A DNA stretch of 64,000 nucleotides, from assembly GCA_021787395.1 (NCBI GenBank), contig JAJYLZ010000002.1:95842-159841 (forward strand), written 5' to 3'. Each line of letters begins with the position of its first letter. Within the stretch, counting starts at the first letter, position 1. Below the pieces are notes generated by a model that saw nothing but the letters and a program-made list of their open reading frames with translations, did no database searches and was not told where the DNA came from. Position numbers and translations under genes: made by a program. Of the stretch, positions 1 through 64,000 are shown piece by piece. Source of the DNA: Chloroflexota bacterium. GTDB lineage: Bacteria > Chloroflexota > Limnocylindria > Limnocylindrales > CSP1-4.

Positions 1-1755
1 CCACGTATGGTCGAGATAGGCGACGAGGGGCTCGACCAGCGCTCGGTAGGGCGACTCCACGATGACGAGCGGCACACCCGGCAGTTGGCGGCTGAATGCG
101 GCACGCAGGGACTCGCCGGCCGCGATGTCGTCCGTCACGTGGACGGCCACGACGTTGTCGGAGATCGACCTCCCGAAGTTCACCGCTTGGACCACGGCCC
201 GGTTCATCTGCGGCACCGGGACAATCACGCGCTCACCGCGGCGTGGCGGTCCGATGACGGCATCCGGTCGAACCGCGAGTTCCGTCAGCTGTGCGGCGTA
301 CTCCCGACGGATCAGGAGCATGACCCCGGCGAGGGCGGGCACCATGACGAGGATCAGGAGTGACGCCGGCGCTTTCGCAGCGGCCACCACGACGGCGACG
401 ACGCCGGTCAGCGCGGCGCCAAGCCCGTTGACGGCGAGCCTCGAGACCCAGCCCGGCCCACGCTCCGCCAGCCAATGACGCACCATGCCTGCCTGGCTGA
501 TGGTGAACGCAATGAACACCCCGACGGAGTACAGGGGGATCAGCGCGGTAGTGCTCCCGCCGAACACGATCACCAGCATCGACGCGACGAGCCCGAGCAG
601 GACAATGCCCACGGTGTACGCGAGGCGATCGCCCCGGAACGAGAAGTGCCTCGGCATCAGGCCGTCCTGGGCCAGGATGGCGGCGAGGCGCGGAAACGCG
701 TTGAAACTCGTGTTCGCGGCCAGGAACAGGATCAGCGCCGCGACAACCTGGAAGGCGTAGAAGCCCGCCGAGTCGGGCCCGAACACGGCCGCGGCGAGCT
801 GTGCGATCACGGTCTGGCCCTGGGGCCCGTCGGCCGGCCCAATCCCGTAGCGGTTGGCCAGGAACGTGATCCCCACGAAGAGGATGCCGAGCAGGATCGC
901 CATGGCCGTAAGGGTCCGGGCAGCGTTTCTGGGCTCAGGCGGCTGGAAGGTCTGAACGCCGTTTGCGATGGCCTCGGTGCCCGTGAGCGCCACCGAGCCG
1001 GCCGCGAACGCGCGAACGAGCAGCACGATGCCGAGGGTTTCGAGGGGTCTGGGAGATGGCGTGCCAGTGGTGGCCGCCACGCCGCCGAAGGCCAGGACGC
1101 GGGCCGCGCCGAGGCCGATCATGAGCAGGGCGCCGCCGATGAAGAGGTACGTTGGGATGGCGAAGATGTTGCCCGACTCGCGGACGCCGCGGAGATTCGC
1201 GAGCGTGATGAGCGCAATGGCGGCGACCCCGATCAGGACCCTCTCCGGAGCGAGCGCCGGGGCCGCCGACGCGATCTGCTCAACGGCAGAGGAAGTTGAC
1301 ACGGCGACAGTGAGGACGTAGTCGACCAGGAGCGCCGCCGCCGCGACGACCGACGCGACGAGCCCGAAGTTCGCTCGAGCCACGGCGTAGGCGCCACCGC
1401 CCGAAGGAAAGGCGTACCCGATCTGGCGATAGCTCGTCGCGACCGCGGCGAGAAGTCCGGCGATCGCGAGGGAGACCCAGATGCTGGCCGAGAGGGCAGC
1501 CGAACCAGCGACCACCAGGACACGGAGGATCTCCTCGGTGGCATAGGCGCTGGAGCTGATGGCGTCGGAGCTGAAGATCGCAAGCGCCTTCTTCTTCGAC
1601 AGGCGCTCGCCGATCTCCTGCTCGCTGGTGAGCGGCCGACCGATGAGGATCCTGCGCATCGATGCCCACAGTCGACCTCGTCGGCTCGCTGGCTCGCTGG
1701 CTTTCGGCCTGGCGCGCACCACACCTGGCGCTGTGTAGCGGAAGTACTCGGCCAT
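1..1755 (-). CDS. APC-family amino acid permease (C-terminus runs off the left edge)
   Basis: Minus-strand frame reads MAEYFRYTAPGVV...RRILIGRPLTSEQEIGERLSKKKALAIFSSDAISSSAYATEEILRVLVVAG with many hydrophobic segments. No complete ORF in the track because it is truncated at base 1. Confidence 0.85.
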   Translation of the reverse strand, partial: MAEYFRYTAPGVVRARPKASEPASRRGRLWASMRRILIGRPLTSEQEIGERLSKKKALAIFSSDAISSSAYATEEILRVLVVAGSAALSASIWVSLAIAGLLAAVATSYRQIGYAFPSGGGAYAVARANFGLVASVVAAAALLVDYVLTVAVSTSSAVEQIASAAPALAPERVLIGVAAIALITLANLRGVRESGNIFAIPTYLFIGGALLMIGLGAARVLAFGGVAATTGTPSPRPLETLGIVLLVRAFAAGSVALTGTEAIANGVQTFQPPEPRNAARTLTAMAILLGILFVGITFLANRYGIGPADGPQGQTVIAQLAAAVFGPDSAGFYAFQVVAALILFLAANTSFNAFPRLAAILAQDGLMPRHFSFRGDRLAYTVGIVLLGLVASMLVIVFGGSTTALIPLYSVGVFIAFTISQAGMVRHWLAERGPGWVSRLAVNGLGAALTGVVAVVVAAAKAPASLLILVMVPALAGVMLLIRREYAAQLTELAVRPDAVIGPPRRGERVIVPVPQMNRAVVQAVNFGRSISDNVVAVHVTDDIAAGESLRAAFSRQLPGVPLVIVESPYRALVEPLVAYLDHTW

Positions 1756-1838
1756 CGGCCGCTCCACGCGCACGCGCCTGTCAGCCCGCCTCCGGCGTGC
1801 CCTGATTGGGTCCTCCGTGCTCACCTGGCCCACTATAC

Positions 1839-2762
1839 CTACTGTAGTAATTCGTCCGCACCAGCATGACGCAGCGCGGGCTTGGGGGGCGCAGATGATG
1901 CCAGGAGGGCCCCGAGCAGGACGGTCGAGGCGCCCGCGAGCTCGATGGCGGCGGGCCGCTCTCCTCCGATGATGGAGGCGGCGATTCCGACGACCGGGAC
2001 CAGGAAGAGCACGGAGCCAAGGCGGACGAGGGGCACCCGATCGAGCAGCCAGAACCAGGCGACGTACGCGAGGCCGGTCCCCACCAGACCTTGCAGCGCG
2101 AGGTCGACGAACAGGCCGCGGGTCAGGGCCGCCGACGACCACGGCTCGGTCACGGCGCTCGCGAGCAGCAGGGCTGCACCGCCGAGCGCGAACTGGACGC
2201 CGGTCGTGGCAACGAGGTCGACAGTGGGGTCCAGCCTGCGCATCGCGACGGTCCCGATCGCCGGTGCGATGGCGGCGGCGAGCGAGAGCATGACCCCGTC
2301 GAGTCGCGTCGGTCCGGCGCTGGGCACGGCGATGAGGACCACGCCAACCATGGCAATCAAGAGCCCGGCGAGACTCCGCCTGCCGAGCTGCTCGCCGAAC
2401 AACAGCCAGCCGGCCACGGCGAGGGCGAGCGGCTGGCCCCCGGCAAGGATCGACGAGACCGCAGCCTCGGCCCGGCCTGCGGCGAGATACATCGCGCCCA
2501 GCGCGAGCACGGAGTTGGCCACCGCAAGGAGGGCGACGGTTCGCCATCGCGGCAGGCGCACTCGGGTGCCGCGCCCCGCCGTGCTCCGCGCCGTACGCCT
2601 CGCTCCCACCCACTGCCAGGCCAAGAGCGCGGCACCGCCGGTGACCGAGCGCAACCCGGCATGTAGGAGCGGCGTCGGGCCGGGGGCCGACACCTTGATC
2701 AGCACGAAGCAGAGCCCCCAGACCGTCGCCACGACGGCCGCGAGCGCGAGAGGCCGATTCAT
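1839..2762 (-). CDS. EamA/DMT-superfamily transporter
   Basis: MNRPLALAAVVATVWGLCFVLIKVSAPGPTPLLHAGLRS, typical EamA repeat. Confidence 0.85.
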   Translation of the reverse strand: MNRPLALAAVVATVWGLCFVLIKVSAPGPTPLLHAGLRSVTGGAALLAWQWVGARRTARSTAGRGTRVRLPRWRTVALLAVANSVLALGAMYLAAGRAEAAVSSILAGGQPLALAVAGWLLFGEQLGRRSLAGLLIAMVGVVLIAVPSAGPTRLDGVMLSLAAAIAPAIGTVAMRRLDPTVDLVATTGVQFALGGAALLLASAVTEPWSSAALTRGLFVDLALQGLVGTGLAYVAWFWLLDRVPLVRLGSVLFLVPVVGIAASIIGGERPAAIELAGASTVLLGALLASSAPPKPALRHAGADELLQ

Positions 2763-2960
2763 CGCGACACTATGGCGCCGGAGGTGGCGGCCGCGTCTCG
2801 GGACTTGGGCGCCCGATCCCCGATGCTTCCTCTGCGAGCCTCCAGCGAACCGGTCAGGGCACCGGCCCAGACCCAAGCGGTCCACCTTGCTTTGGGCGGC
2901 GGTTACCGCTGTCACGTGGGAGGCGCGCGAACCAGCGAGGAAGGGGTCGACCGGTGCGCG

Positions 2961-3302
2961 TCACCGGCTCTGCGCTCCCGGCCCCAACCGGAGTGCGCCG
3001 AGGATGACCATGGCACCGGCGACGGCCCAGATCACCGGAATGCCGCCGACGCTCACCAGGGTCGGCCAACCGACGATTCGCGACACAGCCGTCCCGAGGA
3101 TGACGCCGACGGCCCCTGCGACAAGGATCCGGCGGGGGTCCACTCGACCGCCCAGAAGCAGCTGGCCGGCCACCCCCGACGCCAGCACGGCGACCAGGAG
3201 GGCCGCGACGCTGACCAGGGCACTCCACACGATCCCCGCCGCGGCCAGCCCTAGCACAAGACCGCCGGCGATCAGCACGCCGTAGCGTCGCGGCAACATC
3301 AC
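2961..3302 (-). CDS. small hydrophobic membrane protein at the end of the psp operon
   Basis: 113 aa, about 4 TM segments, start overlaps the PspAA stop. Confidence 0.6.
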   Translation of the reverse strand: MMLPRRYGVLIAGGLVLGLAAAGIVWSALVSVAALLVAVLASGVAGQLLLGGRVDPRRILVAGAVGVILGTAVSRIVGWPTLVSVGGIPVIWAVAGAMVILGALRLGPGAQSR

Positions 3303-3580
3303 GTTCCCGGTACGAGGCCGTGGGCCCCCAGCAGTGCGCGGACCTCCTCGATCGAAGCATCGGGGGGCGGCAAGACGGCATCGGACCTTCGGAGTTCCTC
3401 GGGCGCGAGCTCCGTGCCGTGGACGCGAACCAGGTGGACCAGCCTCGCGAGGTCTTCCGCGAAGCCGGCACCATCGCCGCGGTCGACGGCCTCACCGAGC
3501 CGTTCGTCGATCGCGTTGAGGTGAGCGACGTGCTCATCGTCGACCTGGTACTGGCCGTCGTTGAGGATGCGCACGATCAT
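3299..3580 (-). CDS. PspA-associated protein PspAA
   Basis: MIVRILNDGQYQVDDEHVAHLNAIDERLGEAV pattern, adjacent to PspA. Confidence 0.8.
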   Translation of the reverse strand: MIVRILNDGQYQVDDEHVAHLNAIDERLGEAVDRGDGAGFAEDLARLVHLVRVHGTELAPEELRRSDAVLPPPDASIEEVRALLGAHGLVPGT

Positions 3581-4299
3581 CGTCCCGTCCCCGCTACCGG
3601 CGCCTCGACAGCGCCGCCCTTGAGGGCGGCGAGCTCCGCCTCGACCGAGGCAGTCCTCGTCGCACGCTCGAGCTCACCCTGGATCGGGTCGGCTGATGCC
3701 GAGACGTCGTCGAGGGCGCCCGAGGCGACCAGCTCGTCGATGGCGCCCGCCCTCGCCTGCATCTCCTGGGTCTTCGCCGTGGCGCGGTCGACAGCCAGGC
3801 CGACGTCGGCCATCTCCTCGGAGACGCCAGTGAACGCCTCGCCGATCTTGACCTCGGCTTCCGAGGCGGAGTACTGGGCCTTGATGACCTCCTTCTGGTT
3901 GCGGAACGCCTCGATCTTGGTCGACAAGCGCGCCTCGGCTGCTGTCAGCTTCTCCTGCTGCGCCTGAACGTCCGCCACCTGCTGCTCGAGGGCTGCCTCC
4001 TGGCCGGCCAGGAGCTGCTTGCGCTCCAACGCGGCTCGGGCAAGGTCATCGCGGCCAGCTGCCACCGACTGGCGGGCCTGGTCGTCGGCTGTCTTGATGC
4101 TCGCCTCGAGCTGGGCAAGCTGCAGCTGGAGGCGCCGCTTGGCCGTCGTCACCTCGATCAGGCCACGCTGCACCTCGCGCAGCATGTCACGCTGCTTCTC
4201 GTAGGACAGGTCGAGCGTCTCGCGGGGGTCCTCCGCCGCGCCGACGATGGCGTTGAGCTTGGCCTCCACGATGGTCTTGGTGCGATTGAAGAGTCCCAT
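3577..4299 (-). CDS. pspA: PspA/IM30 family protein
   Basis: MGLFNRTKTIVEAKLNAIVGAAEDPRETLDLSYEKQRDMLREVQRGLIEV followed by a long coiled coil. Confidence 0.9.
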   Translation of the reverse strand: MGLFNRTKTIVEAKLNAIVGAAEDPRETLDLSYEKQRDMLREVQRGLIEVTTAKRRLQLQLAQLEASIKTADDQARQSVAAGRDDLARAALERKQLLAGQEAALEQQVADVQAQQEKLTAAEARLSTKIEAFRNQKEVIKAQYSASEAEVKIGEAFTGVSEEMADVGLAVDRATAKTQEMQARAGAIDELVASGALDDVSASADPIQGELERATRTASVEAELAALKGGAVEAPVAGTGR

Positions 4300-4319
4300 T
4301 GCTTCCCTTTCGTCTGTGG

Positions 4320-5051
4320 TCAGCAGCAGCCGCCGTTGTGGCGCTGCTCGGGGTGTGCTTGGTTGTCGGCCGACGAGTCGCTTGCCTGCGGTTGGTGGCC
4401 GGACGATGTGGACGGCGTGTCGCCCCTCTGACGCTCGGCGTGCGGTTGGGCCGGGTGCCCCGAGGCGCCGGGGGCGCCGTCGAGCGGCATCGCCCACATC
4501 GGGTACCAGCGTGCCTGGTCCGGCTCGACCGGGATCTCGCGCCCGACAGCCGATGCGAGTTGTAGCTCGCGCGCGTTGTCCCGCTCTCCGTCGCCCGGGC
4601 CGGGCACGAACGGGTAGAACGCAGCACGCTTGAAGCTGTAGAGCAGGAAGGCCGGCCGCCCAGCCGCGTCGCGGAAGCCGAATGCCGCGGCGAGCACCGC
4701 GTCGCCGAAGCCCGCGTCGCGCAGTTCAATGCTCACCTGGTAGGCATTGGCGACGAGGTCGGCGAGATCCGGGTCGGCGATCACGACCCATGCATACCCG
4801 TAAGGGTCCGCTTGCCTCGTGACAGTCGCGCCCGTCTCGCGGCCCGCCAACTCGAGAAGCCGAGATAGGTCGGCGTCGGCGTCGCGGTACGCCTGCGAGT
4901 CGAGGGGCCGGATCACGATCGCGGCCTGCCCGCTCGCCTGTAGTCCGAGTTCGGCGCTTAGGGAAACCGCAGCCGAAGAGAGCGCAATCAGCTGCTCGTC
5001 GCGCGACCGGGCGGGACGCGTGCGGCCAAGGAGGGCATCGAGAAGGCTCAT
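4320..5051 (-). CDS. PspAB-like protein
   Basis: MSLLDALLGRTRPARSRDEQLIALSSAAVSLSAELGLQASGQAAIVIRP; sits between PspA and HtpX. Confidence 0.7.
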   Translation of the reverse strand: MSLLDALLGRTRPARSRDEQLIALSSAAVSLSAELGLQASGQAAIVIRPLDSQAYRDADADLSRLLELAGRETGATVTRQADPYGYAWVVIADPDLADLVANAYQVSIELRDAGFGDAVLAAAFGFRDAAGRPAFLLYSFKRAAFYPFVPGPGDGERDNARELQLASAVGREIPVEPDQARWYPMWAMPLDGAPGASGHPAQPHAERQRGDTPSTSSGHQPQASDSSADNQAHPEQRHNGGCC

Positions 5052-5968
5052 CGCGAGAGCTCCGCGGCCTCGAGGCGCCGAAGCTGCTCGAGGCGGGTCT
5101 CCAGCGACGGGTGCGTGGCCAGCAGGCCCACGAGCGACTGGCGGCTGAACGCGGGCACGATCAGGAGCGCGGAGCCGGGCTCGACGGTACGCAGGTCGGC
5201 GTCCGGGATCCGCCCCATTGCGCCGCTGATCTTGACCAGTGCGGACGCCAACTGGGACGGTGCGCCCGTCACGGCGGCCGAGCCGCGGTCGGCGGCCAAC
5301 TCGCGGTAGCGCGACAACGCGCGGATCAGGACGAAGCTGATGAGCCATACGCCGAGCGAGACGAGGTAGACGACCACCACGCTCGGCCGACCCTCGCCGT
5401 CGCGGTCCTCGCCGCGCCCGAGCCCGAGCCAGAACCCCATCTGGACGATGAACGAGGCGACGGTGGCGAAGACCGCGGCCATGGTCAGAACCGCCGCATC
5501 GCGGTGGAGGACATGGCTGAACTCGTGGGCGAGGACCGCGTCGAGCTCGGGGCCGTCAAGCCGGCGCAGGATTCCCGTGGTGACAGCCACGACTGAGTGG
5601 GCGGGGTCGCGGCCCGTCGCGAGCGCGTTGGGGACGTCTGAGTCGATGATCGCAACGCGGGGGATCGGGAGGTCGAACTGCACGGCGAGCCGGCTTATTC
5701 GGTCAACGAGGTCGGGCGCCTCGGCGCGCGACACCACGCGCGCGCCCATCGCGGCGAGCACGAGGCGGTCCGAGTAGAAGTACTGCGCCAGGGCGAGCCC
5801 GGCGACCACCAGGCCGATCAGCACGAAGCTCCCGCCTGCCGCCCATAGGACGGCCACGAGGAGCGCATACACGGCGGCGAGGAGGAGCACGGTGACGCCC
5901 ATCCTCGCAGTGAGGCCGGCGTCGCCGGAGGGCACGCCGCGGGCGAGACGCTGTCGCCGGTCAGACAT
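5048..5968 (-). CDS. htpX: M48 zinc metalloprotease HtpX
   Basis: HEFSH zinc motif in VLAHEFSHVLHRDAAVLT, N-terminal TM segments. Confidence 0.9.
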   Translation of the reverse strand: MSDRRQRLARGVPSGDAGLTARMGVTVLLLAAVYALLVAVLWAAGGSFVLIGLVVAGLALAQYFYSDRLVLAAMGARVVSRAEAPDLVDRISRLAVQFDLPIPRVAIIDSDVPNALATGRDPAHSVVAVTTGILRRLDGPELDAVLAHEFSHVLHRDAAVLTMAAVFATVASFIVQMGFWLGLGRGEDRDGEGRPSVVVVYLVSLGVWLISFVLIRALSRYRELAADRGSAAVTGAPSQLASALVKISGAMGRIPDADLRTVEPGSALLIVPAFSRQSLVGLLATHPSLETRLEQLRRLEAAELSR

Positions 5969-6023
5969 GGAGCGGAGGGATTGCGGGAAGGGAGCGCATA
6001 GAGGGCAGCCTTGGACCCAACCC

Positions 6024-6049
6024 TGAGGCCAGCGTGAACGTCACCTGAG
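6024..6049 (-). promoter_or_regulatory. class A 11-bp direct repeat (site A1) upstream of htpX-psp operon
   Basis: Minus strand CTCAggtgacgTTCAcgctggcCTCA; copies at 6046, 6035, 6024; about 56 bp from the htpX start. Confidence 0.65.
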
Positions 6050-6176
6050 ACTGGCGGACGTCGGCTGAACGGGGCGAGCGGCAATCGCTTCCACCCGTCT
6101 CCCTGTAGCCGCCCAGATTGCCACGGTGGTCCGACGCGAGAGATACAAGCACCACACCCTCCGGCCCGGGTGAGTT

Positions 6177-6202
6177 CTCAGCCGCGACTCACCGGATCCT
6201 CG
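6177..6202 (+). promoter_or_regulatory. class A 11-bp direct repeat (site A2)
   Basis: CTCAgccgcgaCTCAccggatcCTCG; ends 62 bp before ATG at 6264. Confidence 0.65.
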
Positions 6203-6263
6203 ACTGCCCCTAACAAGTCGTCCTCATGTTGAACGGCAACTCGACGGTGACAGGAGGTTCCGA

Positions 6264-6440
6264 ATGGCCCACGACCACGACCGCACACCTGGCACGCCAC
6301 TCGAAACGAGCGCCGCCCCCGGAAGGGCCAACGGAGCTCACACGGGGAGCGACCACTCCATCTGGTGGATGGTCGCCTGCTGCGCGCCGATGGTTGTGCT
6401 CGTTCTGTTACTCCTTTTCGGGTTCCTGGGAACTCGGTGA
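6264..6440 (+). CDS. 58-aa His-rich single-TM small protein (not in ORF track)
   Basis: ATG preceded by aggagg; MAHDHDRTPGTPLETSAAPGRANGAHTGSDHSIWWMVACCAPMVVLVLLLLFGFLGTR. Confidence 0.65.
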   Translation: MAHDHDRTPGTPLETSAAPGRANGAHTGSDHSIWWMVACCAPMVVLVLLLLFGFLGTR

Positions 6441-6528
6441 GGCGACCCCGGAAGGGGTGAGCCTCCTCCACGTGCATCCCTGGGCGAACACCGGTGACCG
6501 GCGGCAGACGGACCACAAGCTCAAGCGT

Positions 6529-6885
6529 TCAACCGGTGGCGAAGAGGCGATAGACAACGGCGGCAAGAGTCGCGAAGCCGGCGAACAACAACAGATCACG
6601 CCGTCGGCCGGGAGCCTGGCCGCCGAATGAACGCGCAAGGGGAAGAACGAGAACAGCGACCGCAGCGTAGAAGAAGTGCATCCCATCGCGCGGCGATGAT
6701 CCGGCCGCGAGCATCGTGATGCCGCTCACCGAGGCCAGCACGATGATCGCCACGACCGCGGCGTGGAGTCGCTCAGTCGCCAACCCCGCGAATCGTCGCG
6801 TGAGGAGCGGCGCGGCTGACCAAGCGAGGCCGACCGCGACCGCGACAGCGACGAGATACGCCAACAGGTGGTGGATGTTGTCCAC
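6529..6885 (-). CDS. four-TM membrane protein of unknown function
   Basis: MDNIHHLLAYLVAVAVAVGLAWSAAPLLTRRF, hydrophobic. Confidence 0.6.
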   Translation of the reverse strand: MDNIHHLLAYLVAVAVAVGLAWSAAPLLTRRFAGLATERLHAAVVAIIVLASVSGITMLAAGSSPRDGMHFFYAAVAVLVLPLARSFGGQAPGRRRDLLLFAGFATLAAVVYRLFATG

Positions 6886-6959
6886 GCACAGTTCCTCCTC
6901 GCGTCGACGGCTGTCCGAGGTGATCGTCGCTTGGGCTCACAGGTAATCTTCAGCGGGCT

Positions 6960-6985
6960 CCCATTCGGCTCTCACCTCGCACTCA
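6960..6985 (+). promoter_or_regulatory. class A 11-bp direct repeat (site A3)
   Basis: CCCAttcggctCTCAcctcgcaCTCA; upstream of the cytochrome b gene. Confidence 0.55.
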
Positions 6986-7060
6986 TTTCGCAAGCGCGAA
7001 ACTGGCGGACCTCCGGGATCGATCCGGGTCGGCCGCTCCGCTGTGAACGGGAGAATGGAC

Positions 7061-8164
7061 ATGAGTTCAGGCACGGCTATTGAGGACGTGCACGACGGTC
7101 GCGCCAGCGGACGGCTCTGGCGGATCTGGGCGGCCGTCGACGAGCGACTCGGCCTGAGCGGCCTCGCGTATCCCGTGCCGAAACACGCGAATGGCATCCC
7201 GTACATCCTTGGCGGCATCTCGTTCTTTGGCTTCCTGGTGCTCGCCGCCACCGGCGTGTGGCTGGCGCAGTTCTATCACTCGACGCCGGAAGGGGCCCGC
7301 GAGAGCGTCGCGTACATCATGAACGTCGCCCCGCTCGGCGACGTCGCCCGGGGCATCCATTTCTGGACTGCCAACCTGGTCATGGCGACCATCCTGCTGC
7401 ACATGGGCCGCGTGTTTGTGACGGGCTCCTACAAGCGCCCGCGCGAGGTGAACTGGCTGATCGGCCTCGGTCTCCTGTCGATCACCATTGGCCTGATCTT
7501 CACGGGTACCGTCCTGAAGTGGGATCAGGAAGGCTTCGAGGCCCTCGGTCACAACGTCGAGATCGGCGAGCTGATCGGAGCCTTCGGGTTCTGGTTCTCG
7601 CCAACGTTCACGACCAGCCTGCCGATCGTCGGACGGCTGTACATCGCCCACGTGGTCATCCTGCCCGCGCTCGGCACGTTCCTCCTCATCGCCCACTTCC
7701 TGCTCGTCAAGCGTCACGGGATCTCGTCGCGGCCCTCCGATTTCGATGCGGCGGTCGACGGAGGCCCGGCGGCCTCGAAGGGCGGCTCGACGTTCGCCGC
7801 ACACCTGGTCAGGATGGTCGGCTTCGGGCTTGTCATCCTGGCGGTCGCCACGGTCCTGTCGCTCGTCATCCGGACACCACTCGGTGGGCCGCCCGACCCG
7901 AGCATCGAAGTTTCCAAGCCTTGGTGGATGTTCCTGCCCTTCTACCCGTTCGAGGACTGGTTCGGATTGCCGGCGCTCATCTGGGCGCCAGGTCTCCTGA
8001 TCGCCGCTCTGGCCCTCGTGCCGTTCATTGATCGAAACCCGTATCGCTCGCCCAGCCGACGCCGCGCCCTCATCATCATCGGCGCGATCGTGGTCATCGT
8101 CCTGGTGGCCTTGGTTGGGTACGCCCTGGTCGAGCCCGTCAAGAGCCACGTCGGAGCGATGTGA
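7061..8164 (+). CDS. cytochrome b/b6-family membrane protein
   Basis: GISFFGFLVLAATGVWLAQFYHSTPEGARESVAYI...HFWTANLVMATILLHMGRVF; ATG choice at 7061 with upstream ggaga (7043 GTG also possible). Confidence 0.85.
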   Translation: MSSGTAIEDVHDGRASGRLWRIWAAVDERLGLSGLAYPVPKHANGIPYILGGISFFGFLVLAATGVWLAQFYHSTPEGARESVAYIMNVAPLGDVARGIHFWTANLVMATILLHMGRVFVTGSYKRPREVNWLIGLGLLSITIGLIFTGTVLKWDQEGFEALGHNVEIGELIGAFGFWFSPTFTTSLPIVGRLYIAHVVILPALGTFLLIAHFLLVKRHGISSRPSDFDAAVDGGPAASKGGSTFAAHLVRMVGFGLVILAVATVLSLVIRTPLGGPPDPSIEVSKPWWMFLPFYPFEDWFGLPALIWAPGLLIAALALVPFIDRNPYRSPSRRRALIIIGAIVVIVLVALVGYALVEPVKSHVGAM

Positions 8165-8165
8165 C

Positions 8166-8405
8166 GTGGTGCCCCTGCTGGTCCGTCTTGGCCTCCTCAC
8201 GCTGGGCTTGGGGATTCTTGAGATCGGGCTGACCAACATGCTCGGCCAAGGGCTGGAGCCGGTCTCTGCGCTGGAGCTCCTCATCGGTTCGCTGCTCGTC
8301 GTGGCTGGCACTGCCGCGATGATTGGGCCGCTGCTTTCGGCCCAGCACTCCCCGACTGACGCTCCGATTACTGACGCTCCGATAGGTGGACCCGATCATG
8401 ACTAG
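8166..8405 (+). CDS. small membrane protein
   Basis: GTG start just after the cytochrome b stop; VVPLLVRLGLLTLGLGILEIGLTNMLGQ. Confidence 0.6.
   Translation: MVPLLVRLGLLTLGLGILEIGLTNMLGQGLEPVSALELLIGSLLVVAGTAAMIGPLLSAQHSPTDAPITDAPIGGPDHD
8355..8384 (+). repeat. 15-bp tandem duplication ACTGACGCTCCGATT/A x2
   Basis: Encodes TDAPITDAPI at the C-terminus of the 8166 ORF. Confidence 0.8.
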
Positions 8406-8907
8406 ACGACTCGTCGGCTTTCCGGTGGCTGCGCTTTTGGCGCTGGCGTTGGCTCCGTCGGCCTGGGCCCACAACATCACGACCGTGACGATCACGCCGA
8501 ACCCGGTCGCGGCCGGCGACAAGGTCACGCTGAGCGTGAGCGGCGTCGAGCCCAACTCGCAGCGCGCCATCGTGCTCATCGGGCAGGGCATCGTCGTCCA
8601 GTTCCCCACCGTCCAAACGGACGCGTCTGGGTCCTTCACGAGCGAGGTCACGATCCCGTCACGGCTCCCCGGAGGAACCTACCGGTTCGAGGCGATCGGT
8701 GACGAGACGCTCACCGGCGAGGTTGACGTGATGGCCGCGGCGGGCGGTATCGCCGCCCAGGCTGCGCCAGCGCAGGCGGTGCCCGACGCACGCACTCGGT
8801 CGACGATCGAAACGGTCCTGATCGTGATGGCCGCCGGCATCGCCCTGCTGGCTGGGCTCGCGCTGATCCTCGGTCCCGAACGGTTCGGCGGCGCCGGCGA
8901 GGCCTGA
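8398..8907 (+). CDS. secreted/membrane-anchored Ig-like protein, paralog of 35231..35770
   Basis: Signal peptide, ITPNPVAAGDKVTLSVSGVEPNSQRAIVLIGQGIVVQF...GGTYRFEAIGDETLTGEV, C-terminal TM. Confidence 0.7.
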   Translation: MTRRLVGFPVAALLALALAPSAWAHNITTVTITPNPVAAGDKVTLSVSGVEPNSQRAIVLIGQGIVVQFPTVQTDASGSFTSEVTIPSRLPGGTYRFEAIGDETLTGEVDVMAAAGGIAAQAAPAQAVPDARTRSTIETVLIVMAAGIALLAGLALILGPERFGGAGEA

Positions 8908-9266
8908 GCCGAGGCCGAGGGCAGAGTGGCCCGATGAGTCTGTGCCCTCTGCCTCGTCCAGTGTCCCCCGGCCGAGACCGACATCGGGTCCGGCACCTGC
9001 GGCGGGTCCGAGGCACTTGTGGGCCGCAACGTCTCGGAGCGCTTGCGCGGGACGGAAGGCTGGTAGCGTCGGCCCTGACTCGATGCTGAGACTGCGCGGG
9101 GCGTGGCGAACCGCAGCCAGGGCCGCGCGGGCCGGTTCGACCCGGCCGAGGACCTCGTGGGACCGCGGCGCGACCCCGCCACGATCCAGCATGACGGGCG
9201 TAGGCGCCGCCGCCCGCTTCGCAAGCGCGCGGTATGCGAGGCAACCCAGTATCCCCTGGCGGACAT

Positions 9267-9292
9267 CTCAGCCGCGACTCATTCGGATCTCA
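9267..9292 (+). promoter_or_regulatory. class A 11-bp direct repeat (site A4)
   Basis: CTCAgccgcgaCTCAttcggatCTCA, three perfect copies. Confidence 0.7.
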
Positions 9293-9357
9293 GCCGTCGT
9301 CTGGATCCTTCGGCTGCGCTTGTGTGGCGGCCGGGATCGGCCGCGGGCGCTCGAAAG

Positions 9358-10005
9358 GTGACCGTGTCCGACTTCGGTGGCGGGCTCTGGGTGATCGTCG
9401 TCCTGGACTCCGCGCTTCTCATCGGCTTTGCCGCAACGCTGTTTCGTCCCCAGACACGCCGCGACTGGCGGGTGATGGGCTCGTTCTCCGCGTTTGTCGT
9501 GGCGCTCTTTGCGGAGATGTATGGGTTCCCGTTGACCATCTACGTCCTCTCCGGACTGCTGGGTGCTGCCTTCCCGCAGCTCGCCGCCACGCACGCGGGA
9601 GGCCACCTGCTCAACGACCTGATCGGCTGGACCGGCGACCCGCACGTGAGCCCATTCCACCTCGTGAGCTACATCCTCATGGGCGCCGCGTTCTTCCTCC
9701 TCGCCCGATCCTGGCCGGTGCTCTGGCGTGCGCAACGTGCAGGAGAGCTGGCGGTGACGGGACCCTACGCCCATGTCCGCCACCCGCAGTACGTCGCCTT
9801 CCTCCTGCTGATGGTGGGGCTGCTCGTCCAGTGGCCCACGCTCGTCACGCTGGTGATGTTCCCGGTCCTCGCCGTCGCGTACCGTCGGCTGGCACGCACC
9901 GAGGAGCGCGAGATGCGCGCCCAGTTCGGGGCGAAGTACGACGCCTACGCTGCCACTACCCCGGGATTTGTCCCGCGGCGATCCAAGCGCAGCACCGCGT
10001 CGTGA
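9358..10005 (+). CDS. isoprenylcysteine carboxyl methyltransferase / PEMT-like membrane methyltransferase
   Basis: GPYAHVRHPQYVAFLLLMVGLLVQWPTLVTL...EEREMRAQFGAKYDAYAATTPGFVPR. Confidence 0.85.
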   Translation: MTVSDFGGGLWVIVVLDSALLIGFAATLFRPQTRRDWRVMGSFSAFVVALFAEMYGFPLTIYVLSGLLGAAFPQLAATHAGGHLLNDLIGWTGDPHVSPFHLVSYILMGAAFFLLARSWPVLWRAQRAGELAVTGPYAHVRHPQYVAFLLLMVGLLVQWPTLVTLVMFPVLAVAYRRLARTEEREMRAQFGAKYDAYAATTPGFVPRRSKRSTAS

Positions 10006-10220
10006 CTCCGCCGCTGGGATCGGAGCGGGGCGTGCCGTGGTGGGCCGGCGTCGCTGTGACACCAGATCGGCACTGGGCCGTCCCTTGCCCCGCAACCGAG
10101 CGCGCCGATACCGTTCGTCCATGACCTCGCCCGTCCGACCCATGGGGATGATGTGTATGCGCCGGCGGCCCCGCCGCGCTGAGGACGGGGCTCTGGGTGC
10201 CGCGACCGGCTGACGCCGGA

Positions 10221-10243
10221 CGGGACCTCGGGCCGAGGTCCCG
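10221..10243. other. perfect 10-bp stem palindrome, 3-nt loop
   Basis: CGGGACCTCG-ggc-CGAGGTCCCG. Confidence 0.7.
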
Positions 10244-10371
10244 GGAACGCAGCCCACGCTGCGGCCCATCGCTCCTCAGGACGAACGCGACGGCCAGCCG
10301 CCGGAACCACGCCCCGGCCGGGACCTCCCACTCGTACGCCATTCACGACGCACCCCCTGGGAGATCATGTC

Positions 10372-10890
10372 ATGACCGAGTTCGCCTTCGCCCCGCTCGT
10401 GTCCGCCACTCGCGAGGCCCTAGCGGCCGCCCCCCACGGCGCCGCCGTCCACACATTCCGCGTCGCTAGTCGGCAGACGTCCGGCCTCCGCAGCGACGCG
10501 CGCATCCGCTCGTTCGAGCTCGCGGTGGACGAGCCGCCGCTGCTCGGCGGCAGCGACACGGCGCCCAACCCCGTCGAGTACGCCCTGCTGGCCCTCGCCG
10601 CCTGCCAGGAGATCACGTACCGGCTTCACGCCGACCACCTGGGCATCCCGCTCGACGGGGTGGCGGTGTCGCTCGAGGGCGACGTCGACCTGCGCGGGTT
10701 CTTCGCCGTGGACAGCGCAGTACGCCCCGGCTTCCGCGAGATCCGCGGCTCTGTCCGCCTCGACAGCCCGGCACCGAGGTCCGAGCTCGAGCGGCTGAAA
10801 GCCCACGTGGATGCCCACTGCCCGGTGCTCGACCTGCTGCGCAGCGAGACCCCGGTGGCCATCGCCCTGGAGGCGGCCGTACCCGCCTGA
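10372..10890 (+). CDS. OsmC/Ohr family protein
   Basis: NPVEYALLALAACQEITYRLHADHLGIPLDGVAVSLEGDVDLRGFF. Confidence 0.9.
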   Translation: MTEFAFAPLVSATREALAAAPHGAAVHTFRVASRQTSGLRSDARIRSFELAVDEPPLLGGSDTAPNPVEYALLALAACQEITYRLHADHLGIPLDGVAVSLEGDVDLRGFFAVDSAVRPGFREIRGSVRLDSPAPRSELERLKAHVDAHCPVLDLLRSETPVAIALEAAVPA

Positions 10891-10987
10891 CGGGAAGGGG
10901 GAGTCTGGCAGCGGCCGCGCGTCGGCCGCAGCCAGACAACTAACGGCGCGGGGGCGACTCCGCGAACCCATGCCCTCCGGCACTCCT

Positions 10988-11013
10988 CTCAGCACACGTT
11001 CAGCCCGGGCTCA
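10988..11013 (+). promoter_or_regulatory. class A 11-bp direct repeat (site A5)
   Basis: CTCAgcacacgTTCAgcccgggCTCA upstream of the multicopper oxidase. Confidence 0.65.
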
Positions 11014-11064
11014 TCCGCACGGGCCACCCTTCCCGCGAGCGGCAGCAAGCGCTGCCGCCTGCAG

Positions 11065-12249
11065 TTGGAGCCCCGCATGTCGTTGCGCGTCCCTGGAGTT
11101 GTCAGCGTGGCCGCGGTCGTCGCGGCGATTGTGGCGAGTGCGATCGGCGGCTACGCCCTGGCGGGGGCCAGGGCGGGCAGCGCCGGCGTCGCGACCGGCA
11201 CCGATGCAGGCCTGGCCCTCGCCAGCCGCACGTCGCTCGAGCAGCTGCTCGCCACCAAGCCCATCACGCCGACTGGCAGGACGAAGACGTTCGACCTCGC
11301 GATCGGCGAGACCACCTGGGAGCTTGTGCCCGGCGTCACGACGCAGGCTGTCGCCGTAAACCGCACGGTGCCTGGCCCGACCATCCGCGTGACGGAGGGC
11401 GACGCGGTCGTGGTCAACGTGCGCAACCAACTCACGGAGCCGACTTCGATCCACTGGCACGGCGTCCACGTCCCCAACGACCAGGATGGCGTCTCCGGCG
11501 TGACGCAGGATCCGATCCCGGCGGGCGGCTCCTACACCTACCGCTTCACGGCATCGCACGCCGGCACCTTCATGTACCACGCTCACGGCCCGAAGAGCCG
11601 TGAGCAGATTGACCGCGGGCTCTATGCGCCCCTAATCATCGACCCAGCCGGGCCGGACCAGATCGCCGCAGATGTGGAGCAGGTGCTCGCGATCGGCAAC
11701 TGGATGGTCGGCAGCGACATGGCGACGATGGGCGCCATGAGCATGGACTACAACTACTTCACCATGAACGGCAAGTCGTACCCGGCGACGACCCCGATCG
11801 CGGTGCGCCAGGGACAGCTGGTGCGGCTGCGGATCGTCAACCCCAGCCAGACCCTCCACCCGATGCACCTCCACGGGTTGGACATGGCCGTTGTGGCCAA
11901 GGACGGCGAGGCCCTACCGCAGCCCCAGCGACTCAACACGCTCGACGTCGCCCCAGGCGACACGTACGACGTGGTCATCCTCGCCTCGGCCCCCGGCACG
12001 TGGCTGTTCCACTGCCACGACCTCCACCACGTGACCAACAACGGCGTGGAGCCCGGCGGGCTGATCGTGCCCATCGTCGTGACGGCGTCCGACGGGCCTT
12101 CGCCATCGCCGTCCGCATCGGCGATCCCGGCTGCGTCGAGTGCCGCGCCCTCAGCGTCGCCCAGCCTTTCTTCGGATCCGACGGCGCCTGCGTCGACGAC
12201 CCCCGAGCACACGGCGGTGCCGGGCATGACCGCCATGCCGGGGATGTAG
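11065..12249 (+). CDS. multicopper oxidase
   Basis: IHWHGVHVPNDQDGVSGVTQ, TFMYHAHGP, LHPMHLHG, WLFHCHDLHH copper motifs; Met-rich C-terminus TAVPGMTAMPGM. Confidence 0.93.
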   Translation: MEPRMSLRVPGVVSVAAVVAAIVASAIGGYALAGARAGSAGVATGTDAGLALASRTSLEQLLATKPITPTGRTKTFDLAIGETTWELVPGVTTQAVAVNRTVPGPTIRVTEGDAVVVNVRNQLTEPTSIHWHGVHVPNDQDGVSGVTQDPIPAGGSYTYRFTASHAGTFMYHAHGPKSREQIDRGLYAPLIIDPAGPDQIAADVEQVLAIGNWMVGSDMATMGAMSMDYNYFTMNGKSYPATTPIAVRQGQLVRLRIVNPSQTLHPMHLHGLDMAVVAKDGEALPQPQRLNTLDVAPGDTYDVVILASAPGTWLFHCHDLHHVTNNGVEPGGLIVPIVVTASDGPSPSPSASAIPAASSAAPSASPSLSSDPTAPASTTPEHTAVPGMTAMPGM

Positions 12250-12347
12250 GGCTGGCCTCGCTCGCTTCGCGAGCCGGCGCCACGCCCCCACCTGATCGGC
12301 CCGTCGGCTCGGGGGCGCGGCAATCACCGCGCGGGATGGGCGTTCGA

Positions 12348-13373
12348 TCAGGGAGCGGGCGATCCCGGGCTGGCGCTGGCGGCGGACGACTGATTCGCGT
12401 CACTCGCGGCGAGCAGCGACTCGACCGTCGTGCGGCGCACGTCGTCGCCCGCCGCGACTTCCAGGAAGCGGGCGGCGTCGGCCCGCACGCGGGCGTCGGC
12501 CCGGCCGAACAGTTGCTGGTTGGCCACCATTCGCATGAACAGGGCGTCCGCACTCGCGCCGTTCGTGCCCAGAATGCCGTCGAGCAGCGTGACAGCGACG
12601 TCAGGGCGTCCCGATTCGATCAGGATCGCAGCCAAGCCGAGCTTCGGGGCGTCGGCCGCTGGGTCGACCGTCAGGGCAGCACGATAGCGCGAGGCCGCCT
12701 CGGGCAGGTCTCCGGCACCCAGAAGAGCGTCGCCGAGTTGGGTCAGAATCCTGGCGTCAGACGGATCGGCGGCAACCCACGCCTCTAGCTGCGCGATCGT
12801 CGGGGTCGTCGAGGGCGCGCCGCCACTCGCCGGCGCGCCTGCGGGCCGGAGGCCGAGCGCTGCTGGGATCGGCGCGAGGAGCGCCAACACCATCGCTCCG
12901 AACACCGCGCTCTCGGCCAGCCGTGGGCCGCCTTGCCGCGTTGCCAGATCGGCCGTACCAGAGTCGTGGTTGGCCTGTCGGGCATGGCGGGCATGGCGCA
13001 CCAGGACGATCACTCCACCGACCACGACGACGGCTGGGAGAATCCAGACCACGATGTCCGGGCCGGTCGTCGGGGGGTCGAGGAGGATCCAAGTTCCGTA
13101 TCTGTCGGCGAAGAAGCCCCTGATCTGCTCATCCGTGCGGCCGTCCCGGACCTGCTGCTCCACAACCTGTCGGATCTGTCTCGCAGCCTGGGCAGGGGAA
13201 TCGGCAACCGACGTCGCCTGGCAGGTGGGGCAGCGGAGCGTCGACTCAATCGCCCGTGCTCGCGCCGAGAGATCTAGAGGCCGCGACGATGCCAGCAGCA
13301 CGGCAGCAGCGATGACCAGCGCGCTGCCTGCCAGGGCAAGGAGGATCGCTGCTCTCATGCGAGAACGACTCAT
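12348..13373 (-). CDS. ccmH: CcmH-CcmI/CycH fusion, cytochrome c maturation
   Basis: LRCPTCQATSVADSPAQAARQIRQVVEQQVRDGRTDEQIRGFFADRYGTWILLDPP, then TPR-like C-terminus. Confidence 0.9.
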   Translation of the reverse strand: MSRSRMRAAILLALAGSALVIAAAVLLASSRPLDLSARARAIESTLRCPTCQATSVADSPAQAARQIRQVVEQQVRDGRTDEQIRGFFADRYGTWILLDPPTTGPDIVVWILPAVVVVGGVIVLVRHARHARQANHDSGTADLATRQGGPRLAESAVFGAMVLALLAPIPAALGLRPAGAPASGGAPSTTPTIAQLEAWVAADPSDARILTQLGDALLGAGDLPEAASRYRAALTVDPAADAPKLGLAAILIESGRPDVAVTLLDGILGTNGASADALFMRMVANQQLFGRADARVRADAARFLEVAAGDDVRRTTVESLLAASDANQSSAASASPGSPAP

Positions 13374-13999
13374 GGCCCGGCGATCGTGCGGAGCTTGGCG
13401 TCGATGTCGGCCTGCGAGAGCACCCCGACCTGGTGGGCCCGGATCATCCCCGTGCGGTCTATGAAGAAGGTCTCGGGGATGCCGGTGAGGCCATAGTCGA
13501 TCGCGGCGGTCCCCTGCGGGTCGAGCAGGGTGGCGTAAGGCACGCCGAACTCGTCCACGAACCTCTGAGCGTTCTCTGCAGTGTCCTGATACAGGATGCC
13601 GACCACGGCCAAACCCTGGGGCGCCCTGCGCGCCAGCTGCACCAGCAACGGCGCCTCCTCGCGGCACGGAGGGCACCAGGAAGCCCAGAAGTTCACGATC
13701 ACGGGGCGCCCTGCATAGTTCCCGAGGCCGAGGCGGCGGCCGTCGAGAGTCTGGAGATCGAAGGAGGCGGCCGGGCGATCGACGCCCGGACCCCGGTCCA
13801 TTCCCGATGGCGGGGTGACCCGGAAGGTGACGGTCACTTCAACGAGGATCGCGACGGCAATGGCGCCGAGGATCCAGACAAGTCGGCGCCGGGTACGTGG
13901 CCGAGACGGCGGTGCCGGGTCCCACGCCTCGGGATCGGCCGGACCAGTCGAGGCCGCCTGCTCAGCCACCAGCGCGCACCGCGGCAGCCTCCGCCGCAA
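13370..13999 (-). CDS. TlpA/CcmG-like thioredoxin
   Basis: [26 protein letters not shown]. Confidence 0.9.
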
Positions 14000-15878
14000 T
14001 CACTGCCTCGGAACCGCGCCCCCTCTGGGCCAGCGTGAGCGCCGCGCCCAGGGCGAGCACGACCCCGCCTACCCAGAGCCAGCTGATGAATGGGTAGGTG
14101 GACACCCGCACGGTCACCGTCCCGGACGCCGGATCGGCGTCAAGGAGCGCCACGTACACGTCCCCCAAGACTCCCGGCCTGACGGCGGGCGTCGCGAAGG
14201 CCTGGTTCGATAGCGACGACACCGTCAGGCGCGGCCCCGGCTCGAAGGCGGTTCCGTCGAGGACCAGGCTGGCCTCCACGGTCATGCCCGTGCTCGACGA
14301 TCCGGCGGCGGTCGAGAGAAACTCGACCCGGTGGCCCGCCACCGAAACGACCTGCCCGGGACGCAACTGCGCCTCGGCGTCTGCGCGGCCGGATGCAGCG
14401 AGCACGATCGCGAGCGCCATCACAGCGAGGCCTGCGTGCGCGACCAATCCGCCCTGCCGGCGGACCGAGAGCGGGCGCAGGCGGGAACGTCGCGCCACCG
14501 ATAACAGCGTCGCGAACAGGGAGAAACTGGCGCCCGCCGTGCCGAGGACACCGGCCGCGCCGAGTCCCGCGGCCGCCGCGGCCACGGCCCCTACGACAGC
14601 GCCGAACAGCGGCGTGACAAGCCGCCAGGCGATTCGGTCGGTCCAGCGCCCCCAGGGCAGGAGCGGGCCAGCGGCCATCAGACCCAGGAGGACCGCCCCA
14701 ATGGGCCCCACGATCCTCTCGAAATACGGAGCGCCAACACTGACCCGACTGCCGTCGACGGCCTCGACAACCAGGGGGAACACCGTTCCGGCCATCACCG
14801 TCGCGGCGACCGCCACCAGAAGGAGGTTGTTTGCCATGATCGCCGCACCGCGGATGCCGCCGATCGAGCCTGTCCGCCCAGCAGGGGTCCGCAGGGCCGC
14901 GAGGCCGACCGTGCCGATCAGCGACGCCGCCACGAGGCCTGCCAGCAGGGGCCCGATAGCGGACAGCGTGAACGCGTGCACCGACTGTAGGACGCCGCTC
15001 CGCGTGACCAGCGTCGCGAACAGCGTCAGCAGAAACGACGCGCTCACGAGCGCCACGTTCCAGCCGAGGAGCGCGCCGGTGCGGCGGCCGACCATCGCCG
15101 AGTGGAGGAAGGCAGTCGCCGTGAGCCACGGCAGGAGGGCGACGTTCTCCACGGGGTCCCACGCCCAGTAGCCGCCCCACCCGAGGACCGCGTACGACCA
15201 CCACGCCCCAGCGGTCAGACCGAGCGTGAGCGGTATCCACGCCACGACCGTAGAACGCGACGCATCCGCAATCCATCGGTCATCGAGCCGCCGGTGCCAC
15301 AGGGCGTCGACGGTCAGGGCGAACGGCACTGCTAGCCCGACGAACCCCAAGTAGAGCAGCGGCGGGTGAATAACCATGAGCGGGTGCTGCGCCAGCAGAG
15401 GGTTCGGGCCCGGCCCGTCGGCCGGCACCGGGAACACCGGTCGCCACGGGTTGCCGGGGCCGAGCAGCAGGATGCCGAAGAACGCGAGCAGCGCGTGGAG
15501 GACGGCGAGGACCCCAGGCCTCCGGTCAGGAGGTCGGCTGGTCACCCAGCGCGCCGCGGCGACGGTGACCACTGCGAGGAGCGACGCCCAGAGGAGGATG
15601 GAGCCCTCGAGCGCCGCCCACAGCGACGACACCGTGAAGAGCGCAGGCGTGGACCGGCTGCCGACCTGCGCGACGTACGAAACGCTGAAGTCCCTCGCAA
15701 GGAGCGCGACGATCATGAGCACCGACGCTCCCGCAAACCCGACGGCGGAGGCTGCGGCGCACATGACGGCGATCCCGGACGGCCAGCGTCCTCGCAGCGC
15801 CTGGATCGCGGCGATAAGGCCGAGCACCGCGCTGCCGGTCCCGAGGAATGTGAAGGCGTACCCTCCCGCAGCGATCAC
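13962..15878 (-). CDS. ccmF: cytochrome c maturation heme lyase CcmF
   Basis: WWSYAVLGWGGYWAWDPVENVALLPWLTATAFLHS WWD-type motif, many TM segments. Confidence 0.93.
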   Translation of the reverse strand: MIAAGGYAFTFLGTGSAVLGLIAAIQALRGRWPSGIAVMCAAASAVGFAGASVLMIVALLARDFSVSYVAQVGSRSTPALFTVSSLWAALEGSILLWASLLAVVTVAAARWVTSRPPDRRPGVLAVLHALLAFFGILLLGPGNPWRPVFPVPADGPGPNPLLAQHPLMVIHPPLLYLGFVGLAVPFALTVDALWHRRLDDRWIADASRSTVVAWIPLTLGLTAGAWWSYAVLGWGGYWAWDPVENVALLPWLTATAFLHSAMVGRRTGALLGWNVALVSASFLLTLFATLVTRSGVLQSVHAFTLSAIGPLLAGLVAASLIGTVGLAALRTPAGRTGSIGGIRGAAIMANNLLLVAVAATVMAGTVFPLVVEAVDGSRVSVGAPYFERIVGPIGAVLLGLMAAGPLLPWGRWTDRIAWRLVTPLFGAVVGAVAAAAAGLGAAGVLGTAGASFSLFATLLSVARRSRLRPLSVRRQGGLVAHAGLAVMALAIVLAASGRADAEAQLRPGQVVSVAGHRVEFLSTAAGSSSTGMTVEASLVLDGTAFEPGPRLTVSSLSNQAFATPAVRPGVLGDVYVALLDADPASGTVTVRVSTYPFISWLWVGGVVLALGAALTLAQRGRGSEAVIAAEAAAVRAGG

Positions 15879-16306
15879 GGTGTGCCACCGCCCAGCGAGG
15901 TCACGACCGCCGGCGGAACCGTCTGCCCAGGCTGGATCGCCTCATAGACTTCGGAGTGCTTCACGAGCACTTCGTCCGCGGCGAAGACGTCCCCTGGACC
16001 CATGCTGCCGGCCAGAACGACCCCGACCCCATCACGAAACAGCGCCGTCGGCAGCGCCGTGGACACGACGCCGATCGATGTAGTGCCATCCGTGATCCTG
16101 AACGAAAGGCGGTGCGTCGCGGCGTCGACGTGTACCGATCCTGGGACGACCAGGCCATACAGGCGAGTGGGCGTGCTGTCCCGGCTTGCAAGGAGCTCCG
16201 AAGGCGTTCTGTAGTAGACGACGGCGCTCGAGAGCCCGACGCCGACCAGCACGACAAGCGCCGCACCGACCAGCAACAACCCGAGCGCCGAGACCCGTCT
16301 GCTCAC
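15875..16306 (-). CDS. ccmE: heme chaperone CcmE
   Basis: YYRTPSELL...RLYGLVVPGSVHVDAATHRLSFRITDGTTSIGVVSTALPTALFRDGVGVVLAGSM. Confidence 0.88.
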   Translation of the reverse strand: MSRRVSALGLLLVGAALVVLVGVGLSSAVVYYRTPSELLASRDSTPTRLYGLVVPGSVHVDAATHRLSFRITDGTTSIGVVSTALPTALFRDGVGVVLAGSMGPGDVFAADEVLVKHSEVYEAIQPGQTVPPAVVTSLGGGTP

Positions 16307-16482
16307 TTGGGGCTGGCGTCATGCACGGGTGCCGCGTCGTCGCTGGTGGACTCGGAGAACGCACGCATGGCTGCCCTCCGGATGCGCGCCGCGGCGAGCC
16401 GGCGCCGGAGCATGACGGCATAAGCTGCAACGCCCCCCACAACGACGAGATACCCGGCCAGGACGAACGGGAGGTCAGACAT
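16303..16482 (-). CDS. ccmD: CcmD-like small membrane protein
   Basis: MSDLPFVLAGYLVVVGGVAAYAVMLRRRLAAAR, between ccmE and ccmC. Confidence 0.7.
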   Translation of the reverse strand: MSDLPFVLAGYLVVVGGVAAYAVMLRRRLAAARIRRAAMRAFSESTSDDAAPVHDASPK

Positions 16483-17143
16483 CGGCAACCGCTTCGCGAA
16501 TTCGCTCGAGGCGCACACGCTCGCGCACGAGCCAGACAAACGCGAGACTGAACACGGCCACGCTGGCGATCAGCTGGGCTAGCAGCAGGTGGTCGATTGT
16601 GGGGTCGCCTGGCCGGAGGATGGTCGGTGGCTGGTGCAGGCTCCGCCACCACAGCACCGAGAAGTGCACCACCGGCACGTTGACGAACGCCAGCACGCCG
16701 AACACCGCGGCCAGCCGGGCGCGTCGCCGGCGGTCCGCGATCGACTGCCGCAGCAGCAGGTATGCGGCGTACGCGAGCAGCATGATCGCCGTGGTGGTGA
16801 GCCTCGGATCCCAATCCCACCACTTGCCCCAGGTGGCCTTGCCCCAGATCGAGCCCGACGCGATCGCGACTGCGGTGAATAGCACCCCAACCTCAGCGCA
16901 GGCCGCCGCCAGGTGATCGAGGCGGGCGGTGCGCCGCCACAAGTAGCCGACGCTCGCGAGGAAGACCACGAGGAACGCGAGGTAGCCCACCCATGCCGCC
17001 GGGACGTGAACGTACATCAGCCGCTGTACGTCGCCCTGGCTCGCGTCCGCGGGCACGAGCATCAGGCCCGTGACCAGCACAACAGCGACAGCCCCCGCGA
17101 CCATCATGCCGGAGTGTGCACGAAACCAACCACCTCGGATCAT
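16475..17143 (-). CDS. ccmC: heme exporter CcmC
   Basis: VHVPAAWVGYLAFLVVF...GSIWGKATWGKWWDWDPRLTTTAIMLLAY. Confidence 0.92.
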   Translation of the reverse strand: MIRGGWFRAHSGMMVAGAVAVVLVTGLMLVPADASQGDVQRLMYVHVPAAWVGYLAFLVVFLASVGYLWRRTARLDHLAAACAEVGVLFTAVAIASGSIWGKATWGKWWDWDPRLTTTAIMLLAYAAYLLLRQSIADRRRRARLAAVFGVLAFVNVPVVHFSVLWWRSLHQPPTILRPGDPTIDHLLLAQLIASVAVFSLAFVWLVRERVRLERIREAVADV

Positions 17144-17823
17144 GCCGGCTTCGCAGCCTCGCGGTAGGTGAGCAGCCCAACGCCCACGAACAGGAGCGCT
17201 TCCGCACCGCTGACGCTGGCCCACAGGACAAGCGGACCGCTGCCCGCGAGCACAGCGCTCGCCGCCTGCACGCCCGACAGCAGGGTCGGCACAAGAAGTG
17301 GCAGCAGCAGCGTCGGCGCGAGCACCGTCCGCTGTGGCGTCGTGCCAACGAGCGTCATCACAAGCGCTGCGACCGAAGCCGCCGAGAGACTCGACAAGAG
17401 GGCGACCGGCACCAGCACCACAGTCGCCGCGGTGAGCTCGACGTCCAGGAGCAGCGACGCCGAGACCCACAGCCCGAGCTCGAGGACGAAGAGGCTTGCT
17501 GTCAGGCTGATCACCCGCCCGAGGAGGATCGCCCGCGGGTCATCCAAAACGAGCCACAGGGCGACGAACGCGTCATCGGCCCGGTCGACGGCGTCGAGCC
17601 GGTCGGCAAGCGTGATGGTGGCGAAGGCGAGCACCACGCCCACCAGCGCCGGGGCAAGCGAGCGGAGGCGCTCGACGTCGGGTCCGATGGAGAGCGCCAC
17701 CACGAACAAGGCCGTCGCCCCGAGCGCAATCGCGCTCGGGAGCGCATCTCGTGCGCGGATCTCGGTGACGATGTCCTTGCGCGCCAGCTCAAGAGCCTCC
17801 CGAACCATGCTCATGCGCTGCAC
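17140..17823 (-). CDS. ccmB: heme exporter CcmB
   Basis: REALELARKDIVTEIRARDALPSAIALGATALFVVALSIGPD. Confidence 0.88.
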   Translation of the reverse strand: MQRMSMVREALELARKDIVTEIRARDALPSAIALGATALFVVALSIGPDVERLRSLAPALVGVVLAFATITLADRLDAVDRADDAFVALWLVLDDPRAILLGRVISLTASLFVLELGLWVSASLLLDVELTAATVVLVPVALLSSLSAASVAALVMTLVGTTPQRTVLAPTLLLPLLVPTLLSGVQAASAVLAGSGPLVLWASVSGAEALLFVGVGLLTYREAAKPA

Positions 17824-18500
17824 CGACCGGAGGCGGGGGTGCTATCGACTGCCGACACGAGCCGGCCACCGGACAGCCGATGCAGCCGGGCGCACACAGG
17901 GAGCAGCGTCGCCGCGTCATGGCCGGCAACGATCAGCGATCCGCCTGACGCATGCCAAGAGCGCATGGCGTCCGCCATCGCTTCGGCATGGCGCGCGTCG
18001 ACCGAACTGAACGGCTCGTCAGCGATCAGCAGATCGGGATCCGAGACGAGGGCCCGGGCCAGGCCTGCGCGCCGACGTGTCCCGGCGGATAGCGTAGAGA
18101 CGCGGAGGTCCGCAACCTCGTGGAGGTCGAGCTGGGCGAGCACCTCATCTCGCCAGCCCGCCCTGGAGTGGGAGGCGAGGGCGACCAGCCGCAGGTTCTC
18201 GCGAAGGCTGAGATCCCCGTACAACCCTGTCCGGTGCCCGAGGAGGGCGATCCTCGGGTGGGCCCGCGGTGACTCGTCGGCCACCCTCCGCAGGCCAGCG
18301 TCGAGGTCGAGGACGCCGGCGACCACCCGGAGCAGCGTCGTCTTCCCGGAGCCGTTGCCCCCGACGATCCCTACGGCATCGCCGCGGAAGACCCAAAGGT
18401 CCACACGCCAGATGGCAACCGTAGGGCCGTACAACTTGGTCGCGCCCGACAAGTCGACGAGCGGCTGTCCAGGACACGATGGGTCTGGGGACGTGACCAT
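17811..18500 (-). CDS. ccmA: heme exporter ATP-binding protein CcmA
   Basis: GIVGGNGSGKTTLLRVVAG Walker A, LSAGTRRRAGLARALVSDPDLLIADEPFSSVD signature/Walker B. Confidence 0.9.
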   Translation of the reverse strand: MVTSPDPSCPGQPLVDLSGATKLYGPTVAIWRVDLWVFRGDAVGIVGGNGSGKTTLLRVVAGVLDLDAGLRRVADESPRAHPRIALLGHRTGLYGDLSLRENLRLVALASHSRAGWRDEVLAQLDLHEVADLRVSTLSAGTRRRAGLARALVSDPDLLIADEPFSSVDARHAEAMADAMRSWHASGGSLIVAGHDAATLLPVCARLHRLSGGRLVSAVDSTPASGRCSA

Positions 18501-18520
18501 TGGTACCTTGACTGGCGAAT

Positions 18521-18538
18521 TACGACACCCCAGTAGTA
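18521..18538. promoter_or_regulatory. candidate BlaI/MecI/CopY-type dyad between ccmA and the BlaI gene
   Basis: TACGAC-accccA-GTAGTA imperfect dyad in the divergent intergenic region. Confidence 0.35.
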
Positions 18539-18621
18539 TATGGGCTCGATGGCGCGGCCGCGTCCCGGCGGAGGTCGGCCTCGACCGCGGGCAAGGGCAA
18601 ATGCCGTGCTATGGTCGCGCG

Positions 18622-19035
18622 ATGCAGCAGGATGAGGAGCACCTCGGCCAGCCCGGTGTCGAGGCCATGCTCGGGCCACTGGGAACTTCGGTCATGCGAG
18701 TCCTGTGGGCGCAGGGTCCGTCCACCGTCGCCGAGGTGGCAGGCGCCCTGAACCGTCAGCAGTCGCACCAGCTTGCCTACACCACCGTGATGACGATACT
18801 GTCGCGCCTCCACGAACGGGGCTTGCTCAAGCGCAGCCGGATCGGGCGGGGCTTTCGATACTGGCCGGTCGCGGACGAGGCTTCGTCGGTTGACGCCCTT
18901 GCGGGGCGGGCAGTGGACGCCGTGCTCACGCGCTACGGTGCCGCAGCCCTACGCCAGTTCGGCGAACGGCTGAGCACGCTCGATCCCGAGCTCCGCGCCG
19001 AACTCCTGCGTCTCGCGCAGTGCGAGGACTCGTGA
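18622..19035 (+). CDS. BlaI/MecI/CopY family transcriptional regulator
   Basis: VMRVLWAQGPSTVAEVAGALNRQQSHQLAYTTVMTILSRLHERGLLKRSRIGRGFRYWP. Confidence 0.92.
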   Translation: MQQDEEHLGQPGVEAMLGPLGTSVMRVLWAQGPSTVAEVAGALNRQQSHQLAYTTVMTILSRLHERGLLKRSRIGRGFRYWPVADEASSVDALAGRAVDAVLTRYGAAALRQFGERLSTLDPELRAELLRLAQCEDS

Positions 19036-19772
19036 GGCCTCGTCCGCACAGTCTCGTCACCCTGCTGCCGGTTCTGGGCGTGGCGGTGTGGGCCATGTGC
19101 GCGTTCGTCCTCCCCGATGCCTCAGGCGACCCCGTCCGGGCGCTCGAGCTTGGCGGCGGGCTGCTGCTTGGTGTCTGGGTATTCGTAGCCACAGGGATTC
19201 TCCTGAGGGATGCTCGGGCTGGCCGGGCACTCGACAGACGCGCGATCTCAAGCGACCTTGGTGGCGTGCTGGTACGCGTCCTGCCCGCCGGGGGGAGCCA
19301 CGCGTTCGTCCTTGGCGCGCTCCGGCCGCGCATCTACGTGGGCGATGCCCTCCTCACGCATCTCGACGGCGACGAGGTCCGGGCAGTCATACGCCACGAG
19401 GACCACCATCGGAGGACGCGGGCGCCCCTGCGGGCAGCCGCCCTGCAGGCTTGGGGCGTGATCCTCGGGCCGGTTGGCCCCGCACGCAACGCGGTGGCGG
19501 ATCGGCTCGCGGCGCTGGAGATCGAGGCAGACCGCGCGGCCCTCGCAGCCGGGTCAAGCGCGTCGACGCTCGCGCGTGCCCTTCTCAAGGCGGATCGCCT
19601 CGGTGTCGGAGGGACCTCTTTCGCCAGCGTCGCGGATCAGCGGATCACGTGGCTGGTCGGCCGCGACCGGTCGGGGGCGGACGCCTGGCGCCCAGCCCTG
19701 CCCTATGAGTGGCTGCCCGCTGCTGCGTTCCTTCTGTTCGTCGTCGCCTGCCACGCGGGACCGCTGTTCTGA
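19032..19772 (+). CDS. M56/BlaR1-like membrane metallopeptidase
   Basis: VRAVIRHEDHHRRTRAPLRAAALQ (HExxH) adjacent to BlaI. Confidence 0.85.
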   Translation: MRPRPHSLVTLLPVLGVAVWAMCAFVLPDASGDPVRALELGGGLLLGVWVFVATGILLRDARAGRALDRRAISSDLGGVLVRVLPAGGSHAFVLGALRPRIYVGDALLTHLDGDEVRAVIRHEDHHRRTRAPLRAAALQAWGVILGPVGPARNAVADRLAALEIEADRAALAAGSSASTLARALLKADRLGVGGTSFASVADQRITWLVGRDRSGADAWRPALPYEWLPAAAFLLFVVACHAGPLF

Positions 19773-19849
19773 GGTTGCTGCCGGGCGGGCTCAGACGGCC
19801 GGTCGTCGCCTAGAGGTGGCCTGAGTAGCAAGATGACGCGTGCTTGCTG

Positions 19850-19875
19850 CTCATCGTACGCTCAGGTGGCGTTCA
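19850..19875 (+). promoter_or_regulatory. class A 11-bp direct repeat (site A6) upstream of YHS/complex I-like operon
   Basis: CTCAtcgtacgCTCAggtggcgTTCA; ends 62 bp before ATG 19937. Confidence 0.65.
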
Positions 19876-19936
19876 GGCACGGTGCCTAACGTCGACTCCA
19901 GCCCGGGCGCGTGCCCGAGCGCCACCGGAGACAGCG

Positions 19937-20095
19937 ATGCCTGAGAACGACCAGCCCGTGACCGACCCCGTCTGCGGGATGAAGATCCGCCCGTCTGAGG
20001 CGGTCGCAACCATCGAGCACAACGGCACCACGTACTACTTCTGCAGCCAGGACTGCGCCGACAGCTTCCGCGAGTCGCCGGAAGACTACGTCTAG
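19937..20095 (+). CDS. YHS-domain metal-binding protein
   Basis: VTDPVCGMKIRPSEAVATIEHNGTTYYFCSQDCADSFRESPEDYV. Confidence 0.9.
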   Translation: MPENDQPVTDPVCGMKIRPSEAVATIEHNGTTYYFCSQDCADSFRESPEDYV

Positions 20096-20098
20096 GCC

Positions 20099-20455
20099 AT
20101 GACGGATCTGGGCCCGCTCGCGGTCGCCTTCTCGGTGATGGTGGCCGCCCTGCTCGCCGTGCTCGCCTCGTGGCTGCGCACGGCGCGCAACGCTCGCGCG
20201 ACGGCGCCCGAGCGGGTCCCGTTCACCGGTGGCCGCGCGCCGTCGGTCCACGCGTGGAGCCGTTACCACGCCCGCTACTACCCCATGGCGCTCCTCTTCC
20301 TCGCCTTCGACATGGAGATGGTCTTCATGTACCCGTGGGCCGTCGTGTTCGTCACCGAAGGCATCGTGGCCATGGTCGAGATGGGCATGTTCATCGCGAT
20401 CCTGCTCCTGGGCGTCCTCTACGCATGGCGCGAGCGCGCCTTCGAGTGGACATGA
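20099..20455 (+). CDS. nuoA: NuoA-like subunit
   Basis: YHARYYPMALLFLAFDMEMVFMYPWAVVF; the usual Y-x-C-G is replaced by PFTGG. Confidence 0.88.
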   Translation: MTDLGPLAVAFSVMVAALLAVLASWLRTARNARATAPERVPFTGGRAPSVHAWSRYHARYYPMALLFLAFDMEMVFMYPWAVVFVTEGIVAMVEMGMFIAILLLGVLYAWRERAFEWT

Positions 20456-21738
20456 CCTCGGTCTTCCGCCGGATGGCCGCAGCCGCCGATGCCCCCGTCT
20501 TCGCGCTGGCGGGGGCAGGGATGCGCTGGGCGGTGCAGGACCTGCGGCTCGCCGACGGCGTCACGCTCGTCGACTCGCCCCGGTCGGCGTCCATCCTCCT
20601 AGTCGCGGGTGAGCTCGACCCGCGTCTGGGCGAAGCGGCGGCTCGGGTCCACGACTCGCTGCCCCACCCGAGGGCGACGGTCGTCTGGGCCTCGGGGCCC
20701 GACGGCCTGGCCGGCGCGGACGCGGAGCGGATCGGCCACGACGCCGACCCGGTCGCCGCGGCGCGCGCTGTCTTCCGCGACCTCGTCCTTGGCCGGAGGC
20801 AATCCGAGCCGGATCTGCTGCCGGATATGGACCCCGCCCCCTGGCGCGGCGTGGGGCCGTACGGACAGGGCGGCAGCGGCATGACCGGGGGCACTCCGTA
20901 CGGGCGGCCGATGGCGGAGCTTGGGCCCGACCGCGACGGCCTGCGACTCGACGTGCTGCCGACCCGGCTCGGGCCGTTCTTCGCGCCGCTCCCCGCCGGG
21001 CTCGAGCTTGACCTGCGGGTCGCTGGCGACGTCGTCGTTGAGGCGCGGGTCACGGGGTCCGAAGTGGGTACCTCGGAGGCCGCCGGGCGGTCGACGTTCG
21101 TGCGAGCGCTCACGCAGCCGCAATCGATCGCCGACCTTGAACTCTCGCGTGCCAGGGCGCACCTCCGGTGGGCCGCCGAGGCACTCCGCCTCCAGGGCCT
21201 GCGCGCCATCTCGCTGCGTGCGCTAGAGCTCGCCCGCACGGTCGCCCCCGGCGACTCGGCGGCCGTCGGCCGCCTTGCGACGGCGGTCCAGAGGACCGGC
21301 GTCTACCGCTGGTCCCTGCCGAACGTCGACGATCGCCGCCGCTCCCTGCTGGCGGACGCCCGGCTGGGCCCGGTGTCGCGCGCCTGCGGCCGTGCCGAGG
21401 ACGAGCGGCTCGCCGACCCCGCGTACATCGCGCTCGGCTTCGCGCCGATCGCGGATGTGGGAGATGGCGTCGCCGCGGTCTGGCGAGCGCGATTCGGCGA
21501 AGCGTCGCAGAGCCTCGACCTTGCATCTCGCGCGGGCAGCGCTGTGACGACGGTCACAGGGACGACCGAGAGCCCCCGAGGGCGGATCGCCTTGGGCGAC
21601 GCGCCGACGGCGCGCGCCCTCGAGCTCGTCCCGGCCCTCGTGGAGGGCCTCGAGTGGGGGGACGCGCTTGCGACGATCGCGGCGCTCGACCTCGACCTCG
21701 ACGAGCTGGCGGCGCTGGCCGGCGTGACAGCGGCGTGA
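20452..21738 (+). CDS. NuoB-like/NuoD-like fusion, degenerate (no Fe-S cysteine cluster)
   Basis: N-terminal SPRSASILLVAGELDPRLGEAAARVHDSLPHPRATVVWASG resembles NuoB; C-terminal GPVSRACGRAEDERLADPAYIALGFAPIADVGDGVAAVWRARFGEASQSLDLA...ESPRGR resembles NuoD/NiFe-large; a single Cys in 428 aa. Confidence 0.7.
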   Translation: MTSVFRRMAAAADAPVFALAGAGMRWAVQDLRLADGVTLVDSPRSASILLVAGELDPRLGEAAARVHDSLPHPRATVVWASGPDGLAGADAERIGHDADPVAAARAVFRDLVLGRRQSEPDLLPDMDPAPWRGVGPYGQGGSGMTGGTPYGRPMAELGPDRDGLRLDVLPTRLGPFFAPLPAGLELDLRVAGDVVVEARVTGSEVGTSEAAGRSTFVRALTQPQSIADLELSRARAHLRWAAEALRLQGLRAISLRALELARTVAPGDSAAVGRLATAVQRTGVYRWSLPNVDDRRRSLLADARLGPVSRACGRAEDERLADPAYIALGFAPIADVGDGVAAVWRARFGEASQSLDLASRAGSAVTTVTGTTESPRGRIALGDAPTARALELVPALVEGLEWGDALATIAALDLDLDELAALAGVTAA

Positions 21739-22667
21739 GCCCGCTGCTCGACGTGATCGCGGCCGCGGCGGCGGTGGCCGGCCTGCTCGCGGTTGGTGCG
21801 CTCGCGCTCGCGATCGGCGACGGGGTGGCGGGGGCCGCAGTCGCCGGACGCCCGATCCGGGTGCTCCCGCTCATCGCGGCGCCATTCGCCCGGGCCGCGC
21901 TCGCGGCGCGCACCGGCTCGACTACGACCGAGCGCCCGGATGGGGCTGGGCGGGCCGTGGCGCCCGCACTTCTCGCGGGCCTGGCCGCGCTCGCGATGGT
22001 GCTGCTGCCGCTCGCGCCGGGCGTCGCCCTCGCCGATCCGGATACGGGCTTCGTCGTGTACTCGGCCGCGGTGGCGTTCGTGATGATCGCGGTGTTCCTC
22101 CACGGCTGGTCGCCCAACTCCACCCTGCCGCTCCACGGGGCCTACCGGTTCGGGGCCGTGGCGCTGTCGTTCCAGATCCCGTTCCTCCTCGCGATGCTCG
22201 CGACGGCCCTCCCGGCCCAGTCCCTGTCCATCGTCCGGATCGTCGAGGCGCAGGCCAGCCTGTGGAACGTGGTCCGCGAGCCGCTCGGCCTGCCGATCTA
22301 CCTCGTGGTGGGGCTCGCCGTGGGGTTCTGGGGCCCGCTCAACCTCCCCGACGGGGATGACCTTGCCGGAGGCACCTCCGCGGAGGACGCGGGTCTGGCG
22401 CGATGGCTCTGGCAGGTCGCGCGGCTCTCGATGCTCGTGGCCGTCGCCGCCCTCGGCGCCGCAGCCTTCCTCGGCGGCTACTTTGGGCCGATCCTCCCCG
22501 GCCCGGTGTGGGTCGCGGTGAAGACGGGGCTGCTGCTGGCCGCCATGGCCGCGGCCCAGCACCTGCTGGCCCGGGTGCGGATCGAGCGGTTCGTCGGCGT
22601 CGCGTGGGTGCTGCTGGTCCCCCTCGCGCTGCTCAACGTGTTCGTGTCGGGGGCGTTTCTCCTGTGA
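21735..22667 (+). CDS. nuoH: NuoH-like subunit, divergent
   Basis: GAYRFGAVALSFQIPFLLAML...WGPLNLPDGDDLAGGTSAEDAGLARWLWQVARLSMLVAVAALGAAAFLGGYFGP. Confidence 0.8.
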   Translation: MSPLLDVIAAAAAVAGLLAVGALALAIGDGVAGAAVAGRPIRVLPLIAAPFARAALAARTGSTTTERPDGAGRAVAPALLAGLAALAMVLLPLAPGVALADPDTGFVVYSAAVAFVMIAVFLHGWSPNSTLPLHGAYRFGAVALSFQIPFLLAMLATALPAQSLSIVRIVEAQASLWNVVREPLGLPIYLVVGLAVGFWGPLNLPDGDDLAGGTSAEDAGLARWLWQVARLSMLVAVAALGAAAFLGGYFGPILPGPVWVAVKTGLLLAAMAAAQHLLARVRIERFVGVAWVLLVPLALLNVFVSGAFLL

Positions 22668-23230
22668 CCGGAGCGCTGATCGACCTCAGCTTCGCCGCCT
22701 TCTCGCTCGTCGCGATCGTGGCGGGCGTCAGGGTGTTCCGGACGGACTCGATGGTCCGCGCCGCGTTCTACCTGCTGGCGTCCTTCGCGGCCGCGGGCGG
22801 GATCATAGTGCTCCTCGGGGCGGAGTTCCTGGGCATGGTGCTCATCCTGATGATGGCCGGCGAGATGCTCGTGATGGCCATCGTGATGGTCATGTACATG
22901 ATGAACCCGGCCGGGCTCAACCCGATGGTGATGGTCCACCAGCCGCGCACGGCCGTCGTCGCCGGGGTCGTCGCCTTCCTCGCCATCGCCGGCGTCGGGC
23001 TGTCGGGCGAGGTGCCATCTCGCCCAGCGCCGAACCCAGCCGCCGCGACCGCCGACCTAGGGCGCGAGCTCCTCGGCAACTCGATGCTGGTGTTCCAGAC
23101 GGCGGGCGTCACGCTCCTGGCCACGATGGTCGGGGCGATCGCGGTGGCGGCGCCCCGCGGCCGGTACGGCGACGCCGCGGAGGGCTCCGAGGAGCCCGGC
23201 CTTCAGCCGGACGAAGAGGCGTCAGCGTGA
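22664..23230 (+). CDS. nuoJ: NuoJ-like subunit
   Basis: DLSFAAFSLVAIVAGVRVFRTDSMVRAAFYLLASFAAAGGIIVLLGAEFLGMVLILMMAGEMLVM. Confidence 0.85.
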   Translation: MTGALIDLSFAAFSLVAIVAGVRVFRTDSMVRAAFYLLASFAAAGGIIVLLGAEFLGMVLILMMAGEMLVMAIVMVMYMMNPAGLNPMVMVHQPRTAVVAGVVAFLAIAGVGLSGEVPSRPAPNPAAATADLGRELLGNSMLVFQTAGVTLLATMVGAIAVAAPRGRYGDAAEGSEEPGLQPDEEASA

Positions 23231-23532
23231 CCACCGAGGCCGTCCTCGTCGTCGGAGCCGCGCTGTTCGGCATCGGCGTCTTCGGGGCGCTGAGCCAGCA
23301 GTCCTTCGTGATGCTGATGATGGGCATCGAGCTGATGATCAACGGGTCCCTGCTCGTCCTCGTCGCCATGTGGGCGCGGGCTGCGAGCGGGAGCCCCGAC
23401 GGGCAGATGCTGGCCATCGTGTTCATGACCGTGATGGCGGTCGAGATGTCCCTCGGCTTCGCCCTCATCACCGGCGTTTACCGGGTCAGGCGCGCGGACA
23501 TCACCGAGAAGCTGCGGAAGCTGAAGGGATGA
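23227..23532 (+). CDS. nuoK: NuoK-like subunit
   Basis: FVMLMMGIELMINGSLLVL...MAVEMSLGFALI; both membrane Glu present. Confidence 0.9.
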   Translation: MTTEAVLVVGAALFGIGVFGALSQQSFVMLMMGIELMINGSLLVLVAMWARAASGSPDGQMLAIVFMTVMAVEMSLGFALITGVYRVRRADITEKLRKLKG

Positions 23533-25427
23533 CCGCGCTCGCCCAGCCGCTCGTCGCGCTGCTCCTCGCCGCGGTGCTGGCTCGCCTCGGCTCGCGTCCC
23601 CGCGCGCTCGGGCCGGTGGCCGTCGTCGGCATGATCCTCGTCGCACTCCTCGGCGTCGCCTCCGCGCTGGCGGAGCCGTCGTTGCGCATCGCGTGGGGAC
23701 CGGCGTTCGGGCTCACGCTCGCGGTCGCGGGTTTCGGGCGCGTGATGGTCGTGCTCGTGCCGGCCATCGCCGCGCCCGTGATCGCGTACGCCGCCGCATC
23801 CGGGGAAGTCGAGCCGACGCGGCTGCTCTCGCTGCTCGCCGCCTTCGTCGCCGCGATGCTGCTCCTGGTGTCGGCCGGGGACTTCATCTCGCTGCTCATC
23901 GGCTGGGAGCTCGTCGGGGCCACGTCCTGGGCGCTGATCGGGCACGGCTGGCGCGACCGCACGAACGTGGACAGCGCCACGCAGGCGTTCCTCACCACGC
24001 GCCTCGGAGACCTCGGGCTGTATGTCGCGGCGGGCGCGACCTTCGCGGCGACCGGTGCGTTCGCATTCGACGGCGTGGCGGCCGCCGCGTCGCCGTGGAG
24101 GGAGATGATCGCGGCCGGCGTGCTCCTCGCCGCTACCGCCAAGTCGGCGCAGGTCCCCTTCAGCCCGTGGCTGTTCGCCGCCATGGCGGGCCCGACGCCG
24201 GTGTCCGCCCTGCTGCACAGCGCGACGCTCGTGTCGGCCGGGGCGTACCTGCTGATCCGGCTGGCGCCGTCGCTCGCCGCCGTGCCCTGGTTCCTGCCGG
24301 CGATCCTGGCCATCGGCCTGACGACGGCGCTGGGGGGCGGAGTCGTCGCCGCGGTCCACCAGCACGGCAAGCGCGTCCTCGCCGCATCGACGTCGGCCCA
24401 GTACGGGCTCATGTTCATGGCGATCGGCGCCGGGTCGACGGCAGCGGCCGGCGCCCAGCTCGTCACCCACGCCGCGTTCAAGGCGCTGCTCTTCCTTCTC
24501 GCCGGCATCGCGATCCACGCCACGGGGACGCCGGATATCCGGCGGTGGCGCCTCGGCCGGGCACTGCCGGGTCCCGCGCTCGCTGCGGCTGTCGGCGCGC
24601 TCGCCCTCGCAGGCGTGCCCCCGCTCGGCGCCGCGTGGAGCAAGGAGGAGATCCTCTCGGCCGTCGCCGCAGCCGGTCCCCTACTCGAGGTGCTCGCCCT
24701 CGGCTCGGCCCTTCTCACCGCCGTCTATGCCGGCCGCTTCCTGCTCCTCGCCTATGGTCCTGGCCACCCTGGCGAGTTGGCGCGGCGGCCGGGGCGCGTC
24801 GAGGTTGCCGGTGTCGGCGCCCTCGCGGGGGCGAGCGTCGCCCTCGCGGCCCTCTGGTTGCCGCCCGCAAGGCCGATCGTGGAGGCCGCGACCGGAGGCG
24901 TCCTGATCGACGGCGCTCTGTGGGGCGTCGCGGCCGCGGTGATGATGCTCATCCTCGGGGCGGCGACCGTTGCCGCGCTCGAGCGCCGGGGCCTGCTCGC
25001 GGCATTCCGCGCGAGGCCGATGGTCGAGGACTGGCTCGGCCTGCCGGTGCTCGCGACCCGGCTCGTCGTTCGGCCGACGCTCGCCCTGTCCGGCGCCCTG
25101 GCGCGTGCCGACGATCGCGTCATCGACGCGGGCGTCCGGGCAGCCGTGCGGATCGCGCGGGCCGCCTCCGCGGTCACGGCCCTTCGCGTCGACGTGTCCG
25201 TCGACCGCCTCGTCATGGCGACCGCCGCGGGCGGCATGCTGGCGGGCCGGCTCTCCCGGCGCGCGGACGAGGCCGTTGTCGACGGCTCGGTCGAGGGCAC
25301 GGGGCGGGCGGTCGGCATGGCCGGCCACCAGAGCCGTCGGCTCCAGACCGGCCTCACGCACCACTACTACGTCATCGGCGCCGTCGGCGTGGCCGCAATT
25401 GCGGCCATCCTCGCCGCGGCCCGCTAA
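23529..25427 (+). CDS. nuoL: NuoL-like subunit
   Basis: FISLLIGWELVGATSWALIGHG...AKSAQVPFSPWLFAAMAGPTPVSALLHSATLVSAGAYLLIR. Confidence 0.9.
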   Translation: MTALAQPLVALLLAAVLARLGSRPRALGPVAVVGMILVALLGVASALAEPSLRIAWGPAFGLTLAVAGFGRVMVVLVPAIAAPVIAYAAASGEVEPTRLLSLLAAFVAAMLLLVSAGDFISLLIGWELVGATSWALIGHGWRDRTNVDSATQAFLTTRLGDLGLYVAAGATFAATGAFAFDGVAAAASPWREMIAAGVLLAATAKSAQVPFSPWLFAAMAGPTPVSALLHSATLVSAGAYLLIRLAPSLAAVPWFLPAILAIGLTTALGGGVVAAVHQHGKRVLAASTSAQYGLMFMAIGAGSTAAAGAQLVTHAAFKALLFLLAGIAIHATGTPDIRRWRLGRALPGPALAAAVGALALAGVPPLGAAWSKEEILSAVAAAGPLLEVLALGSALLTAVYAGRFLLLAYGPGHPGELARRPGRVEVAGVGALAGASVALAALWLPPARPIVEAATGGVLIDGALWGVAAAVMMLILGAATVAALERRGLLAAFRARPMVEDWLGLPVLATRLVVRPTLALSGALARADDRVIDAGVRAAVRIARAASAVTALRVDVSVDRLVMATAAGGMLAGRLSRRADEAVVDGSVEGTGRAVGMAGHQSRRLQTGLTHHYYVIGAVGVAAIAAILAAAR

Positions 25428-25447
25428 ACCGCCTAGGAGTCCAGCCC

Positions 25448-26944
25448 GTGCTCACCGCCGCCATCTTCATCCCGATCCTTGCCGCGGCGCTGCTCGCGCT
25501 GCTCCCGAGAAGCCGTGGTCTCGGAGCGAGCCCGCGTGCGCTCGCCGTTGCGGCGACCATCGTGGCGGTCGTCCCGCTGGTCCTGGTGGCGGCGGCATGG
25601 CTCCGCTTCGATGGCGCGTCGGGCTTCCAGCAGGTGGAGACAGTTCCGTGGATCCCGACGCTCGGCATCTCCTACCGGGTCGGGGTGGACGGGCTCTCGC
25701 TGCCGCTCGCCGCGATGACCGCGCTCGTGTTCACAGTCGCTGTGGCCTACCCCGTCGACTTGCGGGGCCGGCCGGTCCCCTACTACGCGCTGATCCTGTT
25801 CCTCGAGGGCGCCTCTGTCGGGGTGTTCCTCGCGCTGGACCTGTTCCTGTTCTTCGTCTTCTGGGACGTCTCGCTGGTGGCGATGTACTTCCTGATCGGC
25901 GCGTGGGGCCACGGTGACGCCCAGAGGTCGGCCCTCAAGTTCTTCCTCTACACCTTTGCAGGCTCGCTGCCCCTGCTCCTCGCCATCCTCGGCGTCTATC
26001 TCGCCACGGACCCCCACACGTTCGACATGGCCGAGATCATCCGCCAGCAGCCGCTCGCCGGAGGCGGGGTCTACGCGGCGCTCGTCTTCGCGGGGTTCTT
26101 CGCCGGGTTCGCCATCAAGACCCCGATCGTCCCGTTCCACACGTGGCTGCCGCCCGCCCACGTGGACGCGCCAGGCCCGGCCTCGGCCATCCTCGCGGGC
26201 GTCCTCCTCAAGATGGGCACCTACGGCTTCGTGCGCATCCTCATGAGCATGGTGCCGGGCGTCTGGGCGGAGCTGTCGCTGCCGCTCGCCGTGCTGGCGG
26301 TCGTCTCGATCGTGTACGGCGCGCTCGTCGCGCTCGCGCAGACCAACCTCAAGCGGCTGATCGCCTACACCAGCGTCAACCACATGGGGTACGTGATCCT
26401 CGGGCTCGCCGTCGCCGGGGCCGCGGCACCCGGCCAGGAGGCGGCGCGGGCCCTCGCGCTCACCGGGGCGACGGTCGAGATGGTCGCCCACGGCCTGATC
26501 ACCGGCGGACTGTTCCTCGTCAGCGGATCGGTCCTCGCCCGCGGCGGCACGTACGACCTCGACTCGTACGGGGGGCTGCTCGGGCGGGCGAGGTCGCTGA
26601 CATGGATCACCGCCCTGCTCGCCTTCGCGAGCTTGGGCCTGCCCGGACTCGCAGGCTTCGTCGCGGAGGTCCAGATCTTCGTCGGGGCACTCGCGGTCTA
26701 CCCGGCGCTCGCCGCCGTGGCCCTGCTCGGGATCGTGATCACCGCAGGGCTCTTCCTGCGGATGCTGGGCAGGTTGTTCCTGGGGGCGCTGCCCGACCGC
26801 TGGCGCGAGTTCCCCGACCTCGGCCGGCGCGAGGCCGGGCTGCTGGGCGTCCTCGGCGCCCTCGTGCTCCTGATCGGCGTGGTGCCCGGGTGGCTGCTCG
26901 GCACCATCGACGCCTTCGCCGGGCCGTTCGTGGGGAGGCCGTGA
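25448..26944 (+). CDS. nuoM: NuoM-like subunit
   Basis: FFVFWDVSLVAMYFLIGAWG...IKTPIVPFHTWLPPAHVDAPGPASAILAGVLLKMGTYGFVR. Confidence 0.92.
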   Translation: MLTAAIFIPILAAALLALLPRSRGLGASPRALAVAATIVAVVPLVLVAAAWLRFDGASGFQQVETVPWIPTLGISYRVGVDGLSLPLAAMTALVFTVAVAYPVDLRGRPVPYYALILFLEGASVGVFLALDLFLFFVFWDVSLVAMYFLIGAWGHGDAQRSALKFFLYTFAGSLPLLLAILGVYLATDPHTFDMAEIIRQQPLAGGGVYAALVFAGFFAGFAIKTPIVPFHTWLPPAHVDAPGPASAILAGVLLKMGTYGFVRILMSMVPGVWAELSLPLAVLAVVSIVYGALVALAQTNLKRLIAYTSVNHMGYVILGLAVAGAAAPGQEAARALALTGATVEMVAHGLITGGLFLVSGSVLARGGTYDLDSYGGLLGRARSLTWITALLAFASLGLPGLAGFVAEVQIFVGALAVYPALAAVALLGIVITAGLFLRMLGRLFLGALPDRWREFPDLGRREAGLLGVLGALVLLIGVVPGWLLGTIDAFAGPFVGRP

Positions 26945-28371
26945 TGCCGATCGCCACGATGGTGGGCTGGGCGGGCGACGTGCTCGCCGAGCTCGCCATG
27001 GTGATCGGCGGCATCGTGGTGCTGCTCTATGCGCTGGCCGCCGGGCCCCGGCGGCAGGTCGGGGCTGCCTGGCTGGCGCTGGCCACGACGGGTGTGGCGC
27101 TCGCGCTCACCATCCCCGCGCTCGGCGAGCCCGGGCGCCTGACGTTCGCCGGGACCTACGCCCACGACGCCGCCGCTGCGGTCGCGCGGGTCATCGTCCT
27201 CCTCGCGACGGGCGTGACGGTGGCCTTCTCCGTCCCGTGGTTCCGGCGCGACCCGCGGCATGGCGAGTACTACACCCTGCTGCTGTTCGGCGCGCTCGGC
27301 GCGATGCTGCTCGCGGGGGCGGCCGCGCTGACCGAGCTCGTCGTGGCCATGCTGATGTCCTCGGCCACGGGGTTCGTGCTCGCCGCCTATCACCGCAAGT
27401 CGTCGGCCGCCGCCGAGGCCGCGATCAAGTACTACCTGGTCGGGGCCTTGGCCAACGCGGCGATGCTGATGGGCGTCGCCATCCTCTATGGCCTAGCCGG
27501 GGTCACCACTCTCGACCGCCTGGCGGCCGGCCTTCCGGACAGCGCGTCGCCCGCGGCATCCGTGGCCGTCGCCCTGGTGATGGTCGGTCTCATGTTCAAG
27601 CTCGGCGCCGTACCGGTCCACGTCTGGGTGCCGGACGTGGCGCAGGGCGCGCCGGCCCCCATTGCCGGCTTCCTGACCGCCGTGCCGAAGGTTGGCGCAT
27701 TCGTATTCCTCGCCCGCCTCGTCCTCGTGCTGCCGCCCTCGGCGCTCGGCTGGGAGGTCATGGTCGCTGTCGGCGCCGCTGCCACCATGACCCTCGGCAA
27801 CCTGGCCTGCCTGTGGCAGGACGACGTCCGACGGCTGCTGGGATGGTCGGCGGTCTCGCAGACCGGTTACGGGCTGATGGCGGTCGCTGCCCTCGGGCGG
27901 AGCGACCTCGCGATGGCGGCGCTCCTCTACTTCCTCGCCGCCTATGTGCCGGCGAACCTCGCGGCCTTCGGCGTCGTCGTGACGCTGCGAGGACGCACGG
28001 CCCTCACCGACTACCCGGGTTTGGCGAACGAGCACCCGACTGCAGCGGCCTCGCTAGCCCTGAGCTTCCTGTCCTTCATCGGGGTGCCGCCGCTGTCGGG
28101 GTTCGTCGCGAAGCTCCTGCTGTTCGTCGTGGCGATCCAGGCCGGGCTCGCCTGGCTCGCGGTGATCGCCGCGGCCAACACGGTCATCTCGATCTTCTAC
28201 TACGTGCGGGTGCTCGCGCCCGTGTACTTCGCGGCCGCAGCGGGACGGATGCGGACGCTCGGAGCTGGGGCGGCGCTCGCGACGGCGGCCTCGGCGGCGG
28301 TTCTCGTCGTGACCGGCGTGATTGCGCAGCCGCTCGTCGCTGCGTTCGCCGCGGCGACGCCAGGGCGCTGA
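26944..28371 (+). CDS. nuoN: NuoN-like subunit
   Basis: AAIKYYLVGALANAAMLMGVAILYG...MFKLGAVPVHVWVPDVAQGAPAPIAGFLTAVPK. Confidence 0.92.
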   Translation: MPIATMVGWAGDVLAELAMVIGGIVVLLYALAAGPRRQVGAAWLALATTGVALALTIPALGEPGRLTFAGTYAHDAAAAVARVIVLLATGVTVAFSVPWFRRDPRHGEYYTLLLFGALGAMLLAGAAALTELVVAMLMSSATGFVLAAYHRKSSAAAEAAIKYYLVGALANAAMLMGVAILYGLAGVTTLDRLAAGLPDSASPAASVAVALVMVGLMFKLGAVPVHVWVPDVAQGAPAPIAGFLTAVPKVGAFVFLARLVLVLPPSALGWEVMVAVGAAATMTLGNLACLWQDDVRRLLGWSAVSQTGYGLMAVAALGRSDLAMAALLYFLAAYVPANLAAFGVVVTLRGRTALTDYPGLANEHPTAAASLALSFLSFIGVPPLSGFVAKLLLFVVAIQAGLAWLAVIAAANTVISIFYYVRVLAPVYFAAAAGRMRTLGAGAALATAASAAVLVVTGVIAQPLVAAFAAATPGR

Positions 28372-28379
28372 GGGACGCA

Positions 28380-28598
28380 GTGACGCCGGACTCGGACCGC
28401 GACGCCGTCCGCGACGCCATTCGCCTGGCCGACCTGCACGCCGCCGCGCGCGGGGCGATGGATCCGGACCAACCGCAGGCGCCGAAGCCGCAGCCAGCTG
28501 TGGGTGGCGAAGGCTCATCCCCGGTGCGAGGTGGCGGCCCGGCGGCACGCCATCCGCCGATGGTGCGCCGCGAGCCGAGCCCACGCCGACCCGCCTGA
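28380..28598 (+). CDS. 72-aa hypothetical at end of complex I-like operon
   Basis: GTG start 8 nt after the nuoN stop: VTPDSDRDAVRDAIRLADLHAAARGAMDPDQPQAPKPQ. Confidence 0.45.
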   Translation: MTPDSDRDAVRDAIRLADLHAAARGAMDPDQPQAPKPQPAVGGEGSSPVRGGGPAARHPPMVRREPSPRRPA

Positions 28599-28707
28599 CG
28601 ACCGAGCCGCGCCCCGATCGGCGGTACCTCTGCGGCGAGCGGCGCGGGGGCTCCCGTCGGCTCGCCGACCGCCGTGGTCGGCGGTGTCGGTGCCGCTCAC
28701 AGGAGGT

Positions 28708-28733
28708 CTCAGCCGAGGCTCATCCCGCCCTCA
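28708..28733 (+). promoter_or_regulatory. class A 11-bp direct repeat (site A7)
   Basis: CTCAgccgaggCTCAtcccgccCTCA, three perfect copies. Confidence 0.7.
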
Positions 28734-28817
28734 CCTGTGGCCTCAAGACTGACCCTGTCGGCCGGAGCCAAGCGGGGACACGAACTGGTGGCCCGAGCTC
28801 CGAGGAGCCGACAGGAG

Positions 28818-29462
28818 ATGACGATGACTGACAAGGGCACCCAAGGGGTCACCTTCCAGGGGGCCGCCCGTCCACTGCTGGCCGGCCTGCTCGCCATTCA
28901 GGCGTTCCTCGGCTACGAGTGGTTCATGTCCGGGTTGTCCAAGCTGCTGAGCCCGGACTGGGTGAGCGGCCTCGGCGACAATCTCACGGACACGGCGAAA
29001 GGCCTGAGCGGCCCCTACGACTCTTTCCTCACCGGCCTGGTCATCCCGAACGCACAGCTGTTCGCGGTACTGGTGATGGTCGGCGAGCTCGCCATCGGCG
29101 CGCTCCTCGTCGCCGTCGCCGTGCTGTGGTGGGCACGCTGGGATCGCCTCGGCGCCAGCCGCCAGTCGCTGCTGCTGGCGATCGTCATCGGGGCTGGCCT
29201 CCTCGCGATCTTCCTGAACGTGAACTTCCACCTGGCGAACAACGGCGGACACCCCTGGCTGATCTCCGGCGACCCGTTCGACGAGGGCGTCGACCTCGAC
29301 AGCGTCATGCCGGTGATCCAGCTCGGCATCTCTCTGGTCGCCCTGCGGTTCCTCCGCGAGGTCCGCGCAGCATCACACCGCGTCGGCGAGCTCGCGGCAG
29401 GCGGCACCGCACCCAGCCGTTCCGTCCAGGGCGGCCCGATCGCCGGGGCGCACACCCACTGA
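28818..29462 (+). CDS. DoxX-like membrane protein
   Basis: AFLGYEWFMSGLSKLLSPDWVSGLGDNL...GELAIGALLVAVAVLWW. Confidence 0.75.
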   Translation: MTMTDKGTQGVTFQGAARPLLAGLLAIQAFLGYEWFMSGLSKLLSPDWVSGLGDNLTDTAKGLSGPYDSFLTGLVIPNAQLFAVLVMVGELAIGALLVAVAVLWWARWDRLGASRQSLLLAIVIGAGLLAIFLNVNFHLANNGGHPWLISGDPFDEGVDLDSVMPVIQLGISLVALRFLREVRAASHRVGELAAGGTAPSRSVQGGPIAGAHTH

Positions 29463-29542
29463 CGACGGCCACCCCGCCGAGGAGGTTCCTCCACCTGCAC
29501 CCACGGCGCCAGGCTCGCGAGGACGAGCCGACTGGCGCCAGG

Positions 29543-29582
29543 GCGACCCCCACAGGCGTACGCCGACGCCTGCGGGGGTCGC
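29543..29582 (+). terminator. strong hairpin (terminator-like, no U tract) after the DoxX gene
   Basis: GCGACCCCC-a-CAGGCG-tacgccga-CGCCTG-c-GGGGGTCGC. Confidence 0.7.
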
Positions 29583-29635
29583 TTCGCTGACCCGGCGAGG
29601 GCGCGTCGGACGCCCCCGGCGAGATCAGCGACCGT

Positions 29636-29650
29636 CTCATTCCGCTCTCA
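29636..29650 (+). promoter_or_regulatory. class A two-copy direct repeat (site A8) upstream of the first response regulator
   Basis: CTCAttccgctCTCA; only two copies in phase. Confidence 0.4.
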
Positions 29651-29806
29651 TGTCGTCCTAAGGTTCGGGCGGCACAGTGCCCATGCGCGGGCACCCGCCC
29701 GGCCGCAGGTCGCCAGTGGCGGCGGCAACGTACGATGGCCGCACCAGCGACGCGCCGCGCGGACCGGGGCCCAAGCGCACGAACCACAGGAGGCCGTCCC
29801 GACGCC

Positions 29807-30490
29807 ATGGCCGAACCCACGCGCATCCTCGTCGTCGACGACGACCCGAAGATAAGGACCGTCGTCCGGCGGGGCCTCGCCTACGAGGGGTACCGGGTGG
29901 TGGAGGCTGCCTCGGGCGAGGAGGGCCTCGACAAGGCCCGGGAGCACCTGCCCCAGCTGGTCATCCTCGACGTCATGATGCCGGGGATCGACGGTCTCGA
30001 GGTGACGCGGCGCCTCCGCGCCGGGGGGGACGAGGTCGCCATCCTGATGCTGACCGCTCGCGACGAGGTCAAGGACCGCGTTGAGGGCCTGGAGACCGGC
30101 GCCGACGACTACCTGGTCAAGCCGTTCAACTTCGAGGAGCTCCTGGCCCGCGTCCACGCCCTGCTGCGGCGGAGGACGTCGCCGGCGGGCGAGGTCCTCC
30201 GCTTCGCCGACCTGGAGTTCGACGTCGACGCGCGGGAGGCCCGCCGCGGCGACCGCCGGATCGAGCTGACCACGACCGAGTACAACCTGCTGCTCCTGTT
30301 CATGCGCCACCCGCGCAAGGTGCTGACCCGCGACGTGATCATGGACCACGTCTGGTCCTACGACTTCGAGGGCGAGTCGAACGTGCTCGAGGTCTACATC
30401 CGCTACCTGCGCGGCAAGCTCGAGGCCGACGGCGAGCCCAGGCTCCTGCACACGGTCCGGGGCGCGGGCTACGTCCTCAAGGACGGGTGA
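29807..30490 (+). CDS. OmpR-family response regulator (RR1)
   Basis: [65 protein letters not shown], winged-helix C-terminus. Confidence 0.95.
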
Positions 30491-31893
30491 GCCGCCTGCC
30501 GCGGCTCTCGATCCGCGTCCGGCTCGCGCTGCTTTACACGGGCCTGCTGGCCGCCGCGCTGGCCGCCTTCGGGGGCGGCATGTACGTCGTCCTGAGCCGG
30601 GAGCTCGAGTCCTCGTTCGACGCCTCGCTCGTCGCAAACGCGGAGCACGCCGCCGGGGCGATCGCGCAGGACCTCAACGCTGCCGGGGGCCTGACGCCGT
30701 CGCCGAGACTCGTCTCGCAGCTCGCGTCGACCGGGGGGCGGATCCTCGTGCTCGACCCCTCGGGCCGCGAGATCGCCGACTCGGCGCCCCCCGCGGAGCC
30801 GGCCCTGCCCGTGACCCCCGATGACATTGCTGCCGCTGACCACAACGGCCACTCCATCCATGAGCATCCGGTCCCCGGGGACGTCCTGCGGATCACGGTC
30901 CAGACGGTCCGCGGGCCTGACGCGAGCACGCTCGGGTACGTCGTGTGGGCCGACAGCACGCGCCCGCTCCGCTCGCTGCTCGACACGGTCCGCCTCGCCC
31001 TCTTGCTCGGGGGTCTGGCCGTGACGGCGCTCGCCCTGATCGGCGGGCTCTTCCTGGCCCGCCGGGCTCTCGCGCCGGTCGCCGACATGACCGACACGGC
31101 CCGCGCGATCGCCCTGTCCGGCGACTTCGGGGCCCGCGTCGAGGGGCCTGGGACGGCCGACGAGGTCGGCGAGCTCGCGGCGGCGTTCAACGAGATGCTG
31201 GCCGCCCTCGAGTCGAGCCACCTGGCCCTCCAGCGATTCCTCGGCGACGCCTCGCACCAGCTCCGCACCCCGCTCACGGTGATCCGCGCCAACCTCGACC
31301 TCGCGACGCGGCCCGACTTCGACGAGACCGAGCGGTCGGCCATCCTCGACGACGCCCGCGACGAGGCCGAGCGGATGGGCCGCCTCATCGCTGACCTCCT
31401 CTCGCTGGCCCGGGCGGAGTCCGGGGCCCGCCTCAGCTTCCAGCCCGTCGAGCTCGACGCGCTGCTCGTGGACAGTGTCCGCCGGCATCGGCAGGCGGCG
31501 CCCCACGTGCGGATGTCGGTGGCTGCCGTGGAGCCCGTGGTGGTCGAGGGCGATGCCGACCGCCTGCGCGAGCTGTTCGGCATCGTGCTGGACAACGCGG
31601 CCCGCTACACCCCGCCGGGCGGGAGCGTCACGGCCCGCCTCACGACCCGCGACGGGGCGGCGGTGGTCACCGTCGACGACACGGGGATCGGCGTGGACGC
31701 GGAGGATGCTGACCATCTGTTCGAGCGCCTGTACCGCGGACGCCGCGCGCGGCAGATCCGCCCGTCCGGGACGGGCCTCGGCCTCGCGATCGCGCGCTGG
31801 ATCGCCGACGCCCACGGCGCGACGATCTCGCTGTCGCCGCGACCGGCCGGGGGCACCCGCGCGGAGATCGTCCTGCCCGCGCGAACGAGCTGA
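30487..31893 (+). CDS. sensor histidine kinase (HK1)
   Basis: [23 protein letters not shown]-box, [18 protein letters not shown]-box, HAMP region. Confidence 0.95.
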
Positions 31894-31935
31894 GCCGGAC
31901 GCGCGGGCGAGTTGGCCCACAGCGCCGCCGAATGT

Positions 31936-31961
31936 CTCACGAGAGGCTCACCTGGCTCTCA
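31936..31961 (+). promoter_or_regulatory. class A 11-bp direct repeat (site A9)
   Basis: CTCAcgagaggCTCAcctggctCTCA, three perfect copies. Confidence 0.7.
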
Positions 31962-31985
31962 GCCTGGCGGGCGACCATCGGGTCC

Positions 31986-32219
31986 ATGGACGGTTCGCTT
32001 CAGTTGAGGATCCCGGTGTTCGGCCTCGGATGCGGCGGGGCCGGCGCGACGACGCTCGAGCGCGCGCTGGCAGCCGTGCCCGGCGTCCGCAGCGTGTACG
32101 TGAACCCTGCCACCGAGACCGCGTATGTGCGGGGCGATGCAGGCGTCGTGGACGCGTGGACGCTGATGCGGGTGATCCACCGGGCCGGCTATCACGCCGG
32201 CCGACCGGTCGACGCTTGA
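31986..32219 (+). CDS. HMA-fold-like protein lacking CxxC
   Basis: LRIPVFGLGCGGAGATTLERALAAVPGVRSVYVNPATETAYVRGDAGVVDAWTLMRVIHRAGYHAGRP. Confidence 0.7.
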   Translation: MDGSLQLRIPVFGLGCGGAGATTLERALAAVPGVRSVYVNPATETAYVRGDAGVVDAWTLMRVIHRAGYHAGRPVDA

Positions 32220-32241
32220 GCGCAGCATTGGGAGCGAGCAC

Positions 32242-32472
32242 ATGCACGCACACGACCATCGCCAGGACCACCTCGCAACCGACCCCGTCTGCGGGATGAA
32301 GGTTGCGCGGGGAGGATCCGCATCCGTCGTTCACGGAGGAACCACGTACTGGTTCTGCGAGCCCGCCTGTGCGGCGACCTTCCGCCAGGACCCGGATCGC
32401 TGGGCCGCGTCGGAACCGCTCACCCACGACCACGCCGACCACGACCGCGCCGGCCACGCCCACCATGGGTAG
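32242..32472 (+). CDS. YHS-domain protein with His-rich tail
   Basis: ATDPVCGMKVARGGSASVVHGGTTYWFCEPACAATFRQDPDRW...HDHADHDRAGHAHHG. Confidence 0.88.
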   Translation: MHAHDHRQDHLATDPVCGMKVARGGSASVVHGGTTYWFCEPACAATFRQDPDRWAASEPLTHDHADHDRAGHAHHG

Positions 32473-32505
32473 CAGCGCTTCGGCACGGCCGGGAGGCGTA
32501 CCGAG

Positions 32506-33699
32506 GTGAGCTCCAAGCGGCGTCCGCAGCGGGGCTCACACGCAACGCCGGCGCGGTCCGTCGCGACTGCCAATTCCGCGCGGCCGCGCGTCGCGAGCCC
32601 GGAATTGGCTCCGGCGTCCCCGGCCCCTGACGCCGCGCCCACCAGCCCCGGCGCCGTGCCCATTGCCGCCGAGGCCGAGCCGCAGGCGCTCGTCGTGTCC
32701 CACAGGTTCGACCCCGGTCCCGGGGGCGCGCCGCCGTACACGGCCACGATCCGGCTCACGGGCCGCCGACGCGGCGTCGTCGGCGCGCCGGGCTCCGAAG
32801 ACGCGTTCTCCACCACCGAAACGGTGGTCGGGGTCGTGCCGGGCAGCGACCCGATGTCGACGACGACGTGGGTCTACGGGATCGCGTCCGGCGAATGGGA
32901 TGTCACCGCCGAGGTCATCGGCCCCGAGCGGGCGCGCGCCGCCAACCCGACTGCGCTGTCGGCGGTCGGATGGTCCTGGCGTCGGTGGGCGATGGTCGGG
33001 GTGGCTGGCCCCGCCAAGACGCGCTGGGCCCTCACGGCCCCGCTGGCTGCCGCGCCCGGGGTCATGACCGGAAGTTTCCTCGCCGCCGCAACCATCGCGC
33101 TGCTGGGGGCCGTCGCCGCGCAGCCGCTGTTCCTCACGCACCACGGCGTGTCCGTCGGCCCGGCCATCCTCGCCTCAGTACTGGCGATGATCATCGGCGT
33201 CGCGGGCGCGAAGGCCTGGTACATGGTCCTGAAGGGCCCGAGCCGCGCGACGCTGCGCGAGGGCTGGTCGGTCGACGGGTTCCTCGTGTCCGCCCCGGTC
33301 GTGGCCGTCGTCACTGGCCTGCTCCTCGGCGTCCCGACTGGCGGGTACCTCGACGCGATCGCGCCGACGATCTTCCTGGCGGTCGCCGTCGGGCGGGTTG
33401 GCTGCTTCCTTACCGGATGCTGTGCCGGCCGCATCACGACAGGCCCTGGCATCTGGTCATCCGATCGGCGGGTCGGCGCGCGGCGAATCCCCGCCCAGCT
33501 CATCGAGTCGGCCGTCGGGGTGACGCTGTCCATCCTCACCTCGGCCCTCGTGCTGGGGCGGGTCGCCCAGGGCACCGGCCTGGTCTTCGTCGGCTCAGTG
33601 GTCCTCTACGCCGTCGTGCGCCAGGGGCTGCTCAGGCTCCGCGCCGAGTCGCGACGGTTCTCGTGGCGGCGTGCGGATCGCGGGCCGGCCGCCGCGTGA
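32506..33699 (+). CDS. membrane protein with C-terminal Lgt-like (prolipoprotein diacylglyceryl transferase-like) domain
   Basis: FLAVAVGRVGCFLTGCCAGRITTGPGIWSSDRRVGARRIPAQLIESAVG; long N-terminal extension. Confidence 0.7.
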   Translation: MSSKRRPQRGSHATPARSVATANSARPRVASPELAPASPAPDAAPTSPGAVPIAAEAEPQALVVSHRFDPGPGGAPPYTATIRLTGRRRGVVGAPGSEDAFSTTETVVGVVPGSDPMSTTTWVYGIASGEWDVTAEVIGPERARAANPTALSAVGWSWRRWAMVGVAGPAKTRWALTAPLAAAPGVMTGSFLAAATIALLGAVAAQPLFLTHHGVSVGPAILASVLAMIIGVAGAKAWYMVLKGPSRATLREGWSVDGFLVSAPVVAVVTGLLLGVPTGGYLDAIAPTIFLAVAVGRVGCFLTGCCAGRITTGPGIWSSDRRVGARRIPAQLIESAVGVTLSILTSALVLGRVAQGTGLVFVGSVVLYAVVRQGLLRLRAESRRFSWRRADRGPAAA

Positions 33700-33720
33700 C
33701 CCGGTCCTGAGAACCTCGGT

Positions 33721-33993
33721 TCAGAGGCACCACTCGGTGTACGGCGTCGAGCTCGACGCCGGTGCCGGCTCGTGGTTCGCCTCGCCCGCGCAGCAGATCG
33801 CCGTGAGCCCGTCGGGGGCGTGGTCGTGGTCGAGCACGAAGCGCGAGAAGCACCCCGCGCAGCGGAACCGCAGGGTTCGGCCGTGGAACAGCGCCGTGAC
33901 GCCCGACCCGGCCTCCACAGGTGAGCCGCAGGTGGCACAGGCCGCCGCGGGCTGGTCGTCGGAGTCGATGACGGCGAGTTCGCTCAGTTGCAT
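33721..33993 (-). CDS. small Cys-rich treble-clef/TRASH-like protein
   Basis: ACATCGSPVEAGSGVTALFHGRTLRFRCAGCFSRFVLDHDHAPDGLTAICCAGEANHEP. Confidence 0.65.
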   Translation of the reverse strand: MQLSELAVIDSDDQPAAACATCGSPVEAGSGVTALFHGRTLRFRCAGCFSRFVLDHDHAPDGLTAICCAGEANHEPAPASSSTPYTEWCL

Positions 33994-34055
33994 GGGAACC
34001 TCTCGATTGCGTCGCACGGGGCATCGCCCCGGGGTTCGAGGGTCGTCCCGCAGGC

Positions 34056-34081
34056 TTAGGCAGCCATGAGGCGGCGATGAG
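34056..34081 (-). promoter_or_regulatory. class A 11-bp direct repeat (site A12) upstream of 33993 gene
   Basis: Minus strand CTCAtcgccgcCTCAtggctgcCTAA; 62 bp from start codon. Confidence 0.5.
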
Positions 34082-34760
34082 GAACCTCGATGCGACGGCG
34101 CGCCAGGTCGCGACCCACCGGTCCGCCCGGCTGGCGGCAGTGGCCACGCCGATCGTGATCGCGGGCGCCAGCCTCGCGCTGCTGTTCAACCCGTGGTGGG
34201 TCTTCCCGGCCCAGCAGCGGGCGGGCGTGGCGGCCCTGACCGGCTACTCGGACGCCGACGTCGCCAGGATCACCGGGTCTCTGATCGGCGACGTGACGCT
34301 CGGGCCGCCCGACTTCGCCGTCACCGATCAAGGCAGGCCGGTCCTCGATGACGCCGAGCGCGGGCACATGCGCGACGTGTTCGGGGTGCTGCGGGCGTTC
34401 GATCTGATCGTCGCGCTCGCAGCCCTCGCCCTCGTCACGCTGGGCATCCGGTGCCGGGGCGAGGGCTCCTGGTGGCGAGCTGTCGGGCGGGCGGTGCTCG
34501 CGATGGCGGTCGTCGGCGCGGGTGTCGGCATCCTCTTCGCTGCCTTCTTCGACGCGGCGTGGCTCGCCTTCCACGAGGTCTTCTTCCCCGGGGGCAACTA
34601 CCTGTTCGATTCGCGGTCGGAGCGCCTGACCCAGCTCTTCCCTACCGCGTTCTGGATGGATGCGGCCACGACGGTCTTCATCGTGGGCGTCTCGATGTCG
34701 CTCGCGGTGTGGATCGGCACGCGGTACATCGCCTCGAGAATCGAGGGCCATCCCGACTGA
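34077..34760 (+). CDS. DUF1461-type (TIGR01906-like) integral membrane protein
   Basis: LLFNPWWVFPAQQRAGV...FDAAWLAFHEVFFPGGNYLFDSRSERLTQLFPTAFW. Confidence 0.8.
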   Translation: MRNLDATARQVATHRSARLAAVATPIVIAGASLALLFNPWWVFPAQQRAGVAALTGYSDADVARITGSLIGDVTLGPPDFAVTDQGRPVLDDAERGHMRDVFGVLRAFDLIVALAALALVTLGIRCRGEGSWWRAVGRAVLAMAVVGAGVGILFAAFFDAAWLAFHEVFFPGGNYLFDSRSERLTQLFPTAFWMDAATTVFIVGVSMSLAVWIGTRYIASRIEGHPD

Positions 34761-34782
34761 GGGAGCCTCGAGGGCCGCAAGT

Positions 34783-34808
34783 CTCAGCATGGACTCATGC
34801 TGCGCTCA
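34783..34808 (+). promoter_or_regulatory. class A 11-bp direct repeat (site A10), no recognizable ORF downstream
   Basis: CTCAgcatggaCTCAtgctgcgCTCA, three perfect copies. Confidence 0.7.
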
Positions 34809-34996
34809 GCGTGCGCGCCGACGCTCACGACAGCCCTTCCCCCCAGGGCGTCAGGTCCCCTGAGCAGTCGTCACGTTGGGCGGCCGGGGCCTGTAGACCC
34901 GGACGTGCCCGGCCTCCCCCCGGGCCGCCGTCCACGCGGCTCCTGCGATGGGCCGCCAAGCGGGCGGGATCCGCCTCGGTGTGGATCCCGCCCGCT
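34809..34996 (+). ncRNA. candidate regulated small RNA (or leader) between site A10 and a terminal hairpin
   Basis: No plausible CDS; ends in AGCGGGCGGGATCC-gcctcggtgt-GGATCCCGCCCGCT. Confidence 0.4.
34959..34996 (+). terminator. 14-bp perfect stem hairpin, 10-nt loop
   Basis: Left arm 34959-34972, right arm 34983-34996. Confidence 0.65.
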
Positions 34997-35042
34997 GACT
35001 ATTCCCCGCCCGCGACGCCCTTGGCGACCGGGCCGCCACTTC

Positions 35043-35079
35043 CTCATGGATCGCTCAGACCGCGCTCATCAGGGATTCA
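35043..35079 (+). promoter_or_regulatory. class A 11-bp direct repeat (site A11), four copies
   Basis: CTCAtggatcgCTCAgaccgcgCTCAtcagggaTTCA. Confidence 0.72.
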
Positions 35080-35144
35080 GCCCCGAGCGGTGAACTCCGG
35101 CATGGGCCACCTAGGGCCGGGCATCGCAACAGGAGACGACAGAC

Positions 35145-35231
35145 ATGGCCAGCCCCGCAGTCGCAGCGCTCATGCGCCGGGGGTTCATGTCGTCCTTCGC
35201 ATGCGGTGCTCGCGGCAAGGAGCAGCGCTGA
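35145..35231 (+). CDS. 28-aa small ORF translationally coupled (TGATG) to the next gene
   Basis: aggagacgacagacATG; MASPAVAALMRRGFMSSFACGARGKEQR*; stop overlaps the ATG at 35231. Confidence 0.4.
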   Translation: MASPAVAALMRRGFMSSFACGARGKEQR

Positions 35232-35770
35232 TGCGCCGCATCCTGGCCGCCGCGGGCGCGCTGGCCGCCCTCGTGATCCCCCTCGGCATCGTCACCGGGT
35301 ACACCGGGAGCGGCCAGGCATCTGTCCAGGTCGAACCCGCGTCAATCGACGCCGGCGCAACCGTCGTCTTCGCCGGCACCGGTCTGCGGCCCGACAGCGA
35401 CCGCGACCTCGTACTCGCCGGGGACGGCATGGTGATCGACTTCGGGGTTATCAAGACCGACGCCACCGGGACGTTCAGCAAAGAGCTCCACATCCCCGGC
35501 CATGTCCCGAACGGGACCTTCGAACTCCGCGCCGTCGGTGATGAGACGCTGACCGTCCCGCTGCAGATCGCAGGCACCGCCGCGGGGGATGGCGGGGCGA
35601 CGAGCGCCGCCCAGGCCGCCGTCGGACGCTCGACGTCCGGGCTCGAGTCGGCCGCCTTCCTCGGGACGATCCTCGCGCTGGCCGTCGCGGGCGGCCTCGT
35701 GGCGTGGAAGGCCGAGCGGCTCAACCGGACGATCCAGGCCTCCCGGACGCTCCGCGAGACATTGAGGTGA
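35231..35770 (+). CDS. secreted/membrane-anchored Ig-like protein, paralog of 8398..8907
   Basis: VEPASIDAGATVVFAGTGLRPDSDRDLVLAGDGMVIDFG...GTFELRAVGDETLTVPL, C-terminal TM. Confidence 0.7.
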   Translation: MRRILAAAGALAALVIPLGIVTGYTGSGQASVQVEPASIDAGATVVFAGTGLRPDSDRDLVLAGDGMVIDFGVIKTDATGTFSKELHIPGHVPNGTFELRAVGDETLTVPLQIAGTAAGDGGATSAAQAAVGRSTSGLESAAFLGTILALAVAGGLVAWKAERLNRTIQASRTLRETLR

Positions 35771-36891
35771 ATGGCGTGCGCGGCGGGACGGGCCCCGGCC
35801 CCGGACACCCGTCGGCCGCCACAACAGGACAGGCGCGCTCGCTGCTGGTTCCGGGAGCGATCGCCTTCGTCCTGATCGCGACCGTCTATATGCCAACCCA
35901 CCCCAGCGGGTCAGCGGGGCAGGCCCTTCTCGGCGCGATCGCGGGCCTGTACGTGGTGGGAATGGCGGTCATCCTGCCCCGCGTTACGCGCGTCCTGATC
36001 CTCGGGGGCCGGCGCGTCGCCGCCGACGCGCCGTTCCTGCGGCCGGGCCTCCTGGCGTCGGGGGCCTCGCCCGCTCGGCGGTTGGTTGCTGTCGCATCCG
36101 GCGCGGTCGTGTCCGGGGCGCTCGCGGTAGCGGCCGCGGCGGCGACCTCCGGCACCGACGTCCGGAGCTACCAGCACGCGATTGGCTCGCTGGCGGTGCT
36201 CGCGAACCTCGGACTCCTGCTCGCCACCATCGTCCCGATGCCCGGACTCGCGGGATGGGAGGCTGTCGAGGCTATCACCGAGGCCAGGTGCTCGAACACC
36301 GACCACCACGCGGCGCACGCGGCGCGGGCGGCCAAGGCGGTGGCCGTCGCCCTCGCCGTCCTGCTCGCCCTGGGCGCGGCCCTGATCGGCGACCCGATGC
36401 TCGCCGCACTGGGGATCCTGGCCGCGGCGACCGTCTGGGCACAGGCGGAGGCAGTCCGACGCATCGACATCGTCGAGCGGTTCTTCGCGAGCCACACGGC
36501 GTCCCAGCTCGCCCACCCCGTGAACGCCGTGCGGCGAGCCGACGAGCAGATCGGCGACCTGACCTCGGATGCTCGGGCCTCGACGTCCCTCGTGGTCGAC
36601 GGCGCCGGGCTCTTCGTGGGCGCCATCGGCCCGCGCCAGATGCGGGCGGCGGCCGCGCGGCCGGCCGCGCGGTGCGGTGACGCGATGGTGCCGGCCAGGA
36701 CGCTCCGGATCGCACAGGCCAACGACGGCGCCGCCGACATCGCCACCGACCTCGAGGTCGCTGGGATCGTGCTGGTCCGCGGCGACCCCAGGTACGGTGC
36801 GGTGGAGGCGGACGATGTGATCGCGCAGATGCGGGCGTGGGCGGACGCCGACGCCCTCGCGACGCGCCAGGCGCACGGCACGGCCGCATGA
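35767..36891 (+). CDS. site-2-protease-like membrane protein without HExxH (putative pseudoprotease)
   Basis: GTG start; ANLGLLLATIVPMPGLAGWEAVEAI aligns by eye with the S2P N...P-L-D-G-G region; no HExxH; soluble C-terminus. Confidence 0.45.
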   Translation: MNGVRGGTGPGPGHPSAATTGQARSLLVPGAIAFVLIATVYMPTHPSGSAGQALLGAIAGLYVVGMAVILPRVTRVLILGGRRVAADAPFLRPGLLASGASPARRLVAVASGAVVSGALAVAAAAATSGTDVRSYQHAIGSLAVLANLGLLLATIVPMPGLAGWEAVEAITEARCSNTDHHAAHAARAAKAVAVALAVLLALGAALIGDPMLAALGILAAATVWAQAEAVRRIDIVERFFASHTASQLAHPVNAVRRADEQIGDLTSDARASTSLVVDGAGLFVGAIGPRQMRAAAARPAARCGDAMVPARTLRIAQANDGAADIATDLEVAGIVLVRGDPRYGAVEADDVIAQMRAWADADALATRQAHGTAA

Positions 36892-37253
36892 ACGTCCCGG
36901 CCGCGCCTTCCCGCAAGCCCCGGCGCTACGAGGCGGCGTCGTCGGCGCTGGCGCACGCGAGCCGTGCCGCCGGCCAGGCCGCTGGCGTGGCCGAGATGGT
37001 CCGCACAGGCCAGCCGCTCAGCGCCATCGTCCAGCAGCTGCTCGCGGCACAGGGTTCGCTCGACGCCCTGCTCGTCCGCCTCGTCCAGCAGGAGGTCGAC
37101 CGCCAGGTCCTGGCGGAGAACATCCACCCGGACGTGCGTGAGCTGCTGGGCCCAGTCCTCCGCAGAAGCCGAGGTCCCTCGCACCGGACCCGTGCGCCCC
37201 GCAACCCCGCGACACCATCCCATTTCGCCCAGTCCGAGGAAGCCCCAAGATGA
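36888..37253 (+). CDS. CsoR/DUF156-like protein lacking metal-ligand cysteines
   Basis: ALAHASRAAGQAAGVAEMVRTGQPLSAIVQQLLAAQGSLDALLVRLVQQEVDRQV. Confidence 0.65.
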   Translation: MNVPAAPSRKPRRYEAASSALAHASRAAGQAAGVAEMVRTGQPLSAIVQQLLAAQGSLDALLVRLVQQEVDRQVLAENIHPDVRELLGPVLRRSRGPSHRTRAPRNPATPSHFAQSEEAPR

Positions 37254-37735
37254 CCAAGCCCAACCGCCCGACCGCCGACCGCCCCCGCCCGCCCATGAAG
37301 GCACGAAATCGCCAGGCTCCCAAGCACCGCGGCCTCCGCACGGTTGTCTTCGGTGCTGTCGCGCTCGTGATCTCGGTCGCCGCACTTGCCTTGGTGGCGA
37401 CGCGCCTCGCGCCCCCCGCGCCCGCAGCGGCCGGCGTCGTCCAGATCCAGGCAAGCATGGGCGGGTTCCAGCCGGCCGCGATGAGTGTGAAGGCAGGCTC
37501 GGCAGTCTCGGTCGAGCTGACCTCGACGGACTCGTCCTTCCACAGCGACGGCGGCGGCTGGCACGAGATGGCGATCGACGAGCTCGGGATCGACTGGAAG
37601 GTCGGGCCCGAGAGCAGCAAGGAGTTCGAGTTCACCGCTCCGTCGACGCCGGGCACCTACACCTGGTTCTGCGGCATCTGCTGCGGCGGCCGGGCGAACC
37701 CGTCGATGCAGGGCAAGCTCACGGTGACGGCATGA
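37250..37735 (+). CDS. membrane-anchored cupredoxin-like protein with CxxCCGG motif
   Basis: TPGTYTWFCGICCGGRANPSMQGKLTV. Confidence 0.75.
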   Translation: MTKPNRPTADRPRPPMKARNRQAPKHRGLRTVVFGAVALVISVAALALVATRLAPPAPAAAGVVQIQASMGGFQPAAMSVKAGSAVSVELTSTDSSFHSDGGGWHEMAIDELGIDWKVGPESSKEFEFTAPSTPGTYTWFCGICCGGRANPSMQGKLTVTA

Positions 37736-38583
37736 CGCGTGCCGCGGCAATCCCGCGGCGGGGCGCCGCAGTCGCGGGGGTTGGCGTCCTGCTGGCGGTG
37801 GCCGCGGCGGCGGTTGCGCTGGCCCAGCCGGCGACCTCGATGGCCGCCCATGACGGCCTGCCGGGCTTGACCGTGCCGGTCATCCTCGGCGCGGGATTCC
37901 TCGACGGCTTCAACCCCTGCGCCTTCGGCGTCCTGATCCTGTTCGCCACCTTCGCGCTTGGTCTGGCGGCACGCGAGTCTGTCGCGTCGGGCAACGGGCA
38001 GGCGACAGCGGCGGCGTCAAGGCGCGTGCTCGGCCTGGGGTCGCTGTTCGTGGCTGGCGTCCTGGTCACCTACTTCCTCCTCGGTCTGGGCATGCTCTCG
38101 GCCATCGTCACGGCGACCAACTTCGGGTCGAGCCACCTGCCGAGCCGCATCGCCGCCCTGATCGCCATCGGGATGGGCATCTGGATGCTGCGCGACGCCC
38201 TGCTGCCTGACGCCCGGCTGCAGCTCGCCGCGCCGCACGCGCTCCACGGCAGGATGCGCTCGTGGGCGCGGACGAGCTCCCCCCTGGCACTGGTGGGCGG
38301 TGGGATACTCATCGGCCTGTGCACCGTCCCGTGCAGCGGCGCTGTGTACCTCTCGGTGGTGGCGCTCCTGGGGGCCGGGGGCAGCGTCGCGGCAGGCCTC
38401 GGCGGGCTGATCCTCTACAACGTCGCCTACATCACGCCGCTGGTCCTGCTCCTGGCGCTGGCCAGCCGCCCGGGGGTCATCCGGACGATCAACCGCTGGC
38501 ACCTCGAGCACGCCGGCGGGACCAAGCTGATGCTCGCCGGCGTCGTCCTCGTCATGGGGTTCGCGATCCTGCTCACCGTCTGA
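37732..38583 (+). CDS. CcdA/DsbD-type transmembrane thiol transporter-like protein
   Basis: GFLDGFNPCAFGVLILFATF ... IGLCTVPCSGAVYLSVVALL. Confidence 0.8.
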   Translation: MTRAAAIPRRGAAVAGVGVLLAVAAAAVALAQPATSMAAHDGLPGLTVPVILGAGFLDGFNPCAFGVLILFATFALGLAARESVASGNGQATAAASRRVLGLGSLFVAGVLVTYFLLGLGMLSAIVTATNFGSSHLPSRIAALIAIGMGIWMLRDALLPDARLQLAAPHALHGRMRSWARTSSPLALVGGGILIGLCTVPCSGAVYLSVVALLGAGGSVAAGLGGLILYNVAYITPLVLLLALASRPGVIRTINRWHLEHAGGTKLMLAGVVLVMGFAILLTV

Positions 38584-38596
38584 CACGGAGGCCGAC

Positions 38597-39967
38597 ATGG
38601 ACCTGGCGCTCATGGGTCGCGTTCTCGCCATGCGCGGCGGGTTGCGCCGGCGGGACCGTTGGGACCGGGCGGAACTGGACGCGCATCGCGAGCGGCGGCT
38701 GCGCGAGCTCCGTCGGTTCGCCGTCGAGCGGTCGCCGTTCTACCGCCGGCTCCACGCCGGGCTCGAGGACGCGCCGCTCGAGGCGCTGCCCACGGTGACC
38801 AAGGCCGAGCTCGCGGCCAGCTTCGACGAGGTCGTCACCGACCGCGGGGTCCGGCTTGCCGACGTGGAGGCCCATCTGCGCTCCATGGCCGGCGATGCCC
38901 GGTTCCGCGGCCGCTACCGCGTCGTGTCGACGTCGGGCACGACCGGGGTGCGGGGCGTCTTCCTCTCTGACGCTGCCGAGTGGGCGGCGGTGGTCGGCTC
39001 GTACAACCGCGCGCAGGAGTGGGCCGGCGTCGCGGCCTCGCCGACGCACCGGATGCGGCTCGCGGTCGTGAGCACGACGACGGCTTGGCACCAGTCGGCG
39101 CGCGTCGGCGCGAGCGTCGCAAACCCGCTCGTGCGCACGCTCCGGGTCAACGCCACCGACCCGGTCGCGGACAGTGTGGCGCGGCTCAACGCCTTCCAGC
39201 CCCAGTCGCTGATCGGCTACGCCTCGATGCACCGCCTGCTCGCCGAGGAGCAGCTGGCGGGCCGGCTGCGCATCTCGCCGACCGCGGCGCTGTCCGCGTC
39301 CGAGGTGCTCACGGATGACACGCGCCGCATCGTCGCGCAGGCCTGGGGCCGGCAGCCGTTCAACGTGTACGCGGCCACCGAGCCCGCGGGCATTGCGTCC
39401 GAATGCGAGCAGCACGACGGCCTCCACCTGTACGAGGACCTCGTGATCACCGAGGTCGTCGACGAGGCGAACCGCCGGGTCTCCGTCGGCACCTTCGGGG
39501 CCAAGATCCTGGTCACGGTGCTGTTCAGCCGAACCCAACCGCTGATCCGCTACGAGATGAGCGACAGCGTCCGGCTGGCGTCCCGCCGATGCCCGTGCGG
39601 CCGCCCCTATGCGCTGCTCGACGCGATCCAGGGCCGCCAGGAGGACATCCTTCAGCTGCCCGGGCGCAACGGGGGGCTGGTCGCCGTCCACCCGCTCGTC
39701 TTCCACGATGCCCTCGACCGCGTGCCCGCCGGCGAGTGGCAGGTCGTCCAGGAGGGCGACGCCCTGCGGCTGCTGGTGGCGGGACCGGGCGCGGGCTTCG
39801 ACGGCGCCGCTGTGATGGCGGAGATCCGTACGGCCATCGAGGCAGTTGGAGCGGTTGCGCCCAACGTGACGTTGAGCGAGGTCCCCGCGATCCCGCGCAC
39901 GGCCGCCGGCAAGGCGCCGCTCGTCCGCGCGGATCCAGGCGTCACGCGCCCTGCGCCGCAGCGGTGA
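38597..39967 (+). CDS. PaaK-like AMP-forming ligase
   Basis: RYRVVSTSGTTGVRGVFLSD ... RYEMSDSVRLASRRCPCGRPYALLDAIQGRQED. Confidence 0.85.
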   Translation: MDLALMGRVLAMRGGLRRRDRWDRAELDAHRERRLRELRRFAVERSPFYRRLHAGLEDAPLEALPTVTKAELAASFDEVVTDRGVRLADVEAHLRSMAGDARFRGRYRVVSTSGTTGVRGVFLSDAAEWAAVVGSYNRAQEWAGVAASPTHRMRLAVVSTTTAWHQSARVGASVANPLVRTLRVNATDPVADSVARLNAFQPQSLIGYASMHRLLAEEQLAGRLRISPTAALSASEVLTDDTRRIVAQAWGRQPFNVYAATEPAGIASECEQHDGLHLYEDLVITEVVDEANRRVSVGTFGAKILVTVLFSRTQPLIRYEMSDSVRLASRRCPCGRPYALLDAIQGRQEDILQLPGRNGGLVAVHPLVFHDALDRVPAGEWQVVQEGDALRLLVAGPGAGFDGAAVMAEIRTAIEAVGAVAPNVTLSEVPAIPRTAAGKAPLVRADPGVTRPAPQR

Positions 39968-40418
39968 TGAGGAGCACGAGCACCCCGAGCCCAGCCTGAG
40001 CGCGGGCTGTCCAGACGAGACTTGCGCCCGGCGCCGACGGGGAAACCTCTCGCCCCGCCCGGACCAGGAAGCCGTCGAGCGCCGAGCCGACGGCGAGCAT
40101 CCCGACCACCACGAGGTGCTTGACCAGGAGCAGCGCCGCCCAGGCGCCCCGCACTTCACCCAGCCCCTGGTACTGCGACGCCGACGTCTGGAGGGAGATG
40201 CCGGTGGCCAGGAAGGCGCCGACCGACGCGAGCAGGAGCGGCAGCGCGCGTCGCTCGATGGCCGCCAGCAGCTGGCCGACCGGGAGGACGACAGCCCGGC
40301 GATCGCCGGGCGCGCGCGTGACGGCCGGGATCACGACGGCCGCGAGCAGCACGTAGTAGCCGACCAGCACGACCGTCGCTAGCAGGTGCCCCCAGAGCAG
40401 CCACGACGCCAGTGACAT
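39942..40418 (-). CDS. CopD-like copper-resistance-domain membrane protein
   Basis: MSLASWLLWGHLLATVVLVGYYVLLAAVVIPAV...LLLVKHLVVVGMLAVG. Confidence 0.65.
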   Translation of the reverse strand: MSLASWLLWGHLLATVVLVGYYVLLAAVVIPAVTRAPGDRRAVVLPVGQLLAAIERRALPLLLASVGAFLATGISLQTSASQYQGLGEVRGAWAALLLVKHLVVVGMLAVGSALDGFLVRAGREVSPSAPGASLVWTARAQAGLGVLVLLITAAAQGA

Positions 40419-40463
40419 CGGGATCCCTCCACGGTTTGGACGCAGAGCTACCGGGCCTACCGA

Positions 40464-41471
40464 TCAGAAGAGCAGGAGGGGGTTGACGAACCGGCCGCCC
40501 ATCTCGATCCGCACGTCCAGGTGCGGCCCCGTCGAATTGCCGGTCGTGCCGACCTCGGCGATCTCCTGGCCGTCGCCGACGCGCTGGCCGACGGACACGA
40601 GCACCCTGCGGCTGTGGTTGTAGGTCGAGATCATGCCGTTCGGGTGGCGCAGGACGACGACGAAGCCGCCCCCGTTGTCCTTCCAGCCGGCCCAGATGAC
40701 GACGCCGGCCGCGACCGCGCGGATGGGGGTGCCGGCCGGAGCGGCGATGTCGATGCCGGGATGGCGGCTCGAGAAGGTCGTGGTGACCTCGCCCCGGACA
40801 GCGAGCGGCCACTGGTGGCCCGACGCCCTCGGAACCACGACTGGCTTCGGGACCCGCGTGGGCGCGGGCTTGGGGGCTGCCTTGGGCCTGGCGGTTGCGG
40901 CCTTGGCGGTGCGGCCGCCCGGCACGAGGACCTTCGATCCGATCCTCACGCTGGCCGGATCCACCGCGGGGTTCCACCGGACGACGGTGGCGAGGGGCAC
41001 GCCGTGCATGACCGCGATGGTCCACAGGCTGTCGCCCGGGCGTACGACGTGCGTGGGTCCCGGGGGCGGCGCGTCGGCTGGGGCCACGGGCGTTGGCGTG
41101 GCCGTCGGCTGCCCAAGCGCCGGCGCGGCGGACGGAATGGCAGTGGGGTCGGGTGTCGCGCCTGCTGAGCCGACCGCAGGGACGACGGCGACGGCGTCGA
41201 CTGTCGGGACGGTCGGGATGCCCAGAACACCAAGGGCCAACGAGGGAGCCGCCGACGTCGGCGCATCCTGGCCCGACGGCGTTGCCTCCACGTCCATCCG
41301 TGGCGCCGCGACGACCTGTCGGAACGCCTCCGGGGGGAGCGCGCTACTCGATGACGGCGCCCGTCCGGCCACCGCGCTCAGCGACCAGATCGCCCCGACA
41401 GCCCCGAGGAGCGCGGCCGCGGCCAGCTGTCGTCGGCGCGCGCGGGCGCGCACGGGGTGTGCCTGTCGCAT
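40464..41471 (-). CDS. LysM + M23 peptidase
   Basis: HVVRPGDSLWTIAVMHGVPLATVVRWNP; SSRHPGIDIAAPAGTPIRAVAAGVVIWAGW...GNSTGPHLDVRIEMGGRFVNP. Confidence 0.93.
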   Translation of the reverse strand: MRQAHPVRARARRRQLAAAALLGAVGAIWSLSAVAGRAPSSSSALPPEAFRQVVAAPRMDVEATPSGQDAPTSAAPSLALGVLGIPTVPTVDAVAVVPAVGSAGATPDPTAIPSAAPALGQPTATPTPVAPADAPPPGPTHVVRPGDSLWTIAVMHGVPLATVVRWNPAVDPASVRIGSKVLVPGGRTAKAATARPKAAPKPAPTRVPKPVVVPRASGHQWPLAVRGEVTTTFSSRHPGIDIAAPAGTPIRAVAAGVVIWAGWKDNGGGFVVVLRHPNGMISTYNHSRRVLVSVGQRVGDGQEIAEVGTTGNSTGPHLDVRIEMGGRFVNPLLLF

Positions 41472-41557
41472 CTACCACCTCGCTGTGTTCGACGCCCACC
41501 GCCGGACACAGTCAACGGACGCTGCGGCTCGGGCCTGCCGATCCTCGCGCCGACTCC

Positions 41558-41583
41558 TGAGCGCAAGGTGAAACAGGGGTGAG
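41558..41583 (-). promoter_or_regulatory. class A 11-bp direct repeat (site A13) upstream of the M23 gene
   Basis: Minus strand CTCAcccctgtTTCAccttgcgCTCA (TGAG 41558, TGAA 41569, TGAG 41580). Confidence 0.62.
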
Positions 41584-41594
41584 AGTGGCGGTCC

Positions 41595-41632
41595 TTGGCC
41601 TCGCGTTGACCGACTCTTGACCAACGCTTGCC
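41595..41632 (+). promoter_or_regulatory. class B 11-bp direct repeat (site B1)
   Basis: TTGGCctcgcgTTGACcgactcTTGACcaacgcTTGCC. Confidence 0.72.
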
Positions 41633-41718
41633 CGTCCCTCCATGGCTTTCCGGCTCGGGACGCACGATGCTCGGCTTCACTCCCGGCGGTCCACCGACCG
41701 GAGACACGGAGGCTCGGC

Positions 41719-42000
41719 ATGACGGGCTGGCAAATGGGTACCGACGCGTGGGTGTGGATCGGCGCATGGGCGCTGATCATGGCCATTGTCGTCTGGCTCC
41801 TCGTTCGCGAGCCCCGGCACGCCCGACGTGAGGACCCCGCGCGGATCCTGCGCGATCGGTTCGCCCGTGGCGAGATCAGCGAGGAGGAGCTCCGACGGGC
41901 GCTGGCCACGCTGGACGACGACCCGCCCGTCCCCCATGCACCGGCGCGCCACCGCGCCGCGCATCACGCCCACCACGGCCAGGAGGCCCGCCATGACTGA
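41719..42000 (+). CDS. SHOCT-domain membrane protein with His-rich tail
   Basis: DPARILRDRFARGEISEEELRRALATL...HRAAHHAHHGQEARHD. Confidence 0.82.
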   Translation: MTGWQMGTDAWVWIGAWALIMAIVVWLLVREPRHARREDPARILRDRFARGEISEEELRRALATLDDDPPVPHAPARHRAAHHAHHGQEARHD

Positions 42001-42562
42001 CCACGCCCAGCAGCCCGCCTCGCGCCGCGAGCGCCGGGAGCAAGAGCGCGAGACGCTGCACAACACGGTGGTCGCCCGAAGGGATGCCCGCCGCGCCGAG
42101 CGTGCCCGCGCCGCCAGGTTGGACAAGGTCCGCAAGATCGCCTTCGGCGGCATCGTGGTCGCGGTGCTCGCCGTGGGGACGTACCTCGCGTTCGGCGACT
42201 TCCTGCGCCGCCCGGCCGATGCCGCCTCGAGCGGGATCATCGACGTCCAGAGCTCCATGGCCGGGTTCACCCCGTCCGAGATCGACGTGACCGCCGGCCA
42301 GACCGTCACCTTCAAGTGGTGGACCCAGGACGCGGCGCCCCACCTCACGGGCGGCGTGCACACGATGGTCTCGCCCGACCTGGGGCTCAACGAGCAGCTC
42401 CCGGCCGAGAGCACGAAGATGGTCACCTGGACAGTGCCGAACAAGCCGGGCACGTACGACGTGTGGTGCGAGAGCTGCTGCGGCGGCAAGGACGCGCCGC
42501 AGATGCACGGCAAGATCGTCGTCAAGCCCTCGTCGGCCTCGATCGGGGCGCCGGTCGCATGA
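41993..42562 (+). CDS. membrane-anchored cupredoxin-like protein with CxxCCGG motif
   Basis: KPGTYDVWCESCCGGKDAPQMHGKIVV; same motif as the 37250 gene. Confidence 0.75.
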   Translation: MTDHAQQPASRRERREQERETLHNTVVARRDARRAERARAARLDKVRKIAFGGIVVAVLAVGTYLAFGDFLRRPADAASSGIIDVQSSMAGFTPSEIDVTAGQTVTFKWWTQDAAPHLTGGVHTMVSPDLGLNEQLPAESTKMVTWTVPNKPGTYDVWCESCCGGKDAPQMHGKIVVKPSSASIGAPVA

Positions 42563-43413
42563 CAGCCCCCGTCGCGGGTCCCCTGCCCACCCACCGCCTC
42601 GTGGCGGGCTGGCCCCTGCCGGCGGTCGTCCTCGCCGCCATGCTCACCATCGTGGGCGTGACCGCGTCCGCCTACGTGCTCGCGGTCCCCTTCGAGGCCG
42701 GCGCGTTCGGCGGCCTGACGATCCCGGCGGTCCTCGCCGCCGGGTTCCTCGACGGCTTCAACCCGTGCGCCTTCGCGCTGCTGGTCCTGTTCGCGACCTT
42801 CACGCTCACGCTCGTCAACGCGGTGACCGCGAGCGGCTCGCCGACGGCCGAGGCCCGGCGCCGCCTGCTCGGCGCGGGCTCGCTGTACGTGGGCGCGGTG
42901 TTCGTGACGTACTTCGTCATCGGCCTCGGCCTGCTGACCTTCCTGGGCTGGATGGGCCGAGACCACCTCGTCGCCCGGGTCGCCTCGGTCATCGCCCTCG
43001 GCATGGCCCTCTGGATGCTCAAGGACGTGTTCCTGCCGGGCGTGGGCCCTTCGATGATGGCGCCGTCGGGCACGCACGGGAAGATGCGCAAGGCGATGGA
43101 GCGGGGCGGGCTCGCCGGGATGCTCATCGCGGGCGTCCTGGTCGGGATCTGCACGGTCCCCTGCTCCGGTGCGATGTACCTCCAGATCACCGCGGTCCTC
43201 CACGCCTCGGGCGGCGGCGCCACCGGCTACGCCCTGCTCGCGCTGTACAACATCGCGTTCATCGTGCCGCTCGTCGCCATGCTCCTGGCGGTGAGCAACC
43301 GGCGGGTCCTCGGCCAGATCGGCCGCTGGAACCGCGCGAACTCGCCGTGGGTCAAGGCCGGCATCGCGCTCGCGATCATCGCGATGAGCTTCGGCCTCAT
43401 GGTGTCGATGTGA
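42559..43413 (+). CDS. CcdA/DsbD-type transmembrane protein
   Basis: GFLDGFNPCAFALLVLFATF ... GICTVPCSGAMYLQITAVL; paralog of 37732. Confidence 0.8.
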   Translation: MTAPVAGPLPTHRLVAGWPLPAVVLAAMLTIVGVTASAYVLAVPFEAGAFGGLTIPAVLAAGFLDGFNPCAFALLVLFATFTLTLVNAVTASGSPTAEARRRLLGAGSLYVGAVFVTYFVIGLGLLTFLGWMGRDHLVARVASVIALGMALWMLKDVFLPGVGPSMMAPSGTHGKMRKAMERGGLAGMLIAGVLVGICTVPCSGAMYLQITAVLHASGGGATGYALLALYNIAFIVPLVAMLLAVSNRRVLGQIGRWNRANSPWVKAGIALAIIAMSFGLMVSM

Positions 43414-43706
43414 CCGGGCAGCCCGGCGGGCTCGAGGTCGTCCGCTTCCCGGTCCGCGGCATGACGTGCGGCTCGTGCGTCAACCGGATCATCCGCACGG
43501 TCGGCAGGGTGCCCGGGGTCGCGAAGGTGTCCGTGGACCTGCGGCACGAGACCGCGACCGTCCGCCGCGAGCCCGCGCTGGTGTCGAACGCGGCGCTCGC
43601 GGCGGCGGTCGCCGCAGCCGGCTACGAGGCGGACCTGTCCGCGGCCGAGGTGCTCCCGCCCGGCGCGGACCGCGGCCTCCTCGAGCGGCTCCTCGGCCGC
43701 TCCTGA
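43410..43706 (+). CDS. HMA-domain protein
   Basis: FPVRGMTCGSCVNRIIRTVGRVPGVAKVSVDLRHETATVRRE. Confidence 0.88.
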   Translation: MTGQPGGLEVVRFPVRGMTCGSCVNRIIRTVGRVPGVAKVSVDLRHETATVRREPALVSNAALAAAVAAAGYEADLSAAEVLPPGADRGLLERLLGRS

Positions 43707-44509
43707 TGCTGCTCCTCCCGATCGGGCTCGACCCCGTCGCCTTCTCACTCGGCGGGGTCGAGATCCGCTGGTACGGCCTGTTCGCCGCCCTCGCCATCGC
43801 GGTCGCGGTGGGGATCGCGCTCGCCGGGACCCGCCGGGTCCACCTCGCCCCGGGCCTCGTCGAGGACGCCGCGATCTGGGTCGGCGCCTCGGCGCTCGCG
43901 GGCGGGCGCTTGCTCTACGTGCTCCAGAACGGCCTGCCCGACATCGCGGCCCACCCCCTCCACGTGTTCGCGATCTGGCAGGGCGGCCTCTCCTTCTACG
44001 GCGGGCTCGTGACGGGCCTGCTCGGCCTTGCGGTGTGGGCGCGCCGTCGGGGCGTCGGGCTCGGCCTGGCCGCCGACATCGCCGCGCCGGCGGTCGCGGC
44101 CGGGCAGGCCGTCGGCCACCTCGGCTGCCTCATCGGCGGCGACTCCTACGGGCTGCCCACGAGCGGCCCGTTCGCCGTCGTATACGAGAGCCCGAACGCG
44201 ATGGCGCCGCAGGGCGTCCCGCTCCAGCCGACGCAGCTCTACGAGGCCATCGGACTCGGCCTCCTGGCGCTGGCGCTCTGGGGATCGCGCGGCCGGTTCG
44301 AGCGCCTGGGCCCGGGCGCCACGGCAGCCGTCTACCTGCTGGGCAACGCGGCAATCCGGTTCGGGCTGTTCTTCCTTCGCGACGACATCGTCTTCCTGGC
44401 GGGTCTGAAGGTCGCGCAAGTCATCGCGATCGGCATTGCCGCGTTCGCCCTCGGGTGGCTGGCCGCCCTGGCGTTGCGCCGCCGGAGCCCGGTGCTGTCG
44501 ACGCCCTGA
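43706..44509 (+). CDS. lgt: prolipoprotein diacylglyceryl transferase family
   Basis: GVEIRWYGLFAALAIAVAVGIA...GGLSFYGGLVTGLLG...AVGHLGCLIGGDSYGLPT...PTQLYEAIG. Confidence 0.88.
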   Translation: MLLLPIGLDPVAFSLGGVEIRWYGLFAALAIAVAVGIALAGTRRVHLAPGLVEDAAIWVGASALAGGRLLYVLQNGLPDIAAHPLHVFAIWQGGLSFYGGLVTGLLGLAVWARRRGVGLGLAADIAAPAVAAGQAVGHLGCLIGGDSYGLPTSGPFAVVYESPNAMAPQGVPLQPTQLYEAIGLGLLALALWGSRGRFERLGPGATAAVYLLGNAAIRFGLFFLRDDIVFLAGLKVAQVIAIGIAAFALGWLAALALRRRSPVLSTP

Positions 44510-44545
44510 ACGCGGCCCCCAACCGCCGCGCCTGCGGCCGGAGTG

Positions 44546-45013
44546 CTACCCCATGCCCGCGGTTGCATCCCGCCGGAGCAGCACGTAGGCGACCATGGCG
44601 ACCAGCATCGCGGGGTGGTACGCGGACTCCGATCCGAGCGGCGTCATGAGCCCTGCCGTGCCTGCGGCGACCAGCACGATGGCGGGCACCGCCATGACGG
44701 CAGACATCTCGATGACCCCTCGCCGATGGTGTCCCCGGAAGGCCATCCAGAGCGCCATCGGGACGGTCATCTCGGCCGCCATCACCAGGGTTGCCGCAGC
44801 GGGCATCGTCGTGCCGAGGTCCGGGTAGCCAAGCGCTCGCGCGATAGCGGCGACTGGCGCCGACAGCACCATCATGCCGGCCATCATGACGACCACCATC
44901 TCCGCGAGATGGCGGGCTCGGTCCGAGCCGGGATGGGCAACCGCGGGAACCTCAGCGACAGCCTCAGGCAAAGCGCCGATCTCTCCCGCGATGTTGCTGC
45001 TGCCCGCCGCCAC
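44546..45013 (-). CDS. Met-rich membrane protein of unknown function
   Basis: HLAEMVVVMMAGMMVLSAPVAAIARALGY; follows the NicT gene. Confidence 0.55.
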   Translation of the reverse strand: MAAGSSNIAGEIGALPEAVAEVPAVAHPGSDRARHLAEMVVVMMAGMMVLSAPVAAIARALGYPDLGTTMPAAATLVMAAEMTVPMALWMAFRGHHRRGVIEMSAVMAVPAIVLVAAGTAGLMTPLGSESAYHPAMLVAMVAYVLLRRDATAGMG

Positions 45014-45034
45014 TCGTCGCCCCTTCCCGAGCCG

Positions 45035-46105
45035 CTATGCGGCCACGTCCATCTCGTCCGCCACCTCTGTCGGCGCCATCCTGTCGTAGCCCTTCCAGCG
45101 GTAGATGACGGTCGACACGGCCCAGCTACCGATGAACACGGCGATGATCGCGACGCCGACGAAGCCGAAGTCGACGCCGCTGACCAGGTCCCAGATTCCG
45201 CCCGTGAGGTGGAACTCGGCCGCGACGATGCTCAGGATCTCGATGCCCCCGACGGCGAAGGCGATCAGGACGGACACGAGCGTGATGTTGAGGTTGTAGT
45301 AGAGCTTGCGGATCGGCTTGACGTAGGCCCAGCCGTACGCGCCGAGCATGAGGATCCCGTCGGTCGCGTCGATCGTGCACATTCCGGCCGCGAAGAGCGC
45401 GGGCAGGATCAGGATCAGCGCGATCGGCAGGTGGCCCGCGCCCGAGGTCGCGGCCAGCCCCAGCAGTGCCACCTCGCTCGCGGTGTCGAACCCGAGCCCG
45501 AAGAGCACGCCGAGCGGGTACATGTGCCAGCTCCTGCGGATGAGCCGCATGGCCGGGCGCAGGAGCCGGGCGAGGAGGCCGCGGTTGTTGAGGTAGTCCT
45601 CGAGGCTCTCCCCGTCGTAGGTCCCGCCTGACGAGACCTTCCGGAACATCCGGTAGATGTCGAGCAGGACGACGAGGTTGATCGTCCCGATCGCGATCAG
45701 GAACGTCCCGGACACCGCCGTGCCGATGAGGCCGCCAACCTGCTGGGCGGCCGGGATCGCGCTGACGATCCCCGCGGAGATCGCGACGAGGACCGTGAGC
45801 GAGACCACGATGGTGGAGTGCCCGAGCGAGAAGAACAGGCCCACGCCGACCGGTCGCTGTCCGTCCTGCATGAGCTTGCGGGTGGAGTTGTCGATCGCCG
45901 CGATGTGGTCGGCGTCGACCGCGTGCCTCAGGCCGAAGGTGTACGCGAGGAAGGCCGTGGGAAGCATGATCGGGTAGGAGGTCGATGCGCCGACGGCCAG
46001 CGCCCACGCGACCAGGTTGAAGAGGGCGAGGAACACGTAGACGGCGACGACGCGGTTCCGCAGCCCGCTCGGAGACCGGCCGAGGCGGCGGAAGGTGCTC
46101 AGCAT
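45035..46105 (-). CDS. NiCoT-family nickel/cobalt transporter
   Basis: TFGLRHAVDADHIAAIDNSTRKL ... GLGFDTASEVALL. Confidence 0.93.
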   Translation of the reverse strand: MLSTFRRLGRSPSGLRNRVVAVYVFLALFNLVAWALAVGASTSYPIMLPTAFLAYTFGLRHAVDADHIAAIDNSTRKLMQDGQRPVGVGLFFSLGHSTIVVSLTVLVAISAGIVSAIPAAQQVGGLIGTAVSGTFLIAIGTINLVVLLDIYRMFRKVSSGGTYDGESLEDYLNNRGLLARLLRPAMRLIRRSWHMYPLGVLFGLGFDTASEVALLGLAATSGAGHLPIALILILPALFAAGMCTIDATDGILMLGAYGWAYVKPIRKLYYNLNITLVSVLIAFAVGGIEILSIVAAEFHLTGGIWDLVSGVDFGFVGVAIIAVFIGSWAVSTVIYRWKGYDRMAPTEVADEMDVAA

Positions 46106-46250
46106 GCGGCGGATCTCCCGGGGACGCGTGGAGAAGGGGCCAGAGCCTACCACCACTCTGTCCCTATTGCATGAAGTCGCATCTGGGCCGTCGAATCCCC
46201 ACCGGGCCGCACTCCCGGCAGTCACGGGCGATGTACCATCGGGCGCTGAC

Positions 46251-46700
46251 ATGGCCCTGAACCCCTCCCTTCCTGACGCCGCTGCACGGGCAAGGGCCGA
46301 GCTGCGTGCTCGGGGGATGCGCTGGACGCCGCAGCGGCGCGCGCTGGTCGAGGTGCTGGCCAGCTCGAACGGTCACGTCACCGGCGTCGAGCTCGTCGAG
46401 CGCTGCCGGGCCATCGACCCGGAGACGACGGCGTCGACCGTCTACCGGACACTCGACGTGCTCGAGGAGATCGGGCTCGTTCGCCACTCCCACGGCCACG
46501 ACGGACGCGAGGAGTTCCACGTCCTCCCGGCCACCGAGCACGGACACCTGCGGTGCGAGGGCTGCGGCGCGACGTGGGAGATCGAGGCGGAGGAGGCGCG
46601 ACGGCTCACCCTGACCCTGTCCCGCGAGCGGCACTTCTTGGTAAACCTCTCGCATCTCACGATCGTCGGCCGCTGCGCGGGGTGTGCTGCCGGTCACTGA
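46251..46700 (+). CDS. Fur-family regulator
   Basis: RARGMRWTPQRRALVEVLASSNGHVTGVELVERCRAIDPETTASTVYRTLDVLEEIGLVRH; HGHLRCEGCGATWEI. Confidence 0.93.
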   Translation: MALNPSLPDAAARARAELRARGMRWTPQRRALVEVLASSNGHVTGVELVERCRAIDPETTASTVYRTLDVLEEIGLVRHSHGHDGREEFHVLPATEHGHLRCEGCGATWEIEAEEARRLTLTLSRERHFLVNLSHLTIVGRCAGCAAGH

Positions 46701-46897
46701 GGCACTCCGCGGTACGCCGGCGAGGGCGGACAGGGCGACCTGCCTTCGCCGATGCCGGTGAGGGTCGTCCCGGGGGTTTCCAAGCGAGCGTGACCAGGTT
46801 CCGGCCGGCGTCGGCCTGCCCTGCCCGAGCCGCTCGCGTAGCCGGGGCACCATCGCAGCCTGGTCAAAGCTGGGCACGGGACTGACGCGGCCACGGC

Positions 46898-46924
46898 TTG
46901 ACCAAGTCTTGACGAAGGCTTGCC
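46898..46924 (+). promoter_or_regulatory. class B 11-bp direct repeat (site B2)
   Basis: TTGACcaagtcTTGACgaaggcTTGCC; 89 bp from ATG 47013. Confidence 0.72.
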
Positions 46925-47012
46925 CGTTCCTCCATGGCCTTGGTGGGAGCGCTCGGACACCCTTTCCCCATCGCCCGGCGAGCCGGGTCCCGCACGAGGA
47001 GCGAGCGTCCTG

Positions 47013-49109
47013 ATGTCCCGCCGTCGAAACCGGTCGCGAGCCCAGGCCCAGAGATCCATGCCTGCGCGCGCCGCCGCCACCGAGACTCGCGGGCCTGCCG
47101 AGCACCGCCTCGCCCAGATGCCGGGAGTCGTCGAGACGGCTGCCGCCGAGGAGCCGCTCAGCGAGGCCGAGGAGCTCCACCGGCGCGCCGTGGAGATGCG
47201 CGAGATCCGCATGGGCCTGCGCGCCAGGCCGGTCGCGCCGACGTCGTCGGTGACGGCCGCCGGGACAATCTCCATGACCTTCCCGGTCATGGGTATGACC
47301 TGCCGCTCGTGTGAGGTCCGCATCGGCAAGTTCGTCGGCCGACTCCCCAACGTCGAGCGGGTGAACGCCTCCGCGGTGAAGGGCCAGGTCACGGTCGAGT
47401 GCTCAGCGCCCGTGGCCGCGGCCTCGATCGAGAAGGCCATCAACAAGGCGGGTTACGAGGTCGGCCGCACGCCCTGGCTCGTGCGCGACCCGGTCATCTG
47501 GGGCACCGCGGGCGCCGGCGCCGTGATCCTGCTGGGCCTCGCCATCGCGGCGCAGCTCTCCGGGATCGGCGACCTCGCGGGCGCCGCGGGCGACATCAGC
47601 AAGGGCGGCATCGTCGTCGCCCTCCTGCTCGGCCTGGCGGCGGGCGTGTCCACGTGCATGGCGCTCGTCGGCGGCCTTGCGCTCGGGATGTCGGCCGCGT
47701 TTCAGGCGGGCCGCCCGGACGGCACCGGCAAGGTCGCGCAGATGCGCCCGGCGCTCGTCCTCGTCGGCGGCCGCATCGTCGGCTACACGCTCTTCGGGGC
47801 CCTGCTCGGCGAGCTCGGCGCGTCGATCGCAATGCCGCCCCAGCTCACCGCGGTCCTGATGATCGGCGTCGGCCTCGTGATGCTCCTGCTCGGCACGCGG
47901 CTCACGGGCCTCTCGCCGCGCCTCGCCGGCTGGTCGCCGACCCTCCCGATGGGCCTCGGCCGGAAGCTCGGGCTCGCCGGCGACGGCGGCGCGCCGACCT
48001 CCTACTCCGACACGCGCGCAGCCACGCTCGGCGCCCTCACGTTCTTCCTCCCCTGCGGCTTCACCCAGGCCATCCAGATCTTCGCCCTCTCAACGGGATC
48101 GCCGCTGTATGCGGCAGCGCTGCTCGGCGCGTTCGCGATCGGGACGGCGCCCGGGCTCCTCGCCCTGGCCGGCCTCCCCCTCGTGGTCCCGTCGCGCGCC
48201 AAGCCCACCCTGCTGCGCTTCGTCGGCGTGATGGTGATCGGCTTCGCGATCCTCAACGGCAGCGCCGGGCTCCGCCTCTCCGGCTTCAGCCTCCCGTCGC
48301 TCGTCGGAACCGCGGTCGCGGCGGACGTCGACCCGTCGATCGTCGGCGCCGACGGCGTCGAGCGCTTCACCACGCGCCAGGACGTGGGCGGCTACAGCCC
48401 GTCCAACGTCACCATCTACGCCGGATACCCGGTCGAGTGGACGATCGTGTCCTCCAACACCAGCACCTGCGCCGCCTCCCTGTTCGCCCCCGGCGTCGAC
48501 ATCCGCGCCCGCCTCCAGAAGGGGCCGAACACGTTCAGGCTCCCCCCGCTCCCCGCTGGCGTCCTGCGCTATACGTGCGCGATGGGCATGTACTCGGCCC
48601 AGATCACCGTGGCCCCGAAGCCTGCGAGCGCCTCGCCCGCAGCAGCCGGCAGCGCCAAGTCCTCCCCGGTCGCGGCCGTCTCCTCCACGCCGGCCCCGTC
48701 GCCCACGCCGGCGTCGACCGATCCCCTCGACGAGGCGCTCAACGCGGGCGCGGTCGTGGCCACGCCCGAGCCTGCCTCCGCATCCCCGGCGACGCCGGAA
48801 CCCCCCTCGGCGTCGCCCGCCCCTGCGAAGATCCAGGAGCTGCGGACGTACCAGGACGAGGGCGGCTACGGCCCGTCCGGCGCCAAGATCACGGCCGGCA
48901 TCCCGACCAAGTGGCACGTCGACTCCCGCTTCCAATACGGGTGCGCGGCCTACATCGTGGTGCCGAGCCTGAACATCGAGGTCACCCTCAAGCCCGGCGA
49001 CAACGTCATCGACCTACCCGCCCTCAAGGCGGGGAAGCTCGAGTACACGTGCGCCATGGGCATGTACTACGGCTCGATCACCGTCCAGCCCGCCCGCCCA
49101 TCCGGCTGA
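47013..49109 (+). CDS. HMA - TauE/SafE-like membrane - two cupredoxin-like domain copper protein
   Basis: [67 protein letters not shown] and [15 protein letters not shown]. Confidence 0.85.
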
Positions 49110-49168
49110 CCCTTCCACCCCGACACCAAACGACGGCGCCCTCGGCGCGCCCGACAACGGAGCCAACC

Positions 49169-51529
<2,361 letters not shown>

Positions 51530-51565
51530 CCCACCCGCCGCACCAATAGGAGAAGACACCCGCTC

Positions 51566-52045
51566 ATGCGTTCCCTGCGCCTCGCCCCGCTCGCCGCTGT
51601 CGCGGTGCTCGCCGCCGCCTGCTCGTCGGGCGGCGCTCCGGCAGCGACAAACCCGATCGCGTCGCCCACTGCCACCCCCTCCGGCGTCGCGTCGCCAGAG
51701 GCAGCGTCGCGCATCGACGTCATGCTCAGCGACCAGCTCCGGATCGACCCTGCGGCCATGACCGTCCCCGTCGGCAGGCCCGTCACCTTCGTAGTGACCA
51801 ACAAGGGCACGACGCTCCACGAGTTCGTGGTCGGCGACCAGGCCTTCCAGGACGCCCACGACCAGGAGATGATGGCGGGCGGCGGCATGTCGATGTCCAA
51901 GGACGAGCCGACCGCGATCGGCGTCGAGCCCGGCAAGACCAAAGAGCTCACGATCACCTTCGACAAGGCAGGCACGACGCTCGCCGGCTGTCACGTCACC
52001 GGCCACTTCGCGGCCGGGATGCGGGCGGAGATCACCATCCAGTGA
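51566..52045 (+). CDS. cupredoxin lipoprotein
   Basis: Lipobox LAAACSSG; TLHEFVVGD...AGTTLAGCHVTGHFAAGM. Confidence 0.85.
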   Translation: MRSLRLAPLAAVAVLAAACSSGGAPAATNPIASPTATPSGVASPEAASRIDVMLSDQLRIDPAAMTVPVGRPVTFVVTNKGTTLHEFVVGDQAFQDAHDQEMMAGGGMSMSKDEPTAIGVEPGKTKELTITFDKAGTTLAGCHVTGHFAAGMRAEITIQ

Positions 52046-52282
52046 TGCGAAGTGCAGCAATGCAAGGATTGGGGGCCGCGACTGCGCTCGCGGCGCCGGT
52101 GCGATCGCAGCGAGGCTCGCATCCACGACGTGCGCTTCGCATCCTGCTCGCCCAGCGAACTGCTCCGTATGGCCGAGGAGGCCGGACTGGACCGGAGTCG
52201 GGTTAGCCGGCTCGTGCTGAAGGAGCGGCTCTGCCTCTCCGCCCCTACGTCGTCATCACAATCCGCAGCTGAGGAGATCAGA

Positions 52283-52480
52283 ATGGCCGAGCACCGAACA
52301 GTCGCCCCGAACGAGGACCCCGTCTGCGGCATGACCGTGGACGCGGCCGACGCCGTGAAGAAGGGCCTGGCCCGCGAGTACGAGGGCCGCCAATACGTCT
52401 TCTGCGGCAAGGGCTGCTACCTCGAGTTCGGCGACGACCCCGAGGCGTTCCTGGCGGTGGGCTTCACGCCGACGATGTAG
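52283..52480 (+). CDS. YHS-domain protein
   Basis: NEDPVCGMTVDAADAVKKGLAREYEGRQYVFCGKGCYLEFGDDPEAFL. Confidence 0.9.
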   Translation: MAEHRTVAPNEDPVCGMTVDAADAVKKGLAREYEGRQYVFCGKGCYLEFGDDPEAFLAVGFTPTM

Positions 52481-52506
52481 TACCGGCCCTCAGGCCGCCG
52501 CGCTGC

Positions 52507-53679
52507 TCAGGCCGCCCGGCGAACCACGAGCGCCCGCTTCCGGCCCTCGGGCTCGACGGTAATCGTCGCGGCGTGCCCCTCCCGCTCGAGCCCCCTGCGG
52601 AGCTGCTCGAGCTCCGGATAGCGGGCGTGGATGTAGTAGCGGGGCACGAGCGGGAGGCCGAGGTACCGCCGCAGCCACTTCTTGGCGCCCATGGTCCGGC
52701 CGTACCGGGAGCGGCGGTCATGGTCGAAGACGACGAGCCGCCCACCTGGCCGGACGTGGTGGAGCATGACCTCGACGGCATCAGCCTGGGCGTCCGCAGG
52801 GAGCTGCTGCACAACGTCGTAGGCGAACACGAGGTCGTGCAGGCTGCGCCCGTGCATCGCGTAGGCACCGTCGTCGAGGACGTCGCCCTGCCACACCGTG
52901 GCGGCGACGCCAGCGCGTTCGAGCCGCGATGCCGCAGCGCCAGCCATGTCGGCAGAGAGGTCGAAGCCGCCGATGGCGAGCGCGGTCGACGAGGCGGAGA
53001 GTCGCGACACCTCCTCCAGCCACACGCCCGTGCCACACCCGACCTCGAGGACGCTCCCGTCCGAGGCGGCATCGTGGAGGACGGGACCGATGACCTCGCC
53101 CAGGAACGTCACCGCCCACGGTGACTGCGTGAAGCTCGCGTCGAAGGTGCCGTCCGCGACCAGCCGCGCGTAGGAGCCAGCAAGAACGGAGGCATACTCC
53201 ACGCGTCCGACCACGGCCACCGCCAGCGCGAGCAATGCGACCGCGGCCAGCAAGAGGAGCGCCGGCCCGAGCGCCGCCAGGCGGGCGATCTGGGCGAGCG
53301 GCGCGAGCCCCGCTAGGTGGCCCGCCAGCAGGATGTGCTCGAGGTTTTCCAGCAGGACGAAGCCGGCGATCGCGGCCAAGAGCAGGCCCAACCACATGCG
53401 CAGGAGGAGGGCGGCGTATGCCCGCCGACTCCTGACCGGCGCGGTCCGGGCGAAATGGACACGCGACCGCGCCGCGGCGGCAGCGCAGACGAACACGGCG
53501 ACCGCCGCTAGGGCCGCCACGGTCCACCACGGCTCGTGACCCGACGCGGCCATCGCCGGCTCGTAGCCGGTGATCCCATAGCCGACGGTATAGGCGATCG
53601 CGTGGACGGCGGCGAGACCCACGCCCACGGCTGCGGCGAGCAGCCACAGCGGAACCGCGATGGGACGACTACGGATCAT
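52507..53679 (-). CDS. membrane protein fused to SAM-dependent methyltransferase
   Basis: N-terminal TM segments, then VLEVGCGTGVWLEEVSRL...FDLSADMAGAA...LVFAYDVVQQLPAD. Confidence 0.8.
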   Translation of the reverse strand: MIRSRPIAVPLWLLAAAVGVGLAAVHAIAYTVGYGITGYEPAMAASGHEPWWTVAALAAVAVFVCAAAAARSRVHFARTAPVRSRRAYAALLLRMWLGLLLAAIAGFVLLENLEHILLAGHLAGLAPLAQIARLAALGPALLLLAAVALLALAVAVVGRVEYASVLAGSYARLVADGTFDASFTQSPWAVTFLGEVIGPVLHDAASDGSVLEVGCGTGVWLEEVSRLSASSTALAIGGFDLSADMAGAAASRLERAGVAATVWQGDVLDDGAYAMHGRSLHDLVFAYDVVQQLPADAQADAVEVMLHHVRPGGRLVVFDHDRRSRYGRTMGAKKWLRRYLGLPLVPRYYIHARYPELEQLRRGLEREGHAATITVEPEGRKRALVVRRAA

Positions 53680-53770
53680 GGTCGGCAGAGGATACGCGGT
53701 AGAGGCGCGGCCGTCACCGCGCCCCGCGGTCGTCACTCACCGCTCGACGGGCGCCTCTCCGCATCCCCTC

Positions 53771-54826
53771 TCAGGCCACGAAGCGCGGTCCTGCGCACGC
53801 CTCCGCTTCCCCGAGCAGTCCGCGCGCGAGGAGCCAGTCGTCGTCGTAGAACTTGCTCAGGTAGTTCCGCCCGGTGTCAGGGAGGATGACGACCACGACG
53901 GCATCACCACGACCCTGTTCGGTGAGCTCCCGGACCAGGAGCTGGGCGGCCGCGATTGCGGTCCCGGCCGACCCGCCGGCCAGGATCCCCTCCTCCCGGG
54001 CGAGCCTCCGCGCCGCGTGGAACGCATCGCGGTCCGGCACGCGGACCCAGCGATCGACGATCGCAGGGTCGAAGGTTCCCGGGAAGAAGTCCTCGCCGAC
54101 GCCCTCCGTGAGGTAGCTCCTCGCCGCGTCGCCGGAGAGCACAGACCCCTCGGGGTCGGCGCCGACCACCTCGATCGCCGGATTTCGGGCCTTGAGGTAG
54201 CGGCCGGTGCCGCTGATCGTCCCGCCCGTTCCGGCGGCGGCGACCAGGTGCGTGATCCGTCCTGCGGTCTGCTCCCAGATCTCGGGGCCCGTGGTCCGCT
54301 CGTGGGCAGCGGGGTTCTCTCGGTTCCAGTACTGGCCCGGGCTGAAGGCCCCGGGCGTCTCCTCCACGAGCCGCCGGGCGACGCTGTAGTAGCTGTCGGG
54401 CGACTCCGGGGGCACGTCGGTGGGGCACACGACGACCTCGGCGCCGTAGGCGCGCAGCAGGGACCGCTTCTCCTCGGACTGCTTGTCGGCCATCACGAAG
54501 ATGCAGCGGTAGCCCTTGAGCGCCGCCGCGATCGCGAGGCCGTGCCCGGTGTTGCCCGAGGTGGGCTCGACGATGACCCCGCCCGGGCGCAGCAGCCCGG
54601 CACGCTCGGCCGCCTCGATCATGGGCAGCCCGATCCGGTCCTTCACGGATCCGCCGGGGTTGAGCATCTCGAGCTTGGCGAGCAGCAGGGGCTGGGCCTC
54701 TGCCGCGCCCAGGCCCCGCGTGACCCGGGACAGGCGCACGAGCGGCGTATGGCCGACAAGGTCGAGCAGCGATTCCGCGTAGCTCATGACACTCGTTGAG
54801 GCGGCGGGATTGGCGATGGCGGTCAT
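53771..54826 (-). CDS. cysteine synthase / cystathionine beta-synthase family
   Basis: LEMLNPGGSVKDRIGLPMIEAAE, EPTSGNTGHGLAIAAA, GTGGTISGTGRYLK. Confidence 0.92.
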   Translation of the reverse strand: MTAIANPAASTSVMSYAESLLDLVGHTPLVRLSRVTRGLGAAEAQPLLLAKLEMLNPGGSVKDRIGLPMIEAAERAGLLRPGGVIVEPTSGNTGHGLAIAAALKGYRCIFVMADKQSEEKRSLLRAYGAEVVVCPTDVPPESPDSYYSVARRLVEETPGAFSPGQYWNRENPAAHERTTGPEIWEQTAGRITHLVAAAGTGGTISGTGRYLKARNPAIEVVGADPEGSVLSGDAARSYLTEGVGEDFFPGTFDPAIVDRWVRVPDRDAFHAARRLAREEGILAGGSAGTAIAAAQLLVRELTEQGRGDAVVVVILPDTGRNYLSKFYDDDWLLARGLLGEAEACAGPRFVA

Positions 54827-55593
54827 CGGAGGGCTCCGTTGGCGATCGGTGCCCGGTGGAGGCGGACGACCGAGTGAGGGATCAGCAGCTGGCTGGCGCC
54901 GATTGACCCCAGCTCCGACAGCCGAGTCGGCGCGCCGTCGACAAGGGCCGTGGCATCCGGGAAGACCCGGACAAGCTGGGGCAGGGCGTCTCGGATGCGG
55001 CTCGTCGGGCCGACGGCGCGCCAGCCGCGGTGCGGGAAGCTCACCTCGAACCCGAACTCGGTCGCCACCTGAGCCAGCGGCGTCCCCCAGCCGAACGAGC
55101 GCTCGATCCCGTGGAAGTCGAAGAGGTGGATCCAGATATCGGACGTCCCGGGCTGCGCGCCAAGGCGGCGCACGAGCGCGGCCGCGAAACCTTCGCCCAG
55201 AGAGGATTTCCGCGGGGCCTCCCACCACGCCTCGGTCGGGAGCATGGGCGGGTTCACGACCACGGACCTGGCCTGCGGCAGCCGGATGGCCAGGGCATCG
55301 CCGCGGAGGACCCGGAAGCGGTCACCGAGGCCCATCGCTGTCGCCCGTCGGACCGATTCGAGCGCCGCGCCGGATGACACCTCGACACCGACGACGCGCA
55401 GGTCTGGTCGAAGGTGGAGCAGGCGCATCGCCACGGCGCCGGCTCCCGACCCGATGTCGAGGGCGACGCCCGGGGGCACCACGGCTGCGACGACGCGGGC
55501 CAGTTGCCGCGCGTCATGCTGGTGGGTCATGCAGCACGCCGCTGCTGCGGCCGGCATCTGTGGACTGGCGAAGGCAAAGGGCGCGAGAGTCAT
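54823..55593 (-). CDS. SAM-dependent methyltransferase (NPPM motif)
   Basis: VALDIGSGAGAVAMRLLHLRPDLRVVGVEVSS...SVVVNPPMLPTE. Confidence 0.75.
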   Translation of the reverse strand: MTLAPFAFASPQMPAAAAACCMTHQHDARQLARVVAAVVPPGVALDIGSGAGAVAMRLLHLRPDLRVVGVEVSSGAALESVRRATAMGLGDRFRVLRGDALAIRLPQARSVVVNPPMLPTEAWWEAPRKSSLGEGFAAALVRRLGAQPGTSDIWIHLFDFHGIERSFGWGTPLAQVATEFGFEVSFPHRGWRAVGPTSRIRDALPQLVRVFPDATALVDGAPTRLSELGSIGASQLLIPHSVVRLHRAPIANGALR

Positions 55594-55666
55594 GGATCGA
55601 TTCCCAAGCAGGTGGAGTGCGCGAGGCGCGCGACGACACATCGGTGCGGCATGCGCTGCTCGGGAG

Positions 55667-55686
55667 AGGCCTCGGACTCGAGGCCT
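55667..55686 (-). other. 8-bp perfect hairpin in leader of the methyltransferase-cysteine synthase operon
   Basis: AGGCCTCG-gact-CGAGGCCT. Confidence 0.45.
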
Positions 55687-55830
55687 GAGGGCCGCCCGGA
55701 TTCGGGCTGGCCGAGACGATCAGGTCGTCAGGAGTCCGGGGTCGCGGCCTCTGCGCAGCGCAGCCGCCGCGCACACCTACACCGGAACTCGAGCCCAGTC
55801 GCCATGCCGTCAGTCTACAGCGACGTGCCC

Positions 55831-55857
55831 GACACTCCTCGTCAAGATCTGGTCAAG
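55831..55857 (-). promoter_or_regulatory. class B 11-bp direct repeat (site B3)
   Basis: Minus strand TTGACcagatcTTGACgaggagTGTCG. Confidence 0.6.
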
Positions 55858-55929
55858 CCGGAGAAGGGTGCCCCAGACCATGTGCACCCGATCCGGGCCC
55901 CCGTGCCGGTCTCTCGGCGCGACTGAACG

Positions 55930-57051
55930 TCAGGCCAGCGGCAGCGTGACGGTGAATGTGGTCCCCTGCCCGCGGCCCGGGCTATCCACGGTGACGGTGC
56001 CACCCATTGCCTCGACCAGCGACCGCGTGATCGCAAGCCCGAGGCCGCTGCCGCCGACCTCTCGCGAGCGCGACGGGTCGGCGCGGTAGAAGCGGTCGAA
56101 CACGCGGCCCGCCTCGATTGCGTCGAGCCCCGGGCCGTCGTCGCGCACGGTGATGACCGCCTCGCGGCCGGAGGCACCGACCCCCAGGACCACCGCGCCG
56201 CCCTCGCGACCGTAGCGGACCGCGTTGCCGACGAGATTGTCGAGGACCTGCCCGAGTCGCATCGGGTCGGCACGAAGACGCACGCGCGGGCCGGCGGCCA
56301 CGATCGTCATCGATCGGCTTGCTGCCGCGGCGGAGTGGCGTGCTTGGGCAGCCTCGATCGCCTCGACGCCGTCAAGGGGCACGACCTCGAGCCTGAGTCC
56401 GCTCGAGTCGGCCTGCCAGAGCGTCGCCAGATCGTTGACGAGGTGCTCGAGACGCGACGTCTGCTCGCTCAGCACCCGCCACGCCTCCGGCCCCGGGGCG
56501 AAGACGCCCGCCTCGAGGCCCTCGACATAGCCCCGGACCGACGCGATCGGCGTGCGCAGCTCGTGGGCCACGTCGCCGATCAGGTCGCGGCGGCGGCGCT
56601 CCTCCGCGGCGAGGCCCGCAGCCATGGCGTTGAAGGACGAGGCCAGATCGCCGAGCTCTCCGGCCGCAGCCGGCACCGGATGCGAGTAGTCGCCCGCGGC
56701 GACCCGCCGGCTGGCCTCCGCCAGCTGGTCGATCGGCCGGGAGAGGCGCGTGGCGAGCAGGACGGACACGGCGACCGCCACGACGACGGCCGCGCCGAGG
56801 CCGAGCCAGATCGCGGCGCCCACAGCGTCTCCGAACGCGGATCGCAGGAGCGGGTCCATCATCCCGGAGGCGCCGCCGCCCATCATGCCTCCGGAGCCGC
56901 CTGGCATCCCGGCGCGGGCCATCGCGTCGCCGAAGGCGCCCGGGGCTGCGAGCCACACGCCGAGAACAGCGGCAATGACACCGGCGGCGGCCACCGCGAG
57001 GTTCGCGGCAAGGATCCGCCAGCGAAGTCGGCCGAGGTCGGGGCGGCTCAC
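55930..57051 (-). CDS. sensor histidine kinase (HK2)
   Basis: DVAHELRTPIASVRGYVEGLEAG, DNLVGNAVRYG, GGSGLGLAITRSLVEAMGG. Confidence 0.94.
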   Translation of the reverse strand: MSRPDLGRLRWRILAANLAVAAAGVIAAVLGVWLAAPGAFGDAMARAGMPGGSGGMMGGGASGMMDPLLRSAFGDAVGAAIWLGLGAAVVVAVAVSVLLATRLSRPIDQLAEASRRVAAGDYSHPVPAAAGELGDLASSFNAMAAGLAAEERRRRDLIGDVAHELRTPIASVRGYVEGLEAGVFAPGPEAWRVLSEQTSRLEHLVNDLATLWQADSSGLRLEVVPLDGVEAIEAAQARHSAAAASRSMTIVAAGPRVRLRADPMRLGQVLDNLVGNAVRYGREGGAVVLGVGASGREAVITVRDDGPGLDAIEAGRVFDRFYRADPSRSREVGGSGLGLAITRSLVEAMGGTVTVDSPGRGQGTTFTVTLPLA

Positions 57052-57749
57052 CGGTCGTTGAGCCGCAGGCGGTACCCGACGCCGCGCACCGTCTCCACGA
57101 AGCGCGGCTGCGCAGGGTCGTCGCCGAGCTTGCGGCGCAGGTTGGCGACGTGGACCTCGAGCGTGCGCTCGCCGCCGGCCCAGTCATCGCCCCAAGCGGC
57201 GTCGAGGAGCTGCTGGCGCGAGAGGACGACACCCGGGTCGCGGGCGAGCGCGGCGAGCACGCCGAACTCGGTGGCGGTCAGGTCGATCTGCACGCCGTCG
57301 ACCGCGACCAGGTGGCGCGGGGCATCGACTAGCAGGCCGTCCGGAAGGCCTGCAGCGCGATCTGTCATGGGCCGCCGCCGCCGCAGCAGGGCCGCGACGC
57401 GTGCCGCGAGCTCGGCCGCCGAGAATGGCTTCGTGACGTAATCGTCGGCGCCGATGCGCAGGCCAACGATCCGGTCGAGCTCCTCCGCCCTCGCCGTCAG
57501 CAGCACCACCATCGGGTCCGAGAACGCGCGCACCTGCCGCAGGACCTCGAGGCCGTCGAAACCCGGCATCATCACATCGAGCACGATGACGTCCGGGCCG
57601 ACCGACCGGGCGGCCTCGACCGCAGAGGGGCCGTCGCCGGCCTCGAAGACCTCCAGCCCCTCGCGCTCGAGGAAGCCGCGCACGACCGCCCGGATCGGCG
57701 GCTCGTCGTCCACGACGAGGACGCGCGGCGGGCGATCGTGCGGGGCCAT
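57048..57749 (-). CDS. OmpR-family response regulator (RR2)
   Basis: RVLVVDDEPPIRAVVRGFLEREGLEVFEAGDGPSAVEAARSVGPDVIVLDVMMPGFDGLEVLRQV. Confidence 0.95.
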   Translation of the reverse strand: MAPHDRPPRVLVVDDEPPIRAVVRGFLEREGLEVFEAGDGPSAVEAARSVGPDVIVLDVMMPGFDGLEVLRQVRAFSDPMVVLLTARAEELDRIVGLRIGADDYVTKPFSAAELAARVAALLRRRRPMTDRAAGLPDGLLVDAPRHLVAVDGVQIDLTATEFGVLAALARDPGVVLSRQQLLDAAWGDDWAGGERTLEVHVANLRRKLGDDPAQPRFVETVRGVGYRLRLNDR

Positions 57750-57765
57750 GGTGCGATCGTAGCCG

Positions 57766-58347
57766 TCAGCCGACGACGGTGATGGTGCCCTTCATCCCGG
57801 CCTCGTAGTGGCCGGTGGCGTGGCAGGCGAACGCGTACGGCCCGGAGCCGTCGAAGGTGTAGGTCACCGACTTGGTCTGCATCATCCCGATGTCCGCGAC
57901 CTCGGGCGTGCCCGCCTGGTCCGTCGCGACGGCATCGGCCGGGCCGACCATGAACTCGTGCGTCAGGCCACCCATCGATGTCACCTCGAAGGTCACGGTC
58001 TCTCCCTTGGCCACGTTGATCGTGGACGGAGAGAACGTGTAACCGGGGCCCGCGAGGACGCGGACGACTCTTGGGCTCGCCTGGGTGCCCGCCACGAAGC
58101 CGGCCTGGCCTGGCTGGGGGGCCGTTGCGGCGCCGTACCCGCCCATCATCCCGCCAGGGGCACCGTATCCGCCCATCATCCCGCCCGTGGCGCCCGAGAT
58201 GCCGGAGACGCCGCCCATCATGCCAACCCCTCCGGTGCCCATCATCGAAACGCTACCGACGCCCCCGCCGAGCGCAGTCCCTGCGCCGATCAGGACGACG
58301 CCGGCCACCAGCAGGCCCGCGCCTGCAAGGCCCAGCCGGGTGCTCAC
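57766..58347 (-). CDS. cupredoxin with Met/Gly-rich N-terminal repeats
   Basis: GGMMGGYGAPGGMMGGYGA; YTFSPSTINVAKGETVTFEVTSMGGLTHEFMVG...YAFACHATGHYEAGMKGTITV. Confidence 0.85.
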   Translation of the reverse strand: MSTRLGLAGAGLLVAGVVLIGAGTALGGGVGSVSMMGTGGVGMMGGVSGISGATGGMMGGYGAPGGMMGGYGAATAPQPGQAGFVAGTQASPRVVRVLAGPGYTFSPSTINVAKGETVTFEVTSMGGLTHEFMVGPADAVATDQAGTPEVADIGMMQTKSVTYTFDGSGPYAFACHATGHYEAGMKGTITVVG

Positions 58348-58628
58348 TGCCTCGCCTCCAGGATCTGCTTCGTTGCTGCGAACTCCTCGGGTGAGATCTC
58401 GCCGCGGGCGAGGCGAACGCGCAGGACCTCCATCGCGTCAGGCGGTGTTCCCGTCGCCGCGCTGGGCCACTGGGCCGGGGAGGCTGACGTGCCGCCCGAC
58501 CGCCCGACCGCCCATGCGATCAGCAGGACGAGGCCGACGACGACGGCCACGCCGCCGAGCATCATGATCCAGCCGCCGAAACCAAAGCCGAGCCCTAGCC
58601 CGGTGCCGTATCCCATCATTGTTGCCAT
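58344..58628 (-). CDS. SHOCT-domain membrane protein
   Basis: AMEVLRVRLARGEISPEEFAATKQILEAR. Confidence 0.82.
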   Translation of the reverse strand: MATMMGYGTGLGLGFGFGGWIMMLGGVAVVVGLVLLIAWAVGRSGGTSASPAQWPSAATGTPPDAMEVLRVRLARGEISPEEFAATKQILEARQ

Positions 58629-58681
58629 CTCCGTTTCTGACTTCCCCTTCTCGGGTGTGATGACAACGGTGACGGGCCGGC

Positions 58682-58720
58682 CTCAAGACTCACGACAGCC
58701 TTGGCTCAAGAAACCGTCAA
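58682..58720 (-). promoter_or_regulatory. class B 11-bp direct repeat (site B4)
   Basis: Minus strand TTGACggtttcTTGAGccaaggcTGTCGtgagtcTTGAG; 54 bp from the SHOCT start. Confidence 0.55.
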
Positions 58721-58906
58721 GACCTCGGCTCTCTCGCCCTCAAACGGGGGCGAGAGTGGCCGAGCCAAGTCACGATGGCCAATGCAGTGACTTGCCCGAC
58801 CGCCTTGAGGGGCTGCAAGGGGAGGAATCTGGCGACCGGCCATCGACGGCGGTCCGTACGAGCGGGGGGATGCAGCGAGTGCCGTTACGGCAGCGATCGG
58901 CATACA

Positions 58907-58937
58907 GCCGAGACGCCGTCGATGGCGGCGTCTCGGC
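58907..58937 (-). terminator. 12-bp perfect stem hairpin, 7-nt loop, downstream of the DoxX gene
   Basis: GCCGAGACGCCG-tcgatgg-CGGCGTCTCGGC. Confidence 0.6.
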
Positions 58938-59092
58938 CCGATGTGCAGGGGCGACCAACGGGCACCTCTGGCTCCTGCACCGCCCAGGCGCGTGGAGGCA
59001 GCCTACGGAAGCCCTCGCTAGGCTTGTCCCGTGCCAAAGGGGCTGGCACGCGACGGCGTGGTGGCAAGCGCAGTTGCGCCGCGATACCAGGC

Positions 59093-59854
59093 TCAGCCGG
59101 TCGCGCCCCCCAGCACTCCCCGAACTCGCCGGGCAGCAATCGCCCCGGGTCGCCAGGGGGTCCCGACCAGCGGCAAGAGCCACCTGTCAACGCCGTAGTA
59201 GCCTGCCACCTTCCACGCGAGGATCAGCCCAATCGCCGCCGTGAACATGATCGGGTTCGTGGACGCCGATCCAGCGAGCAGGAACGACATGTTCATGAAG
59301 GCACCGAAGAAGGCCGAGACGCCTGTCAGGACTCCGAAGATGAGCCCGAGCCCGACAGCGATCTCGCCCACCACGATCAGGACCGCGAACCAACTCGCGG
59401 CGTGCCCCGCCAGGAGCGCGTTGAGGAAGTCGCGGTACCAGTCGTATGTGATGGCAGCCTTGCCCTGGTCCGGCACAGCGACTGCGGCCTTCCAGAATCC
59501 GGCGAGCGCCGATCCGCCGTCGAGCCAGCCGGACCCGGTCGCTTTGTGCAGACCCGCTTCGAGCCACGCGAATCCGACAAACAGCCGGATCGGCAGCCAG
59601 AACATGCCAGCCCGTGAGTTGCTGAACAGGAACCGGGCGAACCCGGGCCCCTCGATCTCGACCTCGTCGGCCTTGGGAGACCGCCGTGCCTCCAGGAAGA
59701 GGGTGACGACAAGTGCGATCGCGGACGCCCAGAAGGCAATGGTCACGAGCCCGTTGATGCCGGCGGGCACGTCGACCCATGGGTTGACCATCCAGAACAG
59801 CAGTACTGCAGCGACGGTCCCTACGCCGAGTGCGACGTTGCGGAGTGAGGACAT
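59093..59854 (-). CDS. DoxX-family membrane protein
   Basis: PIRLFVGFAWLEAGLHKATGSGWLDGGSALAGFWKA...VGEIAVGLGLIFGVLTGVSAFFGAFMNMSFLLAGSAS. Confidence 0.82.
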   Translation of the reverse strand: MSSLRNVALGVGTVAAVLLFWMVNPWVDVPAGINGLVTIAFWASAIALVVTLFLEARRSPKADEVEIEGPGFARFLFSNSRAGMFWLPIRLFVGFAWLEAGLHKATGSGWLDGGSALAGFWKAAVAVPDQGKAAITYDWYRDFLNALLAGHAASWFAVLIVVGEIAVGLGLIFGVLTGVSAFFGAFMNMSFLLAGSASTNPIMFTAAIGLILAWKVAGYYGVDRWLLPLVGTPWRPGAIAARRVRGVLGGATG

Positions 59855-60118
59855 GACCTACCTACCTCCTGGGCCAAGACGATGGACCGTGGCCGTCTTG
59901 CAGACTGGCCTCGCCGCGAGTTCGCGGAGATCGCCAGTGAGTCCCCTTCCGTCTGATCTGACGCCCCCGCCGCCCCTGGCTCTCCAGAGGCGAGCTGCGG
60001 CCACGCACGAAAGCCCTGAGCCCGCTCCGGTAGGAACTGGGTCGGCCGCAACCGGGACTCAGGTGCATCCGTCGATGGAGTTGAGCATCGGAACCTGAAG
60101 CAGAGGTGAGTCCTCGGT

Positions 60119-60148
60119 GTGCTGCGGCTGAGGATCCTTCCGCAGCAC
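60119..60148 (-). terminator. 9-bp perfect stem hairpin downstream of the AAA ATPase
   Basis: GTGCTGCGG-ctgaggatcctt-CCGCAGCAC. Confidence 0.45.
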
Positions 60149-60345
60149 ATCGACGCTCAGGCGAGGTGCGGTCGCCCGATGCGCGGTGTCCCGAGGCGCT
60201 CGAACTCGGCGCCGCCCTCGCCACGGCCCGTGGGGCACACCCGGCCACCGGGTCGGTGCGGCCGCGTCTCTCGTTTTCGGGCGCCTCGACCTCGGAATTG
60301 AGCGAGCCCTGCATGTCCTGGAGCGAAACCGAGCGGCTGCCTCCT

Positions 60346-61593
60346 TCAGCGCCTGCCATCGGCTGAGCTGACCGCTCCCCTGCTTACACGCCCCGTAAGT
60401 TCTGTAAGTTCCGGGCGGCGGCGCAGGAAGTCGCCGAACAGCGGCAGCGCGAAGTCGTAGGCGCCCCGGCCCGTTCGATACACGAGGCCGCGCTCGACGA
60501 GGCGGCGCACGAGGAGGTCCAGGCCCGCCTGGCTGGGCAGCCGCCCGCGGAGGTCGGCGATGCGGACCTGGCCTCGGCCCCGGGCCATCGCCGCGAGGAC
60601 TCGGTGCTCGGTTGGGCTGGCGCCCTCGAAGCGGTCCTCGAAGAAGGCGAGGTCGAGCTCGTGGAGCAGCGCCGGCTCGAGGGCCCGGTAGTCGTCGGCC
60701 GTGACGTCCGGAGTCGACGCGCTGCGGCACAGGTAGGCGCCGAAGAACTGGAGGAAGTACGGGTAGCCGCCGGTCGCCTCGACGACGTCCGCGAGCACGG
60801 ACGGGCTGAACGCCCGGCCGGCCGCCGCGAGCGGCATGCCCAGCGCGTCCCGGGCGTCGCCTGGGTCGAGGTTGCCGACCACGACGTGGCGGAACATCCG
60901 CTCGGCGTACGTGCGGGCGCGCTTGAGGTTGAGGCTGAGGGTGGGCAGCCCGCACAGGACGAACCGGACCCGTGGGTCCGACCGCTGCACGTGGCCCACG
61001 GCGGCGAGCAGGCTCGAGAGCGGGAACCGCTCGCGTGCCGGGTCCTCGGCGAGCAGGTGCGCCTCGTCGAGGAGGAGCAGCGCGCCGGGGCGGCGCGAGT
61101 CTCGGAGGTCGGCGTCGAGCTCCGCGAGGCAGGTCCGCATCCGGTCCGCCGACTCCGCCGGGCCACGCTCGTAGGCCGGCTCGTACCCGAGCTCGCCGAT
61201 CGTGAGGCGTCGCGGTCGCAGCTGGCGGACGCCTTCCCCGACCGCCTGGCCGACCGCGGCCAGCGGCGAGAGCCGGCGGCGCAGCGCGTCTACGTCCTCC
61301 TCGATCGCGTCGGCGAGGCGGGCGTCGTCGCGGTGCCGCTCCCCCACCTCGCGCTGCAGGACGATCCAGCCGGCGCGCTCGGCCCGCGCCGCGAAGTCCG
61401 CGAGGAGCACGGTCTTGCCGGTTCCCCGGAGCCCGGTCAGCGTCCAGTTGGCGTGGAGCGGCCGCTCGCGCGTGAAGGCCTCGAACTCGGCGAGCAGCGC
61501 GTCTCGGCCGGCGAGGTATGGCGGCGGGACGCCGTTCCCGGGCCGGAACGGGTTCGGCAGCGGCTCGGCCCGGGGAGTCGTGGTCTCGGCCAT
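60346..61593 (-). CDS. AAA/archaeal-type ATPase with C-terminal winged helix
   Basis: WTLTGLRGTGKTVLLADFAARAER Walker A, GALLLLDEAHLL Walker B, EATGGYPYFLQFFG. Confidence 0.85.
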   Translation of the reverse strand: MAETTTPRAEPLPNPFRPGNGVPPPYLAGRDALLAEFEAFTRERPLHANWTLTGLRGTGKTVLLADFAARAERAGWIVLQREVGERHRDDARLADAIEEDVDALRRRLSPLAAVGQAVGEGVRQLRPRRLTIGELGYEPAYERGPAESADRMRTCLAELDADLRDSRRPGALLLLDEAHLLAEDPARERFPLSSLLAAVGHVQRSDPRVRFVLCGLPTLSLNLKRARTYAERMFRHVVVGNLDPGDARDALGMPLAAAGRAFSPSVLADVVEATGGYPYFLQFFGAYLCRSASTPDVTADDYRALEPALLHELDLAFFEDRFEGASPTEHRVLAAMARGRGQVRIADLRGRLPSQAGLDLLVRRLVERGLVYRTGRGAYDFALPLFGDFLRRRPELTELTGRVSRGAVSSADGRR

Positions 61594-61688
61594 CGCCGGC
61601 TCCTCGCTTCTTGATGTGGTTCGGCCGGGGAGCGCCGCTGGCGCCTCCCCGGCCGGTTGGTGTGCACCCTAGGTGGACCACACTTGCT

Positions 61689-62390
61689 CTACTGCGCGCC
61701 CTCCGGGACGCGGAACCAGCGCCGACTTCGCATCGCGCACTGGGCCGTGTCGAGGAAGACCTCGCTGTAGGGGACGCTGCCGGTCTCGCTCAGCTGCCAG
61801 AGGCAGCTGAGCATCGCGCTCGCGACCATCAGGTTGGTGGCCAAGAGCTGGGGCCGCTCGTCCACATGGGCGAGGCAGCCGTCGGCTCCCGGCACCGGGT
61901 CGCCGTCGGCCTCGCCGATCTCCGGGTGGATCTCGGTGAGGTGGCCGTCGACAGACCAGCCGTCGCGGCGGCGGACGAGCTGGACGTTGCCGTCCGTCTC
62001 GTCGTTCCCGCCGCTGATGAGCGTCGCGTCCCGGAGGGTCGCGACGTGCCGGTCGATGAGCGCCCGCGCCGGGTGGTTGTCGACCGCGAGCAGGACCAGG
62101 TCCCCCTCGCGGACGACGTGCCCGACGTTGGCGCCGCTCACGTACTCCGGCACCACCTGGACGGCGAGGCCGACCGATCGGGCGACCCGGGCCAAGGCCT
62201 CGGCCTTGTTCGTGCCCAGGTCGCCGACCGCGCAGGCCTGGCGTCCGAGGTTCCCCGCCTCGAAGGCGTCGCCGTCGACGAGGACGAGGAGCGGGCTGGG
62301 CTCGGGCCGGCCCGCGAGGTACCGCGCGAGCGGCCCCGCGAGCTGGCTGCCGATGCCGCCGCAGCCGATGAGGACGACCCTGCTAGGCAT
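61689..62390 (-). CDS. ThiF/E1-like adenylyltransferase (PRTRC ThiF-like)
   Basis: VVLIGCGGIGSQLAGPLARYL...LVLVDGDAFEAGNLGRQACAVGDLGTNKAEALAR. Confidence 0.88.
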   Translation of the reverse strand: MPSRVVLIGCGGIGSQLAGPLARYLAGRPEPSPLLVLVDGDAFEAGNLGRQACAVGDLGTNKAEALARVARSVGLAVQVVPEYVSGANVGHVVREGDLVLLAVDNHPARALIDRHVATLRDATLISGGNDETDGNVQLVRRRDGWSVDGHLTEIHPEIGEADGDPVPGADGCLAHVDERPQLLATNLMVASAMLSCLWQLSETGSVPYSEVFLDTAQCAMRSRRWFRVPEGAQ

Positions 62391-63216
62391 GGAGGCCCTC
62401 CTCCGGCACGGCCGGCGCTGTCGCCGGGGCGAGCCGGGTCTCGAGGTTGTAGCCGAGAAAGGAGGCGAGCCTCCCCGCCCGCTCGAGCGCCTGCTCGAGG
62501 TCTCGGCGGGTCGGCTTGACCACGTCGTCCGGCGGCCGGAAGGCGCGCCGGGTCCAGTCGGCCATCGACGGCCGCTTGGCCGGCCGCGTGGGCGCCGGCG
62601 CGATCTTCACCCTCGCGAGCCAGTCCGCGGGCGGCTCGGCGAAGCGCCGGGGCCGCTCGAGGAGCCGGCCGATCGGGAGGCGGAACCGCACCCCGTCGAC
62701 GACGACCGCGGCCGCGTAGCCGGTGGTGCGCCGGTCGAGGTCGCCCACGACGACGTGGAGCCCGTCGAGCCCCGCGTCGTCGTCCTCGTCGGTCGAGCTC
62801 GCGTAGGCGCCGAAGCCCCCGTGCGAGTGGATCGTCCCGACGAGCCGCGAACCGGCCGGCAGGTCGCCGTCCGAGATCGCGAACTTGACGGTGACCGGGC
62901 TCACCCGCTGCCCCGGCACGGCGAGGTCGAACGCCCCGTCGCGCCAGAGCAGCAGGGCCGCGGCCTCCGTCCGGTGGAGCCGGTACACGGCGCGGAAGAG
63001 CCCGACGGCGCGCGCCATGACGTCCGTCGGGACGGGAGGCAGCGCGTAGTCGAGCGTCTCCCGCTCCTCCGGCAGGTGGGCGATCCTCCCGGCCCGCGTC
63101 TGGCTCGTGCCGAGGAGCGTCCGCTTGCGCAGGTACACCCCGTCGCGCGCCACGACGAAGGCCGGGAGGGCCGTCGCGGGGGCCGGGTCCCCGGCGGCGA
63201 GGATGGGGAACATCAC
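62383..63216 (-). CDS. JAB/MPN (JAMM) metalloprotease-like protein (PRTRC protein A-like)
   Basis: GTIHSHGGFGAYASSTDEDDD fits HxH-x7-SxxD. Confidence 0.85.
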   Translation of the reverse strand: MMFPILAAGDPAPATALPAFVVARDGVYLRKRTLLGTSQTRAGRIAHLPEERETLDYALPPVPTDVMARAVGLFRAVYRLHRTEAAALLLWRDGAFDLAVPGQRVSPVTVKFAISDGDLPAGSRLVGTIHSHGGFGAYASSTDEDDDAGLDGLHVVVGDLDRRTTGYAAAVVVDGVRFRLPIGRLLERPRRFAEPPADWLARVKIAPAPTRPAKRPSMADWTRRAFRPPDDVVKPTRRDLEQALERAGRLASFLGYNLETRLAPATAPAVPEEGLHA

Positions 63217-63470
63217 GGCTCCCCCCTCCGCCGCTCGGGCGCCCGGTACACGAAGTTGACGAGGCGCTCGAAGCCCGCCCGCTCGCCGACCAGCTGCTCG
63301 CGCAGCGGGCCGGCCTGCAGGTAGACCGACGCGAGGACCGTGAGCGCCGCCTCCTCGACGTAGCGGGGCGGGTACGTCCCGACCCGGCCGAGGTAGGGGG
63401 CCATGCTGGCGGCGACCGACCGGGCCCTCGCGGGCTCGAGCCGGCGGACCGCCTCAGGCAGCGACGTCAT
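63213..63470 (-). CDS. 85-aa hypothetical between the E2-like and JAB genes
   Basis: MTSLPEAVRRLEPARARSVAASMAPYLGRVGTYPPRYVEEAALTVLASVYLQAG, overlapping starts/stops. Confidence 0.6.
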   Translation of the reverse strand: MTSLPEAVRRLEPARARSVAASMAPYLGRVGTYPPRYVEEAALTVLASVYLQAGPLREQLVGERAGFERLVNFVYRAPERRRGEP

Positions 63471-64000
63471 CGTCCTCGCCTCCCTCGGACTCGGGGGGCT
63501 CGGGCGTCCAGACCTCGGTCTGGGCCTCCGCCTCTGGCGAGATGGGCGCGGCTGGGAGGTCCGTCGGCGCGATCCCGGCCATCTGCGCCACGACCTGGCG
63601 GAGGGTCCGCCAGTAGGGGTCGTACGCGAGGGTCAGGGCGGCCAGCGGGTCGTGCCGGCTGCGCGACGCCCAGGCGCGGAAGCCGCCGGTGAACGGCAGC
63701 GGGTGGCGCCGGATGTCGGAGTTGAAGCGGCTCGACCAGAACGCCGCGAGAAGCGCGTCGACCCGCTCGCCGACGCTCGCCCCGCTCACCCTCACCGACC
63801 CCAGGCAGACGTTCCCGTCGTCCGAGGTGTTGGGCAGGGTCGAGCAGAGAAGCGCCGCGTCGAGCGAGGCGATCGGCTCGGTGCGGAAGAACGTGGCGAG
63901 GCCCTCGATCTGCTCGCCGTGGGTCGAGACCACGAACACCACGTACGGCAGCGCGACCCGGTAGCTGACCGGCTCGGCGCCGACGCGCGTGCTGGCGTGG
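63454..64000 (-). CDS. E2-like (PRTRC protein B-like) protein, N-terminus off the right edge
   Basis: ASLDAALLCSTLPNTSDDGNVCLGSVRVSG...LLAAFWSSRFNSDI; the frame stays open to base 64000. Confidence 0.65.
   Translation of the reverse strand, partial: HASTRVGAEPVSYRVALPYVVFVVSTHGEQIEGLATFFRTEPIASLDAALLCSTLPNTSDDGNVCLGSVRVSGASVGERVDALLAAFWSSRFNSDIRRHPLPFTGGFRAWASRSRHDPLAALTLAYDPYWRTLRQVVAQMAGIAPTDLPAAPISPEAEAQTEVWTPEPPESEGGEDDDVAA

Follow-up and report, generated by a model that had tools for sequence, protein, structure and literature searches.

Response regulators of the OmpR/PhoB family are composed of a receiver domain and a C-terminal winged-helix DNA-binding domain. In class II activator promoters of the OmpR/PhoB type, tandem repeats with a period of 10-11 bp replace the -35 element and lie at a fixed distance from the -10 element.

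Among the described systems, the site of M. tuberculosis PhoP is a direct repeat, TCACAGC-N4-TCACAGC (PMC4832192). The CopRS copper two-component system of C. glutamicum is autoregulated and adjoins copper ATPase and multicopper oxidase genes; its repeat, TGAAGATTTgaTGAAGATTT, which reads TTCA-N7-TTCA on the other strand, has two units and occurs in a single binding region of the genome, between -266 and -285 upstream of cg3286 (PMC3140484). The PHO boxes of PhoB/PhoP are built from 11-nt direct repeat units with the sequence CTGTCAT or GTTCACC, serve the phosphate regulon by activation via the sigma subunit, and in Streptomyces form operators that differ in unit number (PMC4415409). In the SARPs of Streptomyces, such as AfsR, an OmpR-type DNA-binding domain sits at the promoter on 11-bp direct repeats, the last of which is fixed 8 bp from the -10 element; these proteins carry a BTA domain, have no kinase, and bind as two protomers on two repeats (PMC10936776).

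The sites described here lie in a 64,000-nt stretch of DNA that was analysed as a whole (the window), and their proposed regulator is a response regulator encoded in the same window, RR1. PhoP and RR1 share the family, the 11-bp period and five of the six residues by which the PhoP helix contacts bases, and the 7-bp repeat, TCTCAGC here, is one base apart from that of PhoP. Nonetheless, the PhoP box consists of two TCACAGC units with a 4-bp spacer, whereas the sites of this work appear to need three units with T rather than A as the third base, Ser216 is replaced by Val in RR1, and the targets are others. The repeat is like that of CopRS, but it occurs at dozens of sites and is fixed against the -10 element. 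The likeness to PHO boxes lies in the 11-nt units and would extend to the activation, while repeat sequence and regulon differ; that to SARPs lies in the repeats, their fixed distance from the -10 and the DNA-binding domain, and not in the BTA domain, the missing kinase or the two protomers. MprA of C. glutamicum and CutR of Streptomyces are stress regulators of the same family, and similarity of the helix made them candidates for the type of RR1; they were rejected given that their published motifs, TKTTAAGAAM (PMC12113857) and TAWATAAA (PMC12802291), are not CTCA repeats. A literature search for a response-regulator motif with CTCA at 11-bp steps gave no match. The regulon is new, while the kind of regulation is already known; what is gained is a regulon whose regulator and promoter layout are sharply defined, in an uncultured lineage of the Chloroflexota for which no comparable published regulon was found.

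Repeat element and promoter layout

The original prediction listed 13 promoter sites in the window, five with three pure CTCA units and the others with TTCA or a single substitution, and judged so many not to be expected by chance. All 13 coordinates and the five pure loci were recovered, and the remainder divides into four loci that match YTCA perfectly and four with one changed base. The pattern YTCA-N7-YTCA-N7-YTCA is thus perfect at nine loci of the window (Table 1), the two on the minus strand having their 5' ends at 6049 and 41583. Chance does not account for this abundance, as the window contains 10 perfect triples where second-order Markov resamples average 0.017, and 17 against 0.38 when up to one mismatch is accepted. 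Pairs of YTCA in intergenic DNA of the window are separated, start to start, by 11 bp in 21 cases and by 22 bp in 11, and no other distance accounts for more than 4. This peak is absent from the coding sequence of the window, and neither coding DNA nor resampled sequence carries the sites at an equal density.

The host genome contains 29 perfect triples and the reversed control none. In 866 kb of motif-bearing contigs from this genome and its relatives, CTCA gave 146 matches of at least 13/14, compared with 0-2 for each of 11 scrambled tetramers. Tandem-array matches on contig C96 and in coding DNA (C89 and C77 of genome G003) were excluded as unrelated. Orthologous promoters of related genomes carry the sites as well, and the conditions that the original prediction named as refuting it, equal density elsewhere or lack of such conservation, do not apply. 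The next gene lies on the same strand for 153 of 166 sites, and 10 of the 166 fall inside called genes. In physical terms the regulon is clustered, with 25 of the 26 best sites on two contigs whose combined share of the genome is 6.9%.

Alignment of 69 sites places a -10 element, A-N3-T, exactly 12 bases past the last CTCA, with the A fixed in 58 and the T, 16 bases behind the last CTCA, in 63; the 11-bp period and this N12 gap run through the whole alignment. This distance means that the three repeats span about -49 to -24, in the place of the -35 element, which resembles class II activation as in PhoB-type and SARP promoters. The element would therefore be a whole promoter, repeats and -10 together, which refines the earlier view of it as an operator alone. 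Given two matching units and a matching -10, a perfect third unit is present 77-87% of the time (background, 0.3%), and the operator thus seems to need three units; an optional fourth is found upstream in 12% of the sites. Start codons of targets cluster at +1 to +3 relative to the predicted start, which implies leaderless transcripts, and about a dozen targets appear to be of this kind.

RR1 and its sensor kinase

RR1 matches the M. tuberculosis PhoP, PrrA and MtrA chains over its full length, PhoP and PrrA being its closest solved structures, and it also matches many OmpR-family models. The kinase that follows has two membrane helices and a sensor domain roughly 130 aa long, and its adjacency to RR1 orthologs is conserved. 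Its best match is the heavy-metal sensor kinase family TIGR01386 (196.3 bits, cut-off 292.55), and RR1 reaches 239.5 bits with the CopR/CusR model TIGR01387 (cut-off 279.2); in NCBIfam, no family was above cut-off for either protein. The pair may work like CopRS, yet it is not classed in TIGR01387 or TIGR01386, and alignment of the sensor domains revealed no metal-binding signature and no obvious metal site.

RR1 orthologs are present in 23 of 107 genomes of the family, and at least four sites are found in 21 of these 23, compared with 6 of the 84 genomes that lack RR1 (Fisher p = 7e-15). A site precedes the regulator's own gene in 24 of 28 orthologs (shuffled control, 0.02%). RR1 was originally put forward as the probable regulator, and it is the likely one because three independent results point to it: the co-occurrence, the sites at its own promoter, and a PhoP-like helix that goes with a PhoP-like repeat. 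Against this stand eight genomes without RR1 that hold 3-10 sites, five of which are less than 80% complete while G013, G083 and G118 reach 87-92%, and two RR1-bearing genomes of the family with just 1-2 sites. Given that RR1 departs from PhoP at one base-contacting residue (Ser216 to Val) and its repeat at one base (A to T), the pair offers a clean test of the recognition code; one regulator, L104, is an exception to the idea, with Leu at 216 and a CACAG repeat. Outside the family, four YTCA units, N12 and ATAAT also precede homologous regulators in Paenibacillus and Thermoactinomyces, while no clear site was seen upstream of regulators with 55-69% identity (Ktedonobacterales and others), so that conservation there is patchy.

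It is unlikely that the sites belong to another OmpR-type activator, for instance RR2 (57048), the second two-component regulator beside RR1, or a SARP-type protein. RR2-like regulators are found near RR1 in many clusters, and SARPs have the 11-bp geometry, set 8 bp from the -10 element (PMC10936776). However, no site precedes any RR2-like gene, unlike the RR1 orthologs, and Asn212 of PhoP has no counterpart in the helix of RR2 (RTLEVH or HVVDVH). RR1 itself is not a SARP: these proteins combine an OmpR-type DNA-binding domain and a BTA domain without a receiver, while RR1 has a receiver and only 227 aa, which leaves no room for a BTA domain.

Proposed mode of action

From the computed element, its spacing, conservation and orientation, and its linkage to RR1, we infer that the sites are very probably activator promoters under RR1 and its kinase. 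Phosphorylated RR1 would bind head-to-tail, one molecule per CTCA unit and all on the same side of the helix, between about -49 and -24, and would substitute for the missing -35 element by recruiting RNA polymerase to the -10 element 12 bases downstream. RR1 would activate its own gene in a positive feedback, together with copper and envelope genes that are physically clustered and inherited as a set, and the most likely signal would be a metal of the periplasm or envelope, copper or another.

That RR1 binds the sites and represses by blocking RNA polymerase, or both represses and activates, is very unlikely: the repeats do overlap the promoter, a position from which many regulators repress, but they leave no conserved -35 element for a repressor to contest, and a constant gap to the -10, here 12 bases, is what class II activation requires. 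A promoter class of an alternative sigma factor, which the fixed -10 at a fixed distance would suit, is hardly credible, since it would leave the RR1 linkage unexplained and since three identical units spaced by one helical turn, joined in some sites by a fourth, fit proteins bound in tandem rather than a sigma factor.

With activation by RR1 as the preferred reading, there is about an even chance that a more specific one holds. This is an obligate three-unit operator, in which an odd number of head-to-tail regulators, rather than the usual dimer box, stands in for the -35 and sets the position of the -10, governing a co-inherited, patchy metal-handling island with many leaderless genes, at a specificity one residue and one base from PhoP. 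The strict need for three units raises the question of how many regulator molecules occupy class II promoters.

Sites and predicted target genes

Conserved targets include copper ATPases, the multicopper oxidase, a cupredoxin, and HMA and YHS proteins, and it is because these are copper or metal proteins that the regulon is suggested to answer copper or metal. Control of copper ATPase and multicopper oxidase genes is predicted from the sites alone, which precede P-type ATPases in 11 genomes and the multicopper oxidase in 7; both ATPase types tested pass the TIGR01511 copper cut-off. Targets in the host genome that are not copper genes, the complex I-like operon, HtpX/PspA and the M23 peptidase, count against this theme. 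The signal-to-noise ratio is high enough for gene-by-gene prediction of targets from sequence, and unnamed genes of the island gain likely metal-related roles.

Table 1. Regulatory genes, predicted operators and one target gene in the window
Feature	Coordinates	Strand	Units and match	Predicted -10	Remarks
htpX-pspA operon operator	6024..6049	-	CTCA/TTCA/CTCA, 12/12	6007-6012, A and T present	Kept at htpX ortholog of G003
Weak operator, divergent to 6049	6177..6202	+	CTCA/CTCA/CTCG, 11/12	Conserved -7 T missing	Precedes 58-aa His-rich membrane peptide (6264)
Degenerate four-unit array before cytochrome b (7061)	6949..6985	+	TTCA/CCCA/CTCA/CTCA, 11/12 (triple at 6960, unit 1 CCCA)	Conserved -10 missing	Better four-unit arrays in G003 and G004
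Operator, ICMT-like methyltransferase gene (9358)	9267..9292	+	12/12	9304-9309	Kept in 4 genomes
Operator, multicopper oxidase gene (11077)	10988..11013	+	12/12	11025-11030	Kept in 7 genomes
Operator, YHS-domain gene (19937) and complex I-like operon behind it	19850..19875	+	12/12	19887-19892, TAACGT	YHS site in 9 genomes
Operator, DoxX-like gene (28818)	28708..28733	+	12/12	28745-28750	4 genomes
Predicted autoregulatory operator of RR1	29636..29661	+	CTCA/CTCA/CTAA, 11/12	29673-29678	
RR1, OmpR/PhoB-family response regulator, proposed regulator	29807..30490	+			Structure matches, co-occurrence, own site
Cognate sensor histidine kinase	30487..31893	+			Overlaps RR1 stop codon
Operator, leaderless HMA (CopZ-like) gene	31936..31961	+	12/12	31973-31978	
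HMA-domain protein, 77 aa	31986..32219	+			PF00403 above cut-off
Operator, TRASH/YHS-like metal-binding gene (33721-33993)	34056..34081	-	CTCA/CTCA/CTAA, 11/12	34039-34044	Kept in G004
Far upstream promoter toward 35231	34783..34808	+	12/12	34820-34825	
Four-unit operator, predicted to drive 35231	35043..35079	+	Perfect YTCA	35091-35096	
Operator, LysM-M23 peptidase gene (40464-41471)	41558..41583	-	12/12	41541-41546	Kept in G003, G004

The target list of the original prediction holds overall, except that the sites at 6177 and 6960 are weaker calls because the conserved -10 is missing. A reading of the gene after 6177 as 121 aa was rejected in favor of the 58-aa frame, which has the good ribosome site. 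The DoxX-like gene owes its name to the same prediction and has no Pfam match. The start codon of the HMA gene, at 31986, coincides with +1/+2 of its predicted promoter, at the same distance as in G001, G003 and others.

In the array at 35043, the -10 element fits the downstream register (35054) only, and the array is near-identical to cytochrome b promoters of two relatives (G003 C69:17719 and G004 C78:8785). The same type of four-unit operator thus stands before 35231 here and before cytochrome b in the relatives.

Repeats and their distribution

Repeats were found at all the positions where the original prediction had placed its roughly 13 promoter-region copies of CTCA-N7-CTCA-N7-CTCA. Nine loci of the window have all three YTCA units perfect, with an 11-bp period, and four further loci carry one altered base. 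The spacing of intergenic YTCA pairs in the window shows two peaks, with 21 pairs lying 11 bp apart and 11 pairs 22 bp apart; in its coding DNA, where an equal density of the motif had been named as refuting, neither peak is seen. Chance does not account for the repeats, as had been claimed, given that the window holds 10 perfect triples versus 0.017 in Markov resamples. The whole 3.45-Mb genome contains 29 perfect triples, and none of the reversed pattern. With one mismatch allowed, 25 of its 26 sites lie on C17, the contig of the window, and C72, which make up 6.9% of the assembly. A local array on contig C96, made of CTCAC-rich 11-mers and lacking a -10, seems to be a tandem repeat with no relation to these sites.

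Promoter architecture

The triple itself stood, and the element was found to extend beyond it. In 69 aligned triple sites from this genome and its relatives, an A (58/69) and a T (63/69) recur at fixed places, separated from the last CTCA by 12 and 16 bases; they correspond to those of a -10 hexamer, tAnnnT. The set was picked for the triple match, and conservation inside the units is thus by construction, but no criterion was applied downstream of the repeats, and the choice of sites does not produce the -10, the leaderless starts, autoregulation or co-occurrence. Many targets look leaderless, given that their start codons fall 6-8 bases past the conserved T, where transcription should begin; genes were called by a simple in-house codon-usage caller, which may have misplaced some start codons. 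With the T set as -7, the three units span -49 to -24 and a separate -35 is absent.

The 43-base full element gave 146 hits in 866 kb with CTCA versus 0-2 with scrambled tetramers. Among sequences selected for the -10 and any two units, the unselected unit is perfect in 77-87%, against a background of 0.3%, and matches in at least 3/4 positions in 93-98%, which indicates that three units are a requirement of the operator. In 12% of sites a perfect fourth unit is present, always upstream of the other three, so the array has its fixed point at the -10 and extends away from it. Exact matches to the full element abound in one family and are almost absent from the rest of its class: the 70 genomes of other families yielded five hits, and the reversed control gave a single hit across 177 genomes, all genomes being metagenome assemblies.

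RR1 as the probable regulator

The proposal that the response regulator RR1 controls these sites is supported by co-occurrence. Orthologs (at least 80% identity) are present in 23 of the 107 family genomes, and at least four sites were found in 21/23 genomes with RR1 versus 6/84 others (p = 6.6e-15), the median being nine sites with RR1 and zero without. Most genomes with 3-10 sites and no RR1 are incomplete assemblies; three are 87-92% complete. In many relatives, too, the sites cluster around the RR1-kinase pair, and in 24 of 28 orthologs one lies no more than 300 bp from the gene's own start. Of the remaining four, L066, L067 and L072 come after another gene, a site being present about 1.2 kb upstream, and L063 is truncated at the end of its contig. 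RR1 is duplicated here and in G003, G057, G114 and G117; the copy on C72 has its own site and clustered sites around it. RR2 belongs to a second two-component system; RR2-like regulators, common in these clusters and near RR1 in many of them, never have a CTCA site, and therefore probably read a different motif.

Coordinates of the features described
Feature	Location	Strand	Remark
RR1-kinase pair	window 29807-31893	+	
RR1 copy	C72:53570-54250		90% identical
RR2 and kinase	window 55930-57749		close to cupredoxin genes
Copper-type P-type ATPase	C72:65587-68064 (L038:5587-8064)	minus	with orthologs
GGHHR-family gene	C17:74445-74936 (L033:14445-14936)	minus	
Four-unit promoter	window 35043-35770, with the gene behind it		promoter nearly identical to that of cytochrome b in G003 and G004
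Uncalled 58-aa peptide	window 6264-6440		WWMVACCAPMVVLVLLLLFG; His-rich start, one hydrophobic helix
Tandem array	C96:32081-32183		

Proposed recognition of the repeat and comparison with known systems

The repeat assigned to RR1 is almost identical to the unit of M. tuberculosis PhoP. A crystal structure of PhoP on DNA shows TCACAGC being read by Asn212, Val213, Glu215, Ser216, Tyr217 and Tyr220, with a water shared by Asn212 and Ser216 that is bonded to an adenine (PMC4832192); we take this adenine to be the third base. Of these residues only Ser216 is changed in RR1, all the orthologs read having Val there, and the first RR1 unit, TCTCAGC, differs from TCACAGC only at the third position. 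Judged from sequence, a Val facing the thymine methyl group could plausibly explain this change. In the homolog L102 the residue at this position is Thr, and the repeats are TTCACAG. The Firmicutes regulators of Paenibacillus pinistramenti (L160) and Thermoactinomyces daqus (L168), about 50% identical to RR1, have Val; in the 200 bp ahead of each regulator gene stand four YTCA units with an 11-bp period, followed by N12 and ATAAT, which is the RR1-site promoter geometry in another phylum. However, L104, with Leu and a CACAG repeat, does not fit a simple rule linking residue 216 to the third base.

The layout of the RR1 sites is that of PhoB-type (PMC4415409) and SARP (PMC10936776) class II activators, among which the obligate third unit is a possible new variant. 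In predicted function, the known system that comes closest is CopRS of C. glutamicum; its site, taken from the opposite strand, is TTCA-N7-TTCA (PMC3140484). Given that RR1 falls below the curated score for CopR-type regulators, it is likened to CopRS in its working and not classed as a CopR member. No paper describing the motif turned up in the literature searched. We rate the system as joining a known kind of regulator and promoter, with this particular system being new.

Predicted targets

Sites recur before the RR1 gene in 12 genomes, P-type ATPases and a leaderless secreted GGHHR-motif protein (11 each), a YHS protein (9), multicopper oxidase and cupredoxin (7 each), a leaderless HMA protein (6), an FtsX-like permease (5), and an ICMT-like methyltransferase and a DoxX-like protein (4 each). 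The regulon predicted in the window also includes HtpX-PspA, a LysM-M23 peptidase and the complex I-like operon behind the YHS gene. Both tested kinds of P-type ATPase pass the curated copper-ATPase cut-off. The CPD-motif ATPase and the GGHHR protein are nearly restricted to RR1-bearing genomes (13 of 13 carriers and 18 of 19, the latter among 107 genomes). Read most simply, these genes would form a co-inherited island for metal handling and the envelope, under the control of a two-component system of its own.

The ATPase on C72 has the transport motif CPD, not CPC, which is kept in the orthologs read. GGHHR proteins are secreted, of about 160 aa and mostly leaderless, with conserved DTH, LD..DL and GGHHR motifs and no match in Pfam or NCBIfam. 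Behind the four-unit promoter cytochrome b is absent, and the gene that comes next after it in relatives follows directly. The 58-aa peptide is preceded by a strong ribosome site and the weak operator at 6177.
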